Part shown: positions 1 through 64,000 of the stretch, piece by piece
How the letters are laid out: each line of letters opens with the position of its first letter
How positions within the stretch are numbered: the first letter of the stretch is position 1
Origin: an uncultured Bacteroidota bacterium
GTDB lineage: Bacteria; Bacteroidota; Bacteroidia; AKYH767-A; JABDAW01
Length of the DNA: 64,000 nucleotides
Reading direction: 5' to 3'
Assembly: GCA_903844645.1 (NCBI GenBank)
Contig: CAIMUP010000010.1
Coordinates: forward strand, 1 to 64,000
Made by a program: the position numbers and the translations under genes
The notes under the pieces: generated by a model
The model's database searches: none
Told to the model about the DNA's origin: nothing
The model's input: only the letters and a program-made list of their open reading frames with translations

Positions 1-735
1 CATATCGGTAAATTCGGGGTCATTACAGACGCAATGAAACACCCAGCCATGTCCGTCATTCGAGTTTTTATAAACCCTGATGCCGACATATTTGCTTTGG
101 ATGTATTTAATTTTCGGGTGTCCGCCGCCGGTTAATTTAATTTTCAAATCTGGCTTGCCAGCACCGGGAACAAATTCCACATGTACCACTTCGATAGCCA
201 TATTATTGCCATCGCCAGGGGTATAAATGGTTTGGTCTTTGGCTTTTTTTGCCATTGCCCGAAACCGTTTTTCGATGCCCGGCAATACATCTATCGGTGC
301 GCCAGAAATATCTGCGCCGACGGGCCAGCCACTCGACGATGGTCCTGTTCCGTGCCTCGCTTCTTCGCCTTTATCGGTCCAGGCTTTGGCGTAGGTGGCT
401 CCTGCGCCATGCTTCGTGAACCAGAATCTCCAATAGGCGGCATCGCGTTTAATAGACAGCAATTCGCCAGTCGTGTAGCCGTACTTTGTCGCCAAAGCGG
501 TCGGTCCGGTCAGCCCATTCAGGGAATTGGAAAACTGATCCAATTGGTCGGCGAATTCTGTGGCACTTGCTTTGACAAAATCAGAACTGATGACCGTCAG
601 AATAATAATTTTATGCAGCAGCGTAAACTTGCTTTTGGCTACATAATATTCCATTACCGTGTTCCCGATATAGTCATCATCGGTAGGGTGGTAGTGCCCT
701 TTCACTTGCTTTAGATAATTTGAACTTTTTTCCAT
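1..735 (-). CDS. Partial protein of unknown function (left edge)
   Basis: The gene starts with ATG at 733-735 on the minus strand and runs off the left edge with 245 codons open and no stop. There is no signal peptide. The first ~90 residues look helical (MEKSSNYLKQVKGHYHPTDD at the N-terminus). They are followed by a Gly/Ala-rich stretch and then a beta-like segment rich in Val, Lys and Gly (TGGGHPKIKYIQSKYVGIRV). I do not recognise the family. The tail region recalls the fibronectin-like end of the protein at 25438-26076, and a C-terminal fibronectin-type domain beyond the edge is possible. A 21-bp repeat array lies immediately upstream. A plus-strand open frame at 181-714 is only its shadow. 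Confidence 0.7.
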   Translation of the reverse strand, partial: MEKSSNYLKQVKGHYHPTDDDYIGNTVMEYYVAKSKFTLLHKIIILTVISSDFVKASATEFADQLDQFSNSLNGLTGPTALATKYGYTTGELLSIKRDAAYWRFWFTKHGAGATYAKAWTDKGEEARHGTGPSSSGWPVGADISGAPIDVLPGIEKRFRAMAKKAKDQTIYTPGDGNNMAIEVVHVEFVPGAGKPDLKIKLTGGGHPKIKYIQSKYVGIRVYKNSNDGHGWVFHCVCNDPEFTDM

Positions 736-840
736 ACTTTTTAAATTTTAATTGTTAATACTATATATTGTTTTTAGCTTTTGTCTAATAAATCTAAACT
801 CGGATACTGATTTCAGATTATTCCCTGCAAGTTCCGCGAT

Positions 841-1008
841 AGAACCTTGCGGTTCCATGATAGAACCTTGCGGTTCCATGATAGAACCTTGCGGTTCCAT
901 GATAGAACCTTGCGGTTCCATGATAGAACCTTGCGGTTCCATGATAGAACCTTGCGGTTCCGCGATAGAACCTTGCGGTTCCACGGTAGAACCTTGCGGT
1001 TCCACGGT
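841..1008. repeat. 21-bp array R1 (8 units)
   Basis: Eight consecutive 21-bp units start at 841, 862, 883, 904, 925, 946, 967 and 988, with degenerate half-units on both sides (830-840 and 1009-1016). The core GAACCTTGCGGTTC is a perfect inverted repeat around TTGC. Only the three-base linker (ATG, GCG, ACG) varies. The period is a multiple of three, so both strands show open frames (748-1155 minus, 752-1138 plus) that I regard as artefacts. It lies between two minus-strand genes. Confidence 0.95.
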
Positions 1009-1016
1009 AGAACTTC

Positions 1017-1289
1017 CTCCCGCCAGAGCAGGATTTCCTGTTTTTTCTGGAATTCTAACTCCCATCGCGAACCATTTTGAAGAAGTTTGCCTGCGAACAG
1101 GTACCGCCGAGGCTGTCCTTGCAGCTTCGGGCAAATAGTATTGTAATAAGTACAATACCCTTCTCCATTATGGTTCTATTTCCTGGGGGCAACATCGGTG
1201 CAGTTCCCCTATTCGCCACGGTTTTCATGGTGAATCTACCGGTAGGGAATAGGAGGATATGCATCGTTTGATTTTTTTATTTGATATTA
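1017..1289. other. Gene-free spacer right of R1
   Basis: No credible gene. It contains a short inverted repeat around 1139-1153 (GTATTGTAATAAGTACAATAC) and a GC-rich stretch at 1190-1265. The latter is open on both strands, with MHILLFPTGRF on minus, but has no promoter, family or codon support. It may be the remnant of an older element. Confidence 0.4.
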
Positions 1290-1868
1290 TTAATCGGGAA
1301 TAATTTCTGCTATTTTCAACTCGAATCCGAGCAGCACATTTTCGCCATCCAAGACCTCCTCGAAGGGAATCATCGTAGGCTCGGCAGCAGGTTTATAAAC
1401 ATGGGTAATTCGGGTATTCGGATCTATCAACCATCCCAGTTGGCAGCCGTTTTCCATCCATTCCTCCATCTTCATCATCGCCCTTTTGGCGTTATCGCTT
1501 TCGGACAATAATTCAATGACAAAATCGGGGCATACATGGGCAAACTTCTTGCGTTCTTCTCTCGGAATACGTTCCCATTTCTCCTTAGCCATCCATGCCA
1601 CGTCTGCCGATTTGATCGCACCATTCGGCAAGGTGAATCCCGTGTTGGAATCGAAACAATAACCCAATCTTTTTTTCCTGTTCCACACCCCCAAATCTAT
1701 TCCTAATTCCAAATTTGAGTTGCCCGTTTCTCCTCCTGTTGGTGCCATAATTAATATATTTTTATTTTTATCCCTCTCAAACCGAATTTCCTTATTCTCT
1801 GCGCAAAGCAAGAAGAACTGATCGTCCGTCAAGTTCGCAGATTCGGTTTTTATCGTGAATAATTCCAT
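1290..1868 (-). CDS. Uma2 family nuclease-fold protein
   Basis: 192 residues, the normal size for the Uma2/DUF820 family, which has a PD-(D/E)XK restriction-endonuclease fold. Visible family signatures are LTDDQFFLLCAENKEIRFER near the N-terminus, KSADVAWM in the middle, and PDFVIELLSESD followed by a Lys/Met helix and GCQLGWLIDP. The Asp in SADV and the Glu in VIELLS are the expected metal ligands. Members are abundant in cyanobacteria and Bacteroidota and their biological role is not settled. The gene is 21 bp upstream of the 3' neighbour's end on the same strand and has no obvious functional link to it. Confidence 0.85.
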   Translation of the reverse strand: MELFTIKTESANLTDDQFFLLCAENKEIRFERDKNKNILIMAPTGGETGNSNLELGIDLGVWNRKKRLGYCFDSNTGFTLPNGAIKSADVAWMAKEKWERIPREERKKFAHVCPDFVIELLSESDNAKRAMMKMEEWMENGCQLGWLIDPNTRITHVYKPAAEPTMIPFEEVLDGENVLLGFELKIAEIIPD

Positions 1869-1889
1869 CGGATGAAGGACTATATTTAA

Positions 1890-3116
1890 TTACTTTTGGT
1901 CGAAGAAATAATCTATCAGTTTATAAATCTGCTCAACCTTCACCGCGCCGCTGCTCTCGAAGAATTTATCTATCGCTTCGGATATTTCGCTGGATTCAAT
2001 CGTGAAGTTATCATTTGTATCGAACATCCTCAAGTCGGTCGGAATATTATTTGTCGTCGGAATATCCGTTCCATAATCCGCCCCCAGTGCTACGCCGTCC
2101 GCATCTACTCTCGCATCCTTAGGGCTGTTCGGTTCTTTATCCAAATAATCGGGAATGCCGTCGCCATCGCTATCTAACGGGCATCCGTTTTTATCCACCG
2201 CCACGCCCATCGGCGTTCCCGGGCATTTATCGTCCATATCCGGCACCCCATCCATGTCCGAATCTTCCTTGCCGAGGGCTTCATAATCCACCTTGCTATA
2301 GTCGTACTTGTAATGCTCCGCCTTGCTCAACGCCCCCAAGTCATAATTCAGCGTGAAGGACGTAAACAGGATGTTGTCGTACGCATGGTTGCCCACAAAT
2401 TGGTTGTATTGGACATAGTCTATCTTATTCGTCAGCGTCATGTTGAAGGTTTCCTGCCATCTCAAGAACAACTTGGGGCTAACCTGGAATTTCAACCCGA
2501 TATTAATAGGGATGAAAAGGGTATTTCCACTACCCACCAACGAATCATAAACATAATCGCGATGCAGCTTCGCCGAAGCATCGGCATTCGGGTCGCTCTG
2601 CGGCAAACTGTGGATGCTGCCATCCGTCCAGTAGTTATATGCGATGCCGTTTTCATCCACCATATCCGTCTTCGTAACATAAGACAAGAGTCCCACGCCC
2701 ACCCCGATAAAAGGAGTAACAGGAGGATATTTGTATGGATCCTTCGGTCCGAAATTGTACCGGAATAACAGCCCCTCGCTGAATATCTGCGACTTGAAGT
2801 TGAGGTTCCTCGCCAAGGTATGCTCCTCACCAAATATACTGCCGCCTACGAAGAAGAAATCAATACCGAATTTCTTGCTGAAGTTCTTCTGCACGTCCAC
2901 GGTATATCCCATTTTGAAGGGCATTGGCTCATTCATTTTACTATAGCCAATGTCGCCATAATAATTCAACATGCCGGCACCCACCCCGATCACTATTTTC
3001 GGACGTTTTGGGGCGGTGGTGTCTTTATAAACTTCTTCTTGGGCTACTACGCTCTGCCCGATGAATAGGGCTGCGATAACGATGATTAGGGTTCTAAGTA
3101 CTGTTTGATATTTCAT
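1890..3116 (-). CDS. Outer-membrane barrel with TSP3 repeats and EF-hand-like tail
   Basis: 408 residues with a signal peptide (LIIVIAALFIGQSVVAQ). Residues ~40-270 have the alternating pattern of a small outer-membrane beta-barrel. Next come calcium-binding thrombospondin type-3 motifs (DSDMDGVPDMDDKCPGTP, then DSDGDGIPDYLD). The last ~50 residues are an EF-hand-like module (DTNDNFTIESSE, then YKLIDYFFDQK) with non-consensus loop positions 5 and 6. The same tail ends the barrel at 4131-5348. It is the last gene of a three-gene minus-strand operon, 32 bp after the SPOR gene. Probably a cell-envelope protein; its ligand is unknown. Confidence 0.85.
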   Translation of the reverse strand: MKYQTVLRTLIIVIAALFIGQSVVAQEEVYKDTTAPKRPKIVIGVGAGMLNYYGDIGYSKMNEPMPFKMGYTVDVQKNFSKKFGIDFFFVGGSIFGEEHTLARNLNFKSQIFSEGLLFRYNFGPKDPYKYPPVTPFIGVGVGLLSYVTKTDMVDENGIAYNYWTDGSIHSLPQSDPNADASAKLHRDYVYDSLVGSGNTLFIPINIGLKFQVSPKLFLRWQETFNMTLTNKIDYVQYNQFVGNHAYDNILFTSFTLNYDLGALSKAEHYKYDYSKVDYEALGKEDSDMDGVPDMDDKCPGTPMGVAVDKNGCPLDSDGDGIPDYLDKEPNSPKDARVDADGVALGADYGTDIPTTNNIPTDLRMFDTNDNFTIESSEISEAIDKFFESSGAVKVEQIYKLIDYFFDQK

Positions 3117-3148
3117 AATATTTATTAATTTTTGTTTTGTATATTTTT

Positions 3149-4111
3149 TTATTGTCCACTAATTTTTAATGCCTCTTGCAGGTTCATCCGAGCACCATTC
3201 TGATATGCCACAATGAATGCACCCTCCAGCCCTGCCGAACGAATCTTGTCTCGCAACTCTTTTGCTGCGGCAAAACTGGAGAAGGAGCCAGCAGTGTATT
3301 TGTATAAGCCATCAACCTGCTCGGATGATATTTCTTCGGCAATATTGTATTTACTTTTCAAATATCCTTCCGATCCTGCGCTTTGTCCTGCCCCTACTTG
3401 TACCCGGTAGGTTATTCCGGCAACTTCCTTTGCAGGTGCAGGGGTAACTTTTGGTTTAGCGGGAGCGACTTTCTTTGGCTCCGGTGCTGGTGCAGGAGGA
3501 GCAGGTGTAGGTTCAGGGGACTTCTCAACAATGGGTGGGGTTACTTTCTCTGGTTGAGCCTTTTCTACAACTGGAGGAGCAACGATCTCTGGCTCCTTCT
3601 TTTCCGGTGTCGGGGTTTCTATTGTTTTAGAAGGAGCTGTTGTGGAAGAAGCCGATGAAGAAGAGTTCCCAGAAGCATTTCCCGCACTGCTGATGTCAAT
3701 GCTTGAGAAAGCAATTTGAATCTTCTTGGTATCGTTGCCGTCAATGTAAGAGAAAGTCCCGGAAATAGATTTAGGACCAGCAGCCGTAGCATCCACTTTT
3801 ACTTTGTAAGACACCGTGAACTTGGCATCCGCCGGTAATGACATCCAAATCAATTTCACCTTGTTCTTATCGAAAGAGAAGGTCGCCGATTTACTCTCAA
3901 TCGCTGTGGCAACAAAGCCTTCAGGGATTTCTTCCTGTAGTTTTGCGAATCCTGATGTAGCCCCTTTATCTACTGATAGTTCAACAGTAAATTCGCCACC
4001 TGGAGCAGCAGATGAAGGCATACTGCGAGTAACTTTAATGGATTGTGAAAAACACAATTGCGATAATCCCATCAAGGTTATTGCGACAATTGTTAAGAGA
4101 TATTTATTCAT
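3149..4111 (-). CDS. Secreted SPOR-domain protein with beta-sandwich N-terminus
   Basis: I chose the ATG at 4109-4111 because it opens a clean signal peptide (MNKYLLTIVAITLMGLSQLC); the longer open frame to 4156 adds 15 non-signal residues. About 320 residues. An N-terminal all-beta domain (PGGEFTVELSVDKG, SGFAKLQEEIPEGF, VKLIWMSLPA) resembles a family seen in Bacteroidota envelope proteins. It is followed by a Pro/Ala/Lys linker and a C-terminal SPOR-like domain (GITYRVQVGAGQS to FIVAYQNGARM). SPOR domains usually bind denuded peptidoglycan. It sits between two EF-hand-tailed barrels in one operon, so it may link the barrels to the wall. Confidence 0.82.
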   Translation of the reverse strand: MNKYLLTIVAITLMGLSQLCFSQSIKVTRSMPSSAAPGGEFTVELSVDKGATSGFAKLQEEIPEGFVATAIESKSATFSFDKNKVKLIWMSLPADAKFTVSYKVKVDATAAGPKSISGTFSYIDGNDTKKIQIAFSSIDISSAGNASGNSSSSASSTTAPSKTIETPTPEKKEPEIVAPPVVEKAQPEKVTPPIVEKSPEPTPAPPAPAPEPKKVAPAKPKVTPAPAKEVAGITYRVQVGAGQSAGSEGYLKSKYNIAEEISSEQVDGLYKYTAGSFSSFAAAKELRDKIRSAGLEGAFIVAYQNGARMNLQEALKISGQ

Positions 4112-4130
4112 ATTTTTATTTGTTATAATC

Positions 4131-5348
4131 TTATTGTTGTTCAAAGAAATAGTCAATCAGTTTATTGATCATCGGCACGGAGTACTTACTGTCGCCGTTG
4201 AATAAAGCATCTATCGCACCATTGATTTCTCCTGTCGAAATCTTTCCGTCGTTGTTGGTATCCGCTATCCTCAAATCTTCAGGAATATTATTTCCTGCCG
4301 CTGGCTTAGTCGGACTTGGATTGGTTTTGGTTGGGGTAGGTGTTGCCTTAAGAGGATTAGTAGTATTCGATTTATTAGATGCCGAAGAGGTCGTTGTCTT
4401 CTTTTCCGCTAAAGGTGTTTTGGTCGCGGGGGTTGCTTTTGGAGGATTCTTAGAAACTTTGGCACTCGAATAGTATGAATCGTCTTCGGGTTTCTTTGCT
4501 ATATTATCGGGACTTTCTTTGCCTCCCGAACCGGATGATAATCCAAAGTTATAATGCAAAGAAACATTGGTATAAAGAAAAGCATCATTAGAGGAGGCTG
4601 GTATTCCAGAACCGCTGACATAATCAATATACTTGGTCATGGTAAGATAATAAGTAGCCTTTAAATCCATGGAGAATTCAGGGGTCATTTTCCACGCAAC
4701 GCCGAAACCAAGAGGGATGGCAAACGTATTTTGGCTGTAGTTAAGACTTTCATTGGCGATGGCAAGCGAATGCAGGCCGGTTTCATATTTATGATCCATC
4801 GGCAGAACGGTAGAGCCTAATGCAACCACATCGGTTTGGGCGATATCCCGGACACTTCCATCGTTCCAGTAGTAATAAGATTCACCATTGGCGGCTATCA
4901 TATCGCTCGAACTTTTAAATGAAAGATAGCTGAAGCCAAGGGTAACATATGGGGCTATTGGTGAGTTCTCGTCCAGGATTTTATTGTTATCGAAGTGGTA
5001 TGCAAAGTGTAGCCCGATGTTCATAATATCTGCCTGAAAATTTCCATTGGCGGTGATGGAGCGTTCTTCTTTTTGCAGCTTTCCGCCAAGGTATTCTACC
5101 CCGATACCGATGCCGTTGCCGACTAATTCTTCGATCCCGAAATTATATCCAAAACGGCTGCTGCTGTATATGCCCATTCGCTGGGTCTTTCCGATGTTTC
5201 CATTGAAGCCTAACATTCCTGCTCCTACGCTTACGACAGGTAGCAGGCTCTGTTCGTTTTCCGATTGAGCGACACTTGCTATTGTCGAAAAAATACAGAG
5301 AATTATCGCCAGAGATATTCCTTTTATCAGGTAGTTTTTTGAAGCCAT
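4131..5348 (-). CDS. Outer-membrane barrel with C-terminal EF-hand
   Basis: 405 residues, first gene of the operon. It has a signal peptide (ISLAIILCIFSTIASVAQ), a barrel domain (~30-270) that resembles the one at 1890-3116, a Thr/Ser/Pro/Lys linker (~280-350), and a tail with a canonical EF-hand loop DTNNDGKISTGE (positions 1, 3, 5, 6, 8 and 12 all match) followed by INKLIDYFFEQQ. The tail is paralogous to that of 1890-3116. A TATATTTG box at 5368-5375 lies 20 bp upstream. Calcium binding is inferred from the loop; transport or structural roles are both possible. Confidence 0.85.
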   Translation of the reverse strand: MASKNYLIKGISLAIILCIFSTIASVAQSENEQSLLPVVSVGAGMLGFNGNIGKTQRMGIYSSSRFGYNFGIEELVGNGIGIGVEYLGGKLQKEERSITANGNFQADIMNIGLHFAYHFDNNKILDENSPIAPYVTLGFSYLSFKSSSDMIAANGESYYYWNDGSVRDIAQTDVVALGSTVLPMDHKYETGLHSLAIANESLNYSQNTFAIPLGFGVAWKMTPEFSMDLKATYYLTMTKYIDYVSGSGIPASSNDAFLYTNVSLHYNFGLSSGSGGKESPDNIAKKPEDDSYYSSAKVSKNPPKATPATKTPLAEKKTTTSSASNKSNTTNPLKATPTPTKTNPSPTKPAAGNNIPEDLRIADTNNDGKISTGEINGAIDALFNGDSKYSVPMINKLIDYFFEQQ

Positions 5349-5367
5349 TTTCTTATTTTTAACAAGC

Positions 5368-5375
5368 CAAATATA
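5368..5375 (-). promoter_or_regulatory. -7 box for the barrel/SPOR operon
   Basis: TATATTTG on the minus strand matches the Bacteroidota -7 consensus TAnnTTTG and lies 20 bp before the ATG at 5348. Confidence 0.6.
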
Positions 5376-5399
5376 TAAAAATTCGCATTCATCAAAACA

Positions 5400-6359
5400 T
5401 TATCCCAAAAAAATCTTAATTACCCAGAGCGAACTGACCATGATTAACACCCATAAAATAACTCCTTGCAGCATCGGTCTGGCTCCGATTGCACGGATGG
5501 ATTTTATATTAATCCCTGCCCCGATAAAGAACAAAGTAATGGATAATCCCGCCTTTGAAATTGCCAATAATTGGGCGGCATGATCGGCAACGATGGGGAC
5601 ATAAGTCTTCATTACGGATGCTATTAAAAAAAACAGGATGAACAGGGGGAAAGATGCCTTTCGGTCTTCATTTTTAAAGAGGAAAGAAGAGACAATTACC
5701 AAGGGTACTATCCACAGTGCCCTTGCCAGCTTGACGGTGGTGGCGATGATCATCGCTTCGTGCCCATAGCTGCTGGATGCGCCTACTACGGAGCTGGTAT
5801 CGTGGATGGCGATGGCGCACCAGATGCCGAATTGTTGTTGCGTTAATCCGAGGTAATGCCCTATCGGTGGAAAGATAAATAAGGCTACGGCATTGAGGAT
5901 GAAAACGGTCCCGATGGATACGGAAATTTGTTCATCATCAGCTTTAATAACGGGGCTGACAGCAGCTATTGCGCTGCCGCCACAGATAGCGGTGCCGGCG
6001 GTGATTAAATAGGAAGTCGTTTTATTCACCTTCAACAATTTCCCTATCATCGTTCCTATTATTAAGGTAAGGATAATGGTGCCCATGGTATAAAAAATTC
6101 CATTCGCGCCGGCTTCCAATACTTTATTAATATCCATTCCGAAGCCTAAGCCGACGACCGATATTTGCAACAAATATTTGGTGTATTTCTTGGTCATGCT
6201 TTGGTACGGATTCCCAACTATTATTCCTAATATCAGCCCTATTAATAATGCCCAGTGGGGAGCTAAATTCAGGATTACGATGATCGCCATCATCAGTATA
6301 AATAATACCTTCGCTACCGTGAATTTGCCGAAGACTGTTTGTGAGAAGAATACCTGCAT
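5400..6359 (-). CDS. YeiH family (UPF0324) putative sulfate/sulfite exporter
   Basis: 319 residues, nearly all hydrophobic, with about ten membrane segments. Family hallmarks are ALLIGLILGIIVGNP, VVGLGFGMDINK, TAGTAICGGSAIAA and AIHDTSSVVGASSSYG. YeiH proteins are putative exporters of sulfate, sulfite or small sulfonates. The gene diverges from the persulfide dioxygenase operon at 6936, and a repeat array lies between them. This pairing fits removal of the sulfite and thiosulfate that the dioxygenase makes; the substrate is inferred from context. A weak TAATTTTA box followed by CCGCC lies at 6382-6389. Confidence 0.88.
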   Translation of the reverse strand: MQVFFSQTVFGKFTVAKVLFILMMAIIVILNLAPHWALLIGLILGIIVGNPYQSMTKKYTKYLLQISVVGLGFGMDINKVLEAGANGIFYTMGTIILTLIIGTMIGKLLKVNKTTSYLITAGTAICGGSAIAAVSPVIKADDEQISVSIGTVFILNAVALFIFPPIGHYLGLTQQQFGIWCAIAIHDTSSVVGASSSYGHEAMIIATTVKLARALWIVPLVIVSSFLFKNEDRKASFPLFILFFLIASVMKTYVPIVADHAAQLLAISKAGLSITLFFIGAGINIKSIRAIGARPMLQGVILWVLIMVSSLWVIKIFLG

Positions 6360-6381
6360 TGGTTTTGTTTGTTTGAGGCGG

Positions 6382-6389
6382 TAAAATTA
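6382..6389 (-). promoter_or_regulatory. Weak -7 box for yeiH-like gene
   Basis: TAATTTTA followed by CCGCC on the minus strand. It departs from TAnnTTTG only in the last base and has the same CCGCC discriminator as other promoters in the window. Confidence 0.4.
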
Positions 6390-6517
6390 TAAAAGGGTTT
6401 ATCATGTTTAATGGCAGGGTTTAATTTTTTTGCATTGGCAGATAAAAAAGGCTGTATAATATAAGGAGTAAAATTTCTGCCAAAAGGTCCTTTTTGGGGA
6501 ATTCATGGAAAAAATCT

Positions 6518-6727
6518 GGATGCCTTCCGACGTTCTCCTGATGGCATAAATAATTTTCAGGATGCCATCGGACGTTCTTCCGATGGCATAAATAATCTTC
6601 GGGATGCCTCCGGTCGTTCTCCCGATGGCACAAATAATCTTCACGATGGCATCGGTCGTTCTCCCGATGGCATAAATAATTTTCAGGATGCCTCCGGTCG
6701 TTCTCCCGATGCCATCCTGAAGATTAT
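6518..6727. repeat. 42-bp array R2 (5 units)
   Basis: Five 42-bp units (twice 21) begin at 6518, 6560, 6602, 6644 and 6686, each starting GGATGCC or a variant. Each contains an imperfect dyad of the type ATCGGACGTTCTTCCGAT and an AT-rich spacer (CATAAATAATTTTCA). From 6713 the sequence continues as an inverted copy (GATGCCATCCTGAAGATTAT), so direct and inverted units meet. It fills the divergent gap between the exporter and the sulfur operon. Confidence 0.92.
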
Positions 6728-6873
6728 TTGTGCCATCGGACGTTCTTCCGATGCCCTTTTTACGTTGTCATCGGACATTCTCCCGATGAGATTCCCGTTT
6801 TATAGCCCTATTAATTCGCAAGTTAATTTCCGAAATCTGACCTCCATCATTATTCCGGTATCCACAAATTTCG

Positions 6874-6881
6874 TAATTTTG
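6874..6881 (+). promoter_or_regulatory. -7 box for the sulfur operon
   Basis: TAATTTTG followed by CCGCC; 54 bp upstream of the ATG at 6936. Confidence 0.6.
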
Positions 6882-6935
6882 CCGCCTAAAGAATAAGTAA
6901 CAGTTCCTATTTAATATCTTAATAATTCCAAAAAA

Positions 6936-8333
6936 ATGATCGTAAAACAATTATACACCAACTGCCTGGCGGAGGCTGCCTATTACATCGAATCGGATGG
7001 TGAAGCCGCAATCATAGACCCTTTGCGGGAGACTGCACCGTACCTCGAAATGATCGAAGAAAATGGATCGAAACTGAAGTATGTCTTCGAGACCCATTTC
7101 CATGCCGACTTCGTTTCCGGGCATATTGATTTGGCTGGGAAGACAGGGGCGCAAATCGTTTATGGTCCCGAAGCAACCACCTCTTACGATGTCGTAAATG
7201 CCAAGGATGGCGAGGTCTTCACCTTAGGAAAAGTAACCATCAAGGCATTGCATACCCCAGGGCATACGTTAGAATCTACTTGCTACCTTTTGTCGGATGA
7301 AAATGGAAAACAATATGCCCTCTTTTCAGGCGATACCTTGTTTGTAGGCGATGTCGGAAGACCCGATTTATTGGATGGCTTCATGACGAAAGAACAACTT
7401 GCAGGCATGATGTATGACTCCTTAAACAATAAAATAAAACCTTTGGCTGATGACGTAATCCTGTATCCTGCCCACGGTCCTGGCTCGGCATGTGGCAAGA
7501 ATATCGGGAAAGAAACATGGTCAACTATCGGTACCCAGAAGGCTATGAATTATGCTTTGCAAACAATGAGCCGCGAAGAGTTTATCGAGAAAGTTACAGC
7601 AGGACTTACTCCGCCACCGCGCTACTTCTTCGAAGATGCCAGAATTAATAAACAAGGCTACGATAATATTGATACTGTCCTCTCGAATAATAACAAAGCC
7701 CTTTCGGTGAACGACTTCACAGATGCAATGAATACAGGGGCTTTGGTCCTCGATACCCGTCATCAGGATAACTTTGAAAAGGGTTTTATAAAAGGTTCGA
7801 TTAACATAGGTTTGGATGGAACATTTGCGGTATGGGTCGGCACTATCGTGAATATTAATCAACCCCTGATTCTTGTAACCGATGCCGGTAAGGAACAAGA
7901 AACAATCCTTCGATTGGCAAGAGTTGGTTATGAAAATGTTGTAGGATATTTGGATGGAGGAATTGACTCATGGATAGCTGCTGGTAATGCTGTAGCTACC
8001 GTGAAATCAATAGAACCCGATGAACTTGCAGCACATGTCGGCAAAGAACACGAAGTCGTTCTTGATGTTCGCAAGATTGGTGAAGTAGAAGTCGGGCATG
8101 TAAAAGGTGCAACGAATATTGCATTGAATGACTTGACCGCGAACCTGAATCTTTTGGATAAATCGGAGGGAATATATGTGCATTGTGCAGGAGGTTATCG
8201 GTCTATGATTGCTGCTTCGATTTTGCAGGCAAGTGGTTTTGAAAGTATTATCAATGTTCATGGCGGCTGGGGCAAAATAAAGATGACCGATATTCCGATG
8301 GAGACGGGTGTCCCATCGAATATGATCAGCTAA
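6936..8333 (+). CDS. CstB-like persulfide dioxygenase with two rhodanese domains
   Basis: 465 residues in three parts. Residues 1-~240 are a metallo-beta-lactamase domain with the iron-binding motif H54-x-H56-x-D58...H63 (THFHADFVSGH), HTPGHT and GDTLFVGDVGRPD, as in ETHE1/persulfide dioxygenases. Residues ~255-350 are a rhodanese fold without a catalytic Cys (LVTDAGKEQE at the active loop), a pseudo-rhodanese. Residues ~360-460 are an active rhodanese with Cys417 in HCAGGYRS. This order matches CstB, which oxidises low-molecular-weight persulfides and yields thiosulfate. It is first in an operon with a thioredoxin and a second hydrolase. No sulfide:quinone reductase lies in the window. Confidence 0.9.
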   Translation: MIVKQLYTNCLAEAAYYIESDGEAAIIDPLRETAPYLEMIEENGSKLKYVFETHFHADFVSGHIDLAGKTGAQIVYGPEATTSYDVVNAKDGEVFTLGKVTIKALHTPGHTLESTCYLLSDENGKQYALFSGDTLFVGDVGRPDLLDGFMTKEQLAGMMYDSLNNKIKPLADDVILYPAHGPGSACGKNIGKETWSTIGTQKAMNYALQTMSREEFIEKVTAGLTPPPRYFFEDARINKQGYDNIDTVLSNNNKALSVNDFTDAMNTGALVLDTRHQDNFEKGFIKGSINIGLDGTFAVWVGTIVNINQPLILVTDAGKEQETILRLARVGYENVVGYLDGGIDSWIAAGNAVATVKSIEPDELAAHVGKEHEVVLDVRKIGEVEVGHVKGATNIALNDLTANLNLLDKSEGIYVHCAGGYRSMIAASILQASGFESIINVHGGWGKIKMTDIPMETGVPSNMIS

Positions 8334-8338
8334 TATTG

Positions 8339-8635
8339 ATGCAAGATTTCGATGCGGTAATAAACGCTGATAAGCCTGTCCTTGTTGATTTCTATGCCGA
8401 TTGGTGCGACCCTTGCAAATGGTTGGTGCCCATCCTGGACGAAGTAAAAAAGAATATCCATGGCAAAGGTTCCATCCTGAAAATAAATATTGAAGAGCAT
8501 GAATTATTGAAGAATCTCTACGAGATAAGAAGTGTTCCTACATTGATTATTTTCAAGAACGGAAAGATAGAATGGCGCATGAATGGCTTCAAGACAGCAC
8601 CCGAACTGACAAAGATTATTGAAGAATATTATTAA
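8339..8635 (+). CDS. Thioredoxin family protein
   Basis: 98 residues, a single thioredoxin domain. The active site is WCDPCK (residues 22-27), with Asp in place of the usual Gly, and the cis-Pro loop is SVPTLIIFKNGK. I start at ATG 8339-8341, five bases after the previous stop; a TTG one codon earlier is possible. No signal peptide, so it is cytoplasmic. Tight coupling to the persulfide dioxygenase suggests it reduces protein or small-molecule persulfides, or regenerates the rhodanese Cys. That role is inferred. Confidence 0.9.
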   Translation: MQDFDAVINADKPVLVDFYADWCDPCKWLVPILDEVKKNIHGKGSILKINIEEHELLKNLYEIRSVPTLIIFKNGKIEWRMNGFKTAPELTKIIEEYY

Positions 8636-8653
8636 TTGAAACAATAAAAACTA

Positions 8654-9295
8654 ATGATAAAAGTAACCACCTTTGAATTCAATCCCTTTAGAGAAAACAC
8701 TTACATCCTATCCGATGAAACGAATGAATGTATCATCATTGATGCAGGTTGCTACACTACTGAAGAGCAAGATGAACTGGTGAATTTTATCACCGAGAAT
8801 AACCTCAAGCCGATAAAATTAATAGATACCCATTCTCACATTGATCATATTCTAGGGAATAAATTTATTATGGAGAAATATAACCTCCCCTTGCAGCTAC
8901 ATCAACTGGAAGTAGAAGGGTTAAAGCAAGCCCACATCTATGGAACAATGTGGGGAATCAACATGCAGCCTTCTCCCGACCCTACTTCTTTTTTGGATGA
9001 AGGTGATGTCGTTTCGTTTGGGACTTCTACTTTAAAAGTGTTGTTCACTCCAGGTCATTCAATAGCGAGTATAAGTTTTTATTCCAAGGAAAATAACTTC
9101 ATCCTATCAGGCGATGTTTTATTTAATCAAAGCATTGGAAGAACTGACTTGCCCGGAGGTAATTTCGAGACCTTAATCAATAGCATCCGAACTAAACTTT
9201 TTACTTTGCCAGATGATACTACAGTATATTCTGGTCATGGCGGACCAACTAAAATTGGCTTTGAAAAGAAGCACAATCCATTTTTGTCAGAGTAG
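8654..9295 (+). CDS. MBL-fold hydrolase, glyoxalase II-like
   Basis: 213 residues, one metallo-beta-lactamase domain. It has H60-x-H62-x-D64-H65 (THSHIDHILG), TPGHSIASISFY, SGDVLFNQSIGRTDLPGG and YSGHGGPT, which is the complete metal-ligand set of the glyoxalase II / YcbL group. It starts 18 bp after the thioredoxin stop, so it is the third gene of the operon. In this context it might hydrolyse a glutathione- or bacillithiol-type thioester or persulfide adduct, but substrate cannot be told from sequence. No terminator is obvious after it. Confidence 0.88.
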   Translation: MIKVTTFEFNPFRENTYILSDETNECIIIDAGCYTTEEQDELVNFITENNLKPIKLIDTHSHIDHILGNKFIMEKYNLPLQLHQLEVEGLKQAHIYGTMWGINMQPSPDPTSFLDEGDVVSFGTSTLKVLFTPGHSIASISFYSKENNFILSGDVLFNQSIGRTDLPGGNFETLINSIRTKLFTLPDDTTVYSGHGGPTKIGFEKKHNPFLSE

Positions 9296-9656
9296 ATTAT
9301 TTAGAGAAAATACATCTAAAAGGGCTATTTCCCCAGTTGTTAATAAATATTCCTCCTGTTGAAAAGTTTTTGGAATGGTTAATTTTACTTAACACATACC
9401 GAAGAATTCACGATGACCGATTAACTATAGTCCCTTCAGAAAGACATTACTAATAGTGCTTCGAATGCCCATATTTAAAGGGACTCCTATACTTTTACGA
9501 GTACTCTGAAGATAAGTAAGAGGACTATTAATATTACTAATTGATTCCATTCTTAACTTAATTCATTAGGGCTTTCCAAGAAAAATACTCACGAAAGGTA
9601 TTGTTTATTCCTTACCTTTTACTACTTTTGCGGAAACAATTAAATAAATTAAGATT
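9296..9656. other. Gene-free spacer without a 21-bp array
   Basis: One of only two gaps over 300 bp without a 21-bp array. I see no gene. AGTCCCTT at 9429-9436 pairs with AAGGGACT at 9478-9485 across a 41-base loop. The promoter of the next gene is at its right end. Confidence 0.5.
9601..9630 (+). promoter_or_regulatory. Promoter of the 65-residue protein
   Basis: TTG at 9601-9603, a 19-bp spacer, then TACTTTTG at 9623-9630: a full Bacteroidota-type -33/-7 pair 26 bp upstream of the ATG. Confidence 0.65.
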
Positions 9657-9854
9657 ATGGCAAAAGAAATTATCGCGTTCTGCATGAAGACCAAGAAAAA
9701 AGAAGCAATGCTAAAAGCAAACATCACCAGAACCTCAAGAGGTGGTTATGTTGCTCAAGGTGTTACCAAAGATGGTAACAAAATGGCTTTAATCATGTCT
9801 GAAGTAAATGCTCTTGCAGCAGTGAAAGACGGTTTGGCAACGAAAGGTTGGTAA
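9657..9854 (+). CDS. Small basic protein, 65 residues
   Basis: A strongly supported short gene, with its own -33/-7 promoter and a strong terminator 22 bp after its stop. The protein is basic, has one Cys (residue 9 in AFCMKTKKKEAM), a central TRTSRGGYVAQGVTKDGNKM stretch and a C-terminal helix ending KDGLATKGW. The layout recalls the small DUF5679-like proteins, but the Cys pairs that family uses for zinc are absent. I make no functional call. The monocistronic layout suggests a protein made in quantity, perhaps nucleic-acid binding. Confidence 0.85.
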   Translation: MAKEIIAFCMKTKKKEAMLKANITRTSRGGYVAQGVTKDGNKMALIMSEVNALAAVKDGLATKGW

Positions 9855-9875
9855 CAACTTTTTTAACAAAAGATT

Positions 9876-9903
9876 AGTCCTGCGAAAGCAGGACTTTTTT
9901 TTT
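9876..9903 (+). terminator. Intrinsic terminator
   Basis: Perfect 8-bp stem AGTCCTGC / GCAGGACT with a GAAA tetraloop (9884-9887), followed by a run of T. Confidence 0.93.
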
Positions 9904-9996
9904 GAATAGAATATCATTCTTTCGGGAAGAAAATATTTTCGTCTGCAATAAACCTTTTACTATATCCGTAGTCAATAACAGAAATAAATATATGAT

Positions 9997-10482
9997 ATGA
10001 AAAAGATAACCACAATTATTGCTCTGATGAGCACCGTACTGTTTCTCGCTCCTTCTTGTAAGAAATGCGATAGAGACCAAAACAATCAAGTCGTTACACA
10101 GACTGTAAATGCTACGATTGATGAGAACACTAACTACACGTTTTCATTGCCTGCGAGCAATAACAGCAGTGTTTTCCAGATTACCTCGCAGGCTGCAAAT
10201 TATAGTGCCAGCCAATTAAACACTGCAGCAGCTTCGGGTGCGGTTACGTATGTTTATACTCCGAGTAAAGACTTTGTCGGGGTGAATCAAATTATCCTTT
10301 CAAATGCTATTGCATCATCAAATGGCGTTAGTGCATCCCCTCAAAATAGTGGATGCAATCATGGTGGCGGACATCAATGCAACAAGGGAAATGACCATGA
10401 TGCAGATGACATGCCGAGCATGGTTATCACCGTAAATATTACTGTGAAGAGTACCACAACCATTACCTCCATTAATAAATAA
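9997..10482 (+). CDS. Lipoprotein of unknown function
   Basis: 161 residues with a lipoprotein signal ending LFLAPSC (Cys21). The mature part is Asn/Ser/Thr-rich with a beta pattern (NATIDENTNYTFSLPASNNS, VTYVYTPSKDFVGVNQIILS). The YTPSKDFVGVN section resembles the linker motif of cadherin-like/Ig-fold 'tandem' domains found in surface proteins. Near residues 117-131 is a His/Cys-rich patch (SGCNHGGGHQCNKGNDHDAD), which could bind metal. The function is unknown. A strong terminator follows at 10505-10550. Confidence 0.8.
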   Translation: MKKITTIIALMSTVLFLAPSCKKCDRDQNNQVVTQTVNATIDENTNYTFSLPASNNSSVFQITSQAANYSASQLNTAAASGAVTYVYTPSKDFVGVNQIILSNAIASSNGVSASPQNSGCNHGGGHQCNKGNDHDADDMPSMVITVNITVKSTTTITSINK

Positions 10483-10504
10483 TCCTTAATAGATAGCAAG
10501 GGAT

Positions 10505-10559
10505 ATTCCCCACTTATAGATTTCTGATTTAAAATCTATGAGTGGGGAATCTTATTTTA
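10505..10559 (+). terminator. Intrinsic terminator, long stem
   Basis: 19-bp stem with a single wobble (ATTCCCCACTTATAGATTT against AAATCTATGAGTGGGGAAT), 8-base loop, then a T-rich tail. Confidence 0.88.
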
Positions 10560-10565
10560 TCCCAA

Positions 10566-10594
10566 TTTGATTGCTCCTTAAATTGGTAGTTTTG
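10566..10594 (+). promoter_or_regulatory. Promoter of the aldehyde dehydrogenase
   Basis: TTTG at 10566-10569, 17 bp, TAGTTTTG at 10587-10594; 20 bp upstream of the ATG. Confidence 0.6.
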
Positions 10595-10614
10595 CAGAAT
10601 AAATAATTATAGAT

Positions 10615-12180
10615 ATGACTAACAAAGAAACAACACCTGCTTCAGAAATCAATGAGATGCTGCAAGCATTAGGTATCAGAGAATTTAACAACGGAGCCTG
10701 TACCGGAACAGAATGGCTTGAAACGACAGGAGAAATCATTCCTTCTTATTCGCCAGCCGATGGAAGTTTAATTGGTAACATCAGGCAAGCTACTGCCGAT
10801 GATTATGAAAAAATAATTCGTGAGGCACAGTGTGCTTTCATTCAATGGCGGATGGTCCCTGCGCCCAAGCGTGGCGAGATCGTCAGGCAAATTGGTAATG
10901 AATTAAGAAAATACAAAGAACCCCTCGGTAAGTTGGTAGCATACGAGATGGGAAAGATCTATCAAGAGGGACTGGGAGAAGTGCAGGAGATGATAGACAT
11001 CTGCGACTTCGCGGTAGGTTTATCGCGCCAACTTCATGGTTTCACGATGCACAGTGAACGCTACAAACACAGGATGTATGACCAGTATCACCCTTTAGGA
11101 ATTGTTGGTGTGATATCTGCATTCAACTTCCCTGTCGCTGTGTGGGCTTGGAATGCTATGCTGGCAATGGTTTGTGGCGATGTAGTGGTTTGGAAGCCTT
11201 CCTCCAAAGTGATGTTATGTGCCATCGCCACTCATAATATTGTCGCCAAAGTTCTTAAAGAAAATGGAATACAAGAAGGGGTATTAAACCTTGTGGCAGG
11301 AGGGTCTAAGTATATTGGCGACAACTTCCTTGCAGACAAAAGAGTTCCCTTGATTTCTGCTACCGGTTCTACCCGAGTGGGGCGCAGGGTAGGAAGTATT
11401 GTTGGTGAACGCCTTGGTAGGAGTTTATTGGAGCTGGGTGGAAACAACGCTATTATTATTACTGAAAATGCAGACCTGAATTTAGCCTTGCGAGCCGTAT
11501 TGTTTGGTGCCGTCGGTACTTGTGGTCAGCGGTGCACCTCGACCAGGCGTTTGATTATTAAGGATACTATCTATGATACTTTCAAAGAGCAATTAATCGC
11601 CGCCTACAAACATATTCGCATCGGAAACCCGCTCCACAGCGATACCTTGATGGGTCCTATGATAGATAAAGGAGCTGTGAACGATTACCTGAAAGCCATC
11701 GAAGAGGTGAAGAAGGAAGGCGGCACGATACTTATTGAAGGCGGTATTCTCCAAGGTGAAGGTTACGAATCGGGATGCTACGTTTCCCCCTGCGTGGCGG
11801 AGGTGAGGAACGATTTCAAAATCGTTCAAGAAGAAACCTTTGCTCCCTTGTTATACCTTATTAAATACAAAACGATAGAGGAGGCGATAGCTCTTCAGAA
11901 CGATGTGCCGCAAGGCTTATCCTCTTCTATCTTCTCGAAGAATATCTTGGAGACGGAACAATTTCTTTCTCACGAAGGTTCGGATTGCGGCATTGCGAAT
12001 GTGAATATCGGAACCTCGGGAGCGGAAATTGGCGGGGCATTTGGCGGAGAGAAAGATACCGGAGGAGGACGCGAGTCAGGCTCTGATTCATGGAAGATAT
12101 ACATGCGCCGCCAAACGAACACTATTAATTACAGCACCGACTTACCCTTGGCGCAGGGCATTAAATTCGATACCGAATAG
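10615..12180 (+). CDS. ALDH7-type aldehyde dehydrogenase (aminoadipate semialdehyde)
   Basis: 521 residues, full-length ALDH. It has the NAD site GSTRVG (251-256), the general base Glu273 in LLELGGNN and the nucleophile Cys307 in GQRCTSTRR. Features typical of the ALDH7/antiquitin group are YHPLGIVGVISAFNFPVAVW, GNPL, and FGGEKDTGGGRESGSDSW near the C-terminus. ALDH7 members oxidise alpha-aminoadipate semialdehyde in lysine breakdown and can act on other semialdehydes. No other lysine gene is nearby, so the pathway is inferred from the family only. It is alone in its transcription unit. Confidence 0.9.
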   Translation: MTNKETTPASEINEMLQALGIREFNNGACTGTEWLETTGEIIPSYSPADGSLIGNIRQATADDYEKIIREAQCAFIQWRMVPAPKRGEIVRQIGNELRKYKEPLGKLVAYEMGKIYQEGLGEVQEMIDICDFAVGLSRQLHGFTMHSERYKHRMYDQYHPLGIVGVISAFNFPVAVWAWNAMLAMVCGDVVVWKPSSKVMLCAIATHNIVAKVLKENGIQEGVLNLVAGGSKYIGDNFLADKRVPLISATGSTRVGRRVGSIVGERLGRSLLELGGNNAIIITENADLNLALRAVLFGAVGTCGQRCTSTRRLIIKDTIYDTFKEQLIAAYKHIRIGNPLHSDTLMGPMIDKGAVNDYLKAIEEVKKEGGTILIEGGILQGEGYESGCYVSPCVAEVRNDFKIVQEETFAPLLYLIKYKTIEEAIALQNDVPQGLSSSIFSKNILETEQFLSHEGSDCGIANVNIGTSGAEIGGAFGGEKDTGGGRESGSDSWKIYMRRQTNTINYSTDLPLAQGIKFDTE

Positions 12181-12347
12181 AGAAGGTTTACGTTACTCCA
12201 CGAGTAGCTTCCCGATGCCGATGACCTCTTTGTGAGTTTTTTTCAATAATAAAAGTGGATTTACTTTTTCATATTCCTAATTTATTTATTGAATGGCAAA
12301 ATTAGGAAAAAGGAAATCATTGCCGCAAATGTCCTTCCTCGAAAAAT

Positions 12348-12411
12348 CGGGTTTTACACCTGAAAACCGCCTTTTATAACGGGAAAAAGTTCATGCAAGA
12401 CATGTTCCCCG
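12348..12411 (-). repeat. Shared array flank, copy at R3
   Basis: Read on the minus strand: CGGGGAACATGTCT (12398-12411), TTTCCCGTTATAAAA (12372-12386) and TTTTCAGGTGTAAAA (12352-12366). The same blocks in the same order lie next to arrays R4 (17288-17350) and R14 (54060-54122). It directly abuts the first R3 unit. Confidence 0.85.
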
Positions 12412-12662
12412 TGATGAAGGCTTTCAGCACAGTAGTGAAAGCTTTCCGTCCGGTGATGAAAGCTATCCATCTGGTGATGAAAGCTATCCGTCCCGTAGTG
12501 AAAGCTATCCGTCTGGTGGTGAAAGCTATCCGTCCGGTGATGAAAGCTATGCGTCCTATGATGAAAGCTATCCATCCCGTGATGAAAGCTATCCGTTCGG
12601 TGATGAAAGCTATCCATCCCGTGATGAAAGCTATCCGCCCGGTGGTGAAAGCTATTCATCCT
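12411..12662. repeat. 21-bp array R3 (12 units)
   Basis: Twelve units, exactly in phase, start at 12411, 12432, 12453 and so on to 12642. The consensus contains GTGATGAAAGCTATCC followed by a five-base part that alternates between CATCC- and GTCCG-like versions. It lies between the convergent dehydrogenase and argS genes. Both strands are open (a KAI-R-PVMK heptad on plus), which I attribute to 21 being a multiple of three. Confidence 0.95.
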
Positions 12663-12697
12663 GAAAATAATTATGTTGTTATTAAATAACCCAAACT

Positions 12698-12726
12698 CCT
12701 GACGGGTTTTTCTCCCGTCAGGTTTT
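12698..12726. terminator. Hairpin between convergent genes
   Basis: Perfect 9-bp stem CCTGACGGG / CCCGTCAGG with a T-rich loop, followed by TTTT on plus. On minus it follows argS by 40 bp but with a poorer T tract. Confidence 0.75.
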
Positions 12727-12761
12727 GATCATTGGAATTCCTAAAGATTAAACCCTCCCGA

Positions 12762-14573
12762 TTACATCTTTTCGGGCACTTCTATCCCTAATAATCGCAT
12801 ACATTCCTTCACCGTTTCGGCGGTCATTAATGATAATTGAAGACGGAATATGGAGGTCTGAATTTGGTCTGCATCTACAATAGGATTGTCGTGATAAAAG
12901 GAGTTGAATAGCTTCGCCAAGTCGTACACATATTGCGCGATAATGGAGGGGCTGTATTGGGTCGCCGCTATGTCCACCGCCATCGGAAATTGGTAGAGAT
13001 GTTTGATAATTTCTTTCTCCTTCGGCATCAAATTACGGTCAGTCGGTGCAGGAATTTTTTTGAATGATTTCAGGGTATCGAATCCTGCTGCCTTCCGAAT
13101 TACAGAACAGATTCGGGCAAAGGTATATTGAATAAATGGACCGGTGTTTCCGTTGAAGTCAATGCTCTCGGCAGGGTCGAATAACATGGTCTTTTTAGCA
13201 TCCACCTTCAGGATATAATACTTCAAAGCACCCATGCCGAGTTTATGAAACAATACTTCGGCATCGGCTTCGGTGAAGTCCTCGACCTTGCCCAACATAA
13301 GGGTCATTTCTCTTGCTGTCTGCACCATGTCTTGCATTAATTCATCGGCATCTACCACGGTGCCTTCTCTGGATTTCATTTTGCCTGAAGGCAGATTCAC
13401 CATCCCATACGACAGATGATACAAGCCGTCGTACCAAGGTTTCTGGAGTTTCTTAAAGATAATCTTCAACACCTTGAAATGGTATTCCTGCTCATTCCCT
13501 ACCACATAAATCAGTTGGTTTAAGGTCGGATAATCTTTGAAGCGAAGATCGGCAGTTCCTAAATCTTGCGAGATATAAACAGAGGTTCCATCGCTGCGCA
13601 AGAGGAGCTTTTCATCTAAGCCTTCCTCCCTCAAATCCACCCAGACAGAACCATCTTCTTTCTTAAAGAAGACACCATTCTGCAAACCTTCTTCGATAAT
13701 TTCTTTGCCCAATAAATAGGTATCCGATTCGTAATAAAGTTTGTCGAAGTCCACCCCTAATCTCTTATAAGTATCCTCGAAACCCTCATAGACCCAAGTA
13801 TTCATCATCTTCCAGAGAGCCATCACCTCGGCATCGCTATGTTCCCATGCCCTTAGCATTTCTTGGGCTTCGACAATGATAGGAGCTTGCTTTTTAGCTT
13901 CCTCTTCGGTGCTTCCGGTCTTCATTAATTCCTCTATTTCCTTCTTGTATTTCTGGTCGAATATCACATAATATTTCCCTACCAGATGGTCGCCTTTCAA
14001 CTTAGATGATTGGGGCGTTTCACCATGCTCAAACTTCTTCCAGGCAAGCATAGATTTGCAAATGTGTATGCCACGGTCGTTAATCAGGTTCGCTTTGATA
14101 ACCGTCTTCCCGACCTTCATTAAAATCATCGAAACCGAATGCCCCAACAAGATATTCCTGATGTGTCCCAAGTGTAGCGGCTTGTTGGTATTCGGGGAAG
14201 AATATTCTACCATCACCGTCTTGTTGCTGTCTTGTTTTGGAGGGATCATAATATTGAAATTCCCTTCCTTTGCAATAGAATTAAAATACTCCAACCACAA
14301 CATATCGTTGATGGAAAGATTCAGGAAGCCCTTGACTACGTTGAATCCGGTGAGGATATTAGAATTGGATTTTACAAACTCTCCCATCTCGGTCGCGGTA
14401 ACTTCCGGCGACTTCTTGCTTTGTTTAATAAAAGGAAAAACCACTATGGTGAAGTCGCCATCAAACTCCTTCCGCGTCTCTTGAAAGGTAAGTTCATTCG
14501 GGTTGATGGTAATGCCGTATAATTGCAGAAGAGCTTGGGCAATTTTCTCTTTCAGTGAGTGTTCAAAGTTCAT
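12762..14573 (-). CDS. argS: Arginyl-tRNA synthetase
   Basis: 603 residues, a class I aminoacyl-tRNA synthetase that charges tRNA-Arg. The HIGH-type motif is HLGH (134-137, in NKPLHLGHIRN) and the KMSKS region reads SGKMKSREG. The N-terminal Arg-tRNA synthetase domain (~1-90) and the C-terminal anticodon-binding domain (DALR, from ~480) are both present. The gene lies 15 bp downstream of arginase on the same strand, so the two are probably cotranscribed. That puts an essential tRNA-charging enzyme in one operon with an arginine-degrading enzyme. Confidence 0.95.
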   Translation of the reverse strand: MNFEHSLKEKIAQALLQLYGITINPNELTFQETRKEFDGDFTIVVFPFIKQSKKSPEVTATEMGEFVKSNSNILTGFNVVKGFLNLSINDMLWLEYFNSIAKEGNFNIMIPPKQDSNKTVMVEYSSPNTNKPLHLGHIRNILLGHSVSMILMKVGKTVIKANLINDRGIHICKSMLAWKKFEHGETPQSSKLKGDHLVGKYYVIFDQKYKKEIEELMKTGSTEEEAKKQAPIIVEAQEMLRAWEHSDAEVMALWKMMNTWVYEGFEDTYKRLGVDFDKLYYESDTYLLGKEIIEEGLQNGVFFKKEDGSVWVDLREEGLDEKLLLRSDGTSVYISQDLGTADLRFKDYPTLNQLIYVVGNEQEYHFKVLKIIFKKLQKPWYDGLYHLSYGMVNLPSGKMKSREGTVVDADELMQDMVQTAREMTLMLGKVEDFTEADAEVLFHKLGMGALKYYILKVDAKKTMLFDPAESIDFNGNTGPFIQYTFARICSVIRKAAGFDTLKSFKKIPAPTDRNLMPKEKEIIKHLYQFPMAVDIAATQYSPSIIAQYVYDLAKLFNSFYHDNPIVDADQIQTSIFRLQLSLMTAETVKECMRLLGIEVPEKM

Positions 14574-14588
14574 GAGTTTGTGCTGGGA

Positions 14589-15533
14589 TTAATTGGTTAA
14601 TTGACTTACGACCCGTTGCAGAATCTCGAAGGTATTCTCCGCCATCAGGTTTTCTTTGTCGAGGGTAGGGTTTACCTCCGCTATTTCAAAGCAACACACC
14701 TTTTCATTCTGAATTAAGCGAACACATAGGCTTCCTGCTTCTTTCTCTGTAATACCATTCCGAACTGGTGTTCCAGTACCTTTCGAGATAGACGAATCCA
14801 TCGAATCCACATCGAATGAAATATAAATCTGATTGCATTTATTCAGATGAGCAAGCGCATCGCGGGCAATCTTTTCTACACCATGTCGCTTCACTTCTGA
14901 TGAAGAAAATACCTTGACATTATTCTTCTTTATCAAATACGATTCTTCAGGCTCCATATCCCTTAAGGCAATATATACAAGATCGCGGTACTCGAACTTG
15001 GGTGTAATATTCCCAATACGTTTTAGTTTATTCCACAACTCGACGGTGTCCTTATCAGGCTTATTCATCTTGTTTTGAATGTTGTCCTCGCCCAAAGAAA
15101 CCGCTATTGGCATTCCGTGGAGGTTGCCGGAAGGGGTCGTGTAAGGCGAATGGATGTCGGCATGGGCATCAATCCATATCACTCCGAGGCGTTGTTTGGG
15201 ATATGCCATTTTGATACCGGCTATCGTTCCACCTGCCGAACTATGATCGCCAGCCAAGACCAAAGGGAACTCGTTCTTCTTCAAGGTATGCGCCACCTCT
15301 GCCCCTAACTTCTCATATAAGGTAATCATGCCTTTAATCCGCTTGGCGTAGGGGCTTCCGGGAGAATCGAAGAGGAGGTTATTGTCCACCGGAACCTGAA
15401 TGGTGTCTTCTACCTTAAACAAATTACTACCATAATCCAAGGCGGCAATTCGTATGGCATCAGGACCCATGCTTGCGCCACGGGTACCCGCACCAATCTC
15501 TGATTTAACTTCTATAATCTTTAGCTTCTTCAT
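14589..15533 (-). CDS. rocF: Arginase
   Basis: 314 residues from the ATG at 15531-15533 (MKKLKIIEVKSEIGAG); the longer frame to 15611 adds 26 residues without family similarity. Manganese ligands are visible in GDHSSA (D96, H97), DAHADI (D122, H124, D126) and SFDVDSMD (D241, D243). The reaction is L-arginine plus water to ornithine plus urea. It leads the argS operon and diverges from arginine decarboxylase, which uses the same substrate. The shared 120-bp gap holds a TACATTTG box facing the decarboxylase; I did not find a clear one facing arginase. Confidence 0.92.
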   Translation of the reverse strand: MKKLKIIEVKSEIGAGTRGASMGPDAIRIAALDYGSNLFKVEDTIQVPVDNNLLFDSPGSPYAKRIKGMITLYEKLGAEVAHTLKKNEFPLVLAGDHSSAGGTIAGIKMAYPKQRLGVIWIDAHADIHSPYTTPSGNLHGMPIAVSLGEDNIQNKMNKPDKDTVELWNKLKRIGNITPKFEYRDLVYIALRDMEPEESYLIKKNNVKVFSSSEVKRHGVEKIARDALAHLNKCNQIYISFDVDSMDSSISKGTGTPVRNGITEKEAGSLCVRLIQNEKVCCFEIAEVNPTLDKENLMAENTFEILQRVVSQLTN

Positions 15534-15581
15534 CTGTATTACTATTTTTACTTTGTTTAATTTTATTTCATCCGAGTTACT

Positions 15582-15589
15582 TACATTTG
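15582..15589 (+). promoter_or_regulatory. -7 box for arginine decarboxylase
   Basis: TACATTTG followed by CGCCG, 64 bp before the ATG at 15654. Confidence 0.5.
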
Positions 15590-15653
15590 CGCCGTCGTTA
15601 CAAAGCGGCAAACTTACATTTTTTCTTACGATACAAAATTAAACAATTCAAAG

Positions 15654-17057
15654 ATGAAAAACAAATACAGAGATTTAATAGAGCAAACTTTCGACTTTCC
15701 ACAGGAGGGTTTTGAACTGGTAGATGACACCTTGCACTTCCAAGGAATCTCTTTGATGGATATTATAGAGCAGTATGGTACGCCGCTCAAGATTTCGTAT
15801 TTGCCGAAGATAAGTTCGCAGATACAGAAGGCGAAAAAGATATTCAATGTCGCGATTGCGAAAGCTGATTACAAAGGTTCTTACACCTATTGTTATTGTA
15901 CGAAAAGTTCTCACTTTTCTTTCATTATGGATGAAGTGCTGAAGAACGATGTGCATCTCGAAACGTCCTCGGCGTACGACATTCCGATTATTCACCAGTT
16001 GTTTGAGAACAAGAAAATAGACAAGAACAAATTCATCCTCTGCAATGGTTTCAAGCGGGAGAATTACATGCAGTACATCTCCCAATTAATCAATGACGGT
16101 TTCGTGAATGTGATTCCTGTTTTGGATAATATGAACGAACTGAATTATTACCAGAAGCACAATAAGCAGAAGTGTAAAATAGGCATTCGCATTGCGGCAG
16201 ACGAGGAGCCAGAGAACGATTTCTACACCTCCCGCCTTGGGATTCGGTATCTGGACATCATAGATTTTTATAAAACGAAGATCAAGGACAATCCTAAGTT
16301 TGAACTCAAGATGCTCCACTTCTTCATCAATACAGGCATCAAGGATTCGGCGTATTACTGGAACGAATTGCATAAGTGCATCAATGTATATTGTGATTTG
16401 AAGAAGATATGCCCCGAGTTGGATTCATTCGATATAGGCGGGGGATTCCCGATTAAAACAAAGCTGAACTTCACGTACGACTACGAATACATGGCGGATG
16501 AAATTATCCAGCAAATAAAAAATACCTGCATCCAACGAGACGTGAAAGAACCCAATATCTACACCGAATTCGGGAGCTTCACCGTGGCGGAAAGCGGTGC
16601 CGTGTTGTATTCGGTGATAGATCAAAAGCAGCAGAACGACAACGAACTGTGGTACATGATTGATAGTTCCTTCATCACGACATTGCCCGATACCTGGGGC
16701 ATCAAACAGAAGTTTATCCTCCTTGCCATCAACAAATGGGAGCATGAGAATATGCGGGTGAACATCGGGGGCTTGACTTGCGACAGCGATGATTATTACG
16801 ACAAGGAATCTGCCAATACGGTCGTCTATCTGCCTAAATTAAATGGGGACGGCAATGCTGATGAGCCGTTATACATCGGCTTTTTCCATACGGGGGCATA
16901 TCAGGAATCGTTGGGCGGGTATGGCGGCATTCAGCATTGCCTCATCCCGGCTCCGAAGCATGTGATTATTGACAGGGATGAGGATGGCGAAATCACGACC
17001 CGATTATTCGCCAAAGAACAAAGTGCCAAAAGCATGTTGAAGATATTGGGGTATTAG
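15654..17057 (+). CDS. speA: Arginine decarboxylase, PLP fold type III
   Basis: 467 residues. A pyridoxal-phosphate alanine-racemase-like barrel followed by a beta domain, as in the Bacteroidota biosynthetic arginine decarboxylases. The likely PLP lysine is Lys84 in YCTKSSHF. Other landmarks are FDIGGGFPIKT, IYTEFGSFTVAESGAV (phosphate and substrate side) and FFHTGAYQESLGGYGGIQH near the C-terminus. It yields agmatine for polyamine synthesis. The family also includes ornithine and diaminopimelate decarboxylases, but the neighbouring arginase and the length favour arginine. It is alone on the plus strand. Confidence 0.85.
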   Translation: MKNKYRDLIEQTFDFPQEGFELVDDTLHFQGISLMDIIEQYGTPLKISYLPKISSQIQKAKKIFNVAIAKADYKGSYTYCYCTKSSHFSFIMDEVLKNDVHLETSSAYDIPIIHQLFENKKIDKNKFILCNGFKRENYMQYISQLINDGFVNVIPVLDNMNELNYYQKHNKQKCKIGIRIAADEEPENDFYTSRLGIRYLDIIDFYKTKIKDNPKFELKMLHFFINTGIKDSAYYWNELHKCINVYCDLKKICPELDSFDIGGGFPIKTKLNFTYDYEYMADEIIQQIKNTCIQRDVKEPNIYTEFGSFTVAESGAVLYSVIDQKQQNDNELWYMIDSSFITTLPDTWGIKQKFILLAINKWEHENMRVNIGGLTCDSDDYYDKESANTVVYLPKLNGDGNADEPLYIGFFHTGAYQESLGGYGGIQHCLIPAPKHVIIDRDEDGEITTRLFAKEQSAKSMLKILGY

Positions 17058-17136
17058 GTTTCTTGGGAGCCACGAATTTCACGAATTAATTTCGGCTGAC
17101 GGCAGAAAATGAGCTATTTCCAGAATGAGAATCTTC

Positions 17137-17283
17137 TTGGTCGGGATGAGAAGTTCCTTGGTCGGGATGAGAAGCTCCTTGGTCGGGATGAGAAGCTTCT
17201 TGGTTGGGATGAGAAGCTTCTTGGTTGGGATGAGAGGCTCCTTGGTCGGGATGAGAAGCTCCTTGGTCGGGATGAGGAGCTTC
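17137..17283. repeat. 21-bp array R4 (7 units)
   Basis: Seven units start at 17137, 17158, 17179, 17200, 17221, 17242 and 17263, each TTGGTCGGGATGAGAAGC plus three bases; a partial unit precedes them (17121-17136). Some copies contain the palindrome GAAGCTTC. Located between two plus-strand genes. Confidence 0.95.
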
Positions 17284-17287
17284 TCGT

Positions 17288-17350
17288 CCGGGGAACATGT
17301 CTCCTGAGACCGATTTCCCGTTATAAAACCCGATTTTGGAGGTGTTAAAA
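17288..17350 (+). repeat. Shared array flank, copy at R4
   Basis: CGGGGAACATGTCT (17289-17302), TTTCCCGTTATAAAA (17314-17328), then CCCGATTTTGGAGGTGTTAA. It begins five bases after the last R4 unit and matches the flanks of R3 and R14. Confidence 0.85.
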
Positions 17351-17499
17351 GGACAGTTTTTGGGAATTCTCCATTTCGGTTTCCTTATCTGGAATCTTAA
17401 AAATAACTTAAAAGCACGTTTTGGCAACAACATCCCGCAACCGATTGCAACTTTTTATACTCTTTTTCAGTAGAAGGGTAGATTTTAAAATATAAATAG

Positions 17500-17507
17500 T
17501 ATTTTTG
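17500..17507 (+). promoter_or_regulatory. -7 box for the HD protein
   Basis: TATTTTTG followed by CCGCCG, 89 bp before the ATG at 17597. Confidence 0.55.
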
Positions 17508-17596
17508 CCGCCGAAACAAAAAACAAAACGCCTTGAACCAAGTATCAAAAACTCCTCTCCGAACCTACCTATTAAACCAAACAACTTAGTAAACTA

Positions 17597-18199
17597 ATGG
17601 AATCATTTGAAAAAATAAAATCAGATATACTGAATAGATTGCGGACTGAACTCCCCAAGAATCTGTTTTATCATTGCCCCGAACATACCGAAGATGTGCT
17701 TCAGGCTGCTGAAGAAATTGCAGAAAAAGAAGGCGTTGTCGGCGAAGATTTGCTGCTCCTGAAAGTGGCTGCCTTGTTTCACGATACCGGCTTCTTGATA
17801 GTGCATCGGGGGCATGAGGAACACAGTTGTATCGTGGCTACCGAGGCATTGACGAACTATGGTTTTTCTAATGAGCAGATAGCCCATGTTTGTGAATTAA
17901 TCATGGCTACGAAATTGCCTCAATCGCCTAAAGATAAATTAGGCGAAATACTTTGCGATGCCGACCTCGATTACCTCGGTCGCGACGACTTCTTCCCCAT
18001 CGGCAATACCTTGTATGATGAGATGATAGATTATCGTTTTTTAAAGGATGACAAGCAATGGAATCGGTTACAGGTAAGCTTTTTGGAGAATCATAAATAC
18101 TTTACCAAGACCTCTATCGAAAGCCGTACCGCTATCAAACAAAAACATCTGGATAGGATTAAGGAACTCGTCGCCTCTTACGACAAAGAGGATAATTGA
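17597..18199 (+). CDS. HD-domain phosphohydrolase
   Basis: 200 residues, one HD domain. Metal ligands are His30 (PEHTEDV), His62-Asp63 (LFHDTG) and a later Asp in LCDADLDYLGRDD. HD proteins cleave phosphomonoesters or phosphodiesters of nucleotides; no partner domain is present to narrow the substrate. The 3' end overlaps the 3' end of the convergent carrier-cNMP gene by 22 bp. That neighbour has a cyclic-nucleotide-binding domain, so a nucleotide-signalling link is possible but unproven. Confidence 0.85.
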   Translation: MESFEKIKSDILNRLRTELPKNLFYHCPEHTEDVLQAAEEIAEKEGVVGEDLLLLKVAALFHDTGFLIVHRGHEEHSCIVATEALTNYGFSNEQIAHVCELIMATKLPQSPKDKLGEILCDADLDYLGRDDFFPIGNTLYDEMIDYRFLKDDKQWNRLQVSFLENHKYFTKTSIESRTAIKQKHLDRIKELVASYDKEDN

Positions 18200-21100
18200 G
18201 ATTTTAATTTCAAGATCATCTCGTTTTCGTTTCTTATTCTCCGACACAATATCTTTAAGATACCTCTTGCCACTTCTTCCCGTTCAGACATCAGTTCGTA
18301 GAATGGAGCCTGGTCAATTCTTAATAATAACAAATCGGTTATTGCAGTCGCCGTTGCCGAGCGTGGTTCAGGATCGAGCAGGGATAATTCTCCAAAGAAA
18401 TCGCGGTTCTTCATCATCGCAAAGACGTTGTCGCCATCATGAATCTTCACTTCCCCTTCGTAGATGATGAACATGCAACTGCCGAGGTCGCCTTTATTGA
18501 AAATGGTTTCTCCTTGGGCGATTCTCTCTTCGTGAATGATGGAAGAAATATCCACTAAAACGTTTTCGGGTGTTTCGCGAAACAACCCTGTACTCTTGAG
18601 AACGATTACTTTCTCTATCTCAAGCAAATTCGACTCCGATTCAATTTGATGTTTACTCATTTCTGATAAATTATTTGTTGTAGTTTCGGCAAGGTGCTTT
18701 CCTTTCAAAGTATGATTGGCAGTATCCCTCAAGATTTTATAAGGATGATTGTAGAATAAGGCGATGGTATTCTTTTCAAATTCAGGATGGTTTTCGCAGT
18801 ACGAATGGATGGCAGTTACCTGTGTCCAGATATTGAATTTATTATCCGATTCCTTCAACACATGGCGGATGATTTTGTCAGGCGATTCCTTTTTGATATG
18901 GTATATCTTTGAAAGCTCCTCCGCCTTTGACGCTAATGGAATATCCTCTAACAAAACAATAAAGCGGCTTTGAATTTTCTTGGAAATATGATTGTCCAGA
19001 ATCTCCATCGCATTTGCTTTTTGGTCTTTGGAATGGAGATTGAATCCTTCCTTCGCTTTCTTAATAACGGCAGGGTCGTAGATAAGGCATAGCAAGTTGA
19101 ATATCTTTGAAATCCCTTGATGAATCTCCAATAACAAGGCATTACAAAATGCTTCATAAAACCCTTCGTGGCTCATGGAAGTATAAGCATGGTAGCACCA
19201 ACATGCCTTCTCGAACTCTTCTTCCAAATGCCGAATAATATCATCCCGCATTTCGAGAGGGGCAGCGAATTTTAGCAGAACTAAATTAATCAAAGCCTCA
19301 TTACGGATTCGGATGTTTCGATTATTAAGAAGATAAATCAATAATTCGCCAGACTTTGGAGTATGGATATGTCCGCAGATTCTGCATATACGCAAGGTCT
19401 TTTCGGTGTCATCGAATAGCTTGGGGAGCTTGAGGAAATCTTCAAAAGAACTCAATAATTCACCACCAAAAGGAATCAAGGATTTCATGGCTCGTTCAGC
19501 GTAAGCTGGTTTGTCGAGGAAATTTATCAGGTGTGGAATCAAGGCTGGGTTTAATAATTTACCACTTGTTTCAATGGCTTTATCAACCACAATTTCTCTT
19601 TCATCGTGAAAGTAGCGGATGATAGGTTGGTGGAAATTCTTTATCTTTAAATCACCAATTACCTCTGCGGCAAGAACACGTTCGTTAGTCTTTTCAGAAT
19701 TAATGAAGTTAAGCAGCTCCTGCCCTGCCAGTAACATCGCCTCTACGCCACCGCTTGTCATTAATCCGACGATGGCTCCTTTGCGGATGTGTATGTCGTG
19801 ATGATGAAGAAGCGGAAGGATATTCTCCGGAACCTCATGTTCAAAGGAGCAAAGAATCCTGATGGCAATCTCTCGCATGGCGATAGATTCGCCACTATCT
19901 ATTATCAGTTTTATATTAGGTAAGGCTTCTCTTATTTTAAGATTTTCAACTTTGGATAAGGCTTGCATTCGGACGTTGTGGTCTTCATGATTAAGCAGTT
20001 TGATGATGATCTCATTGAAATCGGGGGCTTGGATTTTCTGCAATAATTCTATTGAATAAATAACTTCTTCGGGGTGTATCGAATGTAGTTTATCATTCAG
20101 GATTTGCATGGTATTTTTATCTTTAATCGTGATCTCCTGATCGCCAAGGAACCGCTTCTTTACTGCATTCTTCAATACCCCGAAGTATTGCTTGCCTACA
20201 ATATTGGTAAAGATTATCCAGCCGATGATTGCCCCGAACAGAAAATAGTTGATGACATGCAGATTATTGTCTTCCGAGGATTTGTTTATCCAAAACAAAA
20301 TGATCCCGACCACACCATACCCGATAGGTTCTACTAAGCCTTTGACCACAGTATGTCCGTGTAATCTCAATTTCTTACTCAAGGGCTGGAAGAGGGTGAG
20401 GAAGATGGGTTCGTGGAGGCTCCGTTTCAAGATTTCGCTGATGACCATCATGGCAGAGAAAAGGAATACTATCTTAGAATGATCCGAAGGCAGGTCGGGC
20501 AGAAACGCGATTGCCAAAGAGACGATGAGCAGCAGAACCGGCATAATCATCAAGTTGGTTTTGATGCCCCATTCCTTAATAATGCGGCTCGAGAAGAATA
20601 TTTTGATGATGATGATTGCAGAATATACGATGGTAAAGAACAACGCGATAAAGTGTGCGAATTCCACGTCAGACGAGTGTCCGGGTTTCACAGTGGAGAG
20701 GAACGTATATTCAATAAAAGTAATCGCGACGATAACCAGAAACGCCGTGCCGGCAAGGGCGATGATCAATTCGTTCCTGAAAAATTGGGAGAGGTAAGAC
20801 GTGGATGCGACGGCTTCTCGTTGTTCATCCTGATGCTCGATTAATTCTTTCGGCATCTCTTTGATGATCTTCCGAAGGATGAACAGGGAGATTAAAAAAC
20901 ACAAGCCAGCAAAGGGAATGATCCAATCTATTCCGATGACATGAATCAAGAAACTCAACGACGAATATCCCAATACTTTTGGCAATACATCACCCACACT
21001 TATCAATGAAAATAATCGTTTGCCTTGCCGCACATTGAACATGAGGGAGGTCATCCCCCAAAATTCCAACGAGCAAAGCAGGTAGAGCACACGATACCAT

Positions 21101-21462
21101 ACCATGATTAAAACAGCTAACCATGCGCCATGAAACGTGAGCATCCCGACCCAAAGCAGGATGACGGAAATCAGGACAAATATCCCGACCATGAACATGA
21201 ATTTGGCGGCAGAAAAACGGTGTTCTCCTCCGGCATAAATCCTCCCGATAATTAATAATGTGACGGACGAATAGATATACGTCCAGGCTAAATCAGTCAC
21301 TTCAAAGGTGTGTAAAAAGATGGTGTTGGCAGCGACATAGAAGAAGGCGATACCGATAGATTGGAAGAAATGATGCAAAAATAACAGCCACACATTCGCC
21401 TGTTCATCGGGGCGGACCATCAGGATTTTAAGAGCCGCGGTGCTGAATTTGCTATTTGCCAA
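18178..21462 (-). CDS. Nucleotide-carrier-like / HEAT repeat / cNMP-binding fusion
   Basis: 1094 residues in three blocks. Residues 1-~430 hold about twelve membrane segments resembling the Npt/Tlc ATP:ADP carrier branch of the MFS. Residues ~450-870 are HEAT-like helical repeats (for example DHNVRMQALSKVENLKIREA and HDIHIRKGAIVGLMTSGGVE). Residues ~960-1085 are a cyclic-nucleotide-binding domain with the phosphate cassette FFGELSLLDPEPRSATATA. The parts suggest a transporter gated by a cyclic nucleotide through a solenoid; the cargo is unknown. It has a TAAATTTG box at 21491. The 3' end overlaps the HD gene by 22 bp. Confidence 0.83.
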   Translation of the reverse strand: MANSKFSTAALKILMVRPDEQANVWLLFLHHFFQSIGIAFFYVAANTIFLHTFEVTDLAWTYIYSSVTLLIIGRIYAGGEHRFSAAKFMFMVGIFVLISVILLWVGMLTFHGAWLAVLIMVWYRVLYLLCSLEFWGMTSLMFNVRQGKRLFSLISVGDVLPKVLGYSSLSFLIHVIGIDWIIPFAGLCFLISLFILRKIIKEMPKELIEHQDEQREAVASTSYLSQFFRNELIIALAGTAFLVIVAITFIEYTFLSTVKPGHSSDVEFAHFIALFFTIVYSAIIIIKIFFSSRIIKEWGIKTNLMIMPVLLLIVSLAIAFLPDLPSDHSKIVFLFSAMMVISEILKRSLHEPIFLTLFQPLSKKLRLHGHTVVKGLVEPIGYGVVGIILFWINKSSEDNNLHVINYFLFGAIIGWIIFTNIVGKQYFGVLKNAVKKRFLGDQEITIKDKNTMQILNDKLHSIHPEEVIYSIELLQKIQAPDFNEIIIKLLNHEDHNVRMQALSKVENLKIREALPNIKLIIDSGESIAMREIAIRILCSFEHEVPENILPLLHHHDIHIRKGAIVGLMTSGGVEAMLLAGQELLNFINSEKTNERVLAAEVIGDLKIKNFHQPIIRYFHDEREIVVDKAIETSGKLLNPALIPHLINFLDKPAYAERAMKSLIPFGGELLSSFEDFLKLPKLFDDTEKTLRICRICGHIHTPKSGELLIYLLNNRNIRIRNEALINLVLLKFAAPLEMRDDIIRHLEEEFEKACWCYHAYTSMSHEGFYEAFCNALLLEIHQGISKIFNLLCLIYDPAVIKKAKEGFNLHSKDQKANAMEILDNHISKKIQSRFIVLLEDIPLASKAEELSKIYHIKKESPDKIIRHVLKESDNKFNIWTQVTAIHSYCENHPEFEKNTIALFYNHPYKILRDTANHTLKGKHLAETTTNNLSEMSKHQIESESNLLEIEKVIVLKSTGLFRETPENVLVDISSIIHEERIAQGETIFNKGDLGSCMFIIYEGEVKIHDGDNVFAMMKNRDFFGELSLLDPEPRSATATAITDLLLLRIDQAPFYELMSEREEVARGILKILCRRIRNENEMILKLKSQLSSLS

Positions 21463-21490
21463 TGTGCGTTTTATGTTTTGTTTGAGGGGT

Positions 21491-21498
21491 CAAATTTA
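21491..21498 (-). promoter_or_regulatory. -7 box for the carrier-cNMP fusion
   Basis: TAAATTTG on minus, 29 bp before the start at 21462. Confidence 0.55.
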
Positions 21499-21586
21499 GG
21501 AAAAGATTGGTTTTATAAGTAGAGGGAATAAACAATCTTCCTTTTTATTTACCTTTTCGGAGCAGAAAATCCTGAATAACCTCCTC

Positions 21587-21754
21587 AAAAGGACTTCTGG
21601 TTTTATGAAAAGGAGTTACGGTTTTGTTAAAACCGTAACTCCTTTTGGCAAAACCGGCTTTCATTTTCATAAAAGGAACTTTCATTTTGCCAAAAGGAGT
21701 TGTCCTTTTCTCAAAAGCATTTCTGCTTTTGGCAAAAACACAACTCCTTTTGAG
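21587..21754. repeat. 21-bp array R5 (8 divergent units)
   Basis: Eight consecutive 21-bp frames start at 21587, 21608, 21629, 21650, 21671, 21692, 21713 and 21734. Every unit has AAAA at positions 1-4 and TTTT at 15-18, while the ten bases between vary (for example GGAGTTACGG, CCGTAACTCC, GCATTTCTGC). Units 2 and 3 form an exact 18-bp hairpin (21608-21625 with 21629-21646). Located between two minus-strand genes. Confidence 0.88.
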
Positions 21755-21836
21755 GCATTAAATAAGGAATTCACCCCTCCTTCAAAAGGGAATTACCAGA
21801 AATGGAGGTCTGTTTCCAGACCTTAAAAGGAAGAAT

Positions 21837-22232
21837 TTAGGAGCCTAAATCCTCGAAATTAACATCGGTATAGCTCGACGACTTCGATGTTTCTTCAGGA
21901 GCGGGAGTCGGTTCGGCACTTTCCTCATGAGTTCTCACCGGTCGTTCCGGCATCGGCGGACGGTTGGCTTTGGTATAATCCATCGCCTCGGTAAGACCTT
22001 CCATAAATTTTTCAAAATCCTCCACATGGATATGCAACCTGTTCTTTTGGAACGACGAACTGCCATCTTCATGAAAGTTTTTTCTGCTTTCAGTAACGAT
22101 AATGAAAAGGTCGTTCACCCTGTTTTGTTTCACATCGAAGAAGTAGGTCCTTTTGCCTGCTCTCACAGATTTGCTGAAGACTTCATTGTGGTTTTCACGG
22201 TCTCCATAGCTTCTTTTTTCCTGATTTTCCAT
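21837..22232 (-). CDS. PUR family (DUF3276) nucleic-acid-binding protein
   Basis: 131 residues. The PUR-alpha-like fold is seen in residues ~15-90: VFSKSVRAGKRTYFFDVKQN, LFIIVTESRK, FQKNRLHIHVEDFEKF. This is the normal length of the Bacteroidota DUF3276 proteins, which bind single-stranded DNA or RNA. The C-terminal ~40 residues are a Pro/Glu/Ser-rich tail. It is monocistronic with a TACTTTCG box at 22269. Confidence 0.9.
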   Translation of the reverse strand: MENQEKRSYGDRENHNEVFSKSVRAGKRTYFFDVKQNRVNDLFIIVTESRKNFHEDGSSSFQKNRLHIHVEDFEKFMEGLTEAMDYTKANRPPMPERPVRTHEESAEPTPAPEETSKSSSYTDVNFEDLGS

Positions 22233-22268
22233 TTGTAATTATCTATTAATTATTGAACTATTTAAGTG

Positions 22269-22276
22269 CGAAAGTA
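22269..22276 (-). promoter_or_regulatory. -7 box for the PUR gene
   Basis: TACTTTCG on minus, 37 bp before the ATG; last-but-one base differs from TAnnTTTG. Confidence 0.45.
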
Positions 22277-22296
22277 TAAAAATCTAAATTCATTTC

Positions 22297-23055
22297 TCAA
22301 CCCTTCTTGGTCGGATGTTCATAAATCCTGAATTTTCCCATACCTATTCGTTGAATGAAATGGATAAGAGAAGTTTTCAAAACGCCCATCCCATACACGC
22401 TGCTCCTGCGGAAGGAGATTGACGATGCCTCCTCGAAATACTTGGTAGGGCAGGTAACCTCCGCAATCTCGAAACCAGCCATAAAAACTTGGGAAAGGAA
22501 TTGATTATCGAAAACGAAATTGTCGGAATTGGCATGGTAATTTATATTTAATAAAACCTCTTTCGAGAAAGCCCGATAGCCCGTATGGTATTCCGAAAGC
22601 TTCTGCCCGATAAGGATATTTTGAGTCGCGGTAAGCATCCTGTTGAAGACATATTTATAATATGGCATACCCCCTTTCAAAGCTCCGCCCCCGAGAATCC
22701 GAGAACCTAACACCACCGGGTACAAGCCTTGCGCAATAATGCTCGCCATAGCCGGAATCAGCAACGGCGTATATTGATAATCGGGATGCAGCATGATGAT
22801 AATATCGCCCCCAAGCTCCAAAGCCTTGTCGTAACAAGTCTTTTGGTTGCCGCCATAGCCCTTATTCTTTTCATGGCGAATGATATGTTTAATCCCGATT
22901 TCCTTGCCCACTTCCATCGTCCGGTCGGTGCTATGGTCATCCACGAGGACCACTTCATCAACAATGTCAAACGGAATCTCGCCGTATGTTTTACGAAGCG
23001 TCAACTCTGCATTGTAAGCCGGGAGGACGATAATTAATTTCTTGCCATTGATCAT
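22297..23055 (-). CDS. Family 2 glycosyltransferase, dolichyl-phosphate-mannose-synthase-like
   Basis: 252 residues, GT-A fold. Landmarks are VLPAYNAELTL, the nucleotide-binding VDDHSTDRT (Asp39-Asp40), the metal-binding HPDYQY, and FVFDNQFLSQ with FEEASSISFRRS downstream. There is no C-terminal membrane pair, so it resembles the soluble DPM1-like group that transfers a sugar from a nucleotide donor to a polyprenyl phosphate. It starts 3 bp after the large TPR membrane protein, so the two are cotranscribed. That partner looks like a glycosyltransferase using a lipid-linked sugar, so this enzyme may make its donor. Confidence 0.85.
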   Translation of the reverse strand: MINGKKLIIVLPAYNAELTLRKTYGEIPFDIVDEVVLVDDHSTDRTMEVGKEIGIKHIIRHEKNKGYGGNQKTCYDKALELGGDIIIMLHPDYQYTPLLIPAMASIIAQGLYPVVLGSRILGGGALKGGMPYYKYVFNRMLTATQNILIGQKLSEYHTGYRAFSKEVLLNINYHANSDNFVFDNQFLSQVFMAGFEIAEVTCPTKYFEEASSISFRRSSVYGMGVLKTSLIHFIQRIGMGKFRIYEHPTKKG

Positions 23056-23058
23056 AAG

Positions 23059-25260
23059 TTACTGTTGTTTTTTAAGATTAGGGTCTAATTCAAATGCCTT
23101 TTCCAAATATTGTTTTCCTTCAGCAGCCCTGCCTATAATATTATACGTTACCCCAAGATTCAGATAGAACTTTGCGTACTTAGGATTCATCTGTATCGCT
23201 TTTTGAAGAGTAGCAATGGCTTCGTCATATTTCTTTTGAACACCATAACAAACGCCCATGTTTTCATAAGCCTCCCAGTTCTGTGGGTCTACCTGAATTG
23301 CCTTTTGCAGATAAAAGATTGATGAATCCATAAGGTTCATTTGTTTTCCGAATATCATGCCCATCAAAGCATAAGCTGCGCTATAGTCAGGCTTTACCAT
23401 GACGGCTTTTCTTATTGTTTGGAGGGCTTTATCGGCATAGTTTAATTTGATATACGCTTCCGCCGCCTGGTAATAATCTTCCGAATTGTCTGAAGTACGG
23501 GTAGCAAGCATCTCATAGAATTCGGCTTCCTTCGGATAGTTTTTCCATTCGTTAAACAATACTTTCAGATTGTTCGCAGCATTGCCGTAATGTGGATTTA
23601 ATCGCAAACAATTATCCAAAGCATACAACGCGGAATCATATTGCTTATCCCCTAAGAGGTACGCATTACCCAGCAACAGCCACGCTTCGGTGTATTTTGG
23701 ATTTACTTTAATTGCTTTCTTGAGATACGGTTTCGCCATGTTGATAGTATCCAACCGATGCTTCGGATCTTTCAATACTTTCCCCGCATCGACTAAAGTT
23801 CCACCGCAAGCATTATTGATTTTTGCACTTTCGGTAGATACTTGTACATCGGTGAAGAACAGGGTGGTGTTATCCTTCCAATCTCTATTGCGAGCCATTG
23901 TCTTGATAGAATATAAGCCAAGCACCACTAATAAAATATAGAACGTTGGCTTGTAATCTACAATCGCCCAATCAGGAAGAATATCTTGATAACTTCTATT
24001 GATAATTGGTTTTGGAAATGCCCGTGTAGCAAGCATATTAAGGTAATACGCTATTACAAAACAGAAGCCGAGGGACGGTATAAATACAAATCGTTCGGAC
24101 ATGGTGGTACCAATGGGGAAGGCTACGTTTGACACTAACGCAAACATGACGAAGAAGAAAATGATAGACCATGACAGTATCGTTTTTTTGCGAAACTGCA
24201 TCACTACAATCACTCCCAAGCCGATAATTAATAAAGCCGAAGCTATCGTTCCGACATCGCTGAATGATTTTAACGGAATCTGATTAAAATAATAATCACT
24301 CGTTAACGGATGCGGGAAAACCATCAACAGAAAATACCGCCCCACGGTGTAGATTATCGTACAATATTTCTGAATATCGGTAGCATCTACGAAGGGATTG
24401 TTCATGATCTCCGGTATCTGTGCATTGATGCCGCTCGGGGTGAACTTAGCGCGGATGGCAACAAAAATAACGGTTACGATAAAGGTAGGTACTAATATCA
24501 TCCCATAATCCTTCATCGTAACGGTGCGAAAATAGTATAACGTAAGCGGAATGATGATGATAAACATGATAGAGTTCTCTTTCGATATTAACCCTAGGAA
24601 AAACAATCCAGTGCCAATTAATACATCCTTCAGCTTGCGTCCTTCATCAATATATTTCAGGAAATAAATAGCCGAAAAGATGCTGAATAAAAGCGAGAAT
24701 ATTTCATCCCGACCTTTGATGCTGGAAACAGCTTCGGTATGCACGGGGTGGGTAATATAAAGCAAGGTCGTGATGAGCGGTATCGCAGAATGTTCCAACA
24801 GTTTCAGATGCGTGGATGCCAGTATTTTCTTAATAAAAAGATAAACGCCGATGCCGCAAAAGGCAAAGAATAAGACATTAAAAAAGTGGCTGATATGCGG
24901 GTTCTGCCCAAAGAATTGCACTTCGATAGCGAAGGTGAGCAGCGACAAAGGACGGTATCTGCCTCCCGCAACATTGTTCGTATTTCCTTTGAAGAAGCCT
25001 ACAAAAAGGTCGGTTGTGAATATCTTGGGGATACCGCGAAATCCTTGCAGGGTATAGTCGTTATTCGTTATTACGATGGCATCATCTACGGCATAATCGC
25101 TCAATACGGTATTGCCATAAACGATAAAAGTAATGGCAAAGATGAACCAGTATAAGCGATTCTGATAAAACTTCACCGGTCCTGCTTTGCCCAATGGCAG
25201 GGGCTTTGCAGCTCGTGCCTGTGTCTTCTTATTACTTTTATCTTGCGTTGTTTTGCTCAT
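23059..25260 (-). CDS. TMTC-like membrane protein with TPR repeats
   Basis: 733 residues. About ten membrane segments in residues ~35-460, with an early acidic loop DYAVDDAIVITNNDYTLQGF and a second motif YITHPVHTEAVSSIKGRDE, both typical of the TMTC/PMT-type (GT-C) O-mannosyltransferases. Residues ~500-730 contain about six tetratricopeptide repeats (AWLLLGNAYLLGDKQYDSAL, AYENMGVCYGVQKKYDEAIA). The adjacent glycosyltransferase could supply polyprenyl-phosphate sugar, making a small protein-glycosylation pair. Function is inferred from fold and context. Confidence 0.82.
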   Translation of the reverse strand: MSKTTQDKSNKKTQARAAKPLPLGKAGPVKFYQNRLYWFIFAITFIVYGNTVLSDYAVDDAIVITNNDYTLQGFRGIPKIFTTDLFVGFFKGNTNNVAGGRYRPLSLLTFAIEVQFFGQNPHISHFFNVLFFAFCGIGVYLFIKKILASTHLKLLEHSAIPLITTLLYITHPVHTEAVSSIKGRDEIFSLLFSIFSAIYFLKYIDEGRKLKDVLIGTGLFFLGLISKENSIMFIIIIPLTLYYFRTVTMKDYGMILVPTFIVTVIFVAIRAKFTPSGINAQIPEIMNNPFVDATDIQKYCTIIYTVGRYFLLMVFPHPLTSDYYFNQIPLKSFSDVGTIASALLIIGLGVIVVMQFRKKTILSWSIIFFFVMFALVSNVAFPIGTTMSERFVFIPSLGFCFVIAYYLNMLATRAFPKPIINRSYQDILPDWAIVDYKPTFYILLVVLGLYSIKTMARNRDWKDNTTLFFTDVQVSTESAKINNACGGTLVDAGKVLKDPKHRLDTINMAKPYLKKAIKVNPKYTEAWLLLGNAYLLGDKQYDSALYALDNCLRLNPHYGNAANNLKVLFNEWKNYPKEAEFYEMLATRTSDNSEDYYQAAEAYIKLNYADKALQTIRKAVMVKPDYSAAYALMGMIFGKQMNLMDSSIFYLQKAIQVDPQNWEAYENMGVCYGVQKKYDEAIATLQKAIQMNPKYAKFYLNLGVTYNIIGRAAEGKQYLEKAFELDPNLKKQQ

Positions 25261-25385
25261 ACATCTTCAATCCTTTCGGGGGTAATTCTCGTTTTTTAAC
25301 TCTGCAAAGATGAACTTTTGAAATGAAATAACCAAATTTATCCCTAATTTTCTTTTTTATTATTACACAATACCGAACGAAAAAA

Positions 25386-25408
25386 CCCTTCGGAGGATGA
25401 CCGAAGGG
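25386..25408 (-). terminator. Terminator of the 25438 gene
   Basis: Perfect 8-bp stem CCCTTCGG / CCGAAGGG, 7-base loop, and TTTTTTC on the minus strand. Confidence 0.9.
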
Positions 25409-25437
25409 CTTCTGATTTTATTAAAAATACCACCGAA

Positions 25438-26076
25438 TTACTCCCCCAGAAAAGGCTTCCAATCCGACCAAACCTTGGTCTTGTCAGTGCCGTCATAGCA
25501 CACTCTCACTTCGTAATCTACGCCGTGAATGAACCCGTCCACAATCAAAATATGTTTATCCGTAGAATGTTTTTCCACCACCGCCCCCGTCGCCATATTT
25601 TTCACCTCGATATAGGTACCATGACAATATTTCAAAGACTTCACAATGTTAATCTCCGCCCTTCCCGTAACGCCCTTCACGGGATCAATACTATTGATTA
25701 CAGCTTGATCCATCTGCCCCACCTCTTCCCCTGGTTTCGCCATCGTCAAACCGGTGCTTGCCAATGCCACTTCGTTCCCAGTCCGCTGCGTATTTGCCTG
25801 CACCGCGATGCCATGCAAAGCGGTATGAAATAAATCCATTTTGGCAGCTGCAAGCAGATGATCATTAGGAGCATCCGTCTCGATCGCCTTATCCTGCGCC
25901 GTTCTCCAAACATTCCCCGCAGTGATGCAATCAGCCGCCGTGGTCAGCAGCCAGATAAAGTAAGTGTTGCCGATAATTCCGATTCCAGATGTCCCGAATG
26001 CACCTTTGATGCGAATCAAAATCTCGTTCGTTTCATCAATCGTCTTCTCTCCATAAAATGTAATTACTTTTGGCAT
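25438..26076 (-). CDS. Unknown protein with fibronectin-like C-terminus
   Basis: 212 residues, no signal peptide. The N-terminal part (~1-110) is a mixed region with two helix-like stretches (TTAADCITAGNVWRTAQDKA, LLAAAKMDLFHTALHGIAVQ). The C-terminal ~90 residues have the strand pattern of a fibronectin type III domain, ending in YEVRVCYDGTDKTKVWSDWK. I do not recognise a named family. Single-gene unit with a TATATTTG box at 26115 and a strong terminator. Its overall plan may resemble the partial gene at 1-735. Confidence 0.78.
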   Translation of the reverse strand: MPKVITFYGEKTIDETNEILIRIKGAFGTSGIGIIGNTYFIWLLTTAADCITAGNVWRTAQDKAIETDAPNDHLLAAAKMDLFHTALHGIAVQANTQRTGNEVALASTGLTMAKPGEEVGQMDQAVINSIDPVKGVTGRAEINIVKSLKYCHGTYIEVKNMATGAVVEKHSTDKHILIVDGFIHGVDYEVRVCYDGTDKTKVWSDWKPFLGE

Positions 26077-26114
26077 TGTTAATTTATTATAAATATGAAT
26101 TAGTTTTAAGACCG

Positions 26115-26122
26115 CAAATATA
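26115..26122 (-). promoter_or_regulatory. -7 box for the 25438 gene
   Basis: TATATTTG followed by CGG on minus, 39 bp before the ATG. Confidence 0.6.
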
Positions 26123-26226
26123 GAAATATTTTTATTAATAAAAAAAATGCTTTGAAAAAAAATTTGAAATCGGGGACTTTTTTATGGAATTCTTGAGGTA
26201 TAAAAGGTAAATTCTAAGTCCAAAAT

Positions 26227-26415
26227 GGGAAGCCTTTTTGAGGAAACGGGGAGCCTTTTCGAGGAAGTGGGAAGCCATTTTGAGAAAACGGGAAGCCATT
26301 TTATCCATCCCGAAACCCGTTTTATTGTTCCCGAAACACTTTTTAATAAAACGGATTCACGGAACAATAAAACGGGTTCACGCTTTGCCTAAACGAGTTA
26401 CAGTTTTGCCTAAAC
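26227..26415. repeat. 21-bp array R6 (9 units, mosaic)
   Basis: The 21-bp phase holds from 26227 to 26415 while the unit changes. Four units begin GGGAAGCC or GGGGAGCC (26227, 26248, 26269, 26290), two begin CGAAAC (26311, 26332), and three are GATTCACGG/GGTTCACG/GAGTTACAG types (26353, 26374, 26395). The last type resembles units in R10 and R5. Lies in a divergent gap. Confidence 0.85.
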
Positions 26416-26600
26416 TGTAACTCCGTAACGTAAAAACCAAATTTTCGAGCCTTCCAAAGCCTGACTTTTTGCCCCTTCGGGGGATAAAAATGAAGTCCTC
26501 GAAGGCTGTAATTCCCAAATCCCCCGAAATTTTTCTTCCTCCGATAGAATATTAATACCCCCGAAAACGAAGCCCTGTTTCAACAATTCCAAGTTCCTGA
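26416..26600. other. Gene-free spacer right of R6
   Basis: No credible gene. The 60-codon minus-strand frame at 26410-26592 has no promoter or family. CCCCTTCGGGGG near 26472 is a small perfect palindrome. Confidence 0.4.
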
Positions 26601-26623
26601 TTAATTGCTCCTAATTAATTTTA

Positions 26624-26631
26624 TAGTTTTG
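26624..26631 (+). promoter_or_regulatory. -7 box for the methylase
   Basis: TAGTTTTG followed by CCGCT, with TTG at 26605-26607; 20 bp before the ATG at 26652. Confidence 0.6.
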
Positions 26632-26651
26632 CCGCTTAATAAAAATTAATC

Positions 26652-27272
26652 ATGGAATTTAAAACAGAACAAGAACAATTTTGGAACGGCGAATTCGGCG
26701 ATGAATATGTGGACCGAAATACCAAAGAAATTTATTTAGCCGCCGACATCGCCCTCTTCGCAAAAGCGTTTCAAAGAACCGGAAAAATGGATTCCATCAT
26801 CGAATTCGGAGCCAACATAGGCTTAAATTTGATGGCGATAAAACTCCTCTTCCCGACCATCGAAATTAATGCCATCGAGATCAACGAAAAGGCTTCCACC
26901 GAATTAGAAAAAGTGATTCCTAATGCCAATATTTTCAAAGGCTCTATCCTCAATTACGAACCGAAAAATAAATACGATGTAGCGTTAATAAAGGGCGTAT
27001 TAATACACATCAATCCTGACATGTTGCCTGCCGTTTACGAGAAGCTGTATCTGTCCAGCAAAAAATATATTTTGATTTGCGAATATTATAACCCTGTACC
27101 TGTAACCATCGCTTACCGCGGGCATTCCGAACGATTATACAAACGCGATTTTGCTGGCGAAATGCTGGATTTATATCCCGATTTAAGGTTAGTGGATTAT
27201 GGTTTTATATACCATCGAGATCCTCACTTTCCGCAAGATGACGCTACCTGGTTTTTGCTAGAGAAACGGTAA
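26652..27272 (+). CDS. Pseudaminic-acid-biosynthesis-associated-type methyltransferase
   Basis: 206 residues, class I SAM methyltransferase. Motif I is IEFGANIGLNL (E51 to L60), motif II INAIEINEKA, and KGVLIHINPDMLP follows. The N-terminal FWNGEFGDEYVDRN and the C-terminal YNPVPVTIAYRGHSERLYKR / YGFIYHRDP are characteristic of the methylases linked with pseudaminic acid clusters. No sugar-biosynthesis genes are in the window, so the substrate here is open. The 3' end faces the surface protein at 27290, 17 bp away. Confidence 0.85.
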   Translation: MEFKTEQEQFWNGEFGDEYVDRNTKEIYLAADIALFAKAFQRTGKMDSIIEFGANIGLNLMAIKLLFPTIEINAIEINEKASTELEKVIPNANIFKGSILNYEPKNKYDVALIKGVLIHINPDMLPAVYEKLYLSSKKYILICEYYNPVPVTIAYRGHSERLYKRDFAGEMLDLYPDLRLVDYGFIYHRDPHFPQDDATWFLLEKR

Positions 27273-27289
27273 GCCGTAAGTCCCTTTTT

Positions 27290-29176
27290 TTATTTTTTCA
27301 TCAGCAATTCGACCATCCGTTTCAGGTCATCTATCTGCTGTTGTTGTTCTTGGATAGCCTTCACCATGCTGGGCACAAATTCGGAATACCGCAAGCCCCA
27401 AATAACACTGCTTTTATCCACCCCGCTGAAGTCGTACCCGACGTTTTTCGCTGCCGAATCAACATCCTGCGCAAGGAATCCGGTGTAAGCGGTTTTTTCA
27501 ATATCATACTTGCCAGCCCAGTCGTTCGCATCGTCTTTGATGCCCAGTAGTTGGTTCTCTTTATGGATATCGTAATGGTAGGTTACGGGCTTTAATTGCT
27601 TAATAAAAACCAAGCCTGGGACATTCGCCTGGATGTTATTTTTTACGCGAACATCGGAGAAGGTCGTGAAGCTCACCTGCCCCTTTATCGAACTCACGCT
27701 CGTATTCCCGATGGACATGGAATTGGATGCCGAAGCCACGGCTGTATTCCCGATGGCAGTTGCGTTGGAGTAGTTACTCGCATTCACATCGGCACTGTAT
27801 CCTATCGCGGTATTATTGGTTCCGGTTGCGTTTGTAAACAACGAATTATACCCTACCGCGACATTCTGCGAACCTGTGGAAGTAGTGGTCAGCGATTGGA
27901 AGCCGATGGCAGTATTTTTAGCATCCGCACTGGAGCCGTTGTCGGTGTTATTCGTCAGGGCATTATCCCCAATCGCGACATTGCCAGAGTAGAGATAATT
28001 AAACAAGGAATTATACCCCACCGCGACATTGTGCCCACCCGTTTGGTTAGAATATAATGCCTGCAAACCATTCGCGACGTTGTATCCGCCAGTGGTGTTG
28101 TATCTCTGTGCATAGAAGCCCATGGAAGTGTTGTAGCTGCCACCGGTATTGTATTCCAAGGCATCGAAACCGAGGGCACTATTGTTGCTGCCCGTAGTAT
28201 TTAATAGCAATGCCTGCCCACCCATCGCGGAATTGAAATTACCAGATGTGTTGGCATATAATGCCCATGCTCCATCGGCAGCATTCCACTGCCCTATGGT
28301 ATTCGATAACAAGGAATAATAGCCGCTAGCATTGTTATAATTCCCCGTAGTATTGGAATAGAGCGACTGAAAGCCGTTGGCGGTATTAGAATATCCGGTA
28401 GTGGTAGCCGCTAATGCTCCATACCCGACAGCGGTGTTGAAGGCATCGCTCCCAGAGCCATTATCTATGTTATTAGCCAAGGCACTGTCGCCGATGGCGG
28501 TATTATAGTTGTGGGTGTATTTCGCTAAAGCCATGTTGCCGACCGCTACATTAAACGACCCCGCAACATTCAGATTAAGAGCCTGAAAACCTACACCTGT
28601 GTTGCGGTTTCCGGTGGTGTTGGAGTATAATGCCTTATACCCAAGGGCGGAATTATAGATTCCAGTATTGGAATTCAAAGTTAAATACCCGAAGCCGGTA
28701 TTGGCAGCTGTGCTTAAGTAATCTATGTATCCTGCAATGTTATTATTAGCCTTGAATTCCAGAGGGAATGCATCGGTAGTACCGATAAAATTCGTGCCGG
28801 CAGTAGTTCCTGCATTGCCTGTGAGAGACCAGCCATTACCTCCGCTAAAACTACTCAAACAAACCCATTTCGCCCCGCTCCAATAGTAGAATCCTGGGAA
28901 AACATTGTTCGGGGAAACCCCTGCGGTAGCAGTATTATACACCAATAAACTGGTAACAATACTCGCCCCGATAGGTGCATTGGAATTCGTAGCCGACAAT
29001 GCTACGCGAGGAATCAACAGCCCTTTGTCATTCCCGGGCGAGGCGTCAATATCCAGCATGGCTACCGTGCTGGGGGTATTACCAGTGGAATTGATGCCGA
29101 CATTCTGCGAATAAAGGTGAGCGAGGGTACATTGAAGCGTTACGAGGCAACAAAATACGTTAATAAATTTTCTCAT
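27290..29176 (-). CDS. Secreted protein with head-repeat stalk and S74 chaperone tail
   Basis: 628 residues from the ATG at 29174-29176, which opens a signal peptide (MRKFINVFCCLVTLQCTLAH); the longer frame to 29236 adds 20 non-signal residues. Residues ~150-500 are a long run of short TG-N-S-A-G-aL-N repeats (YNTAIGDSALANN, VGYNSLF) like the YadA/trimeric adhesin head. The C-terminal ~120 residues are an intramolecular chaperone of the peptidase S74 family: SDVRVKNNI (Ser is the self-cleavage residue), GFLAQDV and a final coiled coil (EQQQQIDDLKRMVELL). It is probably a trimeric surface fibre, cut after folding. Its export route is not shown. Confidence 0.85.
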   Translation of the reverse strand: MRKFINVFCCLVTLQCTLAHLYSQNVGINSTGNTPSTVAMLDIDASPGNDKGLLIPRVALSATNSNAPIGASIVTSLLVYNTATAGVSPNNVFPGFYYWSGAKWVCLSSFSGGNGWSLTGNAGTTAGTNFIGTTDAFPLEFKANNNIAGYIDYLSTAANTGFGYLTLNSNTGIYNSALGYKALYSNTTGNRNTGVGFQALNLNVAGSFNVAVGNMALAKYTHNYNTAIGDSALANNIDNGSGSDAFNTAVGYGALAATTTGYSNTANGFQSLYSNTTGNYNNASGYYSLLSNTIGQWNAADGAWALYANTSGNFNSAMGGQALLLNTTGSNNSALGFDALEYNTGGSYNTSMGFYAQRYNTTGGYNVANGLQALYSNQTGGHNVAVGYNSLFNYLYSGNVAIGDNALTNNTDNGSSADAKNTAIGFQSLTTTSTGSQNVAVGYNSLFTNATGTNNTAIGYSADVNASNYSNATAIGNTAVASASNSMSIGNTSVSSIKGQVSFTTFSDVRVKNNIQANVPGLVFIKQLKPVTYHYDIHKENQLLGIKDDANDWAGKYDIEKTAYTGFLAQDVDSAAKNVGYDFSGVDKSSVIWGLRYSEFVPSMVKAIQEQQQQIDDLKRMVELLMKK

Positions 29177-29205
29177 GTGAGTATATTTTAGATAAGGGTA
29201 AGATG

Positions 29206-29213
29206 CAAAATTA
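29206..29213 (-). promoter_or_regulatory. -7 box for the S74 protein
   Basis: TAATTTTG followed by CATC on minus, 30 bp before the ATG at 29176. Confidence 0.6.
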
Positions 29214-29497
29214 CAAATTTTTGGTGAATAAAACAAGCGTTCTACTCATATTATTCAAAAAAGGTTGCAGGGAAAGTGATAGAGATGTAGTTCCGCTCCA
29301 TCGTTATATGATGTCTGGTTAACCTACCTAACTGGTCCACCAGCATCCTTAAAAGCAGTTGCCTCTTCGCGATTTCCTGACGGGTTGCCATCCTGAAGAA
29401 CTTCGGAAGATGGATGTAAACACTCCTTTTATTTGTCAAAATCTTGCTCCGGCAGCCGTGGCTGTAGGAATAAATTCCGAAATACTGCGTATTTCCA

Positions 29498-29581
29498 CGA
29501 TGGATTTACGTAACGCTGCGATGGATTTACGTAACGCTGCGATGGATTTACGTAACGCTGCGATGGATTTACGTAACTCCC
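29498..29581. repeat. 21-bp array R7 (4 units)
   Basis: Units at 29498, 29519, 29540 and 29561, consensus CGATGGATTTACGTAACGC, near-identical. The core TTACGTAA is palindromic. Divergent gap between two surface-protein genes. To its right, 29594-29652 holds an AT-rich inverted repeat (TTTAAGGTTTAA against TTAAACCTTAAA). Confidence 0.93.
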
Positions 29582-29650
29582 CCGCTGGTCAGTATAAGGT
29601 TTAAGGTTTAAAGTTTGAGGTCATTCACCAAATTAAACCTTAAACTTTTT

Positions 29651-29658
29651 TATTTTTG
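29651..29658 (+). promoter_or_regulatory. -7 box for the T9SS protein
   Basis: TATTTTTG followed by CCGCCG, 33 bp before the ATG at 29692. Confidence 0.6.
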
Positions 29659-29691
29659 CCGCCGAACAGAAATAAATAAATACATATTATC

Positions 29692-32600
29692 ATGAAAAGA
29701 ATCCTGACTCTGACAGCAATCCTCGGCTTGCTGATTTCTTTCTCGGCGAATGCCCAAACCCAACTGTGGTCTATGACCCACCAAGGCGGAACTTATAACA
29801 TGGGTACCGTTTTCAAGATGAATCTCGATGGCTCGGGATATTCTATTGTCTATAACTTCGACGGCAACACCGGCAAAACGCCGACCGGCAGTTTATTCAA
29901 AGCCGCCAACGGGAAACTGTATGGCATGGCATCGGAAGGCGGAACGCATGGCGCAGGAGTTCTCTTCACGATAGACCCTACCACGAGCAGCTACACTGTC
30001 GTTGCCAACTTCGATACTATAGCTAATGGCGGATTTCCGTATGGCAGCCTCATCCAAGGCAGCGGAGCCGATTCTACGAAGCTCTTCGGCATGACCTGGG
30101 GAGGCGGTGCCAGCTTTGGCGGAATAATCTTCAGTTTTGTAATCGCTACCCATGTCCTTACCGATACTTACGACTTCGATGGTACTACCGGTGGCTACCC
30201 TTATGGCGATTTAATGAAGGTTTCCAGTGGGTTGATGTACGGCATGACTTGGGATGGCAATGTGAATGGAACAGGCGGTGTATTGTTTAGTTATAATCCT
30301 ACCACCAGTGCCTTTTTGGATCTGCATGATTTCGATGACAACACCGGAGATTATCCTTATGGCAGCTTGGTTCAGGCAGCAAATGGGAAATTGTATGGGA
30401 TGACTTCTTACGGAGGAACGAACTTTAATGGCGTAGTCTTTAGTTTTAATCCCACAGGGAATGTTTACACCGATATTTATGATTTTGTGGATGGCAATGT
30501 CCCCTGGGGCAACCTGATTAATGTTTCTAATAAGCTGTACGGCATGACCCTCTATGGCGGCAACCACGATATGGGATATATCTTTCGGATCAATCCCAAT
30601 ACCAATGCTTACGACAGTTTGTTTGCATTCAGTGGCACCGATGGAGCCTATCCCGGAGGGAGTTTGTATCTTGCCAGCACGGGCTTTCTGTATGGCATGA
30701 CACAAAATGGAGGATCGGGCTTAGGGAATGCCTTCCGGTATGATACCACGAATAATAATTCCGTAGTGAACGAACGACAATTCTCTGCCGCAGATGGGAA
30801 TGTGCCAATCTATTCTAATTTTATAGAAGTAGCCGCCCCCGCGACCAGCATTACTACGGGCGTTGTGTCCTTATCTATCTGTGATGGCAGCGGCGTTACC
30901 GTTCTATACACCGCTACCGGAGTATTTAATGCAGGGAATATATTCACAGCACAATTAAGCGATGCCACAGGTAGCTTCGCAAGCCCAACCAGTATCGGGA
31001 GCTTGACTTCTACCACATCAGGAAGTATCAGTGCTACCATTCCGGCATTAACCCCTACCGGAACTTTATATCGGATACGGGTGGTGAGTAGCAACCCTGT
31101 CGTAACCGGATCGAATAACGGATCGAATATTACCATTCATCTCTTGCCAACGCCGAGCATTGTGCCAAGCGGAGCTACTACGTTTTGTCAAGGAGGGTCG
31201 GTAAGTTTGAATGCAGGGACTGGGTATTCCAGCTACTCTTGGACGACCACTGCCACCACACAAATCATTACTGTTTCCACGTCGAACACCTTCCGCGTAA
31301 CAGTAACAGATAACATAGGATGTACGGGCACCGCCTCGCAGGTGGTTACCGTCAATCCATTACCGATAGCGACTATTACGCCTACTGGTAATACCACTTT
31401 TTGTCAGGGCGGGTCGGTATTATTAACTTCTTCGGTCGGGACTTCTTATCATTGGTCCACCAGTGCTACCACTCAAGCCATTACGGTTGCTGCTTCGGGG
31501 AATTACATAGTAACCGTTACCAATGCGAATGGATGTACAGCCGTTTCTACCGCGACGGCGGTTACTGTGAATCCCATCCCGACAGCTACCATTACGCCTA
31601 CTGGTAATACTACCTTCTGCCAAGGCGGTTCGGTGGTGTTGACAGCATCTGCGGGAGCTACCTATGAATGGTCTAACGGGAGTACCACACAAGCCATCTC
31701 GGCTTCGTCTGCCGGAAGTTATTCCGTAACCATTACCGGAGCCAATGGCTGTACTGCGGTATCGAATCCTACCACCATCGTGGTGAATACTAACCCTACC
31801 GCCACGATTACTCCTATCGGAAGCACTACTTTCTGCCAAGGCGATTCGGTGATATTAAGAGTCAATGCGGCTACGACTTATTTATGGTCGAATGCTGCAT
31901 CCACACAAGCCATCACTGCCACGACTGGAGGAAATTATACCGTAACCATCACCAATAATTCAGGGTGCACAGGCACTACTACGCAACATGTCATCGTGAA
32001 CCCTAATTATACCCAAAATGTGGCTGCCTCCATCTGTTCAGGGAATACATACACCTTCCCCGATGGCAGCACTTCTACCATCGCGACGGTGCATACCAGC
32101 TTGTTACATACCGTGAATGCTTGTGATAGCAATATCACGACTACACTTACCGTGGCAACGATTATTACTCAAAATATTGATGCCGCTATCTGCCAGGGCA
32201 ACACCTATACCTTCCCTGATGGCAGTTCTTCAACCACCGCTACTGTGAATACCTCTCATTTCACGACGAGTACCGGATGCGACAGTAATATCGTTACCAG
32301 CCTCACAGTGAATCCGACCTATAACATACCCGTTGCGGCGAGTATTTGCCAAGGTAGCAGCTATACTTTTCCTGATGGCTCTTCATCCATGGTGGCGACG
32401 GTGAATACTTCCCATCTGAATACCATTCACAATTGCGATAGTTCCATTGTTACGACCCTTTCGGTGAATCCGAATTACAATATGGTCGTGAATGTAACGA
32501 TTTGTTCTGGTGATACATACGTTTTCCCTGATGGAAACACCTCCACCATTGCGACTGTACAAACGAGCCATTTGAGTACCGTTAATTCTTGCGATTCCGC

Positions 32601-33267
32601 CATCGTTACACACCTTTCCATCGCTCCGGTGTATGCCATTTTCGATACCGTCATTGTTTGCAACGGCACGGTATATGTATTCCCTGACGGTTCGACCTCG
32701 ACGACCTCGACAATTCATGCTTCTGCCTTTCATTCCATCCATAATTGCGATAGCATCATCACGATTTCTTTGTTTGTGATTACGGTGGATACCTCGGTCA
32801 GCATCACGGGGAATACCTTGACGGCAAATATGGCTGCGATGACTTACCAATGGCTCGATTGCGGCACGATGACCCCGATTCCGAATGCTACGAACCAGAG
32901 TTATACCCCGATTGCGAATGGTCATTACGCCGTGATTATTACCGACAGCACCTGTTCCGATACCTCGTCATGTTACAATATTTTTTCGGTTGGGATGCCG
33001 GAAAATATGCTTGCGAATACCCTTTTTATTGTGCCGAATCCATCGGCAGGGAGTTTTATCATTCGGTTTATGATGGGCAACAGTGCTGTTATCAAATTAA
33101 AAATAACGAACACGATGGGCGACATTATTCTAGATGAAACAATGGCGGCATCGAAGGGAATCCTCTCCAAAGAAATCCTGGAAAATACGATTTCTAATGG
33201 CATTTATTTCCTGAATATAGCGGCTGGCGACTCTATTATTAATAAGAAAATCGTTATTGCGAAGTAA
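29692..33267 (+). CDS. Large T9SS surface protein with GloVer, Ig-like and FPDG repeats
   Basis: 1191 residues. Signal peptide (1-~21, LLISFSANAQ). Residues ~25-350 have six repeats with LYGMTxxGG...G.vFs, the choice-of-anchor GloVer type. Residues ~480-770 have four Ig-like domains, each starting with TFCQGGSV or TFCQGDSV. Residues ~775-1050 have five ~55-residue repeats with ICSGNTYTFPDGSTSTIAT and CDSNI. The last ~80 residues are a T9SS type A sorting domain (FIVPNPSAGSFIIRF to INKKIVIAK), so the protein should be exported by T9SS and anchored or released at the surface. Likely an adhesin; the ligand is unknown. Confidence 0.88.
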   Translation: MKRILTLTAILGLLISFSANAQTQLWSMTHQGGTYNMGTVFKMNLDGSGYSIVYNFDGNTGKTPTGSLFKAANGKLYGMASEGGTHGAGVLFTIDPTTSSYTVVANFDTIANGGFPYGSLIQGSGADSTKLFGMTWGGGASFGGIIFSFVIATHVLTDTYDFDGTTGGYPYGDLMKVSSGLMYGMTWDGNVNGTGGVLFSYNPTTSAFLDLHDFDDNTGDYPYGSLVQAANGKLYGMTSYGGTNFNGVVFSFNPTGNVYTDIYDFVDGNVPWGNLINVSNKLYGMTLYGGNHDMGYIFRINPNTNAYDSLFAFSGTDGAYPGGSLYLASTGFLYGMTQNGGSGLGNAFRYDTTNNNSVVNERQFSAADGNVPIYSNFIEVAAPATSITTGVVSLSICDGSGVTVLYTATGVFNAGNIFTAQLSDATGSFASPTSIGSLTSTTSGSISATIPALTPTGTLYRIRVVSSNPVVTGSNNGSNITIHLLPTPSIVPSGATTFCQGGSVSLNAGTGYSSYSWTTTATTQIITVSTSNTFRVTVTDNIGCTGTASQVVTVNPLPIATITPTGNTTFCQGGSVLLTSSVGTSYHWSTSATTQAITVAASGNYIVTVTNANGCTAVSTATAVTVNPIPTATITPTGNTTFCQGGSVVLTASAGATYEWSNGSTTQAISASSAGSYSVTITGANGCTAVSNPTTIVVNTNPTATITPIGSTTFCQGDSVILRVNAATTYLWSNAASTQAITATTGGNYTVTITNNSGCTGTTTQHVIVNPNYTQNVAASICSGNTYTFPDGSTSTIATVHTSLLHTVNACDSNITTTLTVATIITQNIDAAICQGNTYTFPDGSSSTTATVNTSHFTTSTGCDSNIVTSLTVNPTYNIPVAASICQGSSYTFPDGSSSMVATVNTSHLNTIHNCDSSIVTTLSVNPNYNMVVNVTICSGDTYVFPDGNTSTIATVQTSHLSTVNSCDSAIVTHLSIAPVYAIFDTVIVCNGTVYVFPDGSTSTTSTIHASAFHSIHNCDSIITISLFVITVDTSVSITGNTLTANMAAMTYQWLDCGTMTPIPNATNQSYTPIANGHYAVIITDSTCSDTSSCYNIFSVGMPENMLANTLFIVPNPSAGSFIIRFMMGNSAVIKLKITNTMGDIILDETMAASKGILSKEILENTISNGIYFLNIAAGDSIINKKIVIAK

Positions 33268-33275
33268 TTCGCTGT

Positions 33276-33325
33276 TGCGGAATGGCTGACTTATTCTGCG
33301 GAATGACTGACGTATTCTGCGGGTG
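33276..33325. repeat. 21-bp array R8 (2 units plus partial)
   Basis: TGCGGAATG begins at 33276 and 33297 and TGCGGGTGG at 33318, so the spacing is exactly 21. Unit end GACTTATTC/GACGTATTC; GAAT and ATTC are complementary arms. It sits between convergent genes. Confidence 0.7.
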
Positions 33326-33426
33326 GAACGGCTTCAATTTGGTAAAAATGAGGTTTATTCCGTTGAATCACTCCTAATATGTACTCTCGTTTCGGCGAAT
33401 AAGAATTGGATTAATGAAATAAAACC

Positions 33427-34044
33427 CTATTTAAAGGGGCGCATAAAGTTGCTGATCTTATTCAAATCGCCAACTTTGGTAAGGTAACTGCCGATGTTGA
33501 AATCGAGGGCTATTGCATTCATCGAATAAGGAACATTGGCATTCGCAAAAGCACGGCTAAGGCGAATGGTGATGGAGGTATGCCCCACCCAAGTCCGCAA
33601 CCCGAAAGTCATCGCCAACCGTTGCTGAAATTGATTCTTGATAAACGTCCAATCATATCCACCACCACCAAATATTCCGGCATAGCTGTAGAAGTCTTTA
33701 CTCGCCAAATGCCCTATATTTCCCTGCAAATAAACCGGCATATCGGAGAAGAAATACTGGGCATCGTCGTTGCTGAATTTGAAATGATAGCCCGCCGCCA
33801 GTTGGGTATTTAATGAAATAGAAAGGTCGGAATACCGCAAGGTCAAATCGAATTGGGGAGCATAATTCACCGCCAAGATATTCTCGAAACTCTTGCCGAA
33901 AGGGTACTGATACGTACCGATGCCCAATGAACTATGCCATCGCTGTTCAAACCGAAAGCCGAGATGGGTATCGCCTTTCGGTCGTTGCGCCAAGAGGACG
34001 ATGCTGATACTGAATAACACGAGGGAGAGGAATATTTTTTTCAT
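33427..34044 (-). CDS. Small outer-membrane barrel, unknown
   Basis: 205 residues, signal peptide (MKKIFLSLVLFSISIVLLAQ). The rest alternates hydrophobic and polar residues with aromatic girdles (LGFRFEQRWHSSLGIGTYQY, FYSYAGIFGGGGYDW, IALDFNIGSYL), as in 8- to 10-stranded barrels. No named family recognised. A weak TTTCTTTG followed by CCGCC precedes the start at about 34062-34075. Confidence 0.75.
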   Translation of the reverse strand: MKKIFLSLVLFSISIVLLAQRPKGDTHLGFRFEQRWHSSLGIGTYQYPFGKSFENILAVNYAPQFDLTLRYSDLSISLNTQLAAGYHFKFSNDDAQYFFSDMPVYLQGNIGHLASKDFYSYAGIFGGGGYDWTFIKNQFQQRLAMTFGLRTWVGHTSITIRLSRAFANANVPYSMNAIALDFNIGSYLTKVGDLNKISNFMRPFK

Positions 34045-34092
34045 TGTTAATAACTATTTGTCGGCGGCAAAGAAAAGAAATTGGGCAATTTG

Positions 34093-34100
34093 TATATTTG
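34093..34100 (+). promoter_or_regulatory. -7 box for the ybjQ-mce unit
   Basis: TATATTTG followed by CCAACG, 24 bp before the ATG at 34125. Confidence 0.6.
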
Positions 34101-34124
34101 CCAACGGAAATAAATCATAATACA

Positions 34125-34454
34125 ATGGATAAATCAATGGTAACAACCGCCTTCGCCTTAGACGGTTACAGAGTAGTCAGAAACATAGGCGTAGTGCGAG
34201 GCATCACCGTCCGGTCGCGGAATGCTATCGCAAGTATCGGAGCAAATATTCAATCGTTATTCGGTGGGAATATTTCGCTCTACACCGAGCTTTGCGAGAC
34301 AGCTCGAGAAGAGGCATTTTATCTGTTGTTACAACATGCCGAAGCATCGGGAGCTAATGCCATCATCGGAATGCGGTATGATGCCAATGAAGTTGCTCCT
34401 GGAATCACAGAGGTTTTAGCGTATGGAACGGCATTGGTAGTTGAGAAAATTTAA
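34125..34454 (+). CDS. YbjQ family (UPF0145) protein
   Basis: 109 residues from the ATG at 34125-34127; the frame to 34044 upstream overlaps the promoter. Family signature: GYRVVRNIGVVRGITVRSRN, ETAREEAFYLLLQHAEASGA and NAIIGMRYDANEV. YbjQ proteins form a pentameric beta-rich fold, sometimes called heavy-metal-binding, with no settled role. It heads a plus-strand unit with the secreted protein at 34473 (18-bp gap) and mce. Confidence 0.9.
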   Translation: MDKSMVTTAFALDGYRVVRNIGVVRGITVRSRNAIASIGANIQSLFGGNISLYTELCETAREEAFYLLLQHAEASGANAIIGMRYDANEVAPGITEVLAYGTALVVEKI

Positions 34455-34472
34455 TCATTAATAATTTAGACT

Positions 34473-35261
34473 ATGAAACGAATACTTATTGCGGCTTTTC
34501 TGCTGAACTGCATGAATCTTTTTGCCGGAGAATTGAACCTCGATGGCTTCTACCAAGGCAAGAATCTTTACGTCGTCAACCCCTTTAGCGATGCGAATAA
34601 TACGAGCTTTTGCATTACCTCGGTAACGGTGAATGGCAGTGCCTCGAAGGATGAAATACAATCGAGTTCTTTCGAGATAGACTTCAGTTTGATGGAGTTG
34701 AAAAACGGGGACAAGGTGGTGGTAAAGATTACTTACAAGGATGGATGCAAACCGAGCGTCATCAATCCTGAAGTCCTGAAACCAACGGCTTCCTTCTCGA
34801 TGGTTTCTATCAAAGCTGATAACAATAATCTGAAGTGGGTTACTCGCGGCGAGATAGGTTCGTTGAACTTTTTGGTAGAAGAATTCCGATGGAATAACTG
34901 GCGTAAGATAGCGGAAGTAAAAGGTTTGGGAACTCCTGAAAAAGCGGCTTATGAAGTAGCGGTTAATACCCACACCGGCACCAACAAATACCGTGTTTCG
35001 CAAACGGATTATACTCGCAAAGCAAAGTATTCGAAGGTGGCGCAATACCAAACTCCGATGAATGTTCTTGATGTTACCTTCCTCTTGGCAGACAAGGGAA
35101 CGAAGATAAAATTCTCGGCACAAACTGTTTATCAGATTTGGGATAGTAAGGGGACCTTTATCAAAGAAGGCATTGAGGCGGAGGTAAATATTACGGAATT
35201 AGAGAAGGGGCTTTATCATCTTTACTTCGATGATAAAACTGCGGACTTCACCAAGAAATAA
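34473..35261 (+). CDS. Secreted protein of unknown function
   Basis: 262 residues, signal peptide (MKRILIAAFLLNCMNLFAGE). The mature chain starts ELNLDGFYQGKNLYVVNPFS and contains two beta-rich parts, with a region like a fibronectin domain (SFSMVSIKADNNNLKWVTRG to NKYRVSQTDY). The C-terminal YQIWDSKGTFIKEGIEAEVN / LEKGLYHLYFDD resembles a short T9SS-like sorting domain, but lacks the usual N-terminal Pro-Asn-Pro motif. It lies 18 bp after ybjQ and 3 bp before mce. Confidence 0.78.
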   Translation: MKRILIAAFLLNCMNLFAGELNLDGFYQGKNLYVVNPFSDANNTSFCITSVTVNGSASKDEIQSSSFEIDFSLMELKNGDKVVVKITYKDGCKPSVINPEVLKPTASFSMVSIKADNNNLKWVTRGEIGSLNFLVEEFRWNNWRKIAEVKGLGTPEKAAYEVAVNTHTGTNKYRVSQTDYTRKAKYSKVAQYQTPMNVLDVTFLLADKGTKIKFSAQTVYQIWDSKGTFIKEGIEAEVNITELEKGLYHLYFDDKTADFTKK

Positions 35262-35264
35262 TCT

Positions 35265-35678
35265 TTGCCATTGCTCAAGATCGAACACATAGGTATTGCT
35301 GTTTCTAACCTCGAAGCATCCAATAAATTATTTACCTCTCTCTTCGGCAAAGCTCCTTATAAGACGGAGGAAGTAGCATCGGAAGGGGTGATTACTTCCT
35401 TCTTTCAAACAGGCGATAGTAAGATAGAATTGTTGGAAGCATCTAATCCTGATAGTCCTATTGCAAAGTTTATTGAGAAGAAAGGCGAAGGTGTTCATCA
35501 TATCGCATTCTTGGTGGATGATATTAAAGCCGAAATGAAGCGACTTGCCGATGAAGGTTTCATCCTTTTATCTGATGAGCCGAAGCTGGGTGCGGATAAT
35601 AAATTAGTTTGTTTTCTGCATCCAAAGAGCACGAATGGAGTGCTGATAGAACTTTGCCAAGAGATAATTTCATCATAG
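35265..35678 (+). CDS. mce: Methylmalonyl-CoA epimerase
   Basis: 137 residues, VOC fold. Metal ligands are in IEHIGIAV (His9), IELLEA (Glu), GVHHIAFLV (His) and LIELCQ (Glu). It interconverts the R and S forms of methylmalonyl-CoA in propionate metabolism. The start is TTG at 35265-35267, three bases after the previous stop; a second TTG at 35271 is also possible and no ATG is available in frame. The mutase genes are not in the window. Confidence 0.92.
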   Translation: MPLLKIEHIGIAVSNLEASNKLFTSLFGKAPYKTEEVASEGVITSFFQTGDSKIELLEASNPDSPIAKFIEKKGEGVHHIAFLVDDIKAEMKRLADEGFILLSDEPKLGADNKLVCFLHPKSTNGVLIELCQEIISS

Positions 35679-35680
35679 AA

Positions 35681-35711
35681 TTTGTCATTATCCGACAAAA
35701 AACTAAATTTG
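35681..35711 (+). promoter_or_regulatory. Promoter of the tRNA gene
   Basis: TTTG at 35681-35684, exactly 19 bp, TAAATTTG at 35704-35711, 26 bp before the tRNA. A textbook -33/-7 pair. Confidence 0.7.
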
Positions 35712-35736
35712 CAAACTTTCTATTTTAAATAGGAGG

Positions 35737-35810
35737 GGGCCCATAGCTCAGTTGGTTAGAGTAGCTGACTCATAATCAGTTGGTCCTTGGTTCGAGCCCA
35801 AGTGGGCCCA
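35737..35810 (+). tRNA. tRNA with CAT anticodon (Met or Ile2)
   Basis: 74 nt. Acceptor stem GGGCCCA / TGGGCCC, D arm TAGCTCAGTTGGTTAGAG, anticodon loop CTCATAA with CAT at positions 34-36, T arm GGTTCGAGCC, discriminator A. CCA is not encoded. The acceptor stem is fully paired from base 1-72, so it is not an initiator. Elongator Met and lysidine-modified Ile2 cannot be told apart with certainty by eye. Confidence 0.95.
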
Positions 35811-35818
35811 CAACAATC

Positions 35819-35855
35819 AGAGGCTTATAAGTAATAAACTTGTAAGCCTCTTTTT
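35819..35855 (+). terminator. Terminator of the tRNA unit
   Basis: 13-bp stem with one wobble (AGAGGCTTATAAG / CTTGTAAGCCTCT), loop TAATAAA, then TTTTT. Confidence 0.9.
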
Positions 35856-35880
35856 ATTCAATACAAATAGTGAAGATTTA

Positions 35881-36558
35881 TTAATTGGATACTTTATCAT
35901 CCAGATATTCTCCATCCTTGTAATATTGAATATATCTTAGTTTCCCTTTATTATCCCACCAAGTCCATTTTCCATCTTGTTTTCCATTCTTGTAAGAACC
36001 TTCAACCTTCTTTCCCCCATTCTTCCAAATCTCTTTGTAGCCTCCTTCCTTAATTGTATCTACATAATTTGTTATTAAGATAAATTCCCCCTTTTTATCG
36101 TAATCGTATAAAGTGTATTTTGTAATACCATTTTTTATAAAGACTTCTTGCTCTATCAAGCCATTTTCAAGGTAATAAATATTCTTTCCGTCACAACAAT
36201 CACCTTCACATTGTCCATCAAAAAACTCTTCTAATTGTAATTTCCCATTTTCATACCAATGAATCCTTTTATTAATATAATGCCCCTTTGAAAAGAATGC
36301 TTCGTGTTTTTTGTTTCCATTCTCATAATAGAAATGCCAATTTCCTTCACGTTCACCATTCAGCATTTTACCATAAGTCCCAAGTTTTCCATTCTCAAAG
36401 AAAAACTCTCTTGTATAAGTTAATGAATCCTGGATGTTATCATAAGTATTGACAACTTTTTTCTTTCCATTATCCCATTTACTAATGATTTTAGTCTTTT
36501 GTCCATGATTACAGGAAAAAATAATCAGCATTATTATAACCCAAAACATTCTTTTCAT
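35881..36558 (-). CDS. MORN-repeat (YwqK-type) lipoprotein
   Basis: 225 residues, lipoprotein signal ending IIFSC (Cys16). The rest consists of eight or so MORN-variant repeats with the pattern ENGKLxxxgxFxxGxxxGxWxxYyeNG (visible pieces: FFENGKLGTYGKML, HFYYENGNKKHEAFF, GSYKNGKQDGKWTWWDNKGK). Such proteins are often labelled YwqK antitoxins in databases, but no toxin lies nearby, so I treat it as an envelope protein of unknown role. AT-richer than its neighbours. Confidence 0.85.
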   Translation of the reverse strand: MKRMFWVIIMLIIFSCNHGQKTKIISKWDNGKKKVVNTYDNIQDSLTYTREFFFENGKLGTYGKMLNGEREGNWHFYYENGNKKHEAFFSKGHYINKRIHWYENGKLQLEEFFDGQCEGDCCDGKNIYYLENGLIEQEVFIKNGITKYTLYDYDKKGEFILITNYVDTIKEGGYKEIWKNGGKKVEGSYKNGKQDGKWTWWDNKGKLRYIQYYKDGEYLDDKVSN

Positions 36559-36647
36559 CTCGCAAAGAAACCATTTTCCGATAACATTCCTGAATGGTAT
36601 TAGGTAAAAAAGAGCTTCAAAACGGCTTTTTATTGATGGAGGAGGGG

Positions 36648-36731
36648 TTTGAATCGAATGTGTGGGGTTGTAAATGGATGGTGTCGCGACGTGAATAGCA
36701 CTTGTTGAAACGTGTATGGCACTTGTCAGGA
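36648..36731. repeat. 21-bp array R9 (4 weak units)
   Basis: The clearest two units are CGTGAATAGCACTTGTTG (36690) and CGTGTATGGCACTTGTCA (36711), exactly 21 bp apart. Two more degenerate frames precede them (36648, 36669). It lies between two minus-strand genes. Confidence 0.55.
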
Positions 36732-36810
36732 ATTTTGCGACAATGAAAAAATCTTGTTTGTAAATTAGGAATAATACCCTTAAACAAGGATAAAGTTCGG
36801 TGGCTTCCTT

Positions 36811-37806
36811 TTATTTTACAAAAGAATCGGAATCCAGCTTCCTATTCTCCCCATTTTGATGAAGGGCGTAGTTGAATCCTGGTTTTATGGAATAGGCTCC
36901 GTGCTCGCCTTTTTTGTTGATGGCGAGGTAGCCTATCTGCAAATCTTTGTAATCATACCGCTTCACGATGCGATGAATGGCTTCCTCGACAGCCTCTTGG
37001 GGCGACCTGCCATTGCGCATTAATTCAACGATGAGGAACGAGCCGCAAGTCTTCATCACGAACTCGCCAACACCGGTTGCGCATGCTCCGCCGACTTCAT
37101 TATCTACATACATTCCGGCTCCTATTATCGGTGAATCGCCTACGCGACCGTGCATCTTGAATGCCCAGCCGCTGGTAGTACAAGCTCCCGAAATGTTGTT
37201 TTTTTCATCAATGGCGAGGATGCCGATGGTGTCGTGATTCTTCTCGCCGATGGGGATATAATTATTTTTCTTCTTCCAATCTTCCCAGGCGAGGCGGGCT
37301 TTTTCGGTTAATAGGTTTTCTTTTTTGAAGCCCTGCGCAATGGCAAATTGATACGCCCCATCGCCACTCAACATGACATGCGGCGTTTTCTCCATCACCT
37401 TCCTCGCCACGGAAATAGGGTGCATGATATTCTGCAAAAAAGTTACCGAACCGGCATTGCCTTTTTCATCCATAATGCAAGCATCAAGCGTTACCATTCC
37501 ATCTCTATCAGGCATGCCACCATAGCCCACGCTGGTATCTTCGGGGTCGGCTTCAGGAACTCTGGCACCTGCTTCTACGGCATCTAATGCACTATTTGTT
37601 TCTTTCATTTTATTCATTGCCGCTTCGGTGGCTTTGAGGTTATTCCAGGTAGCAATTACTAATGGTTTTCCTGATCCTAAAGGTATGAAATCGTTGTTGC
37701 CAAATTCTTTTTGCATTACCTTATTTCCCTTCATCAGAGAGGGAAAGAGCAATCCTCCGACAGCTATGAGCGAGGATTTTTTGAGGAAGTCTTTTCGTGT
37801 GATCAT
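36811..37806 (-). CDS. N4-(beta-N-acetylglucosaminyl)-L-asparaginase, Ntn-hydrolase
   Basis: 331 residues from the ATG at 37804-37806; the frame to 37869 adds 21 residues that break the signal. The N-terminus ITRKDFLKKSSLIAVGGLLF looks like a twin-arginine-type (Arg-Lys) export signal. It is synthesised as one chain that cuts itself before Thr193 in HDTIGILAID. Downstream are GRVGDSPIIGAGMYVDN and GGACATGVGEFVMK, the substrate pocket of aspartylglucosaminidases. It releases aspartate from N-glycan asparagine; a related isoaspartyl peptidase activity is possible. Monocistronic. Confidence 0.9.
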   Translation of the reverse strand: MITRKDFLKKSSLIAVGGLLFPSLMKGNKVMQKEFGNNDFIPLGSGKPLVIATWNNLKATEAAMNKMKETNSALDAVEAGARVPEADPEDTSVGYGGMPDRDGMVTLDACIMDEKGNAGSVTFLQNIMHPISVARKVMEKTPHVMLSGDGAYQFAIAQGFKKENLLTEKARLAWEDWKKKNNYIPIGEKNHDTIGILAIDEKNNISGACTTSGWAFKMHGRVGDSPIIGAGMYVDNEVGGACATGVGEFVMKTCGSFLIVELMRNGRSPQEAVEEAIHRIVKRYDYKDLQIGYLAINKKGEHGAYSIKPGFNYALHQNGENRKLDSDSFVK

Positions 37807-37836
37807 TATGCTGAAAATTGTGTTTATGTACGATGG

Positions 37837-37844
37837 CAAAATTA
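37837..37844 (-). promoter_or_regulatory. -7 box for the asparaginase
   Basis: TAATTTTG followed by CCATCG on minus, 31 bp before the ATG at 37806. Confidence 0.6.
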
Positions 37845-37959
37845 GCAAAAGAGAGCAGAAGGCAAACATTTTTCTGCATTTAATTTTTTCTTATGAAATA
37901 TTTTTAGTAATTTTACATTCCAATTCAGAACAGAGAAACCAAACAGATGATAAAAACAC

Positions 37960-39675
37960 ATGAATAAACGCTGGGTAGTAAAGGAAGAAACGGATAAGGA
38001 AGAGGCGGCGAAACTTGCCCGCGAATTAAACATCAATAACATCCTCGCAAACCTCTTGGTGCAGCGCGGAGTAAGGACTTACGACGAGGCGAAGAAGTTT
38101 TTCCGCCCCGAATTATCCCATCTGCATGACCCCTTTTTAATGAAGGACATGACCCAAGCGATTGATAGAATCGAAGAGGCTTTTATCAACAAAGAAAAGA
38201 TTTTAATCTACGGCGACTACGATGTAGATGGCTCAACGGCGGTGTCTTTGGTCTATTCTTTCATCAAAAAATTCTACCACAGCGTAGATTTTTATTTCCC
38301 TTGCCGCTATGCCGAAGGCTACGGGATTTCATTCAAAGGCATTGACTATGCGCAAGAGAACGGATTTTCATTAATCATCGCCTTGGATTGCGGAATAAAA
38401 GGTAACGACAAGATTGATTACGCCAATGAACGCGGAATAGACTTTATCATCTGCGATCACCACCGACCAGGCGATGAATTGCCCAATGCCGTGGCGGTTC
38501 TGGACCCGAAAAGAGTGGATGCGACCTATCCTTTCGATGAATTATCTGGCTGCGGAATAGGATTCAAACTGATACAGGCATTCGCTATACGTAACGATAT
38601 TCCCTTTGTCGAATTAGAACAATATCTCGACCTCTGCGTGATAAGTATTGCAGCCGATATTGTGCCTATCGTATGCGAAAACAGAACTTTATCCTACTTC
38701 GGTTTGAAACAATTAAATAACAACCCGCGCCCCGGCATCAAAGCGATTATGGAGATGGCGAATGTTAAGAAAGACCTCACTATTTCGGACATCGTTTTCA
38801 CCATCGGACCGCGAATTAATGCCGCAGGAAGAATGGAGAACGCGAGCCATGCCTTAGACCTCTTATTAACTACAAATAAGGAGGACGCATTCACTTCTGG
38901 CGAGGGCATCAACGTATTAAACAAGGAGCGAAAGACCCTCGATACGAGCATCACGGAGCATGCCCTCGGCATTATTCGGGATGACGAAATCAATCTTAAT
39001 AAAAAGTCCACTGTTCTCTTCCATCCCGAGTGGCACAAGGGTGTTTTGGGCATTGTTGCCTCGCGATTGATAGATAAATATTACCGCCCGACCATCGTTT
39101 TGACATTAAGCAACGAGATGATTACCGGTTCTGCCCGGTCGGTGAAGGGTTTCGATATTTATAATGCGATAGAATCCTGCGCCGACTTGCTGGAGCAGTT
39201 TGGCGGTCATAAATATGCCGCTGGCTTGATGCTGAAGCCGGAAAACATGGATGCATTCACCGAACGATTCGAGGAAACGGTCGCGAGTACCATCGAGGAC
39301 TGGATGCTGACTGCCGAAGTGGACATAGATTCCGAGATTAACCTGCGAGAAATCTCTCCCAACTTCTTCAAGGTTCTTAAACAATTCTCGCCCTTCGGTC
39401 CGGGCAATATGACCCCCGTTTTCATGTCCTCCGCGGTCTATGATTCGGGGTATGCGAAGGTTGTCGGCAGCAACCATCTGAAGTTAGCCGTGAGGCAAGA
39501 CGAATATCAACTGCCGATGGACTGCATCGCCTTCCAACAGGGGCATCAGTACGATTTGATTGCCAAGGGGCTGCCCTTCGATATTTGTTATACTATCGAA
39601 GAAAATGAGTGGAATGGCAAGACCAATTTGCAGCTCAATATTCGGGACATAAAATTCCAATTCGACTACTATTAA
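37960..39675 (+). CDS. recJ: Single-stranded-DNA-specific exonuclease RecJ
   Basis: 571 residues. DHH phosphoesterase domain with DYDVDG (86-91), ALDCGI (142-147) and CDHHRPG (165-171), then a DHHA1 domain with GRMENASHAL and GSARSVKGFDIYNAI, and a C-terminal OB-like domain. It degrades single-stranded DNA 5' to 3' in recombination and mismatch repair. Full length for the family. Single gene; no clear TAnnTTTG box before it (TAATTTTA at 37910-37917 is the closest). Confidence 0.95.
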   Translation: MNKRWVVKEETDKEEAAKLARELNINNILANLLVQRGVRTYDEAKKFFRPELSHLHDPFLMKDMTQAIDRIEEAFINKEKILIYGDYDVDGSTAVSLVYSFIKKFYHSVDFYFPCRYAEGYGISFKGIDYAQENGFSLIIALDCGIKGNDKIDYANERGIDFIICDHHRPGDELPNAVAVLDPKRVDATYPFDELSGCGIGFKLIQAFAIRNDIPFVELEQYLDLCVISIAADIVPIVCENRTLSYFGLKQLNNNPRPGIKAIMEMANVKKDLTISDIVFTIGPRINAAGRMENASHALDLLLTTNKEDAFTSGEGINVLNKERKTLDTSITEHALGIIRDDEINLNKKSTVLFHPEWHKGVLGIVASRLIDKYYRPTIVLTLSNEMITGSARSVKGFDIYNAIESCADLLEQFGGHKYAAGLMLKPENMDAFTERFEETVASTIEDWMLTAEVDIDSEINLREISPNFFKVLKQFSPFGPGNMTPVFMSSAVYDSGYAKVVGSNHLKLAVRQDEYQLPMDCIAFQQGHQYDLIAKGLPFDICYTIEENEWNGKTNLQLNIRDIKFQFDYY

Positions 39676-39785
39676 TCGCCCCCGCGAGGAGCTGCGATTT
39701 GGAATACTTCGACTATTTAATTATGTCGGGTATTACCTCTTATTTTGAGAAAAGGACCATTCCGAGAAAAATTTCCAGAAATATC

Positions 39786-39953
39786 GTTCACGTTTTATAA
39801 AACCGAGTTCACGGAATGGTAAACCGAGTTCACGGAATGACAAAACGAGTTCACGGAATGATAAACCGAGTTCACGTTTTGATGAAACGAGTTCACGGAA
39901 TGGTAAAACGTGTTCACGGAATGGTAAAACGTGTTCACGGAATGGTATAAAGT
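39786..39953. repeat. 21-bp array R10 (8 units)
   Basis: Units at 39786, 39807, 39828, 39849, 39870, 39891, 39912 and 39933, consensus GTTCACGGAATGGTAAAACG. CCGTGAACTCGG spans unit junctions as a short dyad (minus strand). Units 1 and 5 read GTTCACGTTTT, like the last type in R6. Lies between convergent recJ and gltA. A low-complexity spacer without features (39960-40211) follows. Confidence 0.95.
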
Positions 39954-40211
39954 AAAGCAAGAAGTAAAACCGATAAACACTACTATTATCAGTTATTTAA
40001 TCACTTTTTTCGGATGAAATCGCCCCCTCCTTCCCCATTTCTGATACTGTTTTTATCAAATCCTGATTCCTGCCGATGCCGCCACTTTTATTTTATTAAA
40101 TACCGAGAACGGCATTCCAAAACTTTGATTAAATAATTCGGGGATGGCAAGAAAATATCCGGATTTTATTGGATAAAATCTTGGGCTAATAATATCAATT
40201 TTTTTGCAGGA

Positions 40212-41516
40212 TTATTTTTTTGCCTGTTCAAACATCCACTCGCTTGTTACCGATCCGGGTCGTTCAAGGGGCGATGCGACGGCTCTGTCCCACAGTAAGG
40301 AGGATAAAACGCCGAGTGCCCGCGAGACGCCGAAAAGGACGGTGTAGAAATCGTATTCGACCATGCCATAATGAATTAAAAGTACGCCGGAATGGGCATC
40401 TACATTGGGCCATGGGTTCTTTATTTTGCCCATTGATGAGAGGATTGGGGGCACTACTTCGTAGATGTTTTGAACGATCTTGAAGAGTTCGTCATCGGGC
40501 ATATATTTTAATGCAAATTCTCTTTGGGCGATGTATCTTGGGTCGGTTTTCCGCAGTACGGCATGCCCGTATCCGGGAACTACCTTGCCTTCGGAGAGGG
40601 TTTTCTTGACATATTCCGCGATTTGTTCTTTGGTCGGGACTTGATCGTTGTAATAGGCTTTTAAATCTAATATCCACCGTACTACTTCTTGATTTGCCAA
40701 GCCATGCAGCGGTCCTGCCAAGCCATTCATTCCTGATGAAAAGGAATAATACGCATCGCTCAAGGCAGACCCTACCAAGTGCGTGGCATGGGCAGAAACA
40801 TTGCCGCCTTCGTGGTCCACATGGATGGTAAGATATAGGCGCATCAGGCGTTTGAAATCGTAATCATCGTAGCCCAGCATGTGTGCGAAGTTTGCCGCCC
40901 AATCTAATTTAGGGTCTGGCTCGATATGCACGTCATTCTTATACACTCTTCGGTAAATATAGGCAGCAACGCGGGGCAAACGGGCTATTAAGTTCATTAC
41001 ATCTTCGTACATGGGGTCCCAATAATCCTTTTTGTTTAATCCCTTCCGGTAGGCGGCGGCAAAAACCGATTCTGTTTGCAATGCAAGCACCGCAGCGGAG
41101 AATTGCGTCATCGGATGTGTGGTTTTAGGCAACGCATCCAGCATATCGAAAACATGTTTCGGGACATTGCTACGGCGAGCCCATTGATTACTGACATTAG
41201 TAACGTCATCATCGGTTGGTAGTTCATTCATCAGCATCAGATAGAAGATGCCTTCTGGCAGAGGCTCTGCGCCACCGGGTGCTTTCGGCAATTTTGCAGT
41301 AAGTTCAGGAATAGAATACCCCCGAAACCGGATTCCTTCATCAGGATCGAGCTTGGATGTTTCGGTAACCATACCTATCATTCCCTTCATACCGCTATAC
41401 ACCTGGTCAATGGTGTATTGACCGATCACTACATCACCATTAGTCTTGATAAATTCTTTTAATTGCGCGGAAAAAGGTAAGGCTCTTCTCGCAAACTCTT
41501 CTTTTAACTTGTCCAT
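40212..41516 (-). CDS. gltA: Citrate synthase, eukaryotic-type
   Basis: 434 residues. Catalytic residues are His271 (GLAGPLHGLANQE), His318 (VPGYGHAVLR) and Asp in NVDAHSG. The HVDHEGGNVSAHATHLVGSA region (from residue 232) and the long N-terminus are characteristic of mitochondrial-type citrate synthases, rather than the hexameric NADH-regulated bacterial type, whose N-terminal domain is absent. It condenses acetyl-CoA and oxaloacetate. It is the third gene of a minus-strand run eno - small membrane protein - gltA, with a 15-bp gap to the latter, so it may be cotranscribed with enolase. Confidence 0.93.
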   Translation of the reverse strand: MDKLKEEFARRALPFSAQLKEFIKTNGDVVIGQYTIDQVYSGMKGMIGMVTETSKLDPDEGIRFRGYSIPELTAKLPKAPGGAEPLPEGIFYLMLMNELPTDDDVTNVSNQWARRSNVPKHVFDMLDALPKTTHPMTQFSAAVLALQTESVFAAAYRKGLNKKDYWDPMYEDVMNLIARLPRVAAYIYRRVYKNDVHIEPDPKLDWAANFAHMLGYDDYDFKRLMRLYLTIHVDHEGGNVSAHATHLVGSALSDAYYSFSSGMNGLAGPLHGLANQEVVRWILDLKAYYNDQVPTKEQIAEYVKKTLSEGKVVPGYGHAVLRKTDPRYIAQREFALKYMPDDELFKIVQNIYEVVPPILSSMGKIKNPWPNVDAHSGVLLIHYGMVEYDFYTVLFGVSRALGVLSSLLWDRAVASPLERPGSVTSEWMFEQAKK

Positions 41517-41531
41517 TATATTATTAAACTT

Positions 41532-41879
41532 TTATGATTCTATATTATTCTTTATGGCGGGCGAATTTAGACAAAACTTGGGTGTTTCTTTCAGGATGAT
41601 TTCGGATTTCTTATTCCGTCTGTCTTTCGTTACTCCTATTTTATCTAATTCGGTAATCAACAAAACGATGCTTATAATAAAAAGGATGATCAACACCGTC
41701 CATACGATATAAGTAAACCACTTCTTCGCTTTTTTCTTTACGCGAGAATTGGTTTTCTTCACCTTTATCTTTTGTTTTACCCGAATACGATGGCGGTGAT
41801 GGCGGCGATGATGCGAAGCATTCTCGAATGCCTCCCCGTCGTTCTCGGTGCTTTCTATTTCTTCTTCCTGATCCTTCAT
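41532..41879 (-). CDS. Small single-pass membrane protein, His/Lys-rich
   Basis: 115 residues. The N-terminus is acidic (EEEIESTENDGEAFEN), then comes a very basic stretch (HHRRHHRHRIRVKQKIKVKK), one membrane segment (WFTYIVWTVLIILFIISIVL) and a short tail. The ATG at 41877-41879 directly abuts the enolase stop codon, implying translational coupling. In other Bacteroidota a FtsB/DivIC-like septum protein often follows enolase; this one has the topology but I see no coiled coil, so I leave it unnamed. Confidence 0.8.
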   Translation of the reverse strand: MKDQEEEIESTENDGEAFENASHHRRHHRHRIRVKQKIKVKKTNSRVKKKAKKWFTYIVWTVLIILFIISIVLLITELDKIGVTKDRRNKKSEIILKETPKFCLNSPAIKNNIES

Positions 41880-43222
<1,343 letters not shown>

Positions 43223-43248
43223 GAAATTTAGTTAAAGTTTCGGAATGT

Positions 43249-43282
43249 TTTGTATTAATGTCGGGAATAATGTGTATGTTTG
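43249..43282 (+). promoter_or_regulatory. Promoter of the 43333 gene
   Basis: TTTG at 43249-43252, 22 bp, TATGTTTG at 43275-43282, 50 bp before the ATG. Confidence 0.6.
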
Positions 43283-43332
43283 CAGAATCATAATTGAAAC
43301 GCTTATTCCACATCATTAAATAGTAAAAAACG

Positions 43333-44277
43333 ATGGCAAGATTAATCCTTCCTACCACCAGAGTCGGAATCTCTGAACTCTATATAAAGGTATTAGCCAA
43401 ACATTCGTTCGATGGCGCGGGCAGCATTTTACTTCCTTTCTTCGTGGAGGATGAAATCGTCATCGGAGACATTACCACTGCCAACAATGCCGCCAATGCT
43501 GCCTACGTAATATTTGATGCCAAACAAAAAGCTTCGGAAATGATGTACAATGATATTATAAATGACTTCGATGCTATCGTTGCCGACCACAAAATGTGTG
43601 TGCAAGCCGCCAAAGCATTTTATCGCAAGAACCCCAGCAAACTCGGGGCTTTCGGAGTAACCGTGAATGGCAACAGAGTGGTCTATTCCAAACACAGAAA
43701 GACACTGTGCGACGACATGATGAACTTCATCAACCACAATGCCTCGTTAGCCGTTGCACTTCGCCCAATTACCGCGGCATTCCAGACAACTAATAAGATG
43801 GATTTGGCTGCCAATCTCGCTGCATTGCCGGGAATTAAAACCGCAATAGATGTTTATGACCAAGAATTGATTGATAAAGAAACGAGCCACGGAACATACT
43901 CCGTAGAAGAAAAAACTGTTATAGATTTTCTTCGTGCCACAGGTCATTTTTTGATGGAGCAATTCCCCTTGAATCCTAAGAAAGCCGGCGATTGGTCATT
44001 CGTTGTGGATGATTCGCCACAGGATGCCAAAGAAAAAATTAAAAACTTCAAGAAAGGACAAATCGCCAACTTATATAACATCGTTGCCGACAGCATCCTT
44101 CAAAATACCGGAGATTCTATTCAAGAAATTACCAAAGGAAAAGCAGGCACCGGCACGCCAATAGTGCTCAATCCTGGCGACCACTGGCAAGTGCTCCCAG
44201 GCTATACCACATCAAAGGCAAAGAGTCGTGGAATCCTCTTAACAGGGCAAATTACGTACCTGAAAAACAATTCATAA
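43333..44277 (+). CDS. Unknown cytoplasmic protein, 314 residues
   Basis: No signal peptide or membrane segment. N-terminus MARLILPTTRVGISELYIKV, then a largely helical middle (NAAYVIFDAKQKASEMMYND, AVALRPITAAFQTTNKMDLA, a possible bundle) and a beta-rich Gly/Thr tail (GTGTPIVLNPGDHWQVLPGY). It has its own promoter and is followed by array R11. The size, lack of export signal, and helical-then-beta plan resemble the proteins at 1-735 and 25438-26076, but I cannot show homology by eye. No function assigned. Confidence 0.78.
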   Translation: MARLILPTTRVGISELYIKVLAKHSFDGAGSILLPFFVEDEIVIGDITTANNAANAAYVIFDAKQKASEMMYNDIINDFDAIVADHKMCVQAAKAFYRKNPSKLGAFGVTVNGNRVVYSKHRKTLCDDMMNFINHNASLAVALRPITAAFQTTNKMDLAANLAALPGIKTAIDVYDQELIDKETSHGTYSVEEKTVIDFLRATGHFLMEQFPLNPKKAGDWSFVVDDSPQDAKEKIKNFKKGQIANLYNIVADSILQNTGDSIQEITKGKAGTGTPIVLNPGDHWQVLPGYTTSKAKSRGILLTGQITYLKNNS

Positions 44278-44339
44278 TTCCGCGAAACCCTTAGATTTAT
44301 CTTATAAGTTTCCAAAACTTTCTCATAAGTCTTTAAGTT

Positions 44340-44672
44340 CTTCTCGTATCTCTTATTTTTCTTCACGTATCTCTGACTTTTCTTCACCTATCTTTGACCT
44401 TACTTCACATATCTCTGGTTTTTCTTCACATATCTCTGGCTTTTCTTCACATATCTCTGGCTTTTCTTCACATATCTCTGGTTTTTCTTCACATAATTGA
44501 GACTTTTCATCGAGTAAAAGTCTTACTTATGTGAAGTTTTTTCGTAAATATGTGAAGGTTTTAGGTGTAAATGTGAAGTTTTGCGCTACTCTTACGAGGA
44601 ACTTTGACCCTTCACAGAGAATAAGAGAAACTTCACAGGGAATAAAAGAAACTTCACGGGGAATAAGAAAAT
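44340..44672. repeat. 21-bp array R11 (direct, inverted, direct blocks)
   Basis: Eight direct units at 44340 to 44487 (CTTCACATATCTCTGG plus a T-rich end). GTGAAG, the complement of CTTCAC, then recurs at 44531, 44552 and 44573, exactly 21 apart. CTTCAC returns with a new tail (AGAGAATAAGAGAAA) at 44610, 44631 and 44652, again 21 apart. It lies between two convergent genes. Confidence 0.92.
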
Positions 44673-44677
44673 AAAAA

Positions 44678-44703
44678 AAGGCTTGCCGTTGCCGACAAGC
44701 CTT
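44678..44703 (-). terminator. Terminator of the HU gene
   Basis: 8-bp perfect stem AAGGCTTG / CAAGCCTT; on minus it is followed by TTTTTTT. Could also stop plus-strand transcription (AATTTTT). Confidence 0.9.
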
Positions 44704-44727
44704 AATTTTTCCCATCCAACAAGAAAC

Positions 44728-45000
44728 TTATTTCACTTTTCTTGACAGAACCGCACCAGCTCTGAATCTGGCAGCCTTTCTCGCAGCGATTTTCAGGGGT
44801 TTCCCCGTCTGCGGATTCCTACCCGTGCGAGCCGCACGTTTAACAACATAGAAACTTCCGAAACCGATTAAGGTAACTTTGTCTCCCTTTTTCAATGCTC
44901 CGGTAATGGTGGTCGTTACCGAATCAAGGGCTGCAGAAGCTTGCTTTTTAGTGAGCTTACAATCGGCAGCAATCTTTTTTACTAGATCTCCTTTGTTCAT
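44728..45000 (-). CDS. HU-family DNA-binding protein
   Basis: 90 residues, a standard HU/IHF monomer. It has a helical body (MNKGDLVKKIAADCKLTKKQ), the GFGSFYVVKRAARTGRNPQT beta-arm with the DNA-intercalating Pro (GRNPQTGKP), and a basic tail (KAARFRAGAVLSRKVK). HU bends and compacts DNA and is a natural candidate for interaction with the 21-bp arrays (inference only). Monocistronic, with a TAATTTTG box at 45047 and a strong terminator. Confidence 0.95.
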   Translation of the reverse strand: MNKGDLVKKIAADCKLTKKQASAALDSVTTTITGALKKGDKVTLIGFGSFYVVKRAARTGRNPQTGKPLKIAARKAARFRAGAVLSRKVK

Positions 45001-45046
45001 CTTTTAAAGATTTTGGTTAATACAAGTTTAGATTATTTTAAGACCA

Positions 45047-45054
45047 CAAAATTA
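45047..45054 (-). promoter_or_regulatory. -7 box for HU
   Basis: TAATTTTG on minus, 47 bp before the ATG at 45000. Confidence 0.6.
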
Positions 45055-45445
45055 CAAGGAAATAGGTATTACCTCCAAACATTTCTTTGCTTTTTTGAAG
45101 AAATCGAGCCAACTTTTTTTGAACAATTTTAAAAATCATCGTTAATAAAATCCCCTGACGGCGGCACAAATCAACAAAACACCTATGTAAGTTGCTGATT
45201 ATTAGCAGCCAAATAATCCACCGCCGAACAATCCATTTAACATAATGGGAGAACATCAGCCCCCTCCGAAAAGCCCCGTAACAGCCCCTTTCATCCCTCC
45301 CCGATACCCGAAAACCTCCCATTAATCACCCTTTCGCACGCCCCATCACCCGATATTCCCCCAAAATAGGGAGGTTATAAGGCATCAAAAAACAGATTGC
45401 AGAGAGATTTCAAAGAAGCCACACAACTTTCTACCGAAATTTTAC
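45055..45445. other. Gene-free spacer without a 21-bp array
   Basis: The second long gap without a 21-bp array. It is C-rich between 45260 and 45365; AACCTCCC (~45311) and GGGAGGTT (~45369) are complementary over a 50-base loop. A 94-codon minus frame (45038-45322) lacks support. I see no other feature. Confidence 0.45.
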
Positions 45446-45453
45446 TACTTTTG
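45446..45453 (+). promoter_or_regulatory. -7 box for the T9SS esterase
   Basis: TACTTTTG, 29 bp before the ATG at 45483. Confidence 0.6.
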
Positions 45454-45482
45454 TTTCCTCAAAAATTAATAACAATTTAGCG

Positions 45483-46709
45483 ATGAAAAAAATTATACTA
45501 AGTACCATCATGATGATGGGTTTCCTTACCAACCACCTCTGTGCACAATGCAACGGACGGTTTCAAACAGGCACTTTTGAAGTAGATTCCACCATGGATG
45601 TGGTCTATGGACAGAACACCGACTGGCTCTCCCAAAACTATGTCCTCAAAATGGACATCTATCAGCCCCACGGCGACACCATGTCCGCCAGACCGCTCCT
45701 TTTCTTCACCCACGGCGGCTCCTTTGAAGGCGGCACCAGCATCGTTGACGATGTAGATACCTTGTGTCATCGCTTCGCCAAGATGGGATATGTTACGGTG
45801 TCTATAAACTATCGTGTAGGCTTCTTCCCTATTGACAGTACGAACGCTACTAAGGCTGTTATCCGTGCCGTTCAGGATCAAAAGGCAGCCATCAGATTCT
45901 TTAAAAAAGATAGAGCGACCACCAATACTTATAAGATAGATACCGCCCAAATATGGGTGGGCGGAAGCAGTGCCGGTGCTTTGACGGCGTTGCATTGTGC
46001 GTACCTGGATTCCGTGAATGAAATCCCTACTGCGCTTACCGCTTGGGTAGCTACCAATGGCGGCATGGAAGGCACCAGCGGCAATGCGGGATATTCCTCC
46101 AACTTCCGCGGGGTCATCAGTTTGTGTGGTGCCTTGGGGCATAAGGAATGGATGGATCCGAACGGCGTGCCTACCGTTTCAGTGCATGGAACTGCCGATG
46201 CCATAGTACCTTACGGAACGGGCTGGGCTTCGGTGAATTCGGTGAATGTAATCATTGTGGATGGCGACTCCGCGCTTAATGCCTTCGCCCCTTCGGTGAA
46301 TACGAAGGACTCGTTATATACTTTCATCGGTGCGCCGCATGTTCCGTTCTATGGTACTTCTGCCCCTGCAATGGCATACATGGATACTACCGTGAACTTC
46401 GTGAGTTACTTCGTGTATCATCACCTGGATTGCTTCTTGACGGATGTGCCGGAGGTAACAGACTTTAATTCCTTGGTAACTATTTTCCCGAACCCTTCTA
46501 CGAATAACTTCACAGTCCTACTGCATAATTATGATATGAAACCATACTCAATAGAGGTCTTTGATTATGCCGGAAGGACAATATTAAAGAAAGAGAAACA
46601 GACCACCCGAGAAGTAAACATCAGCACTGCGAAGATAGATGCCGGCATGTATTTCGTGAGGATTACCAAGGGCAGCAACGTGTCGGAGCGGAAGGTGGTG
46701 ATATATTAA
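45483..46709 (+). CDS. T9SS-exported carboxylesterase (alpha/beta hydrolase)
   Basis: 408 residues. Signal peptide (MMGFLTNHLCAQ). Residues ~30-320 are an alpha/beta hydrolase: oxyanion HGGS (77-80), nucleophile Ser163 in GGSSAGAL, a probable His in APHVPFYG. The last ~75 residues are a T9SS type A sorting domain (VTIFPNPSTNNFTVLL to ERKVVIY). It is therefore an extracellular esterase or lipase, with the substrate unknown. The following gene at 46751 is 41 bp downstream on the same strand. Confidence 0.88.
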   Translation: MKKIILSTIMMMGFLTNHLCAQCNGRFQTGTFEVDSTMDVVYGQNTDWLSQNYVLKMDIYQPHGDTMSARPLLFFTHGGSFEGGTSIVDDVDTLCHRFAKMGYVTVSINYRVGFFPIDSTNATKAVIRAVQDQKAAIRFFKKDRATTNTYKIDTAQIWVGGSSAGALTALHCAYLDSVNEIPTALTAWVATNGGMEGTSGNAGYSSNFRGVISLCGALGHKEWMDPNGVPTVSVHGTADAIVPYGTGWASVNSVNVIIVDGDSALNAFAPSVNTKDSLYTFIGAPHVPFYGTSAPAMAYMDTTVNFVSYFVYHHLDCFLTDVPEVTDFNSLVTIFPNPSTNNFTVLLHNYDMKPYSIEVFDYAGRTILKKEKQTTREVNISTAKIDAGMYFVRITKGSNVSERKVVIY

Positions 46710-46750
46710 TCCATCAAACGAAACATCAATCCATTAAATAAAACAAGAGT

Positions 46751-47326
46751 ATGAGAAAGAAAGGAATCTTTTGCCTCGAAGGACATTGGGAGAAAAACCT
46801 GACAACGAAGTCCACAGTGGAACCAATATTGAGCCTGCTGGAGAAGCAAGAGAAGATAAGATACATCCACCATAAATGCGCGACAAAGGAAGAGATAAAC
46901 TTCTTGCTCACCAAGTGGTCGCAGAGTTTATATAAGAGTTATCCTATCTTATACTTTGCGTTTCACGGTCGCCCGGGCGAGTTCGAGATTAACCCTAAGG
47001 AGAATTATACTCTGATAGACCTCGCGACAGTGTTAGAAGGAAAATGCACCAACCGCGTCATCTTTTTCGCGGCATGCAAAACCTTGGATATTCCTAAAAG
47101 AAAGATAAAACAATTCCTCAAAACCACTAACGCCCTCGCCGTCTGCGGGTACAATGACGAGGTCGATTGGATGGTGTCCACAGCCTTCGAGTTGCTGGTG
47201 TTGTTTGCCTTGCAGAACAATGTTTTCGATGGGCGCGGGATTAATTCGGTGCGCAGCAAGATACAGACCGGCTTTTCCCGCATCTCCGACGAATTGGAAT
47301 TTATCATGGTTACCAAGAACGATTGA
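46751..47326 (+). CDS. Caspase/CHAT-like protein, unknown function
   Basis: 191 residues, cytoplasmic. After a beta-strand (SYPILYFAFHGRPG) comes His72-Gly73, then LIDLATVLEGKCTNRVIFFAACKTL, with Cys109 at the end of the next strand. A His-Gly after one hydrophobic strand and a Cys after the next, about 37 residues on, is the dyad layout of the caspase-like CHAT/clan CD peptidases, as in the short stand-alone DUF6642-type proteins. There is no sensor or effector domain on the chain. Whether it is active is not known. A second copy of any partner is not in the window. Confidence 0.72.
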   Translation: MRKKGIFCLEGHWEKNLTTKSTVEPILSLLEKQEKIRYIHHKCATKEEINFLLTKWSQSLYKSYPILYFAFHGRPGEFEINPKENYTLIDLATVLEGKCTNRVIFFAACKTLDIPKRKIKQFLKTTNALAVCGYNDEVDWMVSTAFELLVLFALQNNVFDGRGINSVRSKIQTGFSRISDELEFIMVTKND

Positions 47327-47443
47327 TTCCAAAGGCGGATTATACCATTCTGTAATTCCCCGACGCTGCTCATTTCCCAAATCCCAAGTAAAAGCGATTT
47401 ATTAGGGGTAATTCCTGATGAAATCATCCAAAAAGGCAACCGA

Positions 47444-47494
47444 ACAGAGAGTCTGTACAACCGTACAGAGAGTCTGTACGGTTGTACAGAGGTA
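47444..47494. repeat. 21-bp array R12 (2 units plus partial)
   Basis: ACAGAGAGTCTGTAC starts at 47444 and 47465, and ACAGAG at 47486, each 21 apart. GTACAGAGAGTCTGTAC is an exact dyad, so each unit makes a hairpin. Convergent gap. Confidence 0.8.
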
Positions 47495-47641
47495 AGAATT
47501 TATCCCTTATTCCAAGTGAATAACCTTATATTAAGTGTAAATAATCATTAAAAGTAATGAAATCGCCTCCTGGCGGGTATTCGATGCTAACATTCTTCAA
47601 TACCGAATCGGGAAACGGAATGAACTTAATCTCTCTCGGAT

Positions 47642-48115
47642 TTATTCCACCGCTTTTTTCAGGAGATCGAGGTTTATTTTCGTCATCTGGAGCATCGCTT
47701 GGACAGCTCTGCCCGCTTTTTCGGGATCGGGATGGTTCAGCAAGGCACCCAAAGTGGTCGGGATGATTTGCCAAGAGATGCCGTACTTATCCTTCAGCCA
47801 GCCACAGCGGGATTCGCTGCCTCCCTCGCAAAGTTTGGTCCAGAGAAAGTCAATCTCGTCCTGCGTTTCGCAATTCACGAAGAGGGAAATGGCTTCGGTG
47901 AAGTGATATTTGGGACCGCCGTTGATTACATGGAATAACTGTCCCTCGATTTGGAAAGAACCGGTGAAAACCTTGCCTTTCATAGCCGGAGGAGCGTTGT
48001 CGCCAAAGCGATTAAGGCTTACGATGGCGGAGTTCTTGAAGATCGAAACGTAATGATTCATGGCTTCTTCGGCGGCATCATCAAACCAAAGGAAGGGGAT
48101 AATTTTTTGTGTCAT
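47642..48115 (-). CDS. PhnB-like VOC family protein
   Basis: 157 residues, glyoxalase/VOC fold of the 3-demethylubiquinone methyltransferase-like (PhnB) type: IIPFLWFDDAAEEAMNHYVS, GSFQIEGQLFHVINGG, SLFVNCETQDEIDFLWTKLC, GWLKDKYGISWQIIPTTL. These proteins are common, small and of unknown or varied substrate. Single gene, with TACTTTTG at 48147 facing it. A shorter overlapping frame (47526-47774) is not credible. Confidence 0.9.
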   Translation of the reverse strand: MTQKIIPFLWFDDAAEEAMNHYVSIFKNSAIVSLNRFGDNAPPAMKGKVFTGSFQIEGQLFHVINGGPKYHFTEAISLFVNCETQDEIDFLWTKLCEGGSESRCGWLKDKYGISWQIIPTTLGALLNHPDPEKAGRAVQAMLQMTKINLDLLKKAVE

Positions 48116-48146
48116 TTGTTGGATATTTAATCGTGTTATACGGCGG

Positions 48147-48154
48147 CAAAAGTA
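48147..48154 (-). promoter_or_regulatory. -7 box for the VOC gene
   Basis: TACTTTTG followed by CCGCCG on minus, 32 bp before the ATG at 48115. Confidence 0.6.
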
Positions 48155-48211
48155 TCATTTATGGAACAACTCATTCGGCAATGCGGCATAAAATACTATT
48201 GGAAGAAAATA

Positions 48212-48219
48212 TATATTTG
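48212..48219 (+). promoter_or_regulatory. -7 box touching the CBS start (leaderless?)
   Basis: TATATTTG ends only 4 bp before the ATG at 48224. Transcription from it would begin at or inside the start codon. Confidence 0.5.
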
Positions 48220-48223
48220 CGCC

Positions 48224-49588
48224 ATGTATTACAAAAACATTTTAGGAGCTATCGGACACACGCCGATGGTGAAATTAAACAAAGTAGTCGAAGGAATATC
48301 GGCTACCGTACTCGCAAAAGTCGAGACTACGAACCCAGGCAATTCTATTAAAGACAGAATGGCGTTGAAGATGGTGGAAGATGCCGAAAAAGCCGGCTTA
48401 TTAAAGCCTGGCAGCACCATTATCGAGGGTACTTCAGGCAATACCGGCATGGGTTTGGCAATAGCCGCCATCGTGAAGGGGTATAAGTGCATCTTCGTAA
48501 CTACGGACAAGCAATCGAAGGAGAAAGTGGACGCCCTCAAGGCATTTGGTGCCGATGTGGTCATCTGTCCAACCAACGTGGACCCTGAAGATGACAGGTC
48601 GTACTACTCGGTCGCTGCCCGTTTGAATAAAGAGATTCCGAATTCCTATCATCCCAATCAATATGACAACTTATCCAACACCATTGCCAATTACGAACAG
48701 ACCGGACCGGAGATATGGGAGCAAACCGATGGCAAAATAACCCACCTCGTAGTGGGGGTCGGGACGGGCGGCACCATCAGCGGCACGGCGAAGTATCTTA
48801 AAGAGAAAAATCCTGACATTAAAATCTGGGGAATAGATACCTACGGCTCTGTTTTTAAGAAATATAAGGAAACCGGCATCTTCGACAAGAAGGAAATCTA
48901 CCCATACGTTACCGAAGGCATCGGCGAAGACTTCCTCCCAAAGAATGTGAACTTCGACCTGATAGATTTATTCGAGAAAGTAACCGACAAAGATGCTGCT
49001 TTAATGACCCGCGAAATAGTTCGTAAGGAAGGCATCTGGGTGGGCAATTCTGCCGGCTCTGCCATCGCGGGATTGCTGCAACTAAAGGATAAACTGAAGC
49101 CTACCGACCTCGTCGTCGTCATCTTTCACGACCACGGAAGCCGATATTTGGCAAAAATATTCAACGACGACTGGATGCGGATGAAAGGCTTCATAGATAA
49201 GAAGGGAATGACCGCGATAGACCTCGTTTCGAGCCAGCAACAAACCGAATTAATCACCTTAGACAAGACGGATACCATTGCGCAAGCCATCAAGATAATA
49301 ACAGAGATGGACATTTCGCAGATACCGATTACGAATCGCGATAGAATCGTCGGTTCATTAAGCGAAAGCTGGGTGTTTAAGAACATTTTGGAGAACCCCG
49401 ACATGAAAGATAACAGCATCGAAAGCATCATGCAGCCTGCCTTCCCTTTTGTGGATTCTACTACGCCTATTGATGTGCTTTCTAAGATGATTTCTCCCGA
49501 TAATCCTGCCGTATTGGTCAAGGATTTCAAACAAAACAAGACTTTTATCATCTCTCTCTCCGACATTGTGGAGGCGATAGCGAAATAA
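48224..49588 (+). CDS. Cystathionine beta-synthase, PLP plus CBS domains
   Basis: 454 residues from the ATG at 48224-48226 (MYYKNILGAIGHTPMVKLNK), which matches the family N-terminus; the frame to 48161 is upstream of the -7 box. Fold type II PLP enzyme with the Lys in GNSIKDRMAL, the phosphate loop EGTSGNTGMG and GVGTGGTISG. Residues ~330-454 form two CBS regulatory domains (TAIDLVSSQQQTELITLDKT, ISQIPITNRDRIVG). It makes cystathionine from homocysteine and serine, or acts as cysteine synthase; the CBS domains favour the former. A hairpin terminator overlaps its stop codon. Confidence 0.9.
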   Translation: MYYKNILGAIGHTPMVKLNKVVEGISATVLAKVETTNPGNSIKDRMALKMVEDAEKAGLLKPGSTIIEGTSGNTGMGLAIAAIVKGYKCIFVTTDKQSKEKVDALKAFGADVVICPTNVDPEDDRSYYSVAARLNKEIPNSYHPNQYDNLSNTIANYEQTGPEIWEQTDGKITHLVVGVGTGGTISGTAKYLKEKNPDIKIWGIDTYGSVFKKYKETGIFDKKEIYPYVTEGIGEDFLPKNVNFDLIDLFEKVTDKDAALMTREIVRKEGIWVGNSAGSAIAGLLQLKDKLKPTDLVVVIFHDHGSRYLAKIFNDDWMRMKGFIDKKGMTAIDLVSSQQQTELITLDKTDTIAQAIKIITEMDISQIPITNRDRIVGSLSESWVFKNILENPDMKDNSIESIMQPAFPFVDSTTPIDVLSKMISPDNPAVLVKDFKQNKTFIISLSDIVEAIAK

Positions 49589-49608
49589 GCCGATATTCGG
49601 CTTCATTT
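49587..49608 (+). terminator. Terminator overlapping the CBS stop codon
   Basis: Stem AAGCCGA / TCGGCTT with TAT loop, followed by CATTTTT. The TAA stop lies in the left arm. Confidence 0.75.
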
Positions 49609-49772
49609 TTCCCTTCTTCATAGTATCAAATGCCGCATTGATAGGGGCATTCCCGATAGGTATACTCCTATTCTGTCATTCCTATTTATTCATCCCTTAT
49701 TAATGGTTATTTATCCATTAATTAGGGTTAATTAGAGCCTTTTTCCTACTCCTGATATGGAAATGGATTACG

Positions 49773-50042
49773 GTTATCGGGGTACAATGATCTTACTGCG
49801 GTGTAGGGTTACTATAGATTGGTGTATATCTATCAAAAATTGGTGTATAATAAGTTCAGATTGGTGTATATCTATCAAAAATCGGTGCGTTTAAAACCTA
49901 AATCCACGTGGTTTCACAATATATTCGCACCAATCTTTGACATATTCGCACCAATTCGAGTTAGATTCGCACCAATCTTTGACAGATTCGCACCAATCTA
50001 TAGTAACCCTACACCGATGTAGGATCATTGTATCCCGATAAC
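49773..50042. repeat. 270-bp near-palindrome R13 with 21-bp units
   Basis: Outer arms of 52 bp (49773-49824 and 49991-50042) are inverted copies with 48 of 52 matching. Inside, four direct units TTGGTG (or TCGGTG) start at 49819, 49840, 49861 and 49882. Four inverted units (CACCAA at 49928, 49949, 49970, 49991) are again 21 bp apart. The centre (~49895-49920) is CACGTG. Located between two plus-strand genes. Confidence 0.93.
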
Positions 50043-50153
50043 TGCCTCCTGTAAAGCACTGCGGAGTATGAAATAATGTATGCAGACTTTGTCATTTAAT
50101 AAGAGGAAATCCGGCAGCCATCTCCTTGGTATTTAAACACCTTAAACTATTAG

Positions 50154-50161
50154 TAATTTTG
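50154..50161 (+). promoter_or_regulatory. -7 box for the patatin gene
   Basis: TAATTTTG followed by CCGCT, 26 bp before the ATG at 50188. Confidence 0.6.
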
Positions 50162-50187
50162 CCGCTCCAAGACAAAATACCTACTTC

Positions 50188-52482
50188 ATGAAGCTACACT
50201 TTCCGATTCTTATTCTGTTTTTCCTGATCCTGAATCACGATGTCTATTCCCAAAAAGTAGGTCTCGTATTAAGCGGTGGCGGTGCTCGCGGATTGGCTCA
50301 TATCGGGGTAATCAGAGCTTTGGAAGAACAAAATATTCCGATAGATTTTGTATGCGGCAGCTCGATGGGGGCATTGATTGCTGGGATGTACGCGCAGGGT
50401 TATTCGCCTGACGAAATGGAGGAATTAGTTTCCAGTCCCGAGTTTTATAATTGGGCTTTGGGCATCATCCCTGCCAAAGACGACTATTATTTTAAGCGAA
50501 AAGAAGACAATGCTTCGTGGATCACGCTTCGGTTTCACCGAGATTCTATCTTCCAGACCTCGTTGCCGACCAGCCTTATCAATTCCATGCCGATGGACTT
50601 CTCGATGATGGAACATTCTGCGCCATCCATCGCCAAGGCGCACTATAATTTTGATAGTTTGATGGTTCCCTTCCGCTGCATTGCCGCAGATATTGAGGAT
50701 AAGAAGCAAATCGTCTTCCGGAATGGCGATTTAGGCGAGGCGATTCGGGCTTCCAGCGCGTTTCCATTCTATTTTAAGCCTGTAAATTATAATGGCAAAA
50801 TTCTTTTTGACGGTGGGCTTTACAATAACTTCCCTGCCGATGTTTTGGAGAACGAATTCCATCCTGATTTTATCATCGGCGTAGATGCCGTTGATGGCGG
50901 GGCTGCCGATGTACCGCCTGATGAGGATGATATTATCTCGCAAGTCAAGGCAATGTTCATGAGTAAAACCGATTATCACATAAGGAGTAAAAATGCCATC
51001 CTGCTGCACCCTAAAACTGGGAATATCGGCTTGCTGGATTTCGAGAATGTGCATAAAGAAATCCAAACCGGCTACACCGAGGCGATGATGCTGATGGATT
51101 CTATGCAGAAGGTCATCGTTCGCCGCATAGATACCGCTACGATGCACCAAAAACGCCGGGATTTTGTGAAAGATATGCCTAAATTAATCGTGAATGAAGT
51201 GATTGTTGAGGGCGTGAATCGTAATCAGGGCGTATATATTCGGAAGATACTCATGCCCTCCGGTAATCCTATCCCTATCGCGGATCTGCGTAGTAATTAT
51301 TATAAACTCATTGCCGATGATAACATCAAAAGTATCTATCCGAAATTAGTTTATCATCAAGAAACAGGCTACTACGTCCTTATGCTCAAGGTAAAGCAGG
51401 AAAGGGATCTGAAAGCGATGTTTGGCGGCGACTTTGCTTCCCTTCCTATCAGCGAAGGTTACATAGGTGTTCAGTATAATATGTGGGCGAAACAGGCATT
51501 GTCCTTGAATACGAATGTTTATTTCGGAAAGCTCTATAGCTCTGCGCAAATGAAAGCTCGGTTAGATGTTCCGTCGAAGGTTCCGTTCTATCTGGAAGGG
51601 AATTTTACCATTAATACTTGGGATTATTTCAAAAGCAGCAGCTCTTTCTTTGAAGATGTGAAGCCGCCTTACCTAGTCACGACCGATCGTAAGTTTGCCT
51701 TCGATGCGGGGTTGCCATTGGGCAATGAACAGAAGGTTTATGGCGGTATTTCCTACATTTCTACGAGCGATAATTACTATCAAACCACCAATTTCCTCCT
51801 TACCGATACCGCTGATGTTACGAACTTCTCCGGTTACAGCCCCGAGTTTGTTTTTGTACACAATACCTTGAATAAAAAGCAGTATGCCTCCGCAGGTAGC
51901 CTCGTAAATTTTACCACCCGCTACGTGAATGGAAGAGAACATACCATTCCCGGCTCCACTTCTAATGATACCACGCAGATATTTAAGAATCACCACTGGA
52001 TTCAGGCGAATATCACGCTCGATAAATACTATAAACAGCGTGGCGTCTTACGTTTCGGGGTCTATGCCGAGGTAAATGCTTCTACTCAAGACTTCTTTTC
52101 CAACTATACCTCCACTGCCTTGGCGGCTCCTGCCTTTAATCCGATTGCGGAGAGCAAAACCCTGTTCCTTGGGCAGTATCGGGCGCATAATTACGGGGCT
52201 TTCGGGCTGAAGAACATTATCTCGACGAAGTTTAAGATAGACATCCGTTTTGAGGGGTATATTTTCCAGCCCTATCGTTCGATTTATCAACAGGCAGACC
52301 TCACTGCGGCGAATACGTTGATCCTTGCGAAGCGGCTTTACATGGCTACGGCGGCGGCAGTTTACAATACTCCGGTAGGACCTGTCAGTTTAAGTTTTAA
52401 TTACTACGATCAGAAGGTGAACCCATACAGTATCCTCTTCCATTTCGGGTATATTATCTTCAATAAGAAGGCTCTCGATTAA
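50188..52482 (+). CDS. Patatin phospholipase with outer-membrane barrel (PlpD-like)
   Basis: 764 residues. Signal peptide (1-~21, ILFFLILNHDVYSQ). Patatin domain: LVLSGGGARGLAHIG (27-40), nucleophile Ser59 in GSSMG, Asp208 in DGG, the complete Ser-Asp dyad. Residues ~340-420 contain one POTRA-like domain (PKLIVNEVIVEGVNRNQGVY), and the C-terminal ~320 residues are a 16-stranded barrel like BamA/TpsB. This is the architecture of type V-d autotransporters, which export their own lipase. It is a candidate phospholipase A of the outer membrane. Convergent with the MFS gene, 11 bp apart. Confidence 0.88.
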   Translation: MKLHFPILILFFLILNHDVYSQKVGLVLSGGGARGLAHIGVIRALEEQNIPIDFVCGSSMGALIAGMYAQGYSPDEMEELVSSPEFYNWALGIIPAKDDYYFKRKEDNASWITLRFHRDSIFQTSLPTSLINSMPMDFSMMEHSAPSIAKAHYNFDSLMVPFRCIAADIEDKKQIVFRNGDLGEAIRASSAFPFYFKPVNYNGKILFDGGLYNNFPADVLENEFHPDFIIGVDAVDGGAADVPPDEDDIISQVKAMFMSKTDYHIRSKNAILLHPKTGNIGLLDFENVHKEIQTGYTEAMMLMDSMQKVIVRRIDTATMHQKRRDFVKDMPKLIVNEVIVEGVNRNQGVYIRKILMPSGNPIPIADLRSNYYKLIADDNIKSIYPKLVYHQETGYYVLMLKVKQERDLKAMFGGDFASLPISEGYIGVQYNMWAKQALSLNTNVYFGKLYSSAQMKARLDVPSKVPFYLEGNFTINTWDYFKSSSSFFEDVKPPYLVTTDRKFAFDAGLPLGNEQKVYGGISYISTSDNYYQTTNFLLTDTADVTNFSGYSPEFVFVHNTLNKKQYASAGSLVNFTTRYVNGREHTIPGSTSNDTTQIFKNHHWIQANITLDKYYKQRGVLRFGVYAEVNASTQDFFSNYTSTALAAPAFNPIAESKTLFLGQYRAHNYGAFGLKNIISTKFKIDIRFEGYIFQPYRSIYQQADLTAANTLILAKRLYMATAAAVYNTPVGPVSLSFNYYDQKVNPYSILFHFGYIIFNKKALD

Positions 52483-52493
52483 GGATTGTTTTA

Positions 52494-53711
52494 TTAATGG
52501 TTGCCTAATTTGTTTTCATGTCGTTTTAGCATCATAAATCCTGCTGCTGTAAGGATGCTTAACGCAATAAAAAACAAAAACATGGAATCAAAACCGAAGA
52601 CAGATGCAATGCCCAACCCTAATGCCGGAGCTACCATGTTCGCGATTCCGTAAGAGATGGAATATAATGCCGAATACTGTCCCTGCCTTTCTTTCGGAGG
52701 GCGTGATAACACGAAATTCATCATAAAAGGCATCGCCAATATCTCCGATAAAGTAATGACGAGGGTATAAATTATCGCGCCCGCCATCCATCCTTTGCTG
52801 ATCCATAAGATAAGCAATGCCAAGGGGATAAATAAGGTGCCGGCGATGATGTATCGGAATATCTTTTTGTTCTTTTCCAATACGGTTACGAGCGGCATCT
52901 CGATCATCACCACTAATGCCCCGTTTAAGCCTAACAACAAGCCGATGGTATCTTCATTATACTTGCATATCCTATCAAAATATTGGGGTATGCTTGCAAA
53001 TAATTGGAAGAAGCAGATACCAAATACAGCTACCAGCACTATAAACATTAAATACCGATAATCGCGGTACGCAGAGGTCTTGTTATCTTGTAATATCGGG
53101 TGCAGATGGCGGTTCTTTGCTGCCACATGTTTCGGAAGATAAACCATCAACATTCCTGCTGCCAAGAAGCTGGTGAAGGCATCAATAATATACAACCATT
53201 TATACCCCAGATACATCGCTACAAAACCACCTACAGCCGGTCCGACAGAGAAGCCCAGGTTGATGGCAAGCCTTACCAAGGATACGGAACGGGTTCTGTT
53301 CTCGGCAGTGCTGTAATCTGCTATGGCAGCCGAGTTGGCGGGGCGAAACATATCAGAGGTGAAGCCATAAAAGAAGATGATGGCGGCAATAAACAATATA
53401 TCTTTCGTAACCAACATGAGCAACAAGATCAACCCACAACTGACCAATGAAAACAGCATAATGTCGCGATGATTACGCCTGTCGGTAAGCCAGCCGCCGG
53501 TGTAGCTGCCGAGGATGCTACCCATCCCATAACAACTCATCACGATGCCGGCAGTATGCAAATCGAACTTCAGTTCTTTGGTAAGATACAGCGAGGTGAA
53601 GAGCAACACCATCGAGCCGCTACGATTAATAAACATGGCGATGGATAATATCCACGCATTCCGATGCAAGTTGGCGAAGGCTTCGCGATAGAGGGAGAAT
53701 ATTTTGATCAT
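52494..53711 (-). CDS. MFS transporter
   Basis: 405 residues from the ATG at 53709-53711 (MIKIFSLYREAFANLHRNAW); the frame to 53792 adds 27 non-conserved residues. Twelve membrane segments, with the MFS loop 2-3 motif LGSYTGGWLTDRRNHRDIML and a second half motif. Probably a drug or metabolite exporter; substrate unknown. The TAAATTTG box lies only 8 bp before the start, so the mRNA may be leaderless. Confidence 0.85.
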   Translation of the reverse strand: MIKIFSLYREAFANLHRNAWILSIAMFINRSGSMVLLFTSLYLTKELKFDLHTAGIVMSCYGMGSILGSYTGGWLTDRRNHRDIMLFSLVSCGLILLLMLVTKDILFIAAIIFFYGFTSDMFRPANSAAIADYSTAENRTRSVSLVRLAINLGFSVGPAVGGFVAMYLGYKWLYIIDAFTSFLAAGMLMVYLPKHVAAKNRHLHPILQDNKTSAYRDYRYLMFIVLVAVFGICFFQLFASIPQYFDRICKYNEDTIGLLLGLNGALVVMIEMPLVTVLEKNKKIFRYIIAGTLFIPLALLILWISKGWMAGAIIYTLVITLSEILAMPFMMNFVLSRPPKERQGQYSALYSISYGIANMVAPALGLGIASVFGFDSMFLFFIALSILTAAGFMMLKRHENKLGNH

Positions 53712-53719
53712 GGTGGCGG

Positions 53720-53727
53720 CAAATTTA
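53720..53727 (-). promoter_or_regulatory. -7 box for the MFS gene, very close to start
   Basis: TAAATTTG followed by CCGCCACC on minus; 8 bp separate it from the ATG. Confidence 0.55.
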
Positions 53728-53810
53728 CTTTTATCAAACAAATTCAGCCCTCCGATGCCCAATCGGAGGGCTTCCTTTTTAAATAGAGACATCTCATTAA
53801 AAATAATTTT

Positions 53811-54062
53811 CCTCCCAGTTCAAACTATGTCCCTCCCAGTTCAAACTGTGTCCCCCCCAGTTCAAACAATGTCCCTCCCAGTTCAAACTGTGTCCCTCCC
53901 AGTTCAAACAATGTCCCTCCCAGTTCAAACTGTGTCCCTCCCAGTTCAAACAATGTCCCTCCCAGTTCAAATTGTGTCCCTCCCAGTTCAAACTGTGTCC
54001 CTCCCAGTTCAAATTGTGTCCCTCCCAGTTCAAATTGTGTCCCTCCCAGTTCAAACTGTCCG
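53811..54062. repeat. 21-bp array R14 (12 units)
   Basis: Twelve units from 53811 to 54042, consensus CCTCCCAGTTCAAACTGTG, with CAGTT/AACTG as a dyad. The units alternate between ACTGTG, ACAATG and ATTGTG endings, partly in blocks. Divergent gap. Confidence 0.96.
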
Positions 54063-54122
54063 GGGGCTAATGTCTGTGTTGTCTCTTTTTCCCGTTGTAA
54101 AACCCGATTTTCAGGTGTAAAA
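54060..54122 (+). repeat. Shared array flank, copy at R14
   Basis: CCGGGGG at 54060, TTTCCCGTTGTAAAA at 54088-54102, TTTTCAGGTGTAAAA at 54108-54122. Same order as at R3 and R4; the last block is identical to R3 over 15 bases. Confidence 0.85.
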
Positions 54123-54169
54123 AAGGATTTTTCTCAAAATGAGAATTGCGGGAATGATTCCCTTTTTCC

Positions 54170-54177
54170 TAATTTTG
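54170..54177 (+). promoter_or_regulatory. -7 box for the phosphatase
   Basis: TAATTTTG with TTG at 54146-54148 (21 bp spacer), 18 bp before the ATG. Confidence 0.62.
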
Positions 54178-54195
54178 CCATTCAATAAATAATTA

Positions 54196-55851
54196 ATGAA
54201 GATGATGAAACTACGATTCCTCCTTGCCGTCCTCCTTTTTAATATCGCCATCAGTAATGCCCAAACCGTTCCTGATAATAAGGAGATGCAAGCTCGTCCT
54301 AAATTAGTTATCGGCATTGTCGTAGATCAGATGAGAGCCGATTATCTCGCTCGGTTTTGGAATAAATTCTCCGACAAAGGCTTCCGCCGATTAGTGAATA
54401 ACGGTTTCCTTTGCGAGAATAATTATATCAACTATGTCCCCTCCGAAACCGGTCCTGGACATGCCGCCATCTATACCGGTACTACCCCCAGCATCAATGG
54501 AATTGTCGGTAATGAATGGTATGACAGGGATCACGATAAAAAAGTGTATTGCGTAGATGATACCGCCATGCAATCTGTCGGAACGACCACCAATCTCGGC
54601 AAGCGTTCGCCTCGGAATCTACTCTCAAATACCATTACCGACCAGCTTCATCTGGCAACCAACTTCGCATCGAAAACTATCTCCATTTCTCTCAAAGATA
54701 GGGCTGCCATTTTGCCCGGTGGCTTCACCGCGAATGGGGCTTATTGGTTCGATGTTACGAATGGGAAATTCATCACCAGTAATTATTATCAAAAAGAATT
54801 GCCAGCCTGGTTGAATGATTTTAATGACCGTAAACTTCCTGCAAATTACAAATCCCAAACATGGAATTCGTCCCTGCCCATCGCGCAATACACCGAAAGC
54901 ACTGCCGATGATGTACCCTACGAAGGACCTTTGTATGATGGCGAAGCGAAACCCGTCTTTCCGCATGATTTATCCAAAGCAAAAGGAACAGATTATGCCG
55001 TGCTTTTAAGAACTCCTTTCGGGAATACCTTGCTGAAAGAACTGGCGATAGAAACTATCAAAGCCGAACAGTTGGGTAAGGGTAACGTGCCTGATTTCCT
55101 TGCCGTAAGTTTCTCTTCGACGGATTATGTGGGGCATAATTTCGGCATTAATTCTATTGAATTAGAAGATACCTACCTCAAGCTGGATAAAGATTTAGGC
55201 GACTTCCTCGACTTCCTCGATACTTACCTCGGCAAAGAGAATATCCTCCTCTTTTTATCTGCCGATCATGGTGCGGCAAACAATGTTCAGTATTCGATTG
55301 ATCATAAAATCCCTGCTGGTTTGTTCGATGCCAAGCAAACGAAAGATATCTTGAAAATAGTTCTCAAAGAAAAGTTCCAAGTAGATAATCTTATCCTAAA
55401 ATTCACTGACCAAAATGTCTATTTAAACCATAAAGTCATTGACGATTTGAAACTTTCATTGTATGAAATAGAAACCGTCGTCGCGAACTTCTTATTAAAA
55501 AGAGAGGGCATCGCTTATGCCAACATTTCTTTTGAAATTCCGGTCTTCGACAACGGTTATGCCTACCACAAATTAATGAAAAATGGGTACCTCGCCTCGC
55601 GTTCTGGCGATGTCATGTTTACGCTGCTTCCCGGATGGATGGAATGGGACCGAACAACGGGTACTACGCATGGTTCGCCCTACAATTACGACACGCATAT
55701 CCCTTTAATATTATACGGATGGAAGGTTGCGAACGGAACATATCTGCCTGAAGTAAACATTATCGACATTGCCCCAACCATCGCACATTTATTGAACATA
55801 CAAGTGCCGAATGGATGCAGCGGAAAAGCTATTCCTATCCCATTAAAATAA
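54196..55851 (+). CDS. PafA-type alkaline phosphatase superfamily protein
   Basis: 551 residues, signal peptide (FLLAVLLFNIAISNAQ). Alkaline phosphatase fold: metal ligand Asp44 in GIVVDQMRAD, nucleophile Thr85 in VPSETGPGHA (Bacteroidota PafA uses Thr), SSTDYVGHNFG and LFLSADHGA further on, and a terminal TTGTTHGSPYNYDTHIPLIL. It is a periplasmic phosphate-monoester hydrolase for phosphate scavenging. The next MFS gene starts 3 bp downstream, so transport may be coupled. Confidence 0.9.
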   Translation: MKMMKLRFLLAVLLFNIAISNAQTVPDNKEMQARPKLVIGIVVDQMRADYLARFWNKFSDKGFRRLVNNGFLCENNYINYVPSETGPGHAAIYTGTTPSINGIVGNEWYDRDHDKKVYCVDDTAMQSVGTTTNLGKRSPRNLLSNTITDQLHLATNFASKTISISLKDRAAILPGGFTANGAYWFDVTNGKFITSNYYQKELPAWLNDFNDRKLPANYKSQTWNSSLPIAQYTESTADDVPYEGPLYDGEAKPVFPHDLSKAKGTDYAVLLRTPFGNTLLKELAIETIKAEQLGKGNVPDFLAVSFSSTDYVGHNFGINSIELEDTYLKLDKDLGDFLDFLDTYLGKENILLFLSADHGAANNVQYSIDHKIPAGLFDAKQTKDILKIVLKEKFQVDNLILKFTDQNVYLNHKVIDDLKLSLYEIETVVANFLLKREGIAYANISFEIPVFDNGYAYHKLMKNGYLASRSGDVMFTLLPGWMEWDRTTGTTHGSPYNYDTHIPLILYGWKVANGTYLPEVNIIDIAPTIAHLLNIQVPNGCSGKAIPIPLK

Positions 55852-55854
55852 TTA

Positions 55855-57033
55855 ATGACAAAGGAAAAAGTAATTACCAAAAGCATCCTTATTATTGGGC
55901 TGATAAGTTTGTTTAATGACATCTCCTCCGAGATGCTTTACCCCATCATGCCGGTTTATTTGAAGTCCATCGGCTTCGGTGCCTTAGCCATTGGTATTTT
56001 AGAGGGCTTCGCAGAAGCTACTGCCGGCATCGGGAAGGGATTTTTCGGAAAATTATCTGATCAAAAAGGCATCCGCATACCCTTTGTCCGGCTTGGATAT
56101 TTTATCAGCAGCCTTTCCAAACCGATGCTCGCCCTATTCTCTTATACTGGCTGGGTTTTCACCGCTCGCTTTATGGATAAACTCGGCAAAGGCGTCCGAA
56201 CAGGTGCTCGCGACGCCTATCTTTCATCCATTACCAAAAAAGAAAACAAGGGCAAGGTCTTCGGATTCCGACAGGGCATGGATACCTTAGGTGCTGCTAT
56301 CGGTCCTGTCATTGCGCTCATTTTTCTTTACTACAATCCTGGGCAATATGCGTGGTTATTCATCATCGCATTCGCCCCTGCGCTCATCGGCGTTGCGTTT
56401 ACTTTCTTCATCAAAGAAATCCCGATACATACCACTCAAAATATCGTTTCTTTAAACCCTTTTTCTTTCATTAGTTATTGGAAAAGATCCTCGAAAGAAT
56501 TTAAGCGCATCACGATAGGATTCTTTGCCTTCACGCTCATCAACAGTACCGATATGTTATTATTATTAATGGCGAAAACGACAGGATTCACTGACCGCGA
56601 TGTCATCGGCGTTTACATTTTTTATAACATAATATTCGCCGCCGCGTCGTACCCTATCGGCAGTATCGCAGATAAAATCGGGATGAAGACGATGTTCATC
56701 ATCGGTATGATTTTATTCGCTGCGGTATATCTCGGCATGGCGAATTTGCAAGGCATTCCGATGCTGTATATTTTATTTTTCTTCTATGGAATCTATGCCG
56801 CCTGCAACGATGGCATTATTAAGGCATGGATTTCTAAAATCACGCCCAACGAAGAATGTGCCACCGCCATCGGATTCTTCGCTGCCATCTCCAGCATCCT
56901 GATGCTGCTCTCCAGTACCCTTGCCGGCTTGCTATGGGTACTCTTTTTCCCGAAATTAACCTTTATCGTTTCCGGTATTGCCGCTATTTTGATTGCCATA
57001 TATTTTGTGGGGATGAGGGTGAAGAAAGTTTAG
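55855..57033 (+). CDS. MFS transporter next to the phosphatase
   Basis: 392 residues, twelve membrane segments. N-terminal ISLFNDISSEMLYPIMPVYL is a motif seen in a Bacteroidota and proteobacterial MFS branch. The loop motif is GFFGKLSDQKGIRIPFVRLG, and KGVRTGARDAYLSSI follows. Its start is 3 bp after the PafA stop, so the two are an operon; the substrate could be a phosphorylated or dephosphorylated compound (inference). Confidence 0.86.
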   Translation: MTKEKVITKSILIIGLISLFNDISSEMLYPIMPVYLKSIGFGALAIGILEGFAEATAGIGKGFFGKLSDQKGIRIPFVRLGYFISSLSKPMLALFSYTGWVFTARFMDKLGKGVRTGARDAYLSSITKKENKGKVFGFRQGMDTLGAAIGPVIALIFLYYNPGQYAWLFIIAFAPALIGVAFTFFIKEIPIHTTQNIVSLNPFSFISYWKRSSKEFKRITIGFFAFTLINSTDMLLLLMAKTTGFTDRDVIGVYIFYNIIFAAASYPIGSIADKIGMKTMFIIGMILFAAVYLGMANLQGIPMLYILFFFYGIYAACNDGIIKAWISKITPNEECATAIGFFAAISSILMLLSSTLAGLLWVLFFPKLTFIVSGIAAILIAIYFVGMRVKKV

Positions 57034-57085
57034 TAATGAATGTTTAGTTTTAAGGGATGGAATTAAATATGCCTCGAAAAATTTG

Positions 57086-57093
57086 TAGTTTCG
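57086..57093 (+). promoter_or_regulatory. -7 box for the DUF2752 gene
   Basis: TAGTTTCG, 24 bp before the ATG at 57118; one base off consensus. Confidence 0.45.
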
Positions 57094-57117
57094 TGCCCTC
57101 AAAAAGAAATTAAAACA

Positions 57118-57459
57118 ATGATCAAAAAAATATTCAGCAGAGATTATAAATACAGCAAACAGGTCAGCATCGTGTTCGTCTTGTTTTATATTGCCGTACC
57201 GGTATCCTTAGTCATCCTTCCGGTAGATTTTTTCGACCACGGACAAGCGGTCTGTCTATCTGTTCTTCTATTCCACCGCGAATGTTGGGGCTGCGGCTTC
57301 ACGCGGGCAGTGATGCACATGGTGCACTTCGATTTCGACACCGCCTTGGAGTATAATCGTTTAGCCTTTATCGTATTACCAATGCTCGCCGCGATGTGGT
57401 TAAGTTTCTTAATTAAGGAATTGGTCTATCTATACATATTAAATAAAAACAAGCGATAG
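57118..57459 (+). CDS. DUF2752 membrane protein
   Basis: 113 residues with two to three membrane segments. The family signature is the CWGCGFTRAVMHMVHFDFDT stretch (Cys-x-x-Cys-Gly-Leu/Phe-Thr-Arg), with ALEYNRLAFIVLPML in the second half. DUF2752 has no assigned role. Confidence 0.88.
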   Translation: MIKKIFSRDYKYSKQVSIVFVLFYIAVPVSLVILPVDFFDHGQAVCLSVLLFHRECWGCGFTRAVMHMVHFDFDTALEYNRLAFIVLPMLAAMWLSFLIKELVYLYILNKNKR

Positions 57460-57577
57460 ACCGCATCGGAATTCACAATCCAAGGTTTAATTCCCCAAGA
57501 AGCTTGTTATTAAACTTGAAAGCGGAAGGACGTTTCAGGATTTGTGGGCATTAAATTGGGCTTACTTTCTCCAATAC

Positions 57578-57745
57578 TTGAGTTCAATTCTCCAATACTT
57601 GAGTTCAAATCTCCGTGATTTGAGTTCATGGCAAGAAGATTTGAGTTCAATTCTCCAGGATATGAGTTCAATTCTTCGTGATTTGAGTTCAAATTTCCAA
57701 GACTTGAGTTCAAATCTTGGAGATTTGAACTCAAGTCTCCGAGAA
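57578..57745. repeat. 21-bp array R15 (8 units)
   Basis: Eight units from 57578 to 57725. TTGAGTTCAA (TTGA/TCAA dyad) is conserved in each, with a variable 11-base tail. The last (57725) is TTGAACTC, inverted. Convergent gap. Confidence 0.93.
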
Positions 57746-57820
57746 AGTAAGCCATATTTCATCGCCATTAACTGCCTTCAGCCTTTCGTTTCAGGGTTTA
57801 ATTAGGTATGTTTAATAAAA

Positions 57821-57848
57821 AAACCCCCGAAATTTCTTACGAGGGTTT
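57821..57848 (-). terminator. Terminator of the TM2 gene
   Basis: AAACCCTCG / CGGGGGTTT stem (one mismatch) then TTTTTTT on minus. Confidence 0.8.
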
Positions 57849-57870
57849 CTTTATTAAGGATTAAGTTCGA

Positions 57871-58608
57871 CTAACTATAATCTCCGTCTAATGGTTTCAA
57901 ATCCTTGAACCAAATTCTGTAGAAGTCAATCAACCACCAGATTCCGCAGCCACCACCGGTAAGCAACTGAACGATACCTTGCCAGGTATAGCCCAAGTAG
58001 AAACGGTGAACACCAAGACCGCCCAATAACCAGCATAATAAGAATGCCGTGATCCAGCTTTTGTCGCCACCGCCACGTTTCTTAGTAGCAAAAGCATGCA
58101 AGCTCAACGTGCTGAAGAATGCAGCAACACCACCTAAGAAATACCAACCTTTGTGGTTTGATTTCTTAGAAGAATTAGAAGCATCTTTCTTAGCAGCAGT
58201 GTTCGCTGATACAAAAGTTTGGTTAGCATTTGCTGTAGGATAATTCACATGAGATGTGAAATCAACCTTGTTAGCAAAAACTACCGGTGTAGCATCCGTA
58301 GATGCTGTGATGGTGTTATCAGCAATTGCAGGAGCAGCAATTTCTGATGATGCAACTGTTGGAGCAACAGTTTCTGTTGGTAAGCTCTGGGCAGGAGTTA
58401 CATGCGCTGCCTTTGCTTTTCTCGCGGAACTTACTTCCGTTCCGTTTTGTTTAACGCCATTGTGCTTACCGCCGAGGTTTACATAATACCCACTGCTGTA
58501 ACGCTTCTTAGCGAAATCCATTGATGTGTTACAAGAAAATAACACGGTAACAAGGGCAATCACAATCACCCATGTTGACATTTTGAAGATGTTAAAATTT
58601 TTCATCAT
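57871..58608 (-). CDS. TM2-domain lipoprotein
   Basis: 245 residues, lipoprotein signal ending VLFSC (Cys26). The N-terminus after Cys carries FAKKRYSSGYYVNLGGKHNG. A ~90-residue Ala/Thr/Val-rich low-complexity stretch follows, then one membrane segment, and finally the TM2 domain (ITAFLLCWLLGGLGVHRFYL, the GIVQLLTGGGCGIWWLIDF pair). TM2 domains are found in single- or double-pass membrane proteins with unclear function. The KRYxxGYYV motif is shared with 59758-60447. TATGTTTG box at 58655. Confidence 0.88.
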   Translation of the reverse strand: MMKNFNIFKMSTWVIVIALVTVLFSCNTSMDFAKKRYSSGYYVNLGGKHNGVKQNGTEVSSARKAKAAHVTPAQSLPTETVAPTVASSEIAAPAIADNTITASTDATPVVFANKVDFTSHVNYPTANANQTFVSANTAAKKDASNSSKKSNHKGWYFLGGVAAFFSTLSLHAFATKKRGGGDKSWITAFLLCWLLGGLGVHRFYLGYTWQGIVQLLTGGGCGIWWLIDFYRIWFKDLKPLDGDYS

Positions 58609-58654
58609 ACTTTTAATTTTTTTAAGTTATACTGTTAGTAAATTTTATTGGGCG

Positions 58655-58662
58655 CAAACATA
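58655..58662 (-). promoter_or_regulatory. -7 box for the TM2 gene
   Basis: TATGTTTG followed by CGCC on minus, 47 bp before the start. Confidence 0.6.
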
Positions 58663-58736
58663 CATAATTTTTCTAATATCAACAAAGCGAAAAAGATATT
58701 TTTCTCCTTCGCTGGTATAATGGCGGAATCTTTTTA

Positions 58737-58744
58737 TATATTCG
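58737..58744 (+). promoter_or_regulatory. -7 box for the 58783 gene
   Basis: TATATTCG, one base off consensus, 39 bp before the ATG. Confidence 0.45.
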
Positions 58745-58782
58745 CCCCGATAAATAAGTTTATAAAAAACATAACATACCTA

Positions 58783-59658
58783 ATGAACACAACAAGATTC
58801 AAAAGTTTGATACTATCCTTCGCAGTATTTCTAATGCTGGCTCTTTCTAATCTTAATCCATTGATAGCTCAAGAAACACTTACCAATGGGACTATCATAA
58901 AAATGTCGAAAGCAGGACTGGGAGATTCTGTTATTATTAAAAAGATGCAATCGCCTAAGGTCGTGATTAAATTTAATACGAGTATAGACAGTATTATCTA
59001 TCTTAAAGAACATGGTGTCTCGAATGGGGTAATAGCCTCTATGCAAGATGTTACAGCTCTTTCAGCAAATGATGCCATCGTTAATGAACATAGTTCAGAC
59101 CCTATTTTTATGCATCCTTCAGGAATCTATTATTACAATCAAAAGAACGAAAAAGGAGCTTTGCAAAAAATAGAAGAGAATGTTCCTTCCTCTGTAAATG
59201 GAAGCAGAGAGAGTGTCTATTTTTTCGGGGAGACAACGCGTAGTTATTGCATGAATGGAGAGAGTGCAAATATCCAGGTGAATGATTCCTTGCCGGTGTT
59301 TTATTTTTATTTCGATGAGGATACCTTGAACAAAAACAAATTGAATTATGATAACCGCGCTCATCAGATTACTTCTCCAAATATGTTTACCCTGGTAAAC
59401 CTTAGTATCAAGAATCATAGCAGATGCTTTGAAGGAGGAAAAGCAACGGGAACTGGTTTTACTCATGAGTCGGCAGTGGGTATCAGCGATAAAAACAAGG
59501 TTGATTTTAAATGGGAGAAGATAAGGCAAGGGATTTTTAAACTCTATCTTCTGAAGCCCATGTTCAAAGGGGAGTATGCTTTTACTTATGCCGGGAATGA
59601 CCGCTCGGGAATGTTGCTATACGACTGGGGAATTGATTTAAGAGATTATAGAAAATAA
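58783..59658 (+). CDS. Secreted protein of unknown function
   Basis: 291 residues from the ATG at 58783-58785, which opens a signal peptide (FAVFLMLALSNLNPLIAQ); the frame to 58648 overlaps the TM2 promoter. Near the N-terminus (NGTIIKMSKAGLGDSVIIKK) it resembles the short helical domain of secreted Bacteroidota proteins that report 'any modification' (a SHOCT-like helix pair). The rest is beta-rich and ends in EYAFTYAGNDRSGMLLYDWG. No function known. AT-rich. Faces the DUF4190 gene. Confidence 0.75.
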   Translation: MNTTRFKSLILSFAVFLMLALSNLNPLIAQETLTNGTIIKMSKAGLGDSVIIKKMQSPKVVIKFNTSIDSIIYLKEHGVSNGVIASMQDVTALSANDAIVNEHSSDPIFMHPSGIYYYNQKNEKGALQKIEENVPSSVNGSRESVYFFGETTRSYCMNGESANIQVNDSLPVFYFYFDEDTLNKNKLNYDNRAHQITSPNMFTLVNLSIKNHSRCFEGGKATGTGFTHESAVGISDKNKVDFKWEKIRQGIFKLYLLKPMFKGEYAFTYAGNDRSGMLLYDWGIDLRDYRK

Positions 59659-59757
59659 AATATAGACATACAAAAGGAGTATCCAGAAAATCCTGACAAA
59701 GAGTAGGGCGCGGTAGCCGAAAAGCGAATGAGTAAGCAAATATTAAATAATTAAACA

Positions 59758-60447
59758 ATGAATAAATTAAAAACAATTTTATCGAGTATCGTTATCATCA
59801 CCCTCCTGTTTTCTTCTTGCCAAATGGAGAAAAGGCATTACATGTCTGGCTACAGTTTCCAATGGAATAAAAACAAACACACTTCGGAGAAAAAGCCGGA
59901 TGTGGTGAAAGCCATTAAGGTAAAAATACCTGTAACCAGTACCGAAACGGTTGCTGCAAAGCCCGAAAAAGCAAAAGAAGTAATTCCTTCACCGATAAGG
60001 AATGAAGAACGCATCGTAGCCTCCAACGACAATTCGGTGAGCATTGTTCCCGAAGCGAGATTGGATTTCAATAATCCCGTTAAGGTTACTCCCGAAAGTA
60101 CGCCTGCGGTGGCTAATTCATCCCATGTGAATGTCTTCAAAGCATTCTTCAAGAGGTGGATAGGAGACAACACCGCTGCCGCCAAACCTGCCGAAAGTGG
60201 CAAAACAAATACCATGGCTCTGTTATCCCTTATCTTTGGGATTTTGGGGATTATTACATTCATTGTTTTGATAGGATATTTATTCGCGATCCTTGCTATT
60301 ATTTTTGGAATCCTGGGATTAAGCCAAATTAAATCTTCTGGCGAGAGCGGGTCAGGTATGGCGATTGCAGGAATTATTTGTGGAGCGATCCCTATCTTGA
60401 TTTTAATCTTCGTGATCATCCTTTTTGCCGCTCTTTTTAGTTATTAA
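59758..60447 (+). CDS. DUF4190 lipoprotein
   Basis: 229 residues, lipoprotein signal ending LLFSSC (Cys21). Directly after Cys is EKRHYMSGYSFQWNKNKHTS, matching the KRYxxGYYV segment of the TM2 lipoprotein. A Pro/Ala/Lys-rich linker and two C-terminal membrane segments follow (ALLSLIFGILGIITFIVLIG, GMAIAGIICGAIPILILIF) separated by a GLSQIKSSGESGSG turn, the DUF4190 pattern. Small barrel at 60465 follows after 17 bp. Confidence 0.86.
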   Translation: MNKLKTILSSIVIITLLFSSCQMEKRHYMSGYSFQWNKNKHTSEKKPDVVKAIKVKIPVTSTETVAAKPEKAKEVIPSPIRNEERIVASNDNSVSIVPEARLDFNNPVKVTPESTPAVANSSHVNVFKAFFKRWIGDNTAAAKPAESGKTNTMALLSLIFGILGIITFIVLIGYLFAILAIIFGILGLSQIKSSGESGSGMAIAGIICGAIPILILIFVIILFAALFSY

Positions 60448-60464
60448 ATTATATACTATTAAAT

Positions 60465-61091
60465 ATGAAAAGCTATTTCTTAACATTTCTCCTTTGTTCG
60501 GCGGTGATGCTGAATGCTCAAACCAATGCGAAACTCGTTAACGCGATGGATCCCGTGCCTTCTTTTAAAGAAGGTACGCAGATAATTACCCTCGGCTATG
60601 GGTTCCCGAATTGGTTGGCGATCCCTGCGTTTGCGGATAGAAATTACGTCCCCTCAAAAAACATCGGTCCGCTGCATTTCAAATGGGAATATGGCTTGTC
60701 GAATTACATCGGCTTTGCGGTCGGCGTTAATTATTCTTCCGTAACCATCACCAATTTTAACAATAATTATAATTTTCCATATCCTCCTTCGTCATCATCT
60801 TACGAAATCCATGATTATACCGCGACGAGCATCCTTGCCCGTCTGAATTTCCATTTTGGTATTACCGATAAATTAGACCCTTATTTCGGACTCGGAACCG
60901 GTTACAGAGCCAGTTCCGATGTAGAGCATTATACCACGGGATCATCCAGCACCACCTATTACGGTCGCATCCCTATCGGCTTTGAAACCACGATCGGGGC
61001 GCGGTATTATGTAGCGAATTCTACAGCCATTTATCTCGAAATGGGCATTGCCCAATCGTTCATGCAATTTGGGCTTACCCTGAAATTCTAA
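60465..61091 (+). CDS. Outer-membrane beta-barrel protein
   Basis: 208 residues, signal peptide (FLTFLLCSAVMLNAQ). About eight strands with Tyr/Phe ends (IITLGYGFPNWLA, GFAVGVNYSSVTI, ILARLNFHFGIT, PYFGLGTGYRASSD, GFETTIGARYYVA, MQFGLTLKF). The C-terminal Phe is typical of outer-membrane insertion signals. Function unknown. It is probably cotranscribed with the DUF4190 lipoprotein and is followed by a strong terminator. Confidence 0.85.
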   Translation: MKSYFLTFLLCSAVMLNAQTNAKLVNAMDPVPSFKEGTQIITLGYGFPNWLAIPAFADRNYVPSKNIGPLHFKWEYGLSNYIGFAVGVNYSSVTITNFNNNYNFPYPPSSSSYEIHDYTATSILARLNFHFGITDKLDPYFGLGTGYRASSDVEHYTTGSSSTTYYGRIPIGFETTIGARYYVANSTAIYLEMGIAQSFMQFGLTLKF

Positions 61092-61118
61092 GAAATTAAG
61101 CCCCTTTTATCAACTTCA

Positions 61119-61151
61119 AAGCCTCCCGAAACCGCTTCGGGAGGCTTTTTT
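61119..61151 (+). terminator. Terminator of the barrel operon
   Basis: 12-bp perfect stem AAGCCTCCCGAA / TTCGGGAGGCTT, loop ACCGC, then TTTTATT. Confidence 0.93.
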
Positions 61152-61220
61152 ATTAGGAATACCTTGAGCCGATCATCAGAAAATTTCCTTTTTAGCCGTT
61201 CTAACTCAATCCTGACTCAA

Positions 61221-61430
61221 ACTAACTATGTTTTGCCGAAACATAGTTAGTTTGAACCCGGCACTAACTATGTTTCGGTAAAACATAGCTAGTTTGAACC
61301 CGGCACTAACTATGTTTCGGCAAAACATAGCTAGTTTGAACCCGGCACTAACTATGTTTCGGCAAAACATAGTTAGTTTGAGCCAGGAACTAACTATGTT
61401 TCGACAAAACATAGTTAGTTTAACCCTGCC
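61221..61430. repeat. 42-bp array R16 (5 units)
   Basis: Five 42-bp units at 61221, 61263, 61305, 61347 and 61389. Each contains CTAACTATGTTT and AAACATAGTTAG as near-perfect arms around a CGGC/TGCC loop, then TTTGAACCCGGC. It reads as two 21-bp halves. Convergent gap. Confidence 0.96.
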
Positions 61431-61454
61431 GGTCGGGATTATTTATTCCCGACC

Positions 61455-61676
61455 CCACCTTAAACCTCAAACCTCAAACCCTTTTGGGCGCGTCCCCTGC
61501 TGCCTCCCACCAACCTCCCCACCAAAGGCAGCAGCGGTCAGGCTGTTCGGGGGTTCCGTTCCCGCCTCCCCCACAAAAAGCCCCACCAAAAGGCGGTAAC
61601 CAAGCCCCTACCATCCCTCGCGCTGGTAAACGACCCCGTCCCCCACACCCGATTCAGAAAACCTGTGAAAAGAAAA
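61455..61676. other. C-rich spacer with stem-loop
   Basis: AAACCTC recurs every 7 bp at 61463-61479. CTGCTGCCT (61497-61505) pairs with AGGCAGCAG (61526-61534) around a pyrimidine-rich 20-base loop. The following 140 bp is C-rich and has no gene. Confidence 0.5.
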
Positions 61677-64000
61677 TTACTCCTGAAAATAAATCCGCTT
61701 CACCCGCTGCGAAATATTCGTAAGAATCTCATACGGAATCGTCCCCGCATCCTTCGCCGCCTGCGACACATTATAATCAGCCCCAAAAACCAACACCTCA
61801 TCGCCCTCCTTCGCAATAATATTCGTAACATCCAGCATGCACATATCCATACAAATATTTCCCACCGTAGGCACCACCGTACCCTGTATCATCATCCTCC
61901 CATTCCCATTCCCAAACCGCCTGTTGTAACCATCCGCATACCCTATCGCTACCGTCGCAATCTGCATCTCACGCTCCGCCAATCCCCTCCGATTGTAGCC
62001 AATACTTTCCTTAGAATGCACCGTTCGTATCTGCGAAATAACTGTTTTAAGAGTGCCCACATTGGTAAGCATTTTTTGCTCCGCCTCGTGGGATGAAATA
62101 CCGTATAACCCGATGCCGAGACGCACCATATCGAATTGAGCTTCGGGGAATCGCGAAATGCCGGCAGAATTTAAGATATGCTTCGGAATAGGATAATCAA
62201 AGTGGGTCGTGAAACCCTCGTTGATGCGTTTGAATTGTTCGATTTGGACGCGAGTAAAATCGTCGTGAACGGCATCTTCACTCGCTACCAAATGCGAAAA
62301 AACAGACTGCACCTTCAGTAATTTATTGTTCTTTATTTTAATGATCAGTTCATTCAAATCATCCTCCTCGAAACCCAATCTTTTCATCCCTGTATCGAAT
62401 TCAATATGTATCGGAAACGGGCTGATAGTTTCGTATTGGGCACGTTGCCTCAAGGCTTCGCCAAAATGATTCAAGAGGTTGAAAGAATATATTTCCGGCT
62501 CCAAATAATAATCCAACATCGCATCGAAAGATTGAAGGTCGGGGTTCATCACCATAATCGGGACATCAATACCCCGCTTGCGCAATTCGACACCTTCATC
62601 GGTGTATGCCACAGCCAAATAGTCTACCCGCTGAAACTGTAATACATTCGCAATTTCAAAACTACCACTACCATAACTAAAGGCTTTTACCATCGCCATA
62701 ATCTTTGTTTCAGGTTTAATTTTCGAGCGGTAATAATTCAAATTATCTGCTATCGAATTAAGATTAATCTCCAGGACCGTTTCATGATTTTTCTGCTGCA
62801 ATAATTTACTGATGCGTTCAAAACCGAACGCCCGTGCGCCTTTAAGTAAGATGGTTTCATTATTAAAATGCAGTGGCGTGTATTCATTCAAGAATTGTTC
62901 GGTGGTATTATAAAACACTTTCTTCATTTGGAATAATCCCTCGTGCCGAGAAATGGATTCTCCAATCCCAATCACCCTCGTAATGTTTTTTGAAGATGCT
63001 AAGGAGGCGACTTTTTCGTAGAGATTCTTTTCATTTCTTCCGCTTTGTAATATGTCAGAAATGATCAGTGTTTTTTTATCGTGTTGCTGCTGCTGATTCA
63101 AAAAATCCAGAGCTATAGCCAGCGAACCGAGGTCTGAATTATAGCTGTCGTTAATGATAGAACAATTGTTGATTCCTTCTTTCAATTCCAGACGCATCGC
63201 AACAGGGCTAAGGAACTCCATACGCTCTGCAATAAGTTCGTCATCATAATTCAGTAGCAATAATAACGCCCAGCAATGAATAGCATTTTCAATGGAGGCT
63301 TCATCAGCAAAAGGAATCTTAATTTCTTTGAAATCGTTTTGATAAATACCTTGAATTGTAGTCTCCGCAAGAGCTTTTGTTATTCTGCTAATCTCCAAGT
63401 CGGCTTTCGTTTTCCTTGACCATGTAAAAAGTTTTATGGAAGATGGAAGAATGTCAGAGTTGTTGATTTCAGAATTTATAGCGGGGTAATCTTTACAATA
63501 AATCAATACCTCGGAATGAATAAACAACTTCAATTTTTCTCTTGCCTTCTGCTCCAGACTAACAAAGTTCTCTGCATGAGCTTCGCCTATGTTCGTAATA
63601 ATTCCGATAGTTGGATGAACAATAGGTTCTAATCGTTCCATTTCTCCCACCATCGAAATCCCAGCTTCAAAGATGGCGAAATTATGTTCACTATTGATTA
63701 AAAAAACCGATAAGGGCACCCCGATTTGAGAATTGTAACTCTTAGGGCTTCTCACGATATTTTTATCAATTCTCAATAACTGATACAACCATTCTTTGAT
63801 AATCGTTTTACCATTACTCCCAGTAATACCCATTATCGGTATATCAAATTGTTGCCTATGGTATGCCGCAAATTCTTGCAACGCTGTCAATGTATCGTTA
63901 ACAAAAATAAAATTAGCAGGCAGGTCCTTGAATTCTTCTCTATGATAAGAAACTATGAAGTTAGAAACACCCTTTTCAATCAAAGCGTGGATATAACTAT
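61677..64000 (-). CDS. murF/alr: Bifunctional MurF / alanine racemase (partial at right edge)
   Basis: The frame runs to the right edge without a stop, so the N-terminus is missing; the TTG at 63983 is internal, since the frame continues upstream. The MurF half has the P-loop GITGSNGKTIIKEW, NDSYNSDLGSLAIALDFL and GIGESI. The alanine racemase half starts around EINLNSIADNLNYYRSKIKP, with the PLP Lys in MAMVKAFSYGSG, VNPD-type QSFDAMLDYYLEP, the catalytic Tyr in SIGYNRRG and the final NICMDMCMLDVT. The fusion makes D-alanine and adds D-Ala-D-Ala to the peptidoglycan precursor, and is characteristic of Bacteroidota. Confidence 0.96.
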   Translation of the reverse strand, partial: SYIHALIEKGVSNFIVSYHREEFKDLPANFIFVNDTLTALQEFAAYHRQQFDIPIMGITGSNGKTIIKEWLYQLLRIDKNIVRSPKSYNSQIGVPLSVFLINSEHNFAIFEAGISMVGEMERLEPIVHPTIGIITNIGEAHAENFVSLEQKAREKLKLFIHSEVLIYCKDYPAINSEINNSDILPSSIKLFTWSRKTKADLEISRITKALAETTIQGIYQNDFKEIKIPFADEASIENAIHCWALLLLLNYDDELIAERMEFLSPVAMRLELKEGINNCSIINDSYNSDLGSLAIALDFLNQQQQHDKKTLIISDILQSGRNEKNLYEKVASLASSKNITRVIGIGESISRHEGLFQMKKVFYNTTEQFLNEYTPLHFNNETILLKGARAFGFERISKLLQQKNHETVLEINLNSIADNLNYYRSKIKPETKIMAMVKAFSYGSGSFEIANVLQFQRVDYLAVAYTDEGVELRKRGIDVPIMVMNPDLQSFDAMLDYYLEPEIYSFNLLNHFGEALRQRAQYETISPFPIHIEFDTGMKRLGFEEDDLNELIIKIKNNKLLKVQSVFSHLVASEDAVHDDFTRVQIEQFKRINEGFTTHFDYPIPKHILNSAGISRFPEAQFDMVRLGIGLYGISSHEAEQKMLTNVGTLKTVISQIRTVHSKESIGYNRRGLAEREMQIATVAIGYADGYNRRFGNGNGRMMIQGTVVPTVGNICMDMCMLDVTNIIAKEGDEVLVFGADYNVSQAAKDAGTIPYEILTNISQRVKRIYFQE

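Follow-up and report, generated by a model that had tools for sequence, protein, structure and literature searches.

Constant-length intergenic satellite arrays with inverted-repeat symmetry in an uncultured Bacteroidota bacterium

Arrays of the window

The window analysed here is a stretch of 64,000 nucleotides from the genome (G000) of an uncultured Bacteroidota bacterium (contig CAIMUP010000010.1, positions 1 to 64,000). The initial annotation placed sixteen arrays of 21- or 42-bp units in the gaps between its genes, here called R1 to R16, and such arrays are indeed found in 15 of the 16 gaps. The exception is R9, which lies at 36690-36731 and not at 36648. It consists of two degenerate 21-bp copies, 15/21 identical, seen in the sequence with no match in Tandem Repeats Finder (TRF), and is at best a relic. 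The other arrays were found using TRF.

R1 (831-1013) contains 8.7 copies of the 21-bp unit GTTCCATGATAGAACCTTGCG, in which dyad analysis identified the dyad GGTTC..GAACC. Units of 21 bp also make up R3 (12408-12661, about 12 copies), R4 (17125-17281, 7.5 copies), R7 (29498-29577, 3.8 perfect copies), R10 (39798-39947, 7.1 copies), and R14 (53811-54059, 11.9 copies), the last with divergent genes on either side, while R8 (33276-33322) and R12 (47437-47479) have 2.2 and two copies, respectively. Leader-like sequences adjoin R3 (12339-12409, plus strand, ACACCTGAAAA..TTTTATAACGGGAAAAAGTTCATGCAAGACATG), R4 (17282-17349, minus strand), and R14 (54060-54140, minus strand, beside the pafA promoter region). 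Relatives of the R3 leader, found by blastn, lie next to R4 and R14 and also next to arrays built of other units; in the congener G001, contig C295 holds an array related to R3 together with the same adjoining leader.

The remaining arrays show inversions, hairpins or longer periods. R2 (6518-6753) is a 42/84-bp array whose orientation flips near 6706-6739, as seen from its inverted self-match, and it includes a palindrome at 6622-6739. R5 (21587-21751) is a degenerate 21/42-bp hairpin array (AAAAGGAGTT..AACTCCTTTT), and R6 (26223-26415) is composed of three 21-bp sub-arrays with partly inverted copies. The units of R11 (44338-44668) are direct up to 44517, inverted at 44528-44582, and direct again at 44610-44668. 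R13 (49773-50042) is a fold-back element with the inverted ends GGTTATCGGGGTACAATGATC and GATCATTGTATCCCGATAAC; its interior (TRF span 49818-49999) holds 21-bp arrays that are direct at 49818-49887 and inverted at 49923-49999. R15 (57567-57744) is a 21/63-bp array lying within a palindrome, identified by palindrome analysis, that extends from 57509 to 57802. R16 (61219-61426; TRF 61221-61426) is a true 42-bp array of 4.9 copies, where each unit forms a hairpin with 13-bp arms; the first copy carries a loop that is reverse-complementary to those of the remaining copies.

Unit length, sequence diversity and genomic setting

The repeat periods were examined in 715 kb of the genome (19%), taken as stretches, and arrays with a TRF score of at least 100 were counted as strong. 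The period is a multiple of 21 in 145 of the 160 strong arrays, so the sharp 21/42 peak expected from the window is borne out; several of the other periods (41, 43, 83, 104, 20, and 64) are at most one base away from such a multiple. Primitive periods number just two, namely 21 and a true 42 in which the two halves of the unit are unrelated; an array typically contains 4-14 units. A lag analysis of the window, which is a check independent of TRF, gave clusters between lags 5 and 129 only at 21, 42, 63, 84, 105, and 126, plus one at 51. An origin from 7-bp repeats was rejected, as a lag-7 signal is absent. Partial duplications outside the arrays display a sole peak at 21 (18 cases, against at most three for any other length). 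The claim that the arrays are free of indels was overstated: 105 indel bases were found against 1904 substitutions, and 36 of 134 arrays are affected. The resulting ratio of 0.055 is not in itself proof that length is selected.

Both 21 and 42 are whole-number multiples of 10.5, and the earlier suggestion that a unit corresponds to two turns of B-DNA thus fits well arithmetically. However, the real units show no excess of curvature over shuffled ones, as calculated with wedge values that we assumed, and 10.5-bp phasing of AA/TT is likewise not above that of shuffled units. Helical phasing therefore has no visible structural consequence beyond the periodicity itself. Peaks at 10.5 and 21 in the spacing of dissimilar dyads are forced by the periodicity and were discarded as evidence.

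When it comes to location, 129 of 143 merged arrays (about 90%) are intergenic and no period-3 signal is found, in agreement with the proposed restriction to intergenic DNA. Arrays occur between genes of all relative orientations, divergent gaps holding them about equally often, and are present in 96 of the 142 gaps of at least 250 bp. Some arrays have REP-like hairpins alongside. The sequence of the unit does differ at most loci, since the 161 units fall into about 147 unrelated clusters, although small families of arrays are dispersed among the gaps. Such a family has 2-8 copies, while most arrays are single. Arrays related to R5 are found at further loci of G000, G001, and G002, those related to R10 at several loci of G001, and the unit family of R14 is dispersed in G002. 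No motif common to the units was found; the best 4-mer, GGAA, occurs in 47 of the 147 clusters and the best 6-mer, CCAAAA, in 12.

Among the contigs examined, many start or end within an array, because the arrays are repeats.

Inverted symmetry, concerted change and taxonomic range

A common length combined with unrelated units was correctly recognised at the outset, but it was overlooked that both the units and whole arrays have inverted-repeat symmetry. Dyads within the units reach z scores of 9-11 against dinucleotide-preserving shuffles and are replicated in the genomes of relatives (z 5.4), while the 42-bp units give z 4.5. Self-complementarity has a median of 19.8 in array regions and 8.0 at other loci. 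Palindromes spanning the whole array are found in 50 of 124 arrays, and against a column-permuted null 22 of 62 were observed where 8.4 of 62 were expected; more than half of the arrays thus have no whole-array palindrome.

The case for co-variation comes from one family of three copies, family B, and one orthologous locus, R11. Family B forms a 306-bp hairpin of 132 pairs and is present as three dispersed copies, among which 30 pairs of the arms show two-sided compensatory change. Within arrays, a strict pair count gave two compensatory changes among seven double changes, which are small numbers. R11 is kept in the orthologous gap of G001. The motif CTTCAC is found in 10 of 11 direct units of R11 in G000 and GTGAAG in 3/3 inverted units, while in G001 CTTCTC is found in 7/7 direct units and GAGAAG or GAGAGG in 3/3 inverted units. 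Direct and inverted copies have hence been altered in concert between the two genomes. The G001 gap orthologous to that of R13, on the other hand, is 178 bp long and has no array, and one L011 gap likewise has an orthologue in G003 that lacks the array. Few orthologous gaps were available because there is little synteny with G001 and G003, whose genomes were covered in part.

Arrays are dense in the genus of this bacterium and are also found in two Chitinophagaceae bins, but 82 kb from the sister genus contained none. The 21/42 signature is present in the independent genomes G001, G002, G061, and G062. Neither an enzyme nor a genetic determinant of the arrays turned up; of the families tested (SbcD, Y1 transposase, reverse transcriptase, and MutS1), none separates array-rich from array-poor genomes. 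Loss of SbcCD as a permissive switch was rejected, as SbcD is missing or weak in almost all relatives, array-poor ones included. RAYT, reverse transcriptase and MutS1 show no association with arrays. The Y1 transposase matches in this genome amount to one 113-residue fragment, while full versions are found in array-poor relatives.

Relation to known repeats and possible origin

The arrays are not new in kind, and the idea that they represent a distinct 21/42 system is not supported as it was put. Satellites of constant size and variable sequence have been published for many bacterial groups, with tandem repeats of 20-21 nt and, across the groups, of 20-23 nt (Subirana and Messeguer, PMC8161180). 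Like these, the present arrays form a sharp unit-length class of sequence-unrelated, intergenic, non-coding units, with several families per genome, a patchy taxonomic distribution and a function that is not known. In Bacillus most arrays of a species are reported to share a characteristic short sequence, which is descriptive rather than defining for the class, while here no single short sequence is common to most units. The present arrays further differ in having 42 as another exact period, the two halves of which are unrelated, in their Bacteroidota host, and in a strong inverted-repeat character that is seen in units as well as in whole arrays and is accompanied by co-varying arms; the 2021 paper describes one 52-nt repeat with short sequences and "their reverse" but does not mention palindromic arrays (PMC8161180). 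What is added here is the symmetry, the co-variation of arms, the persistence of R11 with concerted change, the dispersed families, and the distribution among lineages.

REP and BIME elements are also intergenic palindromes, some of them in mosaics, but a REP has one sequence per genome, and the present genome shows no palindromic unit conserved throughout together with a RAYT gene. The units are contiguous without spacers, unlike a CRISPR array, in which identical repeats alternate with unique spacers. In Drosophila, the Foldback and Galileo elements have long inverted repeats that are internally tandem-repetitive, and their copies are very variable in structure. The fold-back tandem architecture is alike, while those elements are eukaryotic transposons with a transposase (for Galileo, see PMC3573991), and no homology is claimed.

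We give about an even chance to the explanation that the arrays are fold-back satellites without coding function, whose units are homogenised at the DNA level and whose step is set by the helix. A short stretch between genes, often one with an inverted repeat, would be duplicated head to tail and at times in reversed orientation, always advancing by 21 or 42 bp, and the resulting arrays would be prone to be palindromic. Slippage together with template switching between the arms of hairpins or cruciforms, or else gene conversion, would then homogenise direct and inverted copies together. Such joint action on both orientations would account for the co-variation of arms, the flips of loops, the concerted change of units, and the preserved length. 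Some arrays would spread to further gaps and form small dispersed families, while others would stay at the same locus in different species. Most likely the double helix dictates the step, as two or four turns of 10.5 bp, and the ruler may be an enzyme or a bound protein that needs the same face of the DNA. While the length spectrum, the lack of coding, the inverted symmetry, the co-variation, the concerted change, the dispersal and the restriction to certain lineages are results, the template switching and the helical ruler are inferred.

It is rather unlikely that selection alone maintains length and dyads for a nucleoid-associated or other dimeric protein polymerising at a 21-bp step, with no copying mechanism; this extends a proposal of Subirana and Messeguer. 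Every 21 bp presents the same helix face, the dyads fit a two-fold protein, arrays occupy most of the longer gaps and occur in every gene orientation, and R11 is retained at its orthologous locus. The lack of a common motif, the arrays missing from the orthologous gaps in G001 and G003, and their absence from the 82 kb sampled in the sister genus speak against it.

That MITE-like elements with terminal inverted repeats carry the arrays and are dispersed by a transposase in trans is improbable. A parallel is BrickBuilt of Porphyromonas gingivalis, a single family of 19 copies that have one 23-nt sequence and target duplications (PMC4596501). It shares with the present arrays the Bacteroidota host, an intergenic short tandem repeat, long predicted stem-loops, and loci that coincide with assembly gaps, and a leader and inverted ends like those of BrickBuilt recur in some of the arrays. 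Inverted ends surround the array in R13 and in families A and B, small families are dispersed, and a conserved leader adjoins arrays of differing units in G000, G001, and G002. However, most arrays lack recognisable ends, about 147 unrelated 21- or 42-bp sequences are found in the sampled part of the genome, and the families are small with most arrays single. No target-site duplication was seen at the family B copies inspected, and a search of the own genome found no partner element with shared ends. The 21/42 length common to unrelated elements would also be left unexplained.

Transcription of the arrays into hairpin RNAs selected as small RNA, terminator, stabiliser or sponge is very doubtful. 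The units fold better than shuffled units, and satellite transcription has been reported in Bacillus coagulans (PMC8625621). Sense and antisense folding energies, however, do not differ significantly in 57 co-directional arrays, G.T pairs on the sense strand do not exceed A.C pairs (122 vs 148), divergent gaps hold arrays about as often as others, and the only Rfam match in the window is the tRNA.

That the 21 bp are seven codons of small coiled-coil-like proteins is largely refuted and has hardly any probability left. R3 can indeed be read as an open frame of 98 residues that includes the motif VMKAIRP, and every unit has an open frame, as expected for short units, but substitutions show no period-3 pattern (P 0.49, 54 arrays), open frames are only slightly in excess of dinucleotide shuffles (4.47 against 4.28 of 6), and in-frame stops recur in the G001 counterpart of R3. 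An assembly artefact, which the arrays at contig ends could suggest, is practically negligible given the same signature in four independent genomes and the orthologous R11 array.

The published proposals for why satellites of some bacteria are fixed in length but free in sequence, a protein lattice or small RNA, have little evidence. The symmetry, co-variation, concerted change, period of 42, and sharp genus boundary make concrete tests possible, and they speak for a process acting on the DNA and not for an RNA or protein product. The arrays also break assemblies. Returning to homogenised fold-back satellites, we consider it less likely than not, though conceivable, that a sequence-indifferent system in some Bacteroidota measures 21 or 42 bp (two or four helical turns), copies intergenic DNA both ways, and homogenises both orientations. 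If true, this would be a length-measuring duplication activity of a type not described in bacteria.

Unit length and unit sequence

The G000 genome, in which the window is C10:1-64000, consists of 3.84 Mb in 143 contigs, of which 38 stretches totalling 715 kb (19%) were sampled. T9SS markers and PafA identify it as belonging to the Bacteroidota, and in a PafA tree it clusters with unnamed families of its own order rather than with any of the named families retrieved. The initial annotation listed sixteen gaps in the window with arrays of 21- or 42-bp units, and Tandem Repeats Finder (TRF) recovered such arrays in 15 of them, the exception being R9, where two degenerate copies are found (36690-36731). 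In a lag analysis of the window independent of TRF, every cluster lay at 21 or a multiple of it, except one at 51. The sharp peak in unit length was borne out in the 715-kb sample, as the period is a multiple of 21 in 145 of the 160 strong arrays (TRF score 100 or more). Array DNA makes up 3.5% of the sample. Several contigs end or start within an array, indicating that the assembly breaks at arrays and that copy numbers may be underestimated.

Arrays of period 63 all prove to be 21-bp arrays with a higher-order structure. However, some arrays of other periods (15 of 45 with period 42, four of six with period 84 and three of four with period 126) are self-similar at lag 42, with little or only chance similarity at lag 21, which gives two primitive periods, 21 and 42. 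The fourth 126-bp array of the G000 sample is probably a coding repeat; at L151:14873-15544 a 126-bp repeat lies within a very long open frame, and is probably a coding repeat with no relation to the satellites. Outside the strong arrays length 21 dominates among partial duplications (18 vs 3 for the next length), and no perfect two-copy duplications of at least 13 bp were seen there in the G000 sample. The arrays had been described as lacking indels, which is not the case; 105 indel bases were counted against 1904 substitutions. The unit sequence does differ between most loci as proposed, the 161 consensus units forming about 147 clusters, and some of the shared clusters represent a single array split across contigs. 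No motif is common to these units, and their curvature shows no excess over shuffled units.

Genomic context and distribution

Based on simple, ORF-based gene calls, 129 of the 143 merged arrays in the sample are intergenic, as first suggested. The orientations of the flanking genes (++ 31, +- 30, -- 23, -+ 21) follow the same trend as in all gaps, and 96 of the 142 gaps of at least 250 bp contain an array. R3 is covered by an open frame of 98 codons (12393-12689) that encodes VMKAIRP heptads. This frame was rejected as coding, since no pattern by codon position is seen in the substitutions among array copies (54 arrays, P 0.49) and repeated in-frame stops break the frame in the counterpart from the congener G001.

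Arrays with a score of 100 or more and a period divisible by 21 occur at about 20 per 100 kb in G000 (145 in 715 kb), and at 16.7 and 8.1 per 100 kb in G001 and G002 of the same genus. None was found in 82 kb of G003, which belongs to another genus of the family. Two bins from Chitinophagaceae, G061 (through L052) and G062 (through L024), have densities of 5.5 and 7.2 per 100 kb, and the other Bacteroidota stretches (1.96 Mb in total) have 0.3. At R13 the gap measures 599 bp in G000; its G001 counterpart is 178 bp long and has no array.

Some arrays recur together with their flanks at unlinked sites, as seen for L014:17989-18272 and L016, and for the dispersed families A (C6, C13, C37, C117 and others), B and C. 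No target duplication was seen at family B. A single unit family occurs at several loci of G002, next to a conserved leader. A leader related to it stands beside the R3, R4, R14, L156, L162 and L167 arrays, which have other units, and beside the R3-like array of G001. Three species of the genus have the conserved leader-like sequence ACACCTGAAAAtCGGGTTTTATAACGGGAAAAA..AGACAT (window 12339-12409, 17282-17349 and 54060-54140; L181, L184, L188, L191 and L244) directly beside arrays whose units are unrelated; it keeps one orientation towards the array and in many cases lies immediately upstream of a gene promoter.

A REP-like hairpin, GCATCCTGACAGGCAATCGCCCCTTCGCGATTTCCTGTAAGGTTGC, is dispersed in about 18 copies in 715 kb (L001:8885, L004:3515 and 3814, L009:10440, L148:7078 and 7484, L166:15444 and others), and sometimes flanks an array on both sides in inverted orientation. 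Further inverted repeats surround the family A arrays (L252 flanks, G000:C6:5906-5972 and 6303-6369), among them a second REP-like hairpin, TTGTTGCACCGCCAAAGCGGATGCAATCATA; the palindromic mosaic thus reaches well beyond the array. In G001 the dispersed sequence GCAGCGGGCTGCCGCTACTATCGGGGCTA, which has a long conserved upstream flank and many recurrences (L128, L199, L200, L202, L203 and others), may belong to a gene family present in repeated copies.

Inverted symmetry and concerted change

The inverted repeats within units are longer than in dinucleotide-preserving shuffles (z 8.9-10.7, n = 123 in G000; z 4.5 for the 42-bp units), and the same excess is found for G001, G002, G061 and G062 pooled (z 5.4). 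The median match of array regions to their own reverse complement is 19.8 (other loci 8.0; array-free gaps 13), and the self-complementarity of 69% of them exceeds the 99th percentile of the control. Whole-array palindromes, with a score exceeded by about 1% of 700-bp coding windows, were found for 50 of the 124 arrays with full flanks. This palindromy is in part a consequence of the unit dyads, but an excess persists over column-permuted arrays (22/62 vs 8.4/62). In R13 explicit inverted ends enclose one direct and one inverted sub-array. The first copy of R16 has a loop that is reverse-complementary to the loop of the other copies.

The three dispersed copies of family B (C2, C13 and C101) fold as one 132-pair hairpin, in which 30 pairs are altered on both sides with the pairing kept. 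For palindromes in co-directional gaps, G.T mismatches on the sense strand (122) do not exceed A.C mismatches (148), and folding energies do not differ significantly between sense and antisense. The pairing therefore looks to be kept at the DNA rather than the RNA level. R11 is located downstream of the same gene in G000 and G001. The direct units contain CTTCTC in 7/7 cases in G001, where the three inverted units have GAGAAG or GAGAGG, while G000 has CTTCAC in 10/11 direct and GTGAAG in 3/3 inverted units, indicating that direct and inverted copies changed together.

Candidate machinery and relation to known repeats

SbcD is weak or absent in nearly all tested members of the order, array-rich or otherwise, and reverse transcriptases were not detected in G000, G061 and G062. 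For Y1 transposase, G000 has a single, fragmentary match, whereas full ones are present in array-poor relatives. MutS1 is present throughout except in the 58%-complete G002. A second, MutS2-like match of about 700 residues, found in most relatives and also in G061 and G062, is missing in this family (whole genomes of G000, G001 and G003) as well as in some other array-poor genomes. None of these candidates distinguishes array-rich genomes from array-poor ones.

The data fit non-coding fold-back satellites that are homogenised at the DNA level, with a unit length fixed at two or four helical turns. Slippage together with template switching between hairpin arms would yield inverted units, loop flips, co-variation and concerted change, but alone it leaves 21 unexplained. 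Since 21 and 42 are integer multiples of 10.5, we infer a helical ruler as the simplest reading of these lengths.

An earlier paper in J Bacteriol reportedly named 22/44 and 52 nt repeat classes. Non-coding tandem repeats whose size is constant (20-21 or 52 nt) but whose sequence varies are described for Bacillus, and across many bacterial groups individual species carry such repeats of 20-23 nt (PMC8161180), which argues against the suggestion that the 21/42 class may be a distinct system. Transcription of satellites has been reported in B. coagulans (PMC8625621). The nearest described element is BrickBuilt of P. gingivalis, with its leader, inverted ends and 23-nt array (PMC4596501), but this has one sequence only. 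Taken with BrickBuilt, the published constant-size repeats indicate that the arrays described here are a variant of a known, unexplained phenomenon.

Follow-up and report, generated by a model that had tools for sequence, protein, structure and literature searches.

The quasi-palindrome at positions 49773-50042 of the window (the whole 64,000-nucleotide stretch of DNA that was analysed) belongs to a genome-wide class of tandem arrays with a period of 21 bp, a class that is restricted to gene gaps and to one genus, is frequently palindromic, and turns over between species. The palindrome fits this class in its period of 21, its intergenic position, and its repeat axes, which differ by multiples of 21. 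On balance, we consider the probable explanation to be recurrent local amplification with a step of two helical turns, combined with inverted copying that is tolerated without SbcCD, and followed by near-neutral decay. The class was characterised in the genome holding the window (G000) and in two further genomes of the same genus (G001 and G002); these are draft assemblies, apparently metagenome bins, of which a part was sampled in each case (G002 is 58% complete), and genes were taken from simple longest-ORF calls.

The palindrome itself is far beyond chance. An earlier note on this DNA had described a dyad with CACGTG at its centre and outer arms (49773-49824 and 49991-50042) that pair at 48 of 52 positions, and all of these were confirmed where it had placed them, with the axis between 49907 and 49908 (Table 1). 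Over the entire arm, complementary bases face each other at 101 of 135 positions (74.8%), the inside pairing less well than the outer arms, and the 34 mismatches comprise 9 G-T, 11 A-C, and 14 others. A YGGTG-like core recurs at six lattice positions per arm with exact 21-bp spacing; the four direct and four inverted units reported earlier are present, and the lattice is wider than was then recognised. Between mirror partners, the units agree at 17, 21, 16, 11, 15, and 12 of 21 positions, the left-arm unit 49799-49819 being identical to its mirror 49996-50016. The left inner array has the order A-B-A followed by a diverged inner unit (49883), and TRF reports period 21 at 49818-49887 for the left inner array and at 49923-49999 for the right. 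BLAST found no second copy of the palindrome in its own genome or in 20 relatives, and there was none in phage records. The palindrome sits in a 599-bp gap whose flanking genes, PALP/CBS upstream and patatin-like downstream, are both on the + strand; a gene for a DUF6642 protein lies two genes upstream of the palindrome (46751-47326).

Table 1. Coordinates of the palindrome and its parts, of neighbouring genes, of the other arrays in the window, and of dispersed repeat sites.
Feature	Position	Strand	Detail
Upstream gene, PALP (PLP-dependent) enzyme with CBS domain	48161..49588	+	Pfam PF00291, PF00571
Intrinsic-terminator-like hairpin directly 3' of upstream gene	49587..49603	+	
Second short 21-bp array, same gap as palindrome	49686..49734	.	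2.3 copies
Whole quasi-palindrome	49773..50042	.	centre CCACGTGG, axis at CACGTG
Left outer arm	49773..49824	+	holds diverged lattice units 49778-49798, 49799-49819
Left unit starts	49778, 49799, 49820, 49841, 49862, 49883		21-bp lattice
Left inner array	49820..49903	+	four 21-bp units, core TGGTGTAT
Right inner array	49912..49995	-	four inverted 21-bp units, + strand core ATTCGCACCAAT
Right outer arm	49991..50042	-	48/52 complementary to left arm
Downstream gene, patatin-like phospholipase, 764 aa	50188..52482	+	Pfam PF01734
21-bp array	831..1013	.	unit GTTCCATGATAGAACCTTGCG; TRF
Mosaic 21/42/84-bp array with inverted copies	6518..6755	.	TRF
21/42/63-bp array	12408..12661	.	TRF
21-bp array	17125..17281	.	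TRF
21-bp array	21587..21751	.	18-bp element also present, at lattice spacing, as an exact reverse complement
Array, 3.8 copies, 100% matches	29498..29577	.	TRF
21-bp array	39798..39947	.	TRF
Three adjacent 21-bp arrays	44338..44668	.	TRF
Array, 11.9 copies of CCTCCCAGTTCAAACTGTGTC	53811..54059	.	TRF
21/63-bp array	57567..57744	.	palindromic arms 57545-57649 / 57663-57767
42-bp array	61221..61426	.	every unit a hairpin ACTAACTATGTTT..AAACATAGTTAGT
Dispersed repeat sites (~44-50 bp)	L034:3463-3638, L051:4646-4899, L181:7888-8182, L047:11767-12352, others		

The suggestion that the palindrome could fold as one hairpin is borne out on either strand: the predicted RNA folds reach -139.7 kcal/mol for the + strand (z -17.4) and -142.5 kcal/mol for the - strand (z -20.5), and the single-strand DNA fold reaches -73.5 kcal/mol (z -14.5), in each case with 0 of 200 shuffles attaining the value. 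A fold of such stability on both strands would be consistent with the long hairpin of a transcript being the functional object, as a terminator, an RNA stabiliser, or double-stranded RNA. We regard this as highly improbable, since there is no Rfam match at the palindrome, arrays are present in convergent and divergent as well as tandem gaps, and the upstream gene has a terminator-like hairpin of its own; the palindrome lies ~170 bp beyond that hairpin and so need not be the terminator of this gene. Selection for RNA pairing should also favour G-U over A-C among the dyad mismatches, whereas the counts are 75 and 76, respectively, in tandem gaps oriented to transcription, and 187 and 219 over all gaps. 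Based on this lack of G-U preference, the symmetry of the arrays looks to be at the DNA level.

The palindrome does not stand alone in its genome. TRF returns 32 rows for the window alone, with a period that is nearly always 21 or its multiples, and 1.06 Mb sampled from G000 contain 268 merged tandem arrays (0.254 per kb), with periods of 21, 42, or 63 bp and unit sequences that are mostly locus-specific. In a 765-kb subset of G000, 169 of 191 arrays are intergenic; most of those called within genes are short or coincide with the ends of crude gene calls. Of the gaps between genes in G000, 92 of 110 that measure 400 bp or more hold an array, compared with 1 of 273 that are shorter than 150 bp. 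In G000, the multiples of 21 are the only lags at which the pooled intergenic autocorrelation peaks (0.402, 0.406, 0.370, 0.379, 0.342, and 0.357 at 21 to 126, on a base of ~0.265), and the peaks in G001 and G002 likewise fall at multiples of 21. In G000 and G001, the even multiples (42, 84, 126) exceed the adjacent odd ones, hinting at a 42-bp higher-order step in the arrays of these two genomes. Repeats in G002 also occur at periods 14, 18, 36, and 54, which are less marked in G000. Counting arrays of at least 84 bp, the density is ~204 per Mb; extrapolated from the sample, this class would amount to roughly a thousand arrays per genome. Contig ends in G000 fall within arrays in 36 of 63 cases, compared with 7.6% at random, which indicates that longer arrays exist and break the assembly; because arrays break short-read assemblies, their number and length are underestimated. 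A segment coding for a 7-aa repeat was rejected, because arrays have 0 to 6 stop-free frames and none is kept throughout. A CRISPR array is not indicated either, the variable parts of the units being homologous to each other and both orientations being present.

Misassembly of repeats, which are error-prone in a 143-contig assembly that is apparently a metagenome bin, is hardly credible as the source of the palindrome: the two arms disagree at 25% of positions and each has variants of its own, three separate assemblies show this class, and contigs tend to break off in arrays rather than arrays being produced by assembly.

The period looks to have been set at the birth of each array, rather than the spacing having been kept by selection. 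Young arrays (at least 90% match and at least 3 copies) in G000 already have the period, with 95 at 21, 23 at 42, and 2 at 63, the other listed periods having 1-2 each; two-copy repeats likewise show an excess at 21 and 42. In diverged arrays the indel:substitution ratio is 0.08-0.095, and simulated decay passed through the same program recovers 0.08-0.095 for a true ratio of ~0.1. Variation is distributed evenly along the unit (invariant columns: 13.09 observed, 13.45 expected; 69 arrays), and a conserved core per unit was accordingly rejected as a general rule; the exceptions, which have a conserved core and a variable remainder, are the window palindrome, L047:6030-6262, and L190:6774-6917. 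Young arrays that are already at the period, even variation, and decay-like indels together favour a step fixed at duplication over selection. Two turns of B-DNA measure 21 bp; our equating of the step with two helical turns is drawn from this number.

The main rival, which we judge rather unlikely, is that an architectural protein (nucleoid-associated or regulatory) binds a single face of the DNA every two turns, with selection favouring 21-bp spacing and dyad sites in gaps. Such a protein-bound lattice would account for a period of two B-DNA turns, for unit-level dyad symmetry above that of shuffles, for the location of arrays in gaps (approximately central for the palindromic ones), and for the conserved core and variable remainder of the window palindrome and L047:6030-6262; a palindrome kept via compensatory change in a conserved orthologous array (see below) is also in its favour. 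However, there is no motif common to the units of different arrays, variation is even across the 21 columns of the 69 arrays, the indel ratio resembles that of simulated decay, and arrays have been gained and lost between sister species.

Palindromy is a trait of the class. Among gaps of at least 200 bp, an inverted-repeat score of at least 20 was reached by 73 of 236, 15 of 108, and 41 of 120 in the three genus genomes; in order relatives 0 of 28 gaps reached it, and in outgroups 4 of 189. The arms of several arrays measure 90-160 bp, their axis lying close to the middle of the gap, and the window palindrome is the fourth by score in the 765-kb subset. A comparison of array gaps with dinucleotide shuffles overstates palindromy; tests at the level of the unit are fairer, because periodic DNA multiplies a chance dyad. 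By this fairer test, consensus units have more dyad pairs than their shuffles (5.91 vs 5.37 for 21-mers, 11.65 vs 9.81 for 42-mers, and 17.24 vs 13.51 for 63-mers). Across 22 palindromic arrays, the agreement between mirrored rows is 73% (a figure somewhat inflated by choosing the best axis), compared with 55-56% for rows displaced by 21, 62% for rows displaced by 42, and 26% off the lattice. In the window palindrome, the A-B-A unit variants occur in mirrored order in both arms, which indicates that the array existed before the inversion and was copied in inverted orientation. The variants TGTATA (left) and TGCGAA (right) are specific to their arms and spread after the inversion. Thus, of the history proposed in the earlier note, inverted duplication followed by slippage, the inverted duplication stands, but the order is reversed, since the array predates the inversion.

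We propose that a local DNA-synthesis or repair process would re-copy DNA of any sequence in a step of two helical turns, giving birth to an array, and that occasional hairpin or template-switch events would copy an existing array in inverted orientation. The resulting palindromes would survive without SbcCD, and units would be partly homogenised within each arm but would otherwise undergo almost neutral decay. At 49773-50042, an A-B-A array of 21-bp units would have been copied inverted around CACGTG, along with the outer 52 bp, with TGTATA and TGCGAA then spreading inside their own arms. Inverted copying is supported by the excess of unit dyads at 21, 42, and 63 and by the mirrored unit order. 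Homogenisation is supported by the GC of the arrays, at 0.42 compared with 0.36 in other intergenic DNA; recurrent gene conversion would fit this difference, although other causes could also explain it. Across G000, G001, and G002, the G+C of arrays is 6-8 points above that of other intergenic DNA. Against this proposal, genes contain hardly any arrays, even though a duplication of 21 bp would not shift the reading frame; selection, or a trigger specific to gaps, is therefore needed in addition.

The earlier note held that the upkeep of so long a palindrome needs an explanation. In Escherichia coli, the hairpin that a 246-bp palindrome forms in the chromosome is cut by SbcCD, and inverted duplications become possible when SbcCD and RecA are both absent (PMC3315005). 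SbcD (TIGR00619) was not found above cut-off in 41 genomes of the order, nor was SbcD_C (PF12320) in 21 genomes of the order, and a single genome of the order has a passing match to the SbcC Walker B domain (PF13558); the same profile searches were positive in control genomes, Bacteroides included. With this nuclease undetected in the order, tolerance of the palindrome needs no special explanation. SbcCD is also undetected in relatives that have no arrays; its absence is thus permissive only, and its loss was rejected as the sole cause. A diverged functional equivalent of SbcCD in the order is possible. Palindromic arrays in genomes without detected SbcCD provide a test of whether that nuclease limits long palindromes elsewhere.

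The same 21-bp lattice was found in both other genus genomes examined. The sister genus yielded one array in the 45 kb sampled, two other genomes of the order yielded none, and the 21-bp signal was not found in pooled order relatives (258 kb) or in other Bacteroidota and other bacteria (1.3 Mb). Within the genus, six orthologous array-bearing gaps were compared with those of sister species. Four are array-free in the sister species, including the window locus, which in G001 is a short gap without an array and gave no usable homology when the two gaps were aligned. One gap has an unrelated 21-bp unit in the sister species, and the remaining one has a 42-bp array common to G000 and G002 (L044:5841-6172 and L155:10137-10366), inverted relative to the flanking genes. 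The palindromic half of its 42-bp unit has undergone a compensatory change (CCAGAA/TTCTGG compared with CCTGAA/TTCAGG), which hints at constraint on this array.

With head-to-tail units of 10-200 bp in at least four copies, the palindrome can be classed as a prokaryotic satellite or minisatellite, its TRF copy number being ~3.3 + 3.7, one figure per orientation, and the lattice units counted by eye being six in each arm. Prokaryotic satellites have been described as having units of this length and copy number, many of them unique in sequence and of local origin (Subirana and Messeguer, 2019; PMC6749651). The arrays described here are likewise tandem, of local origin, and with many unique units, but differ from those satellites in that they repeat, with few exceptions, every 21 bp or at a multiple of that length, nearly all are intergenic, and many have inverted halves. 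They are also denser, at ~204 per Mb compared with at most 23 per Mb for the bacteria tabulated in that study (89 per Mb in Methanosarcina), a rough comparison given that the criteria differ.

BrickBuilt of Porphyromonas gingivalis is a single unit family at 19 loci, with a leader, a tail, and terminal inverted repeats (PMC4596501). It resembles the present arrays as an intergenic minisatellite of Bacteroidota in which long stem-loops are possible; unlike BrickBuilt, with its 23-bp unit, the arrays have a period of 21, mostly locus-specific units, and no terminal repeats or target duplications that could be found. BrickBuilt, in which the minisatellite lies inside a MITE, is the precedent for reading the arrays as MITE-like elements with an internal minisatellite, the 52-bp arms then being terminal inverted repeats. 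This would be consistent with outer arms that pair better (48/52) than the inside, and with the units or stretches of up to 572 bp that some arrays at different loci share. We nevertheless hold it to be improbable: BLAST detects the window palindrome only once in the genome, most units differ between loci, the edges of eight copy pairs show no target-site duplication or shared terminal repeat, and no duplication is seen in the sequence flanking 49773 and 50042. As read from the edges, the long homology between some copy pairs seems to include neighbouring gene sequence. Reverse transcriptase was not found in G000 and was rejected as a driver of the arrays. A Y1 transposase (Y1_Tnp; RAYT) gave one partial, weak match in G000 (E 1.6e-12, 113-aa frame); with no more matches than in array-free relatives, it is not enriched alongside the arrays.

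Borg repeats are perfect, vary in unit length, and lie in genes in about half of cases (PMC9879509). The present arrays share with them a genome-wide distribution, locus-specific sequence, fast evolution, and confinement to a single lineage, but have one period, imperfect units, intergenic positions, and inverted halves. REP, BIME, and REPIN sequences, and other bacterial intergenic palindromes, are dispersed units that share a consensus across loci. The likeness to these lies in dispersed intergenic palindromic units (REPINs: PMC3116915), but here it is the spacing that is shared and not the sequence. Such an identity does not fit the arrays, as there is no shared palindromic consensus and the units are mostly locus-specific. 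STRR families consist of repeated heptamers with a constant period. Heptamer repeats are found in cyanobacteria and relatives (PMC4679880), and resemble the arrays in having a fixed unit length, many loci, and several lineages; unlike the arrays, they have a period of 7 and a small set of fixed sequences.

The periods of bacterial tandem repeats are normally diverse, with slippage as the explanation. Around a thousand unlike arrays that share one 21-bp step point instead to a physical ruler for duplication, or to a DNA-bound structure with two-turn spacing. Tentatively, it is possible that the genus has a DNA-copying or repair activity with a two-turn ruler, which would seed and extend arrays of any sequence in gene gaps and in both orientations; if so, spacing would be passed on and the sequence would be free to vary. 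In the open-access literature searched, no publication was found that describes a 21-bp step spanning a genus and independent of sequence; the closest published cases are prokaryotic satellites in general, BrickBuilt, Borg repeats, and heptamer repeats.

Several other repeats were encountered in these genomes. A dispersed repeat of ~44-50 bp is scattered over many gaps and often has no 21-bp array beside it, and a separate family of frequent k-mers contains ATCCTGACAGGCAATCGCCCCTTCGCG. Next to the array at 61221-61426 of the window, a stretch of 150-190 bp is found again in six or more further gaps of this genome. At L188:14873-15544, 126-bp repeats (6 x 21) lie in a reading frame of ~3007 aa, which probably encodes a repeat protein.
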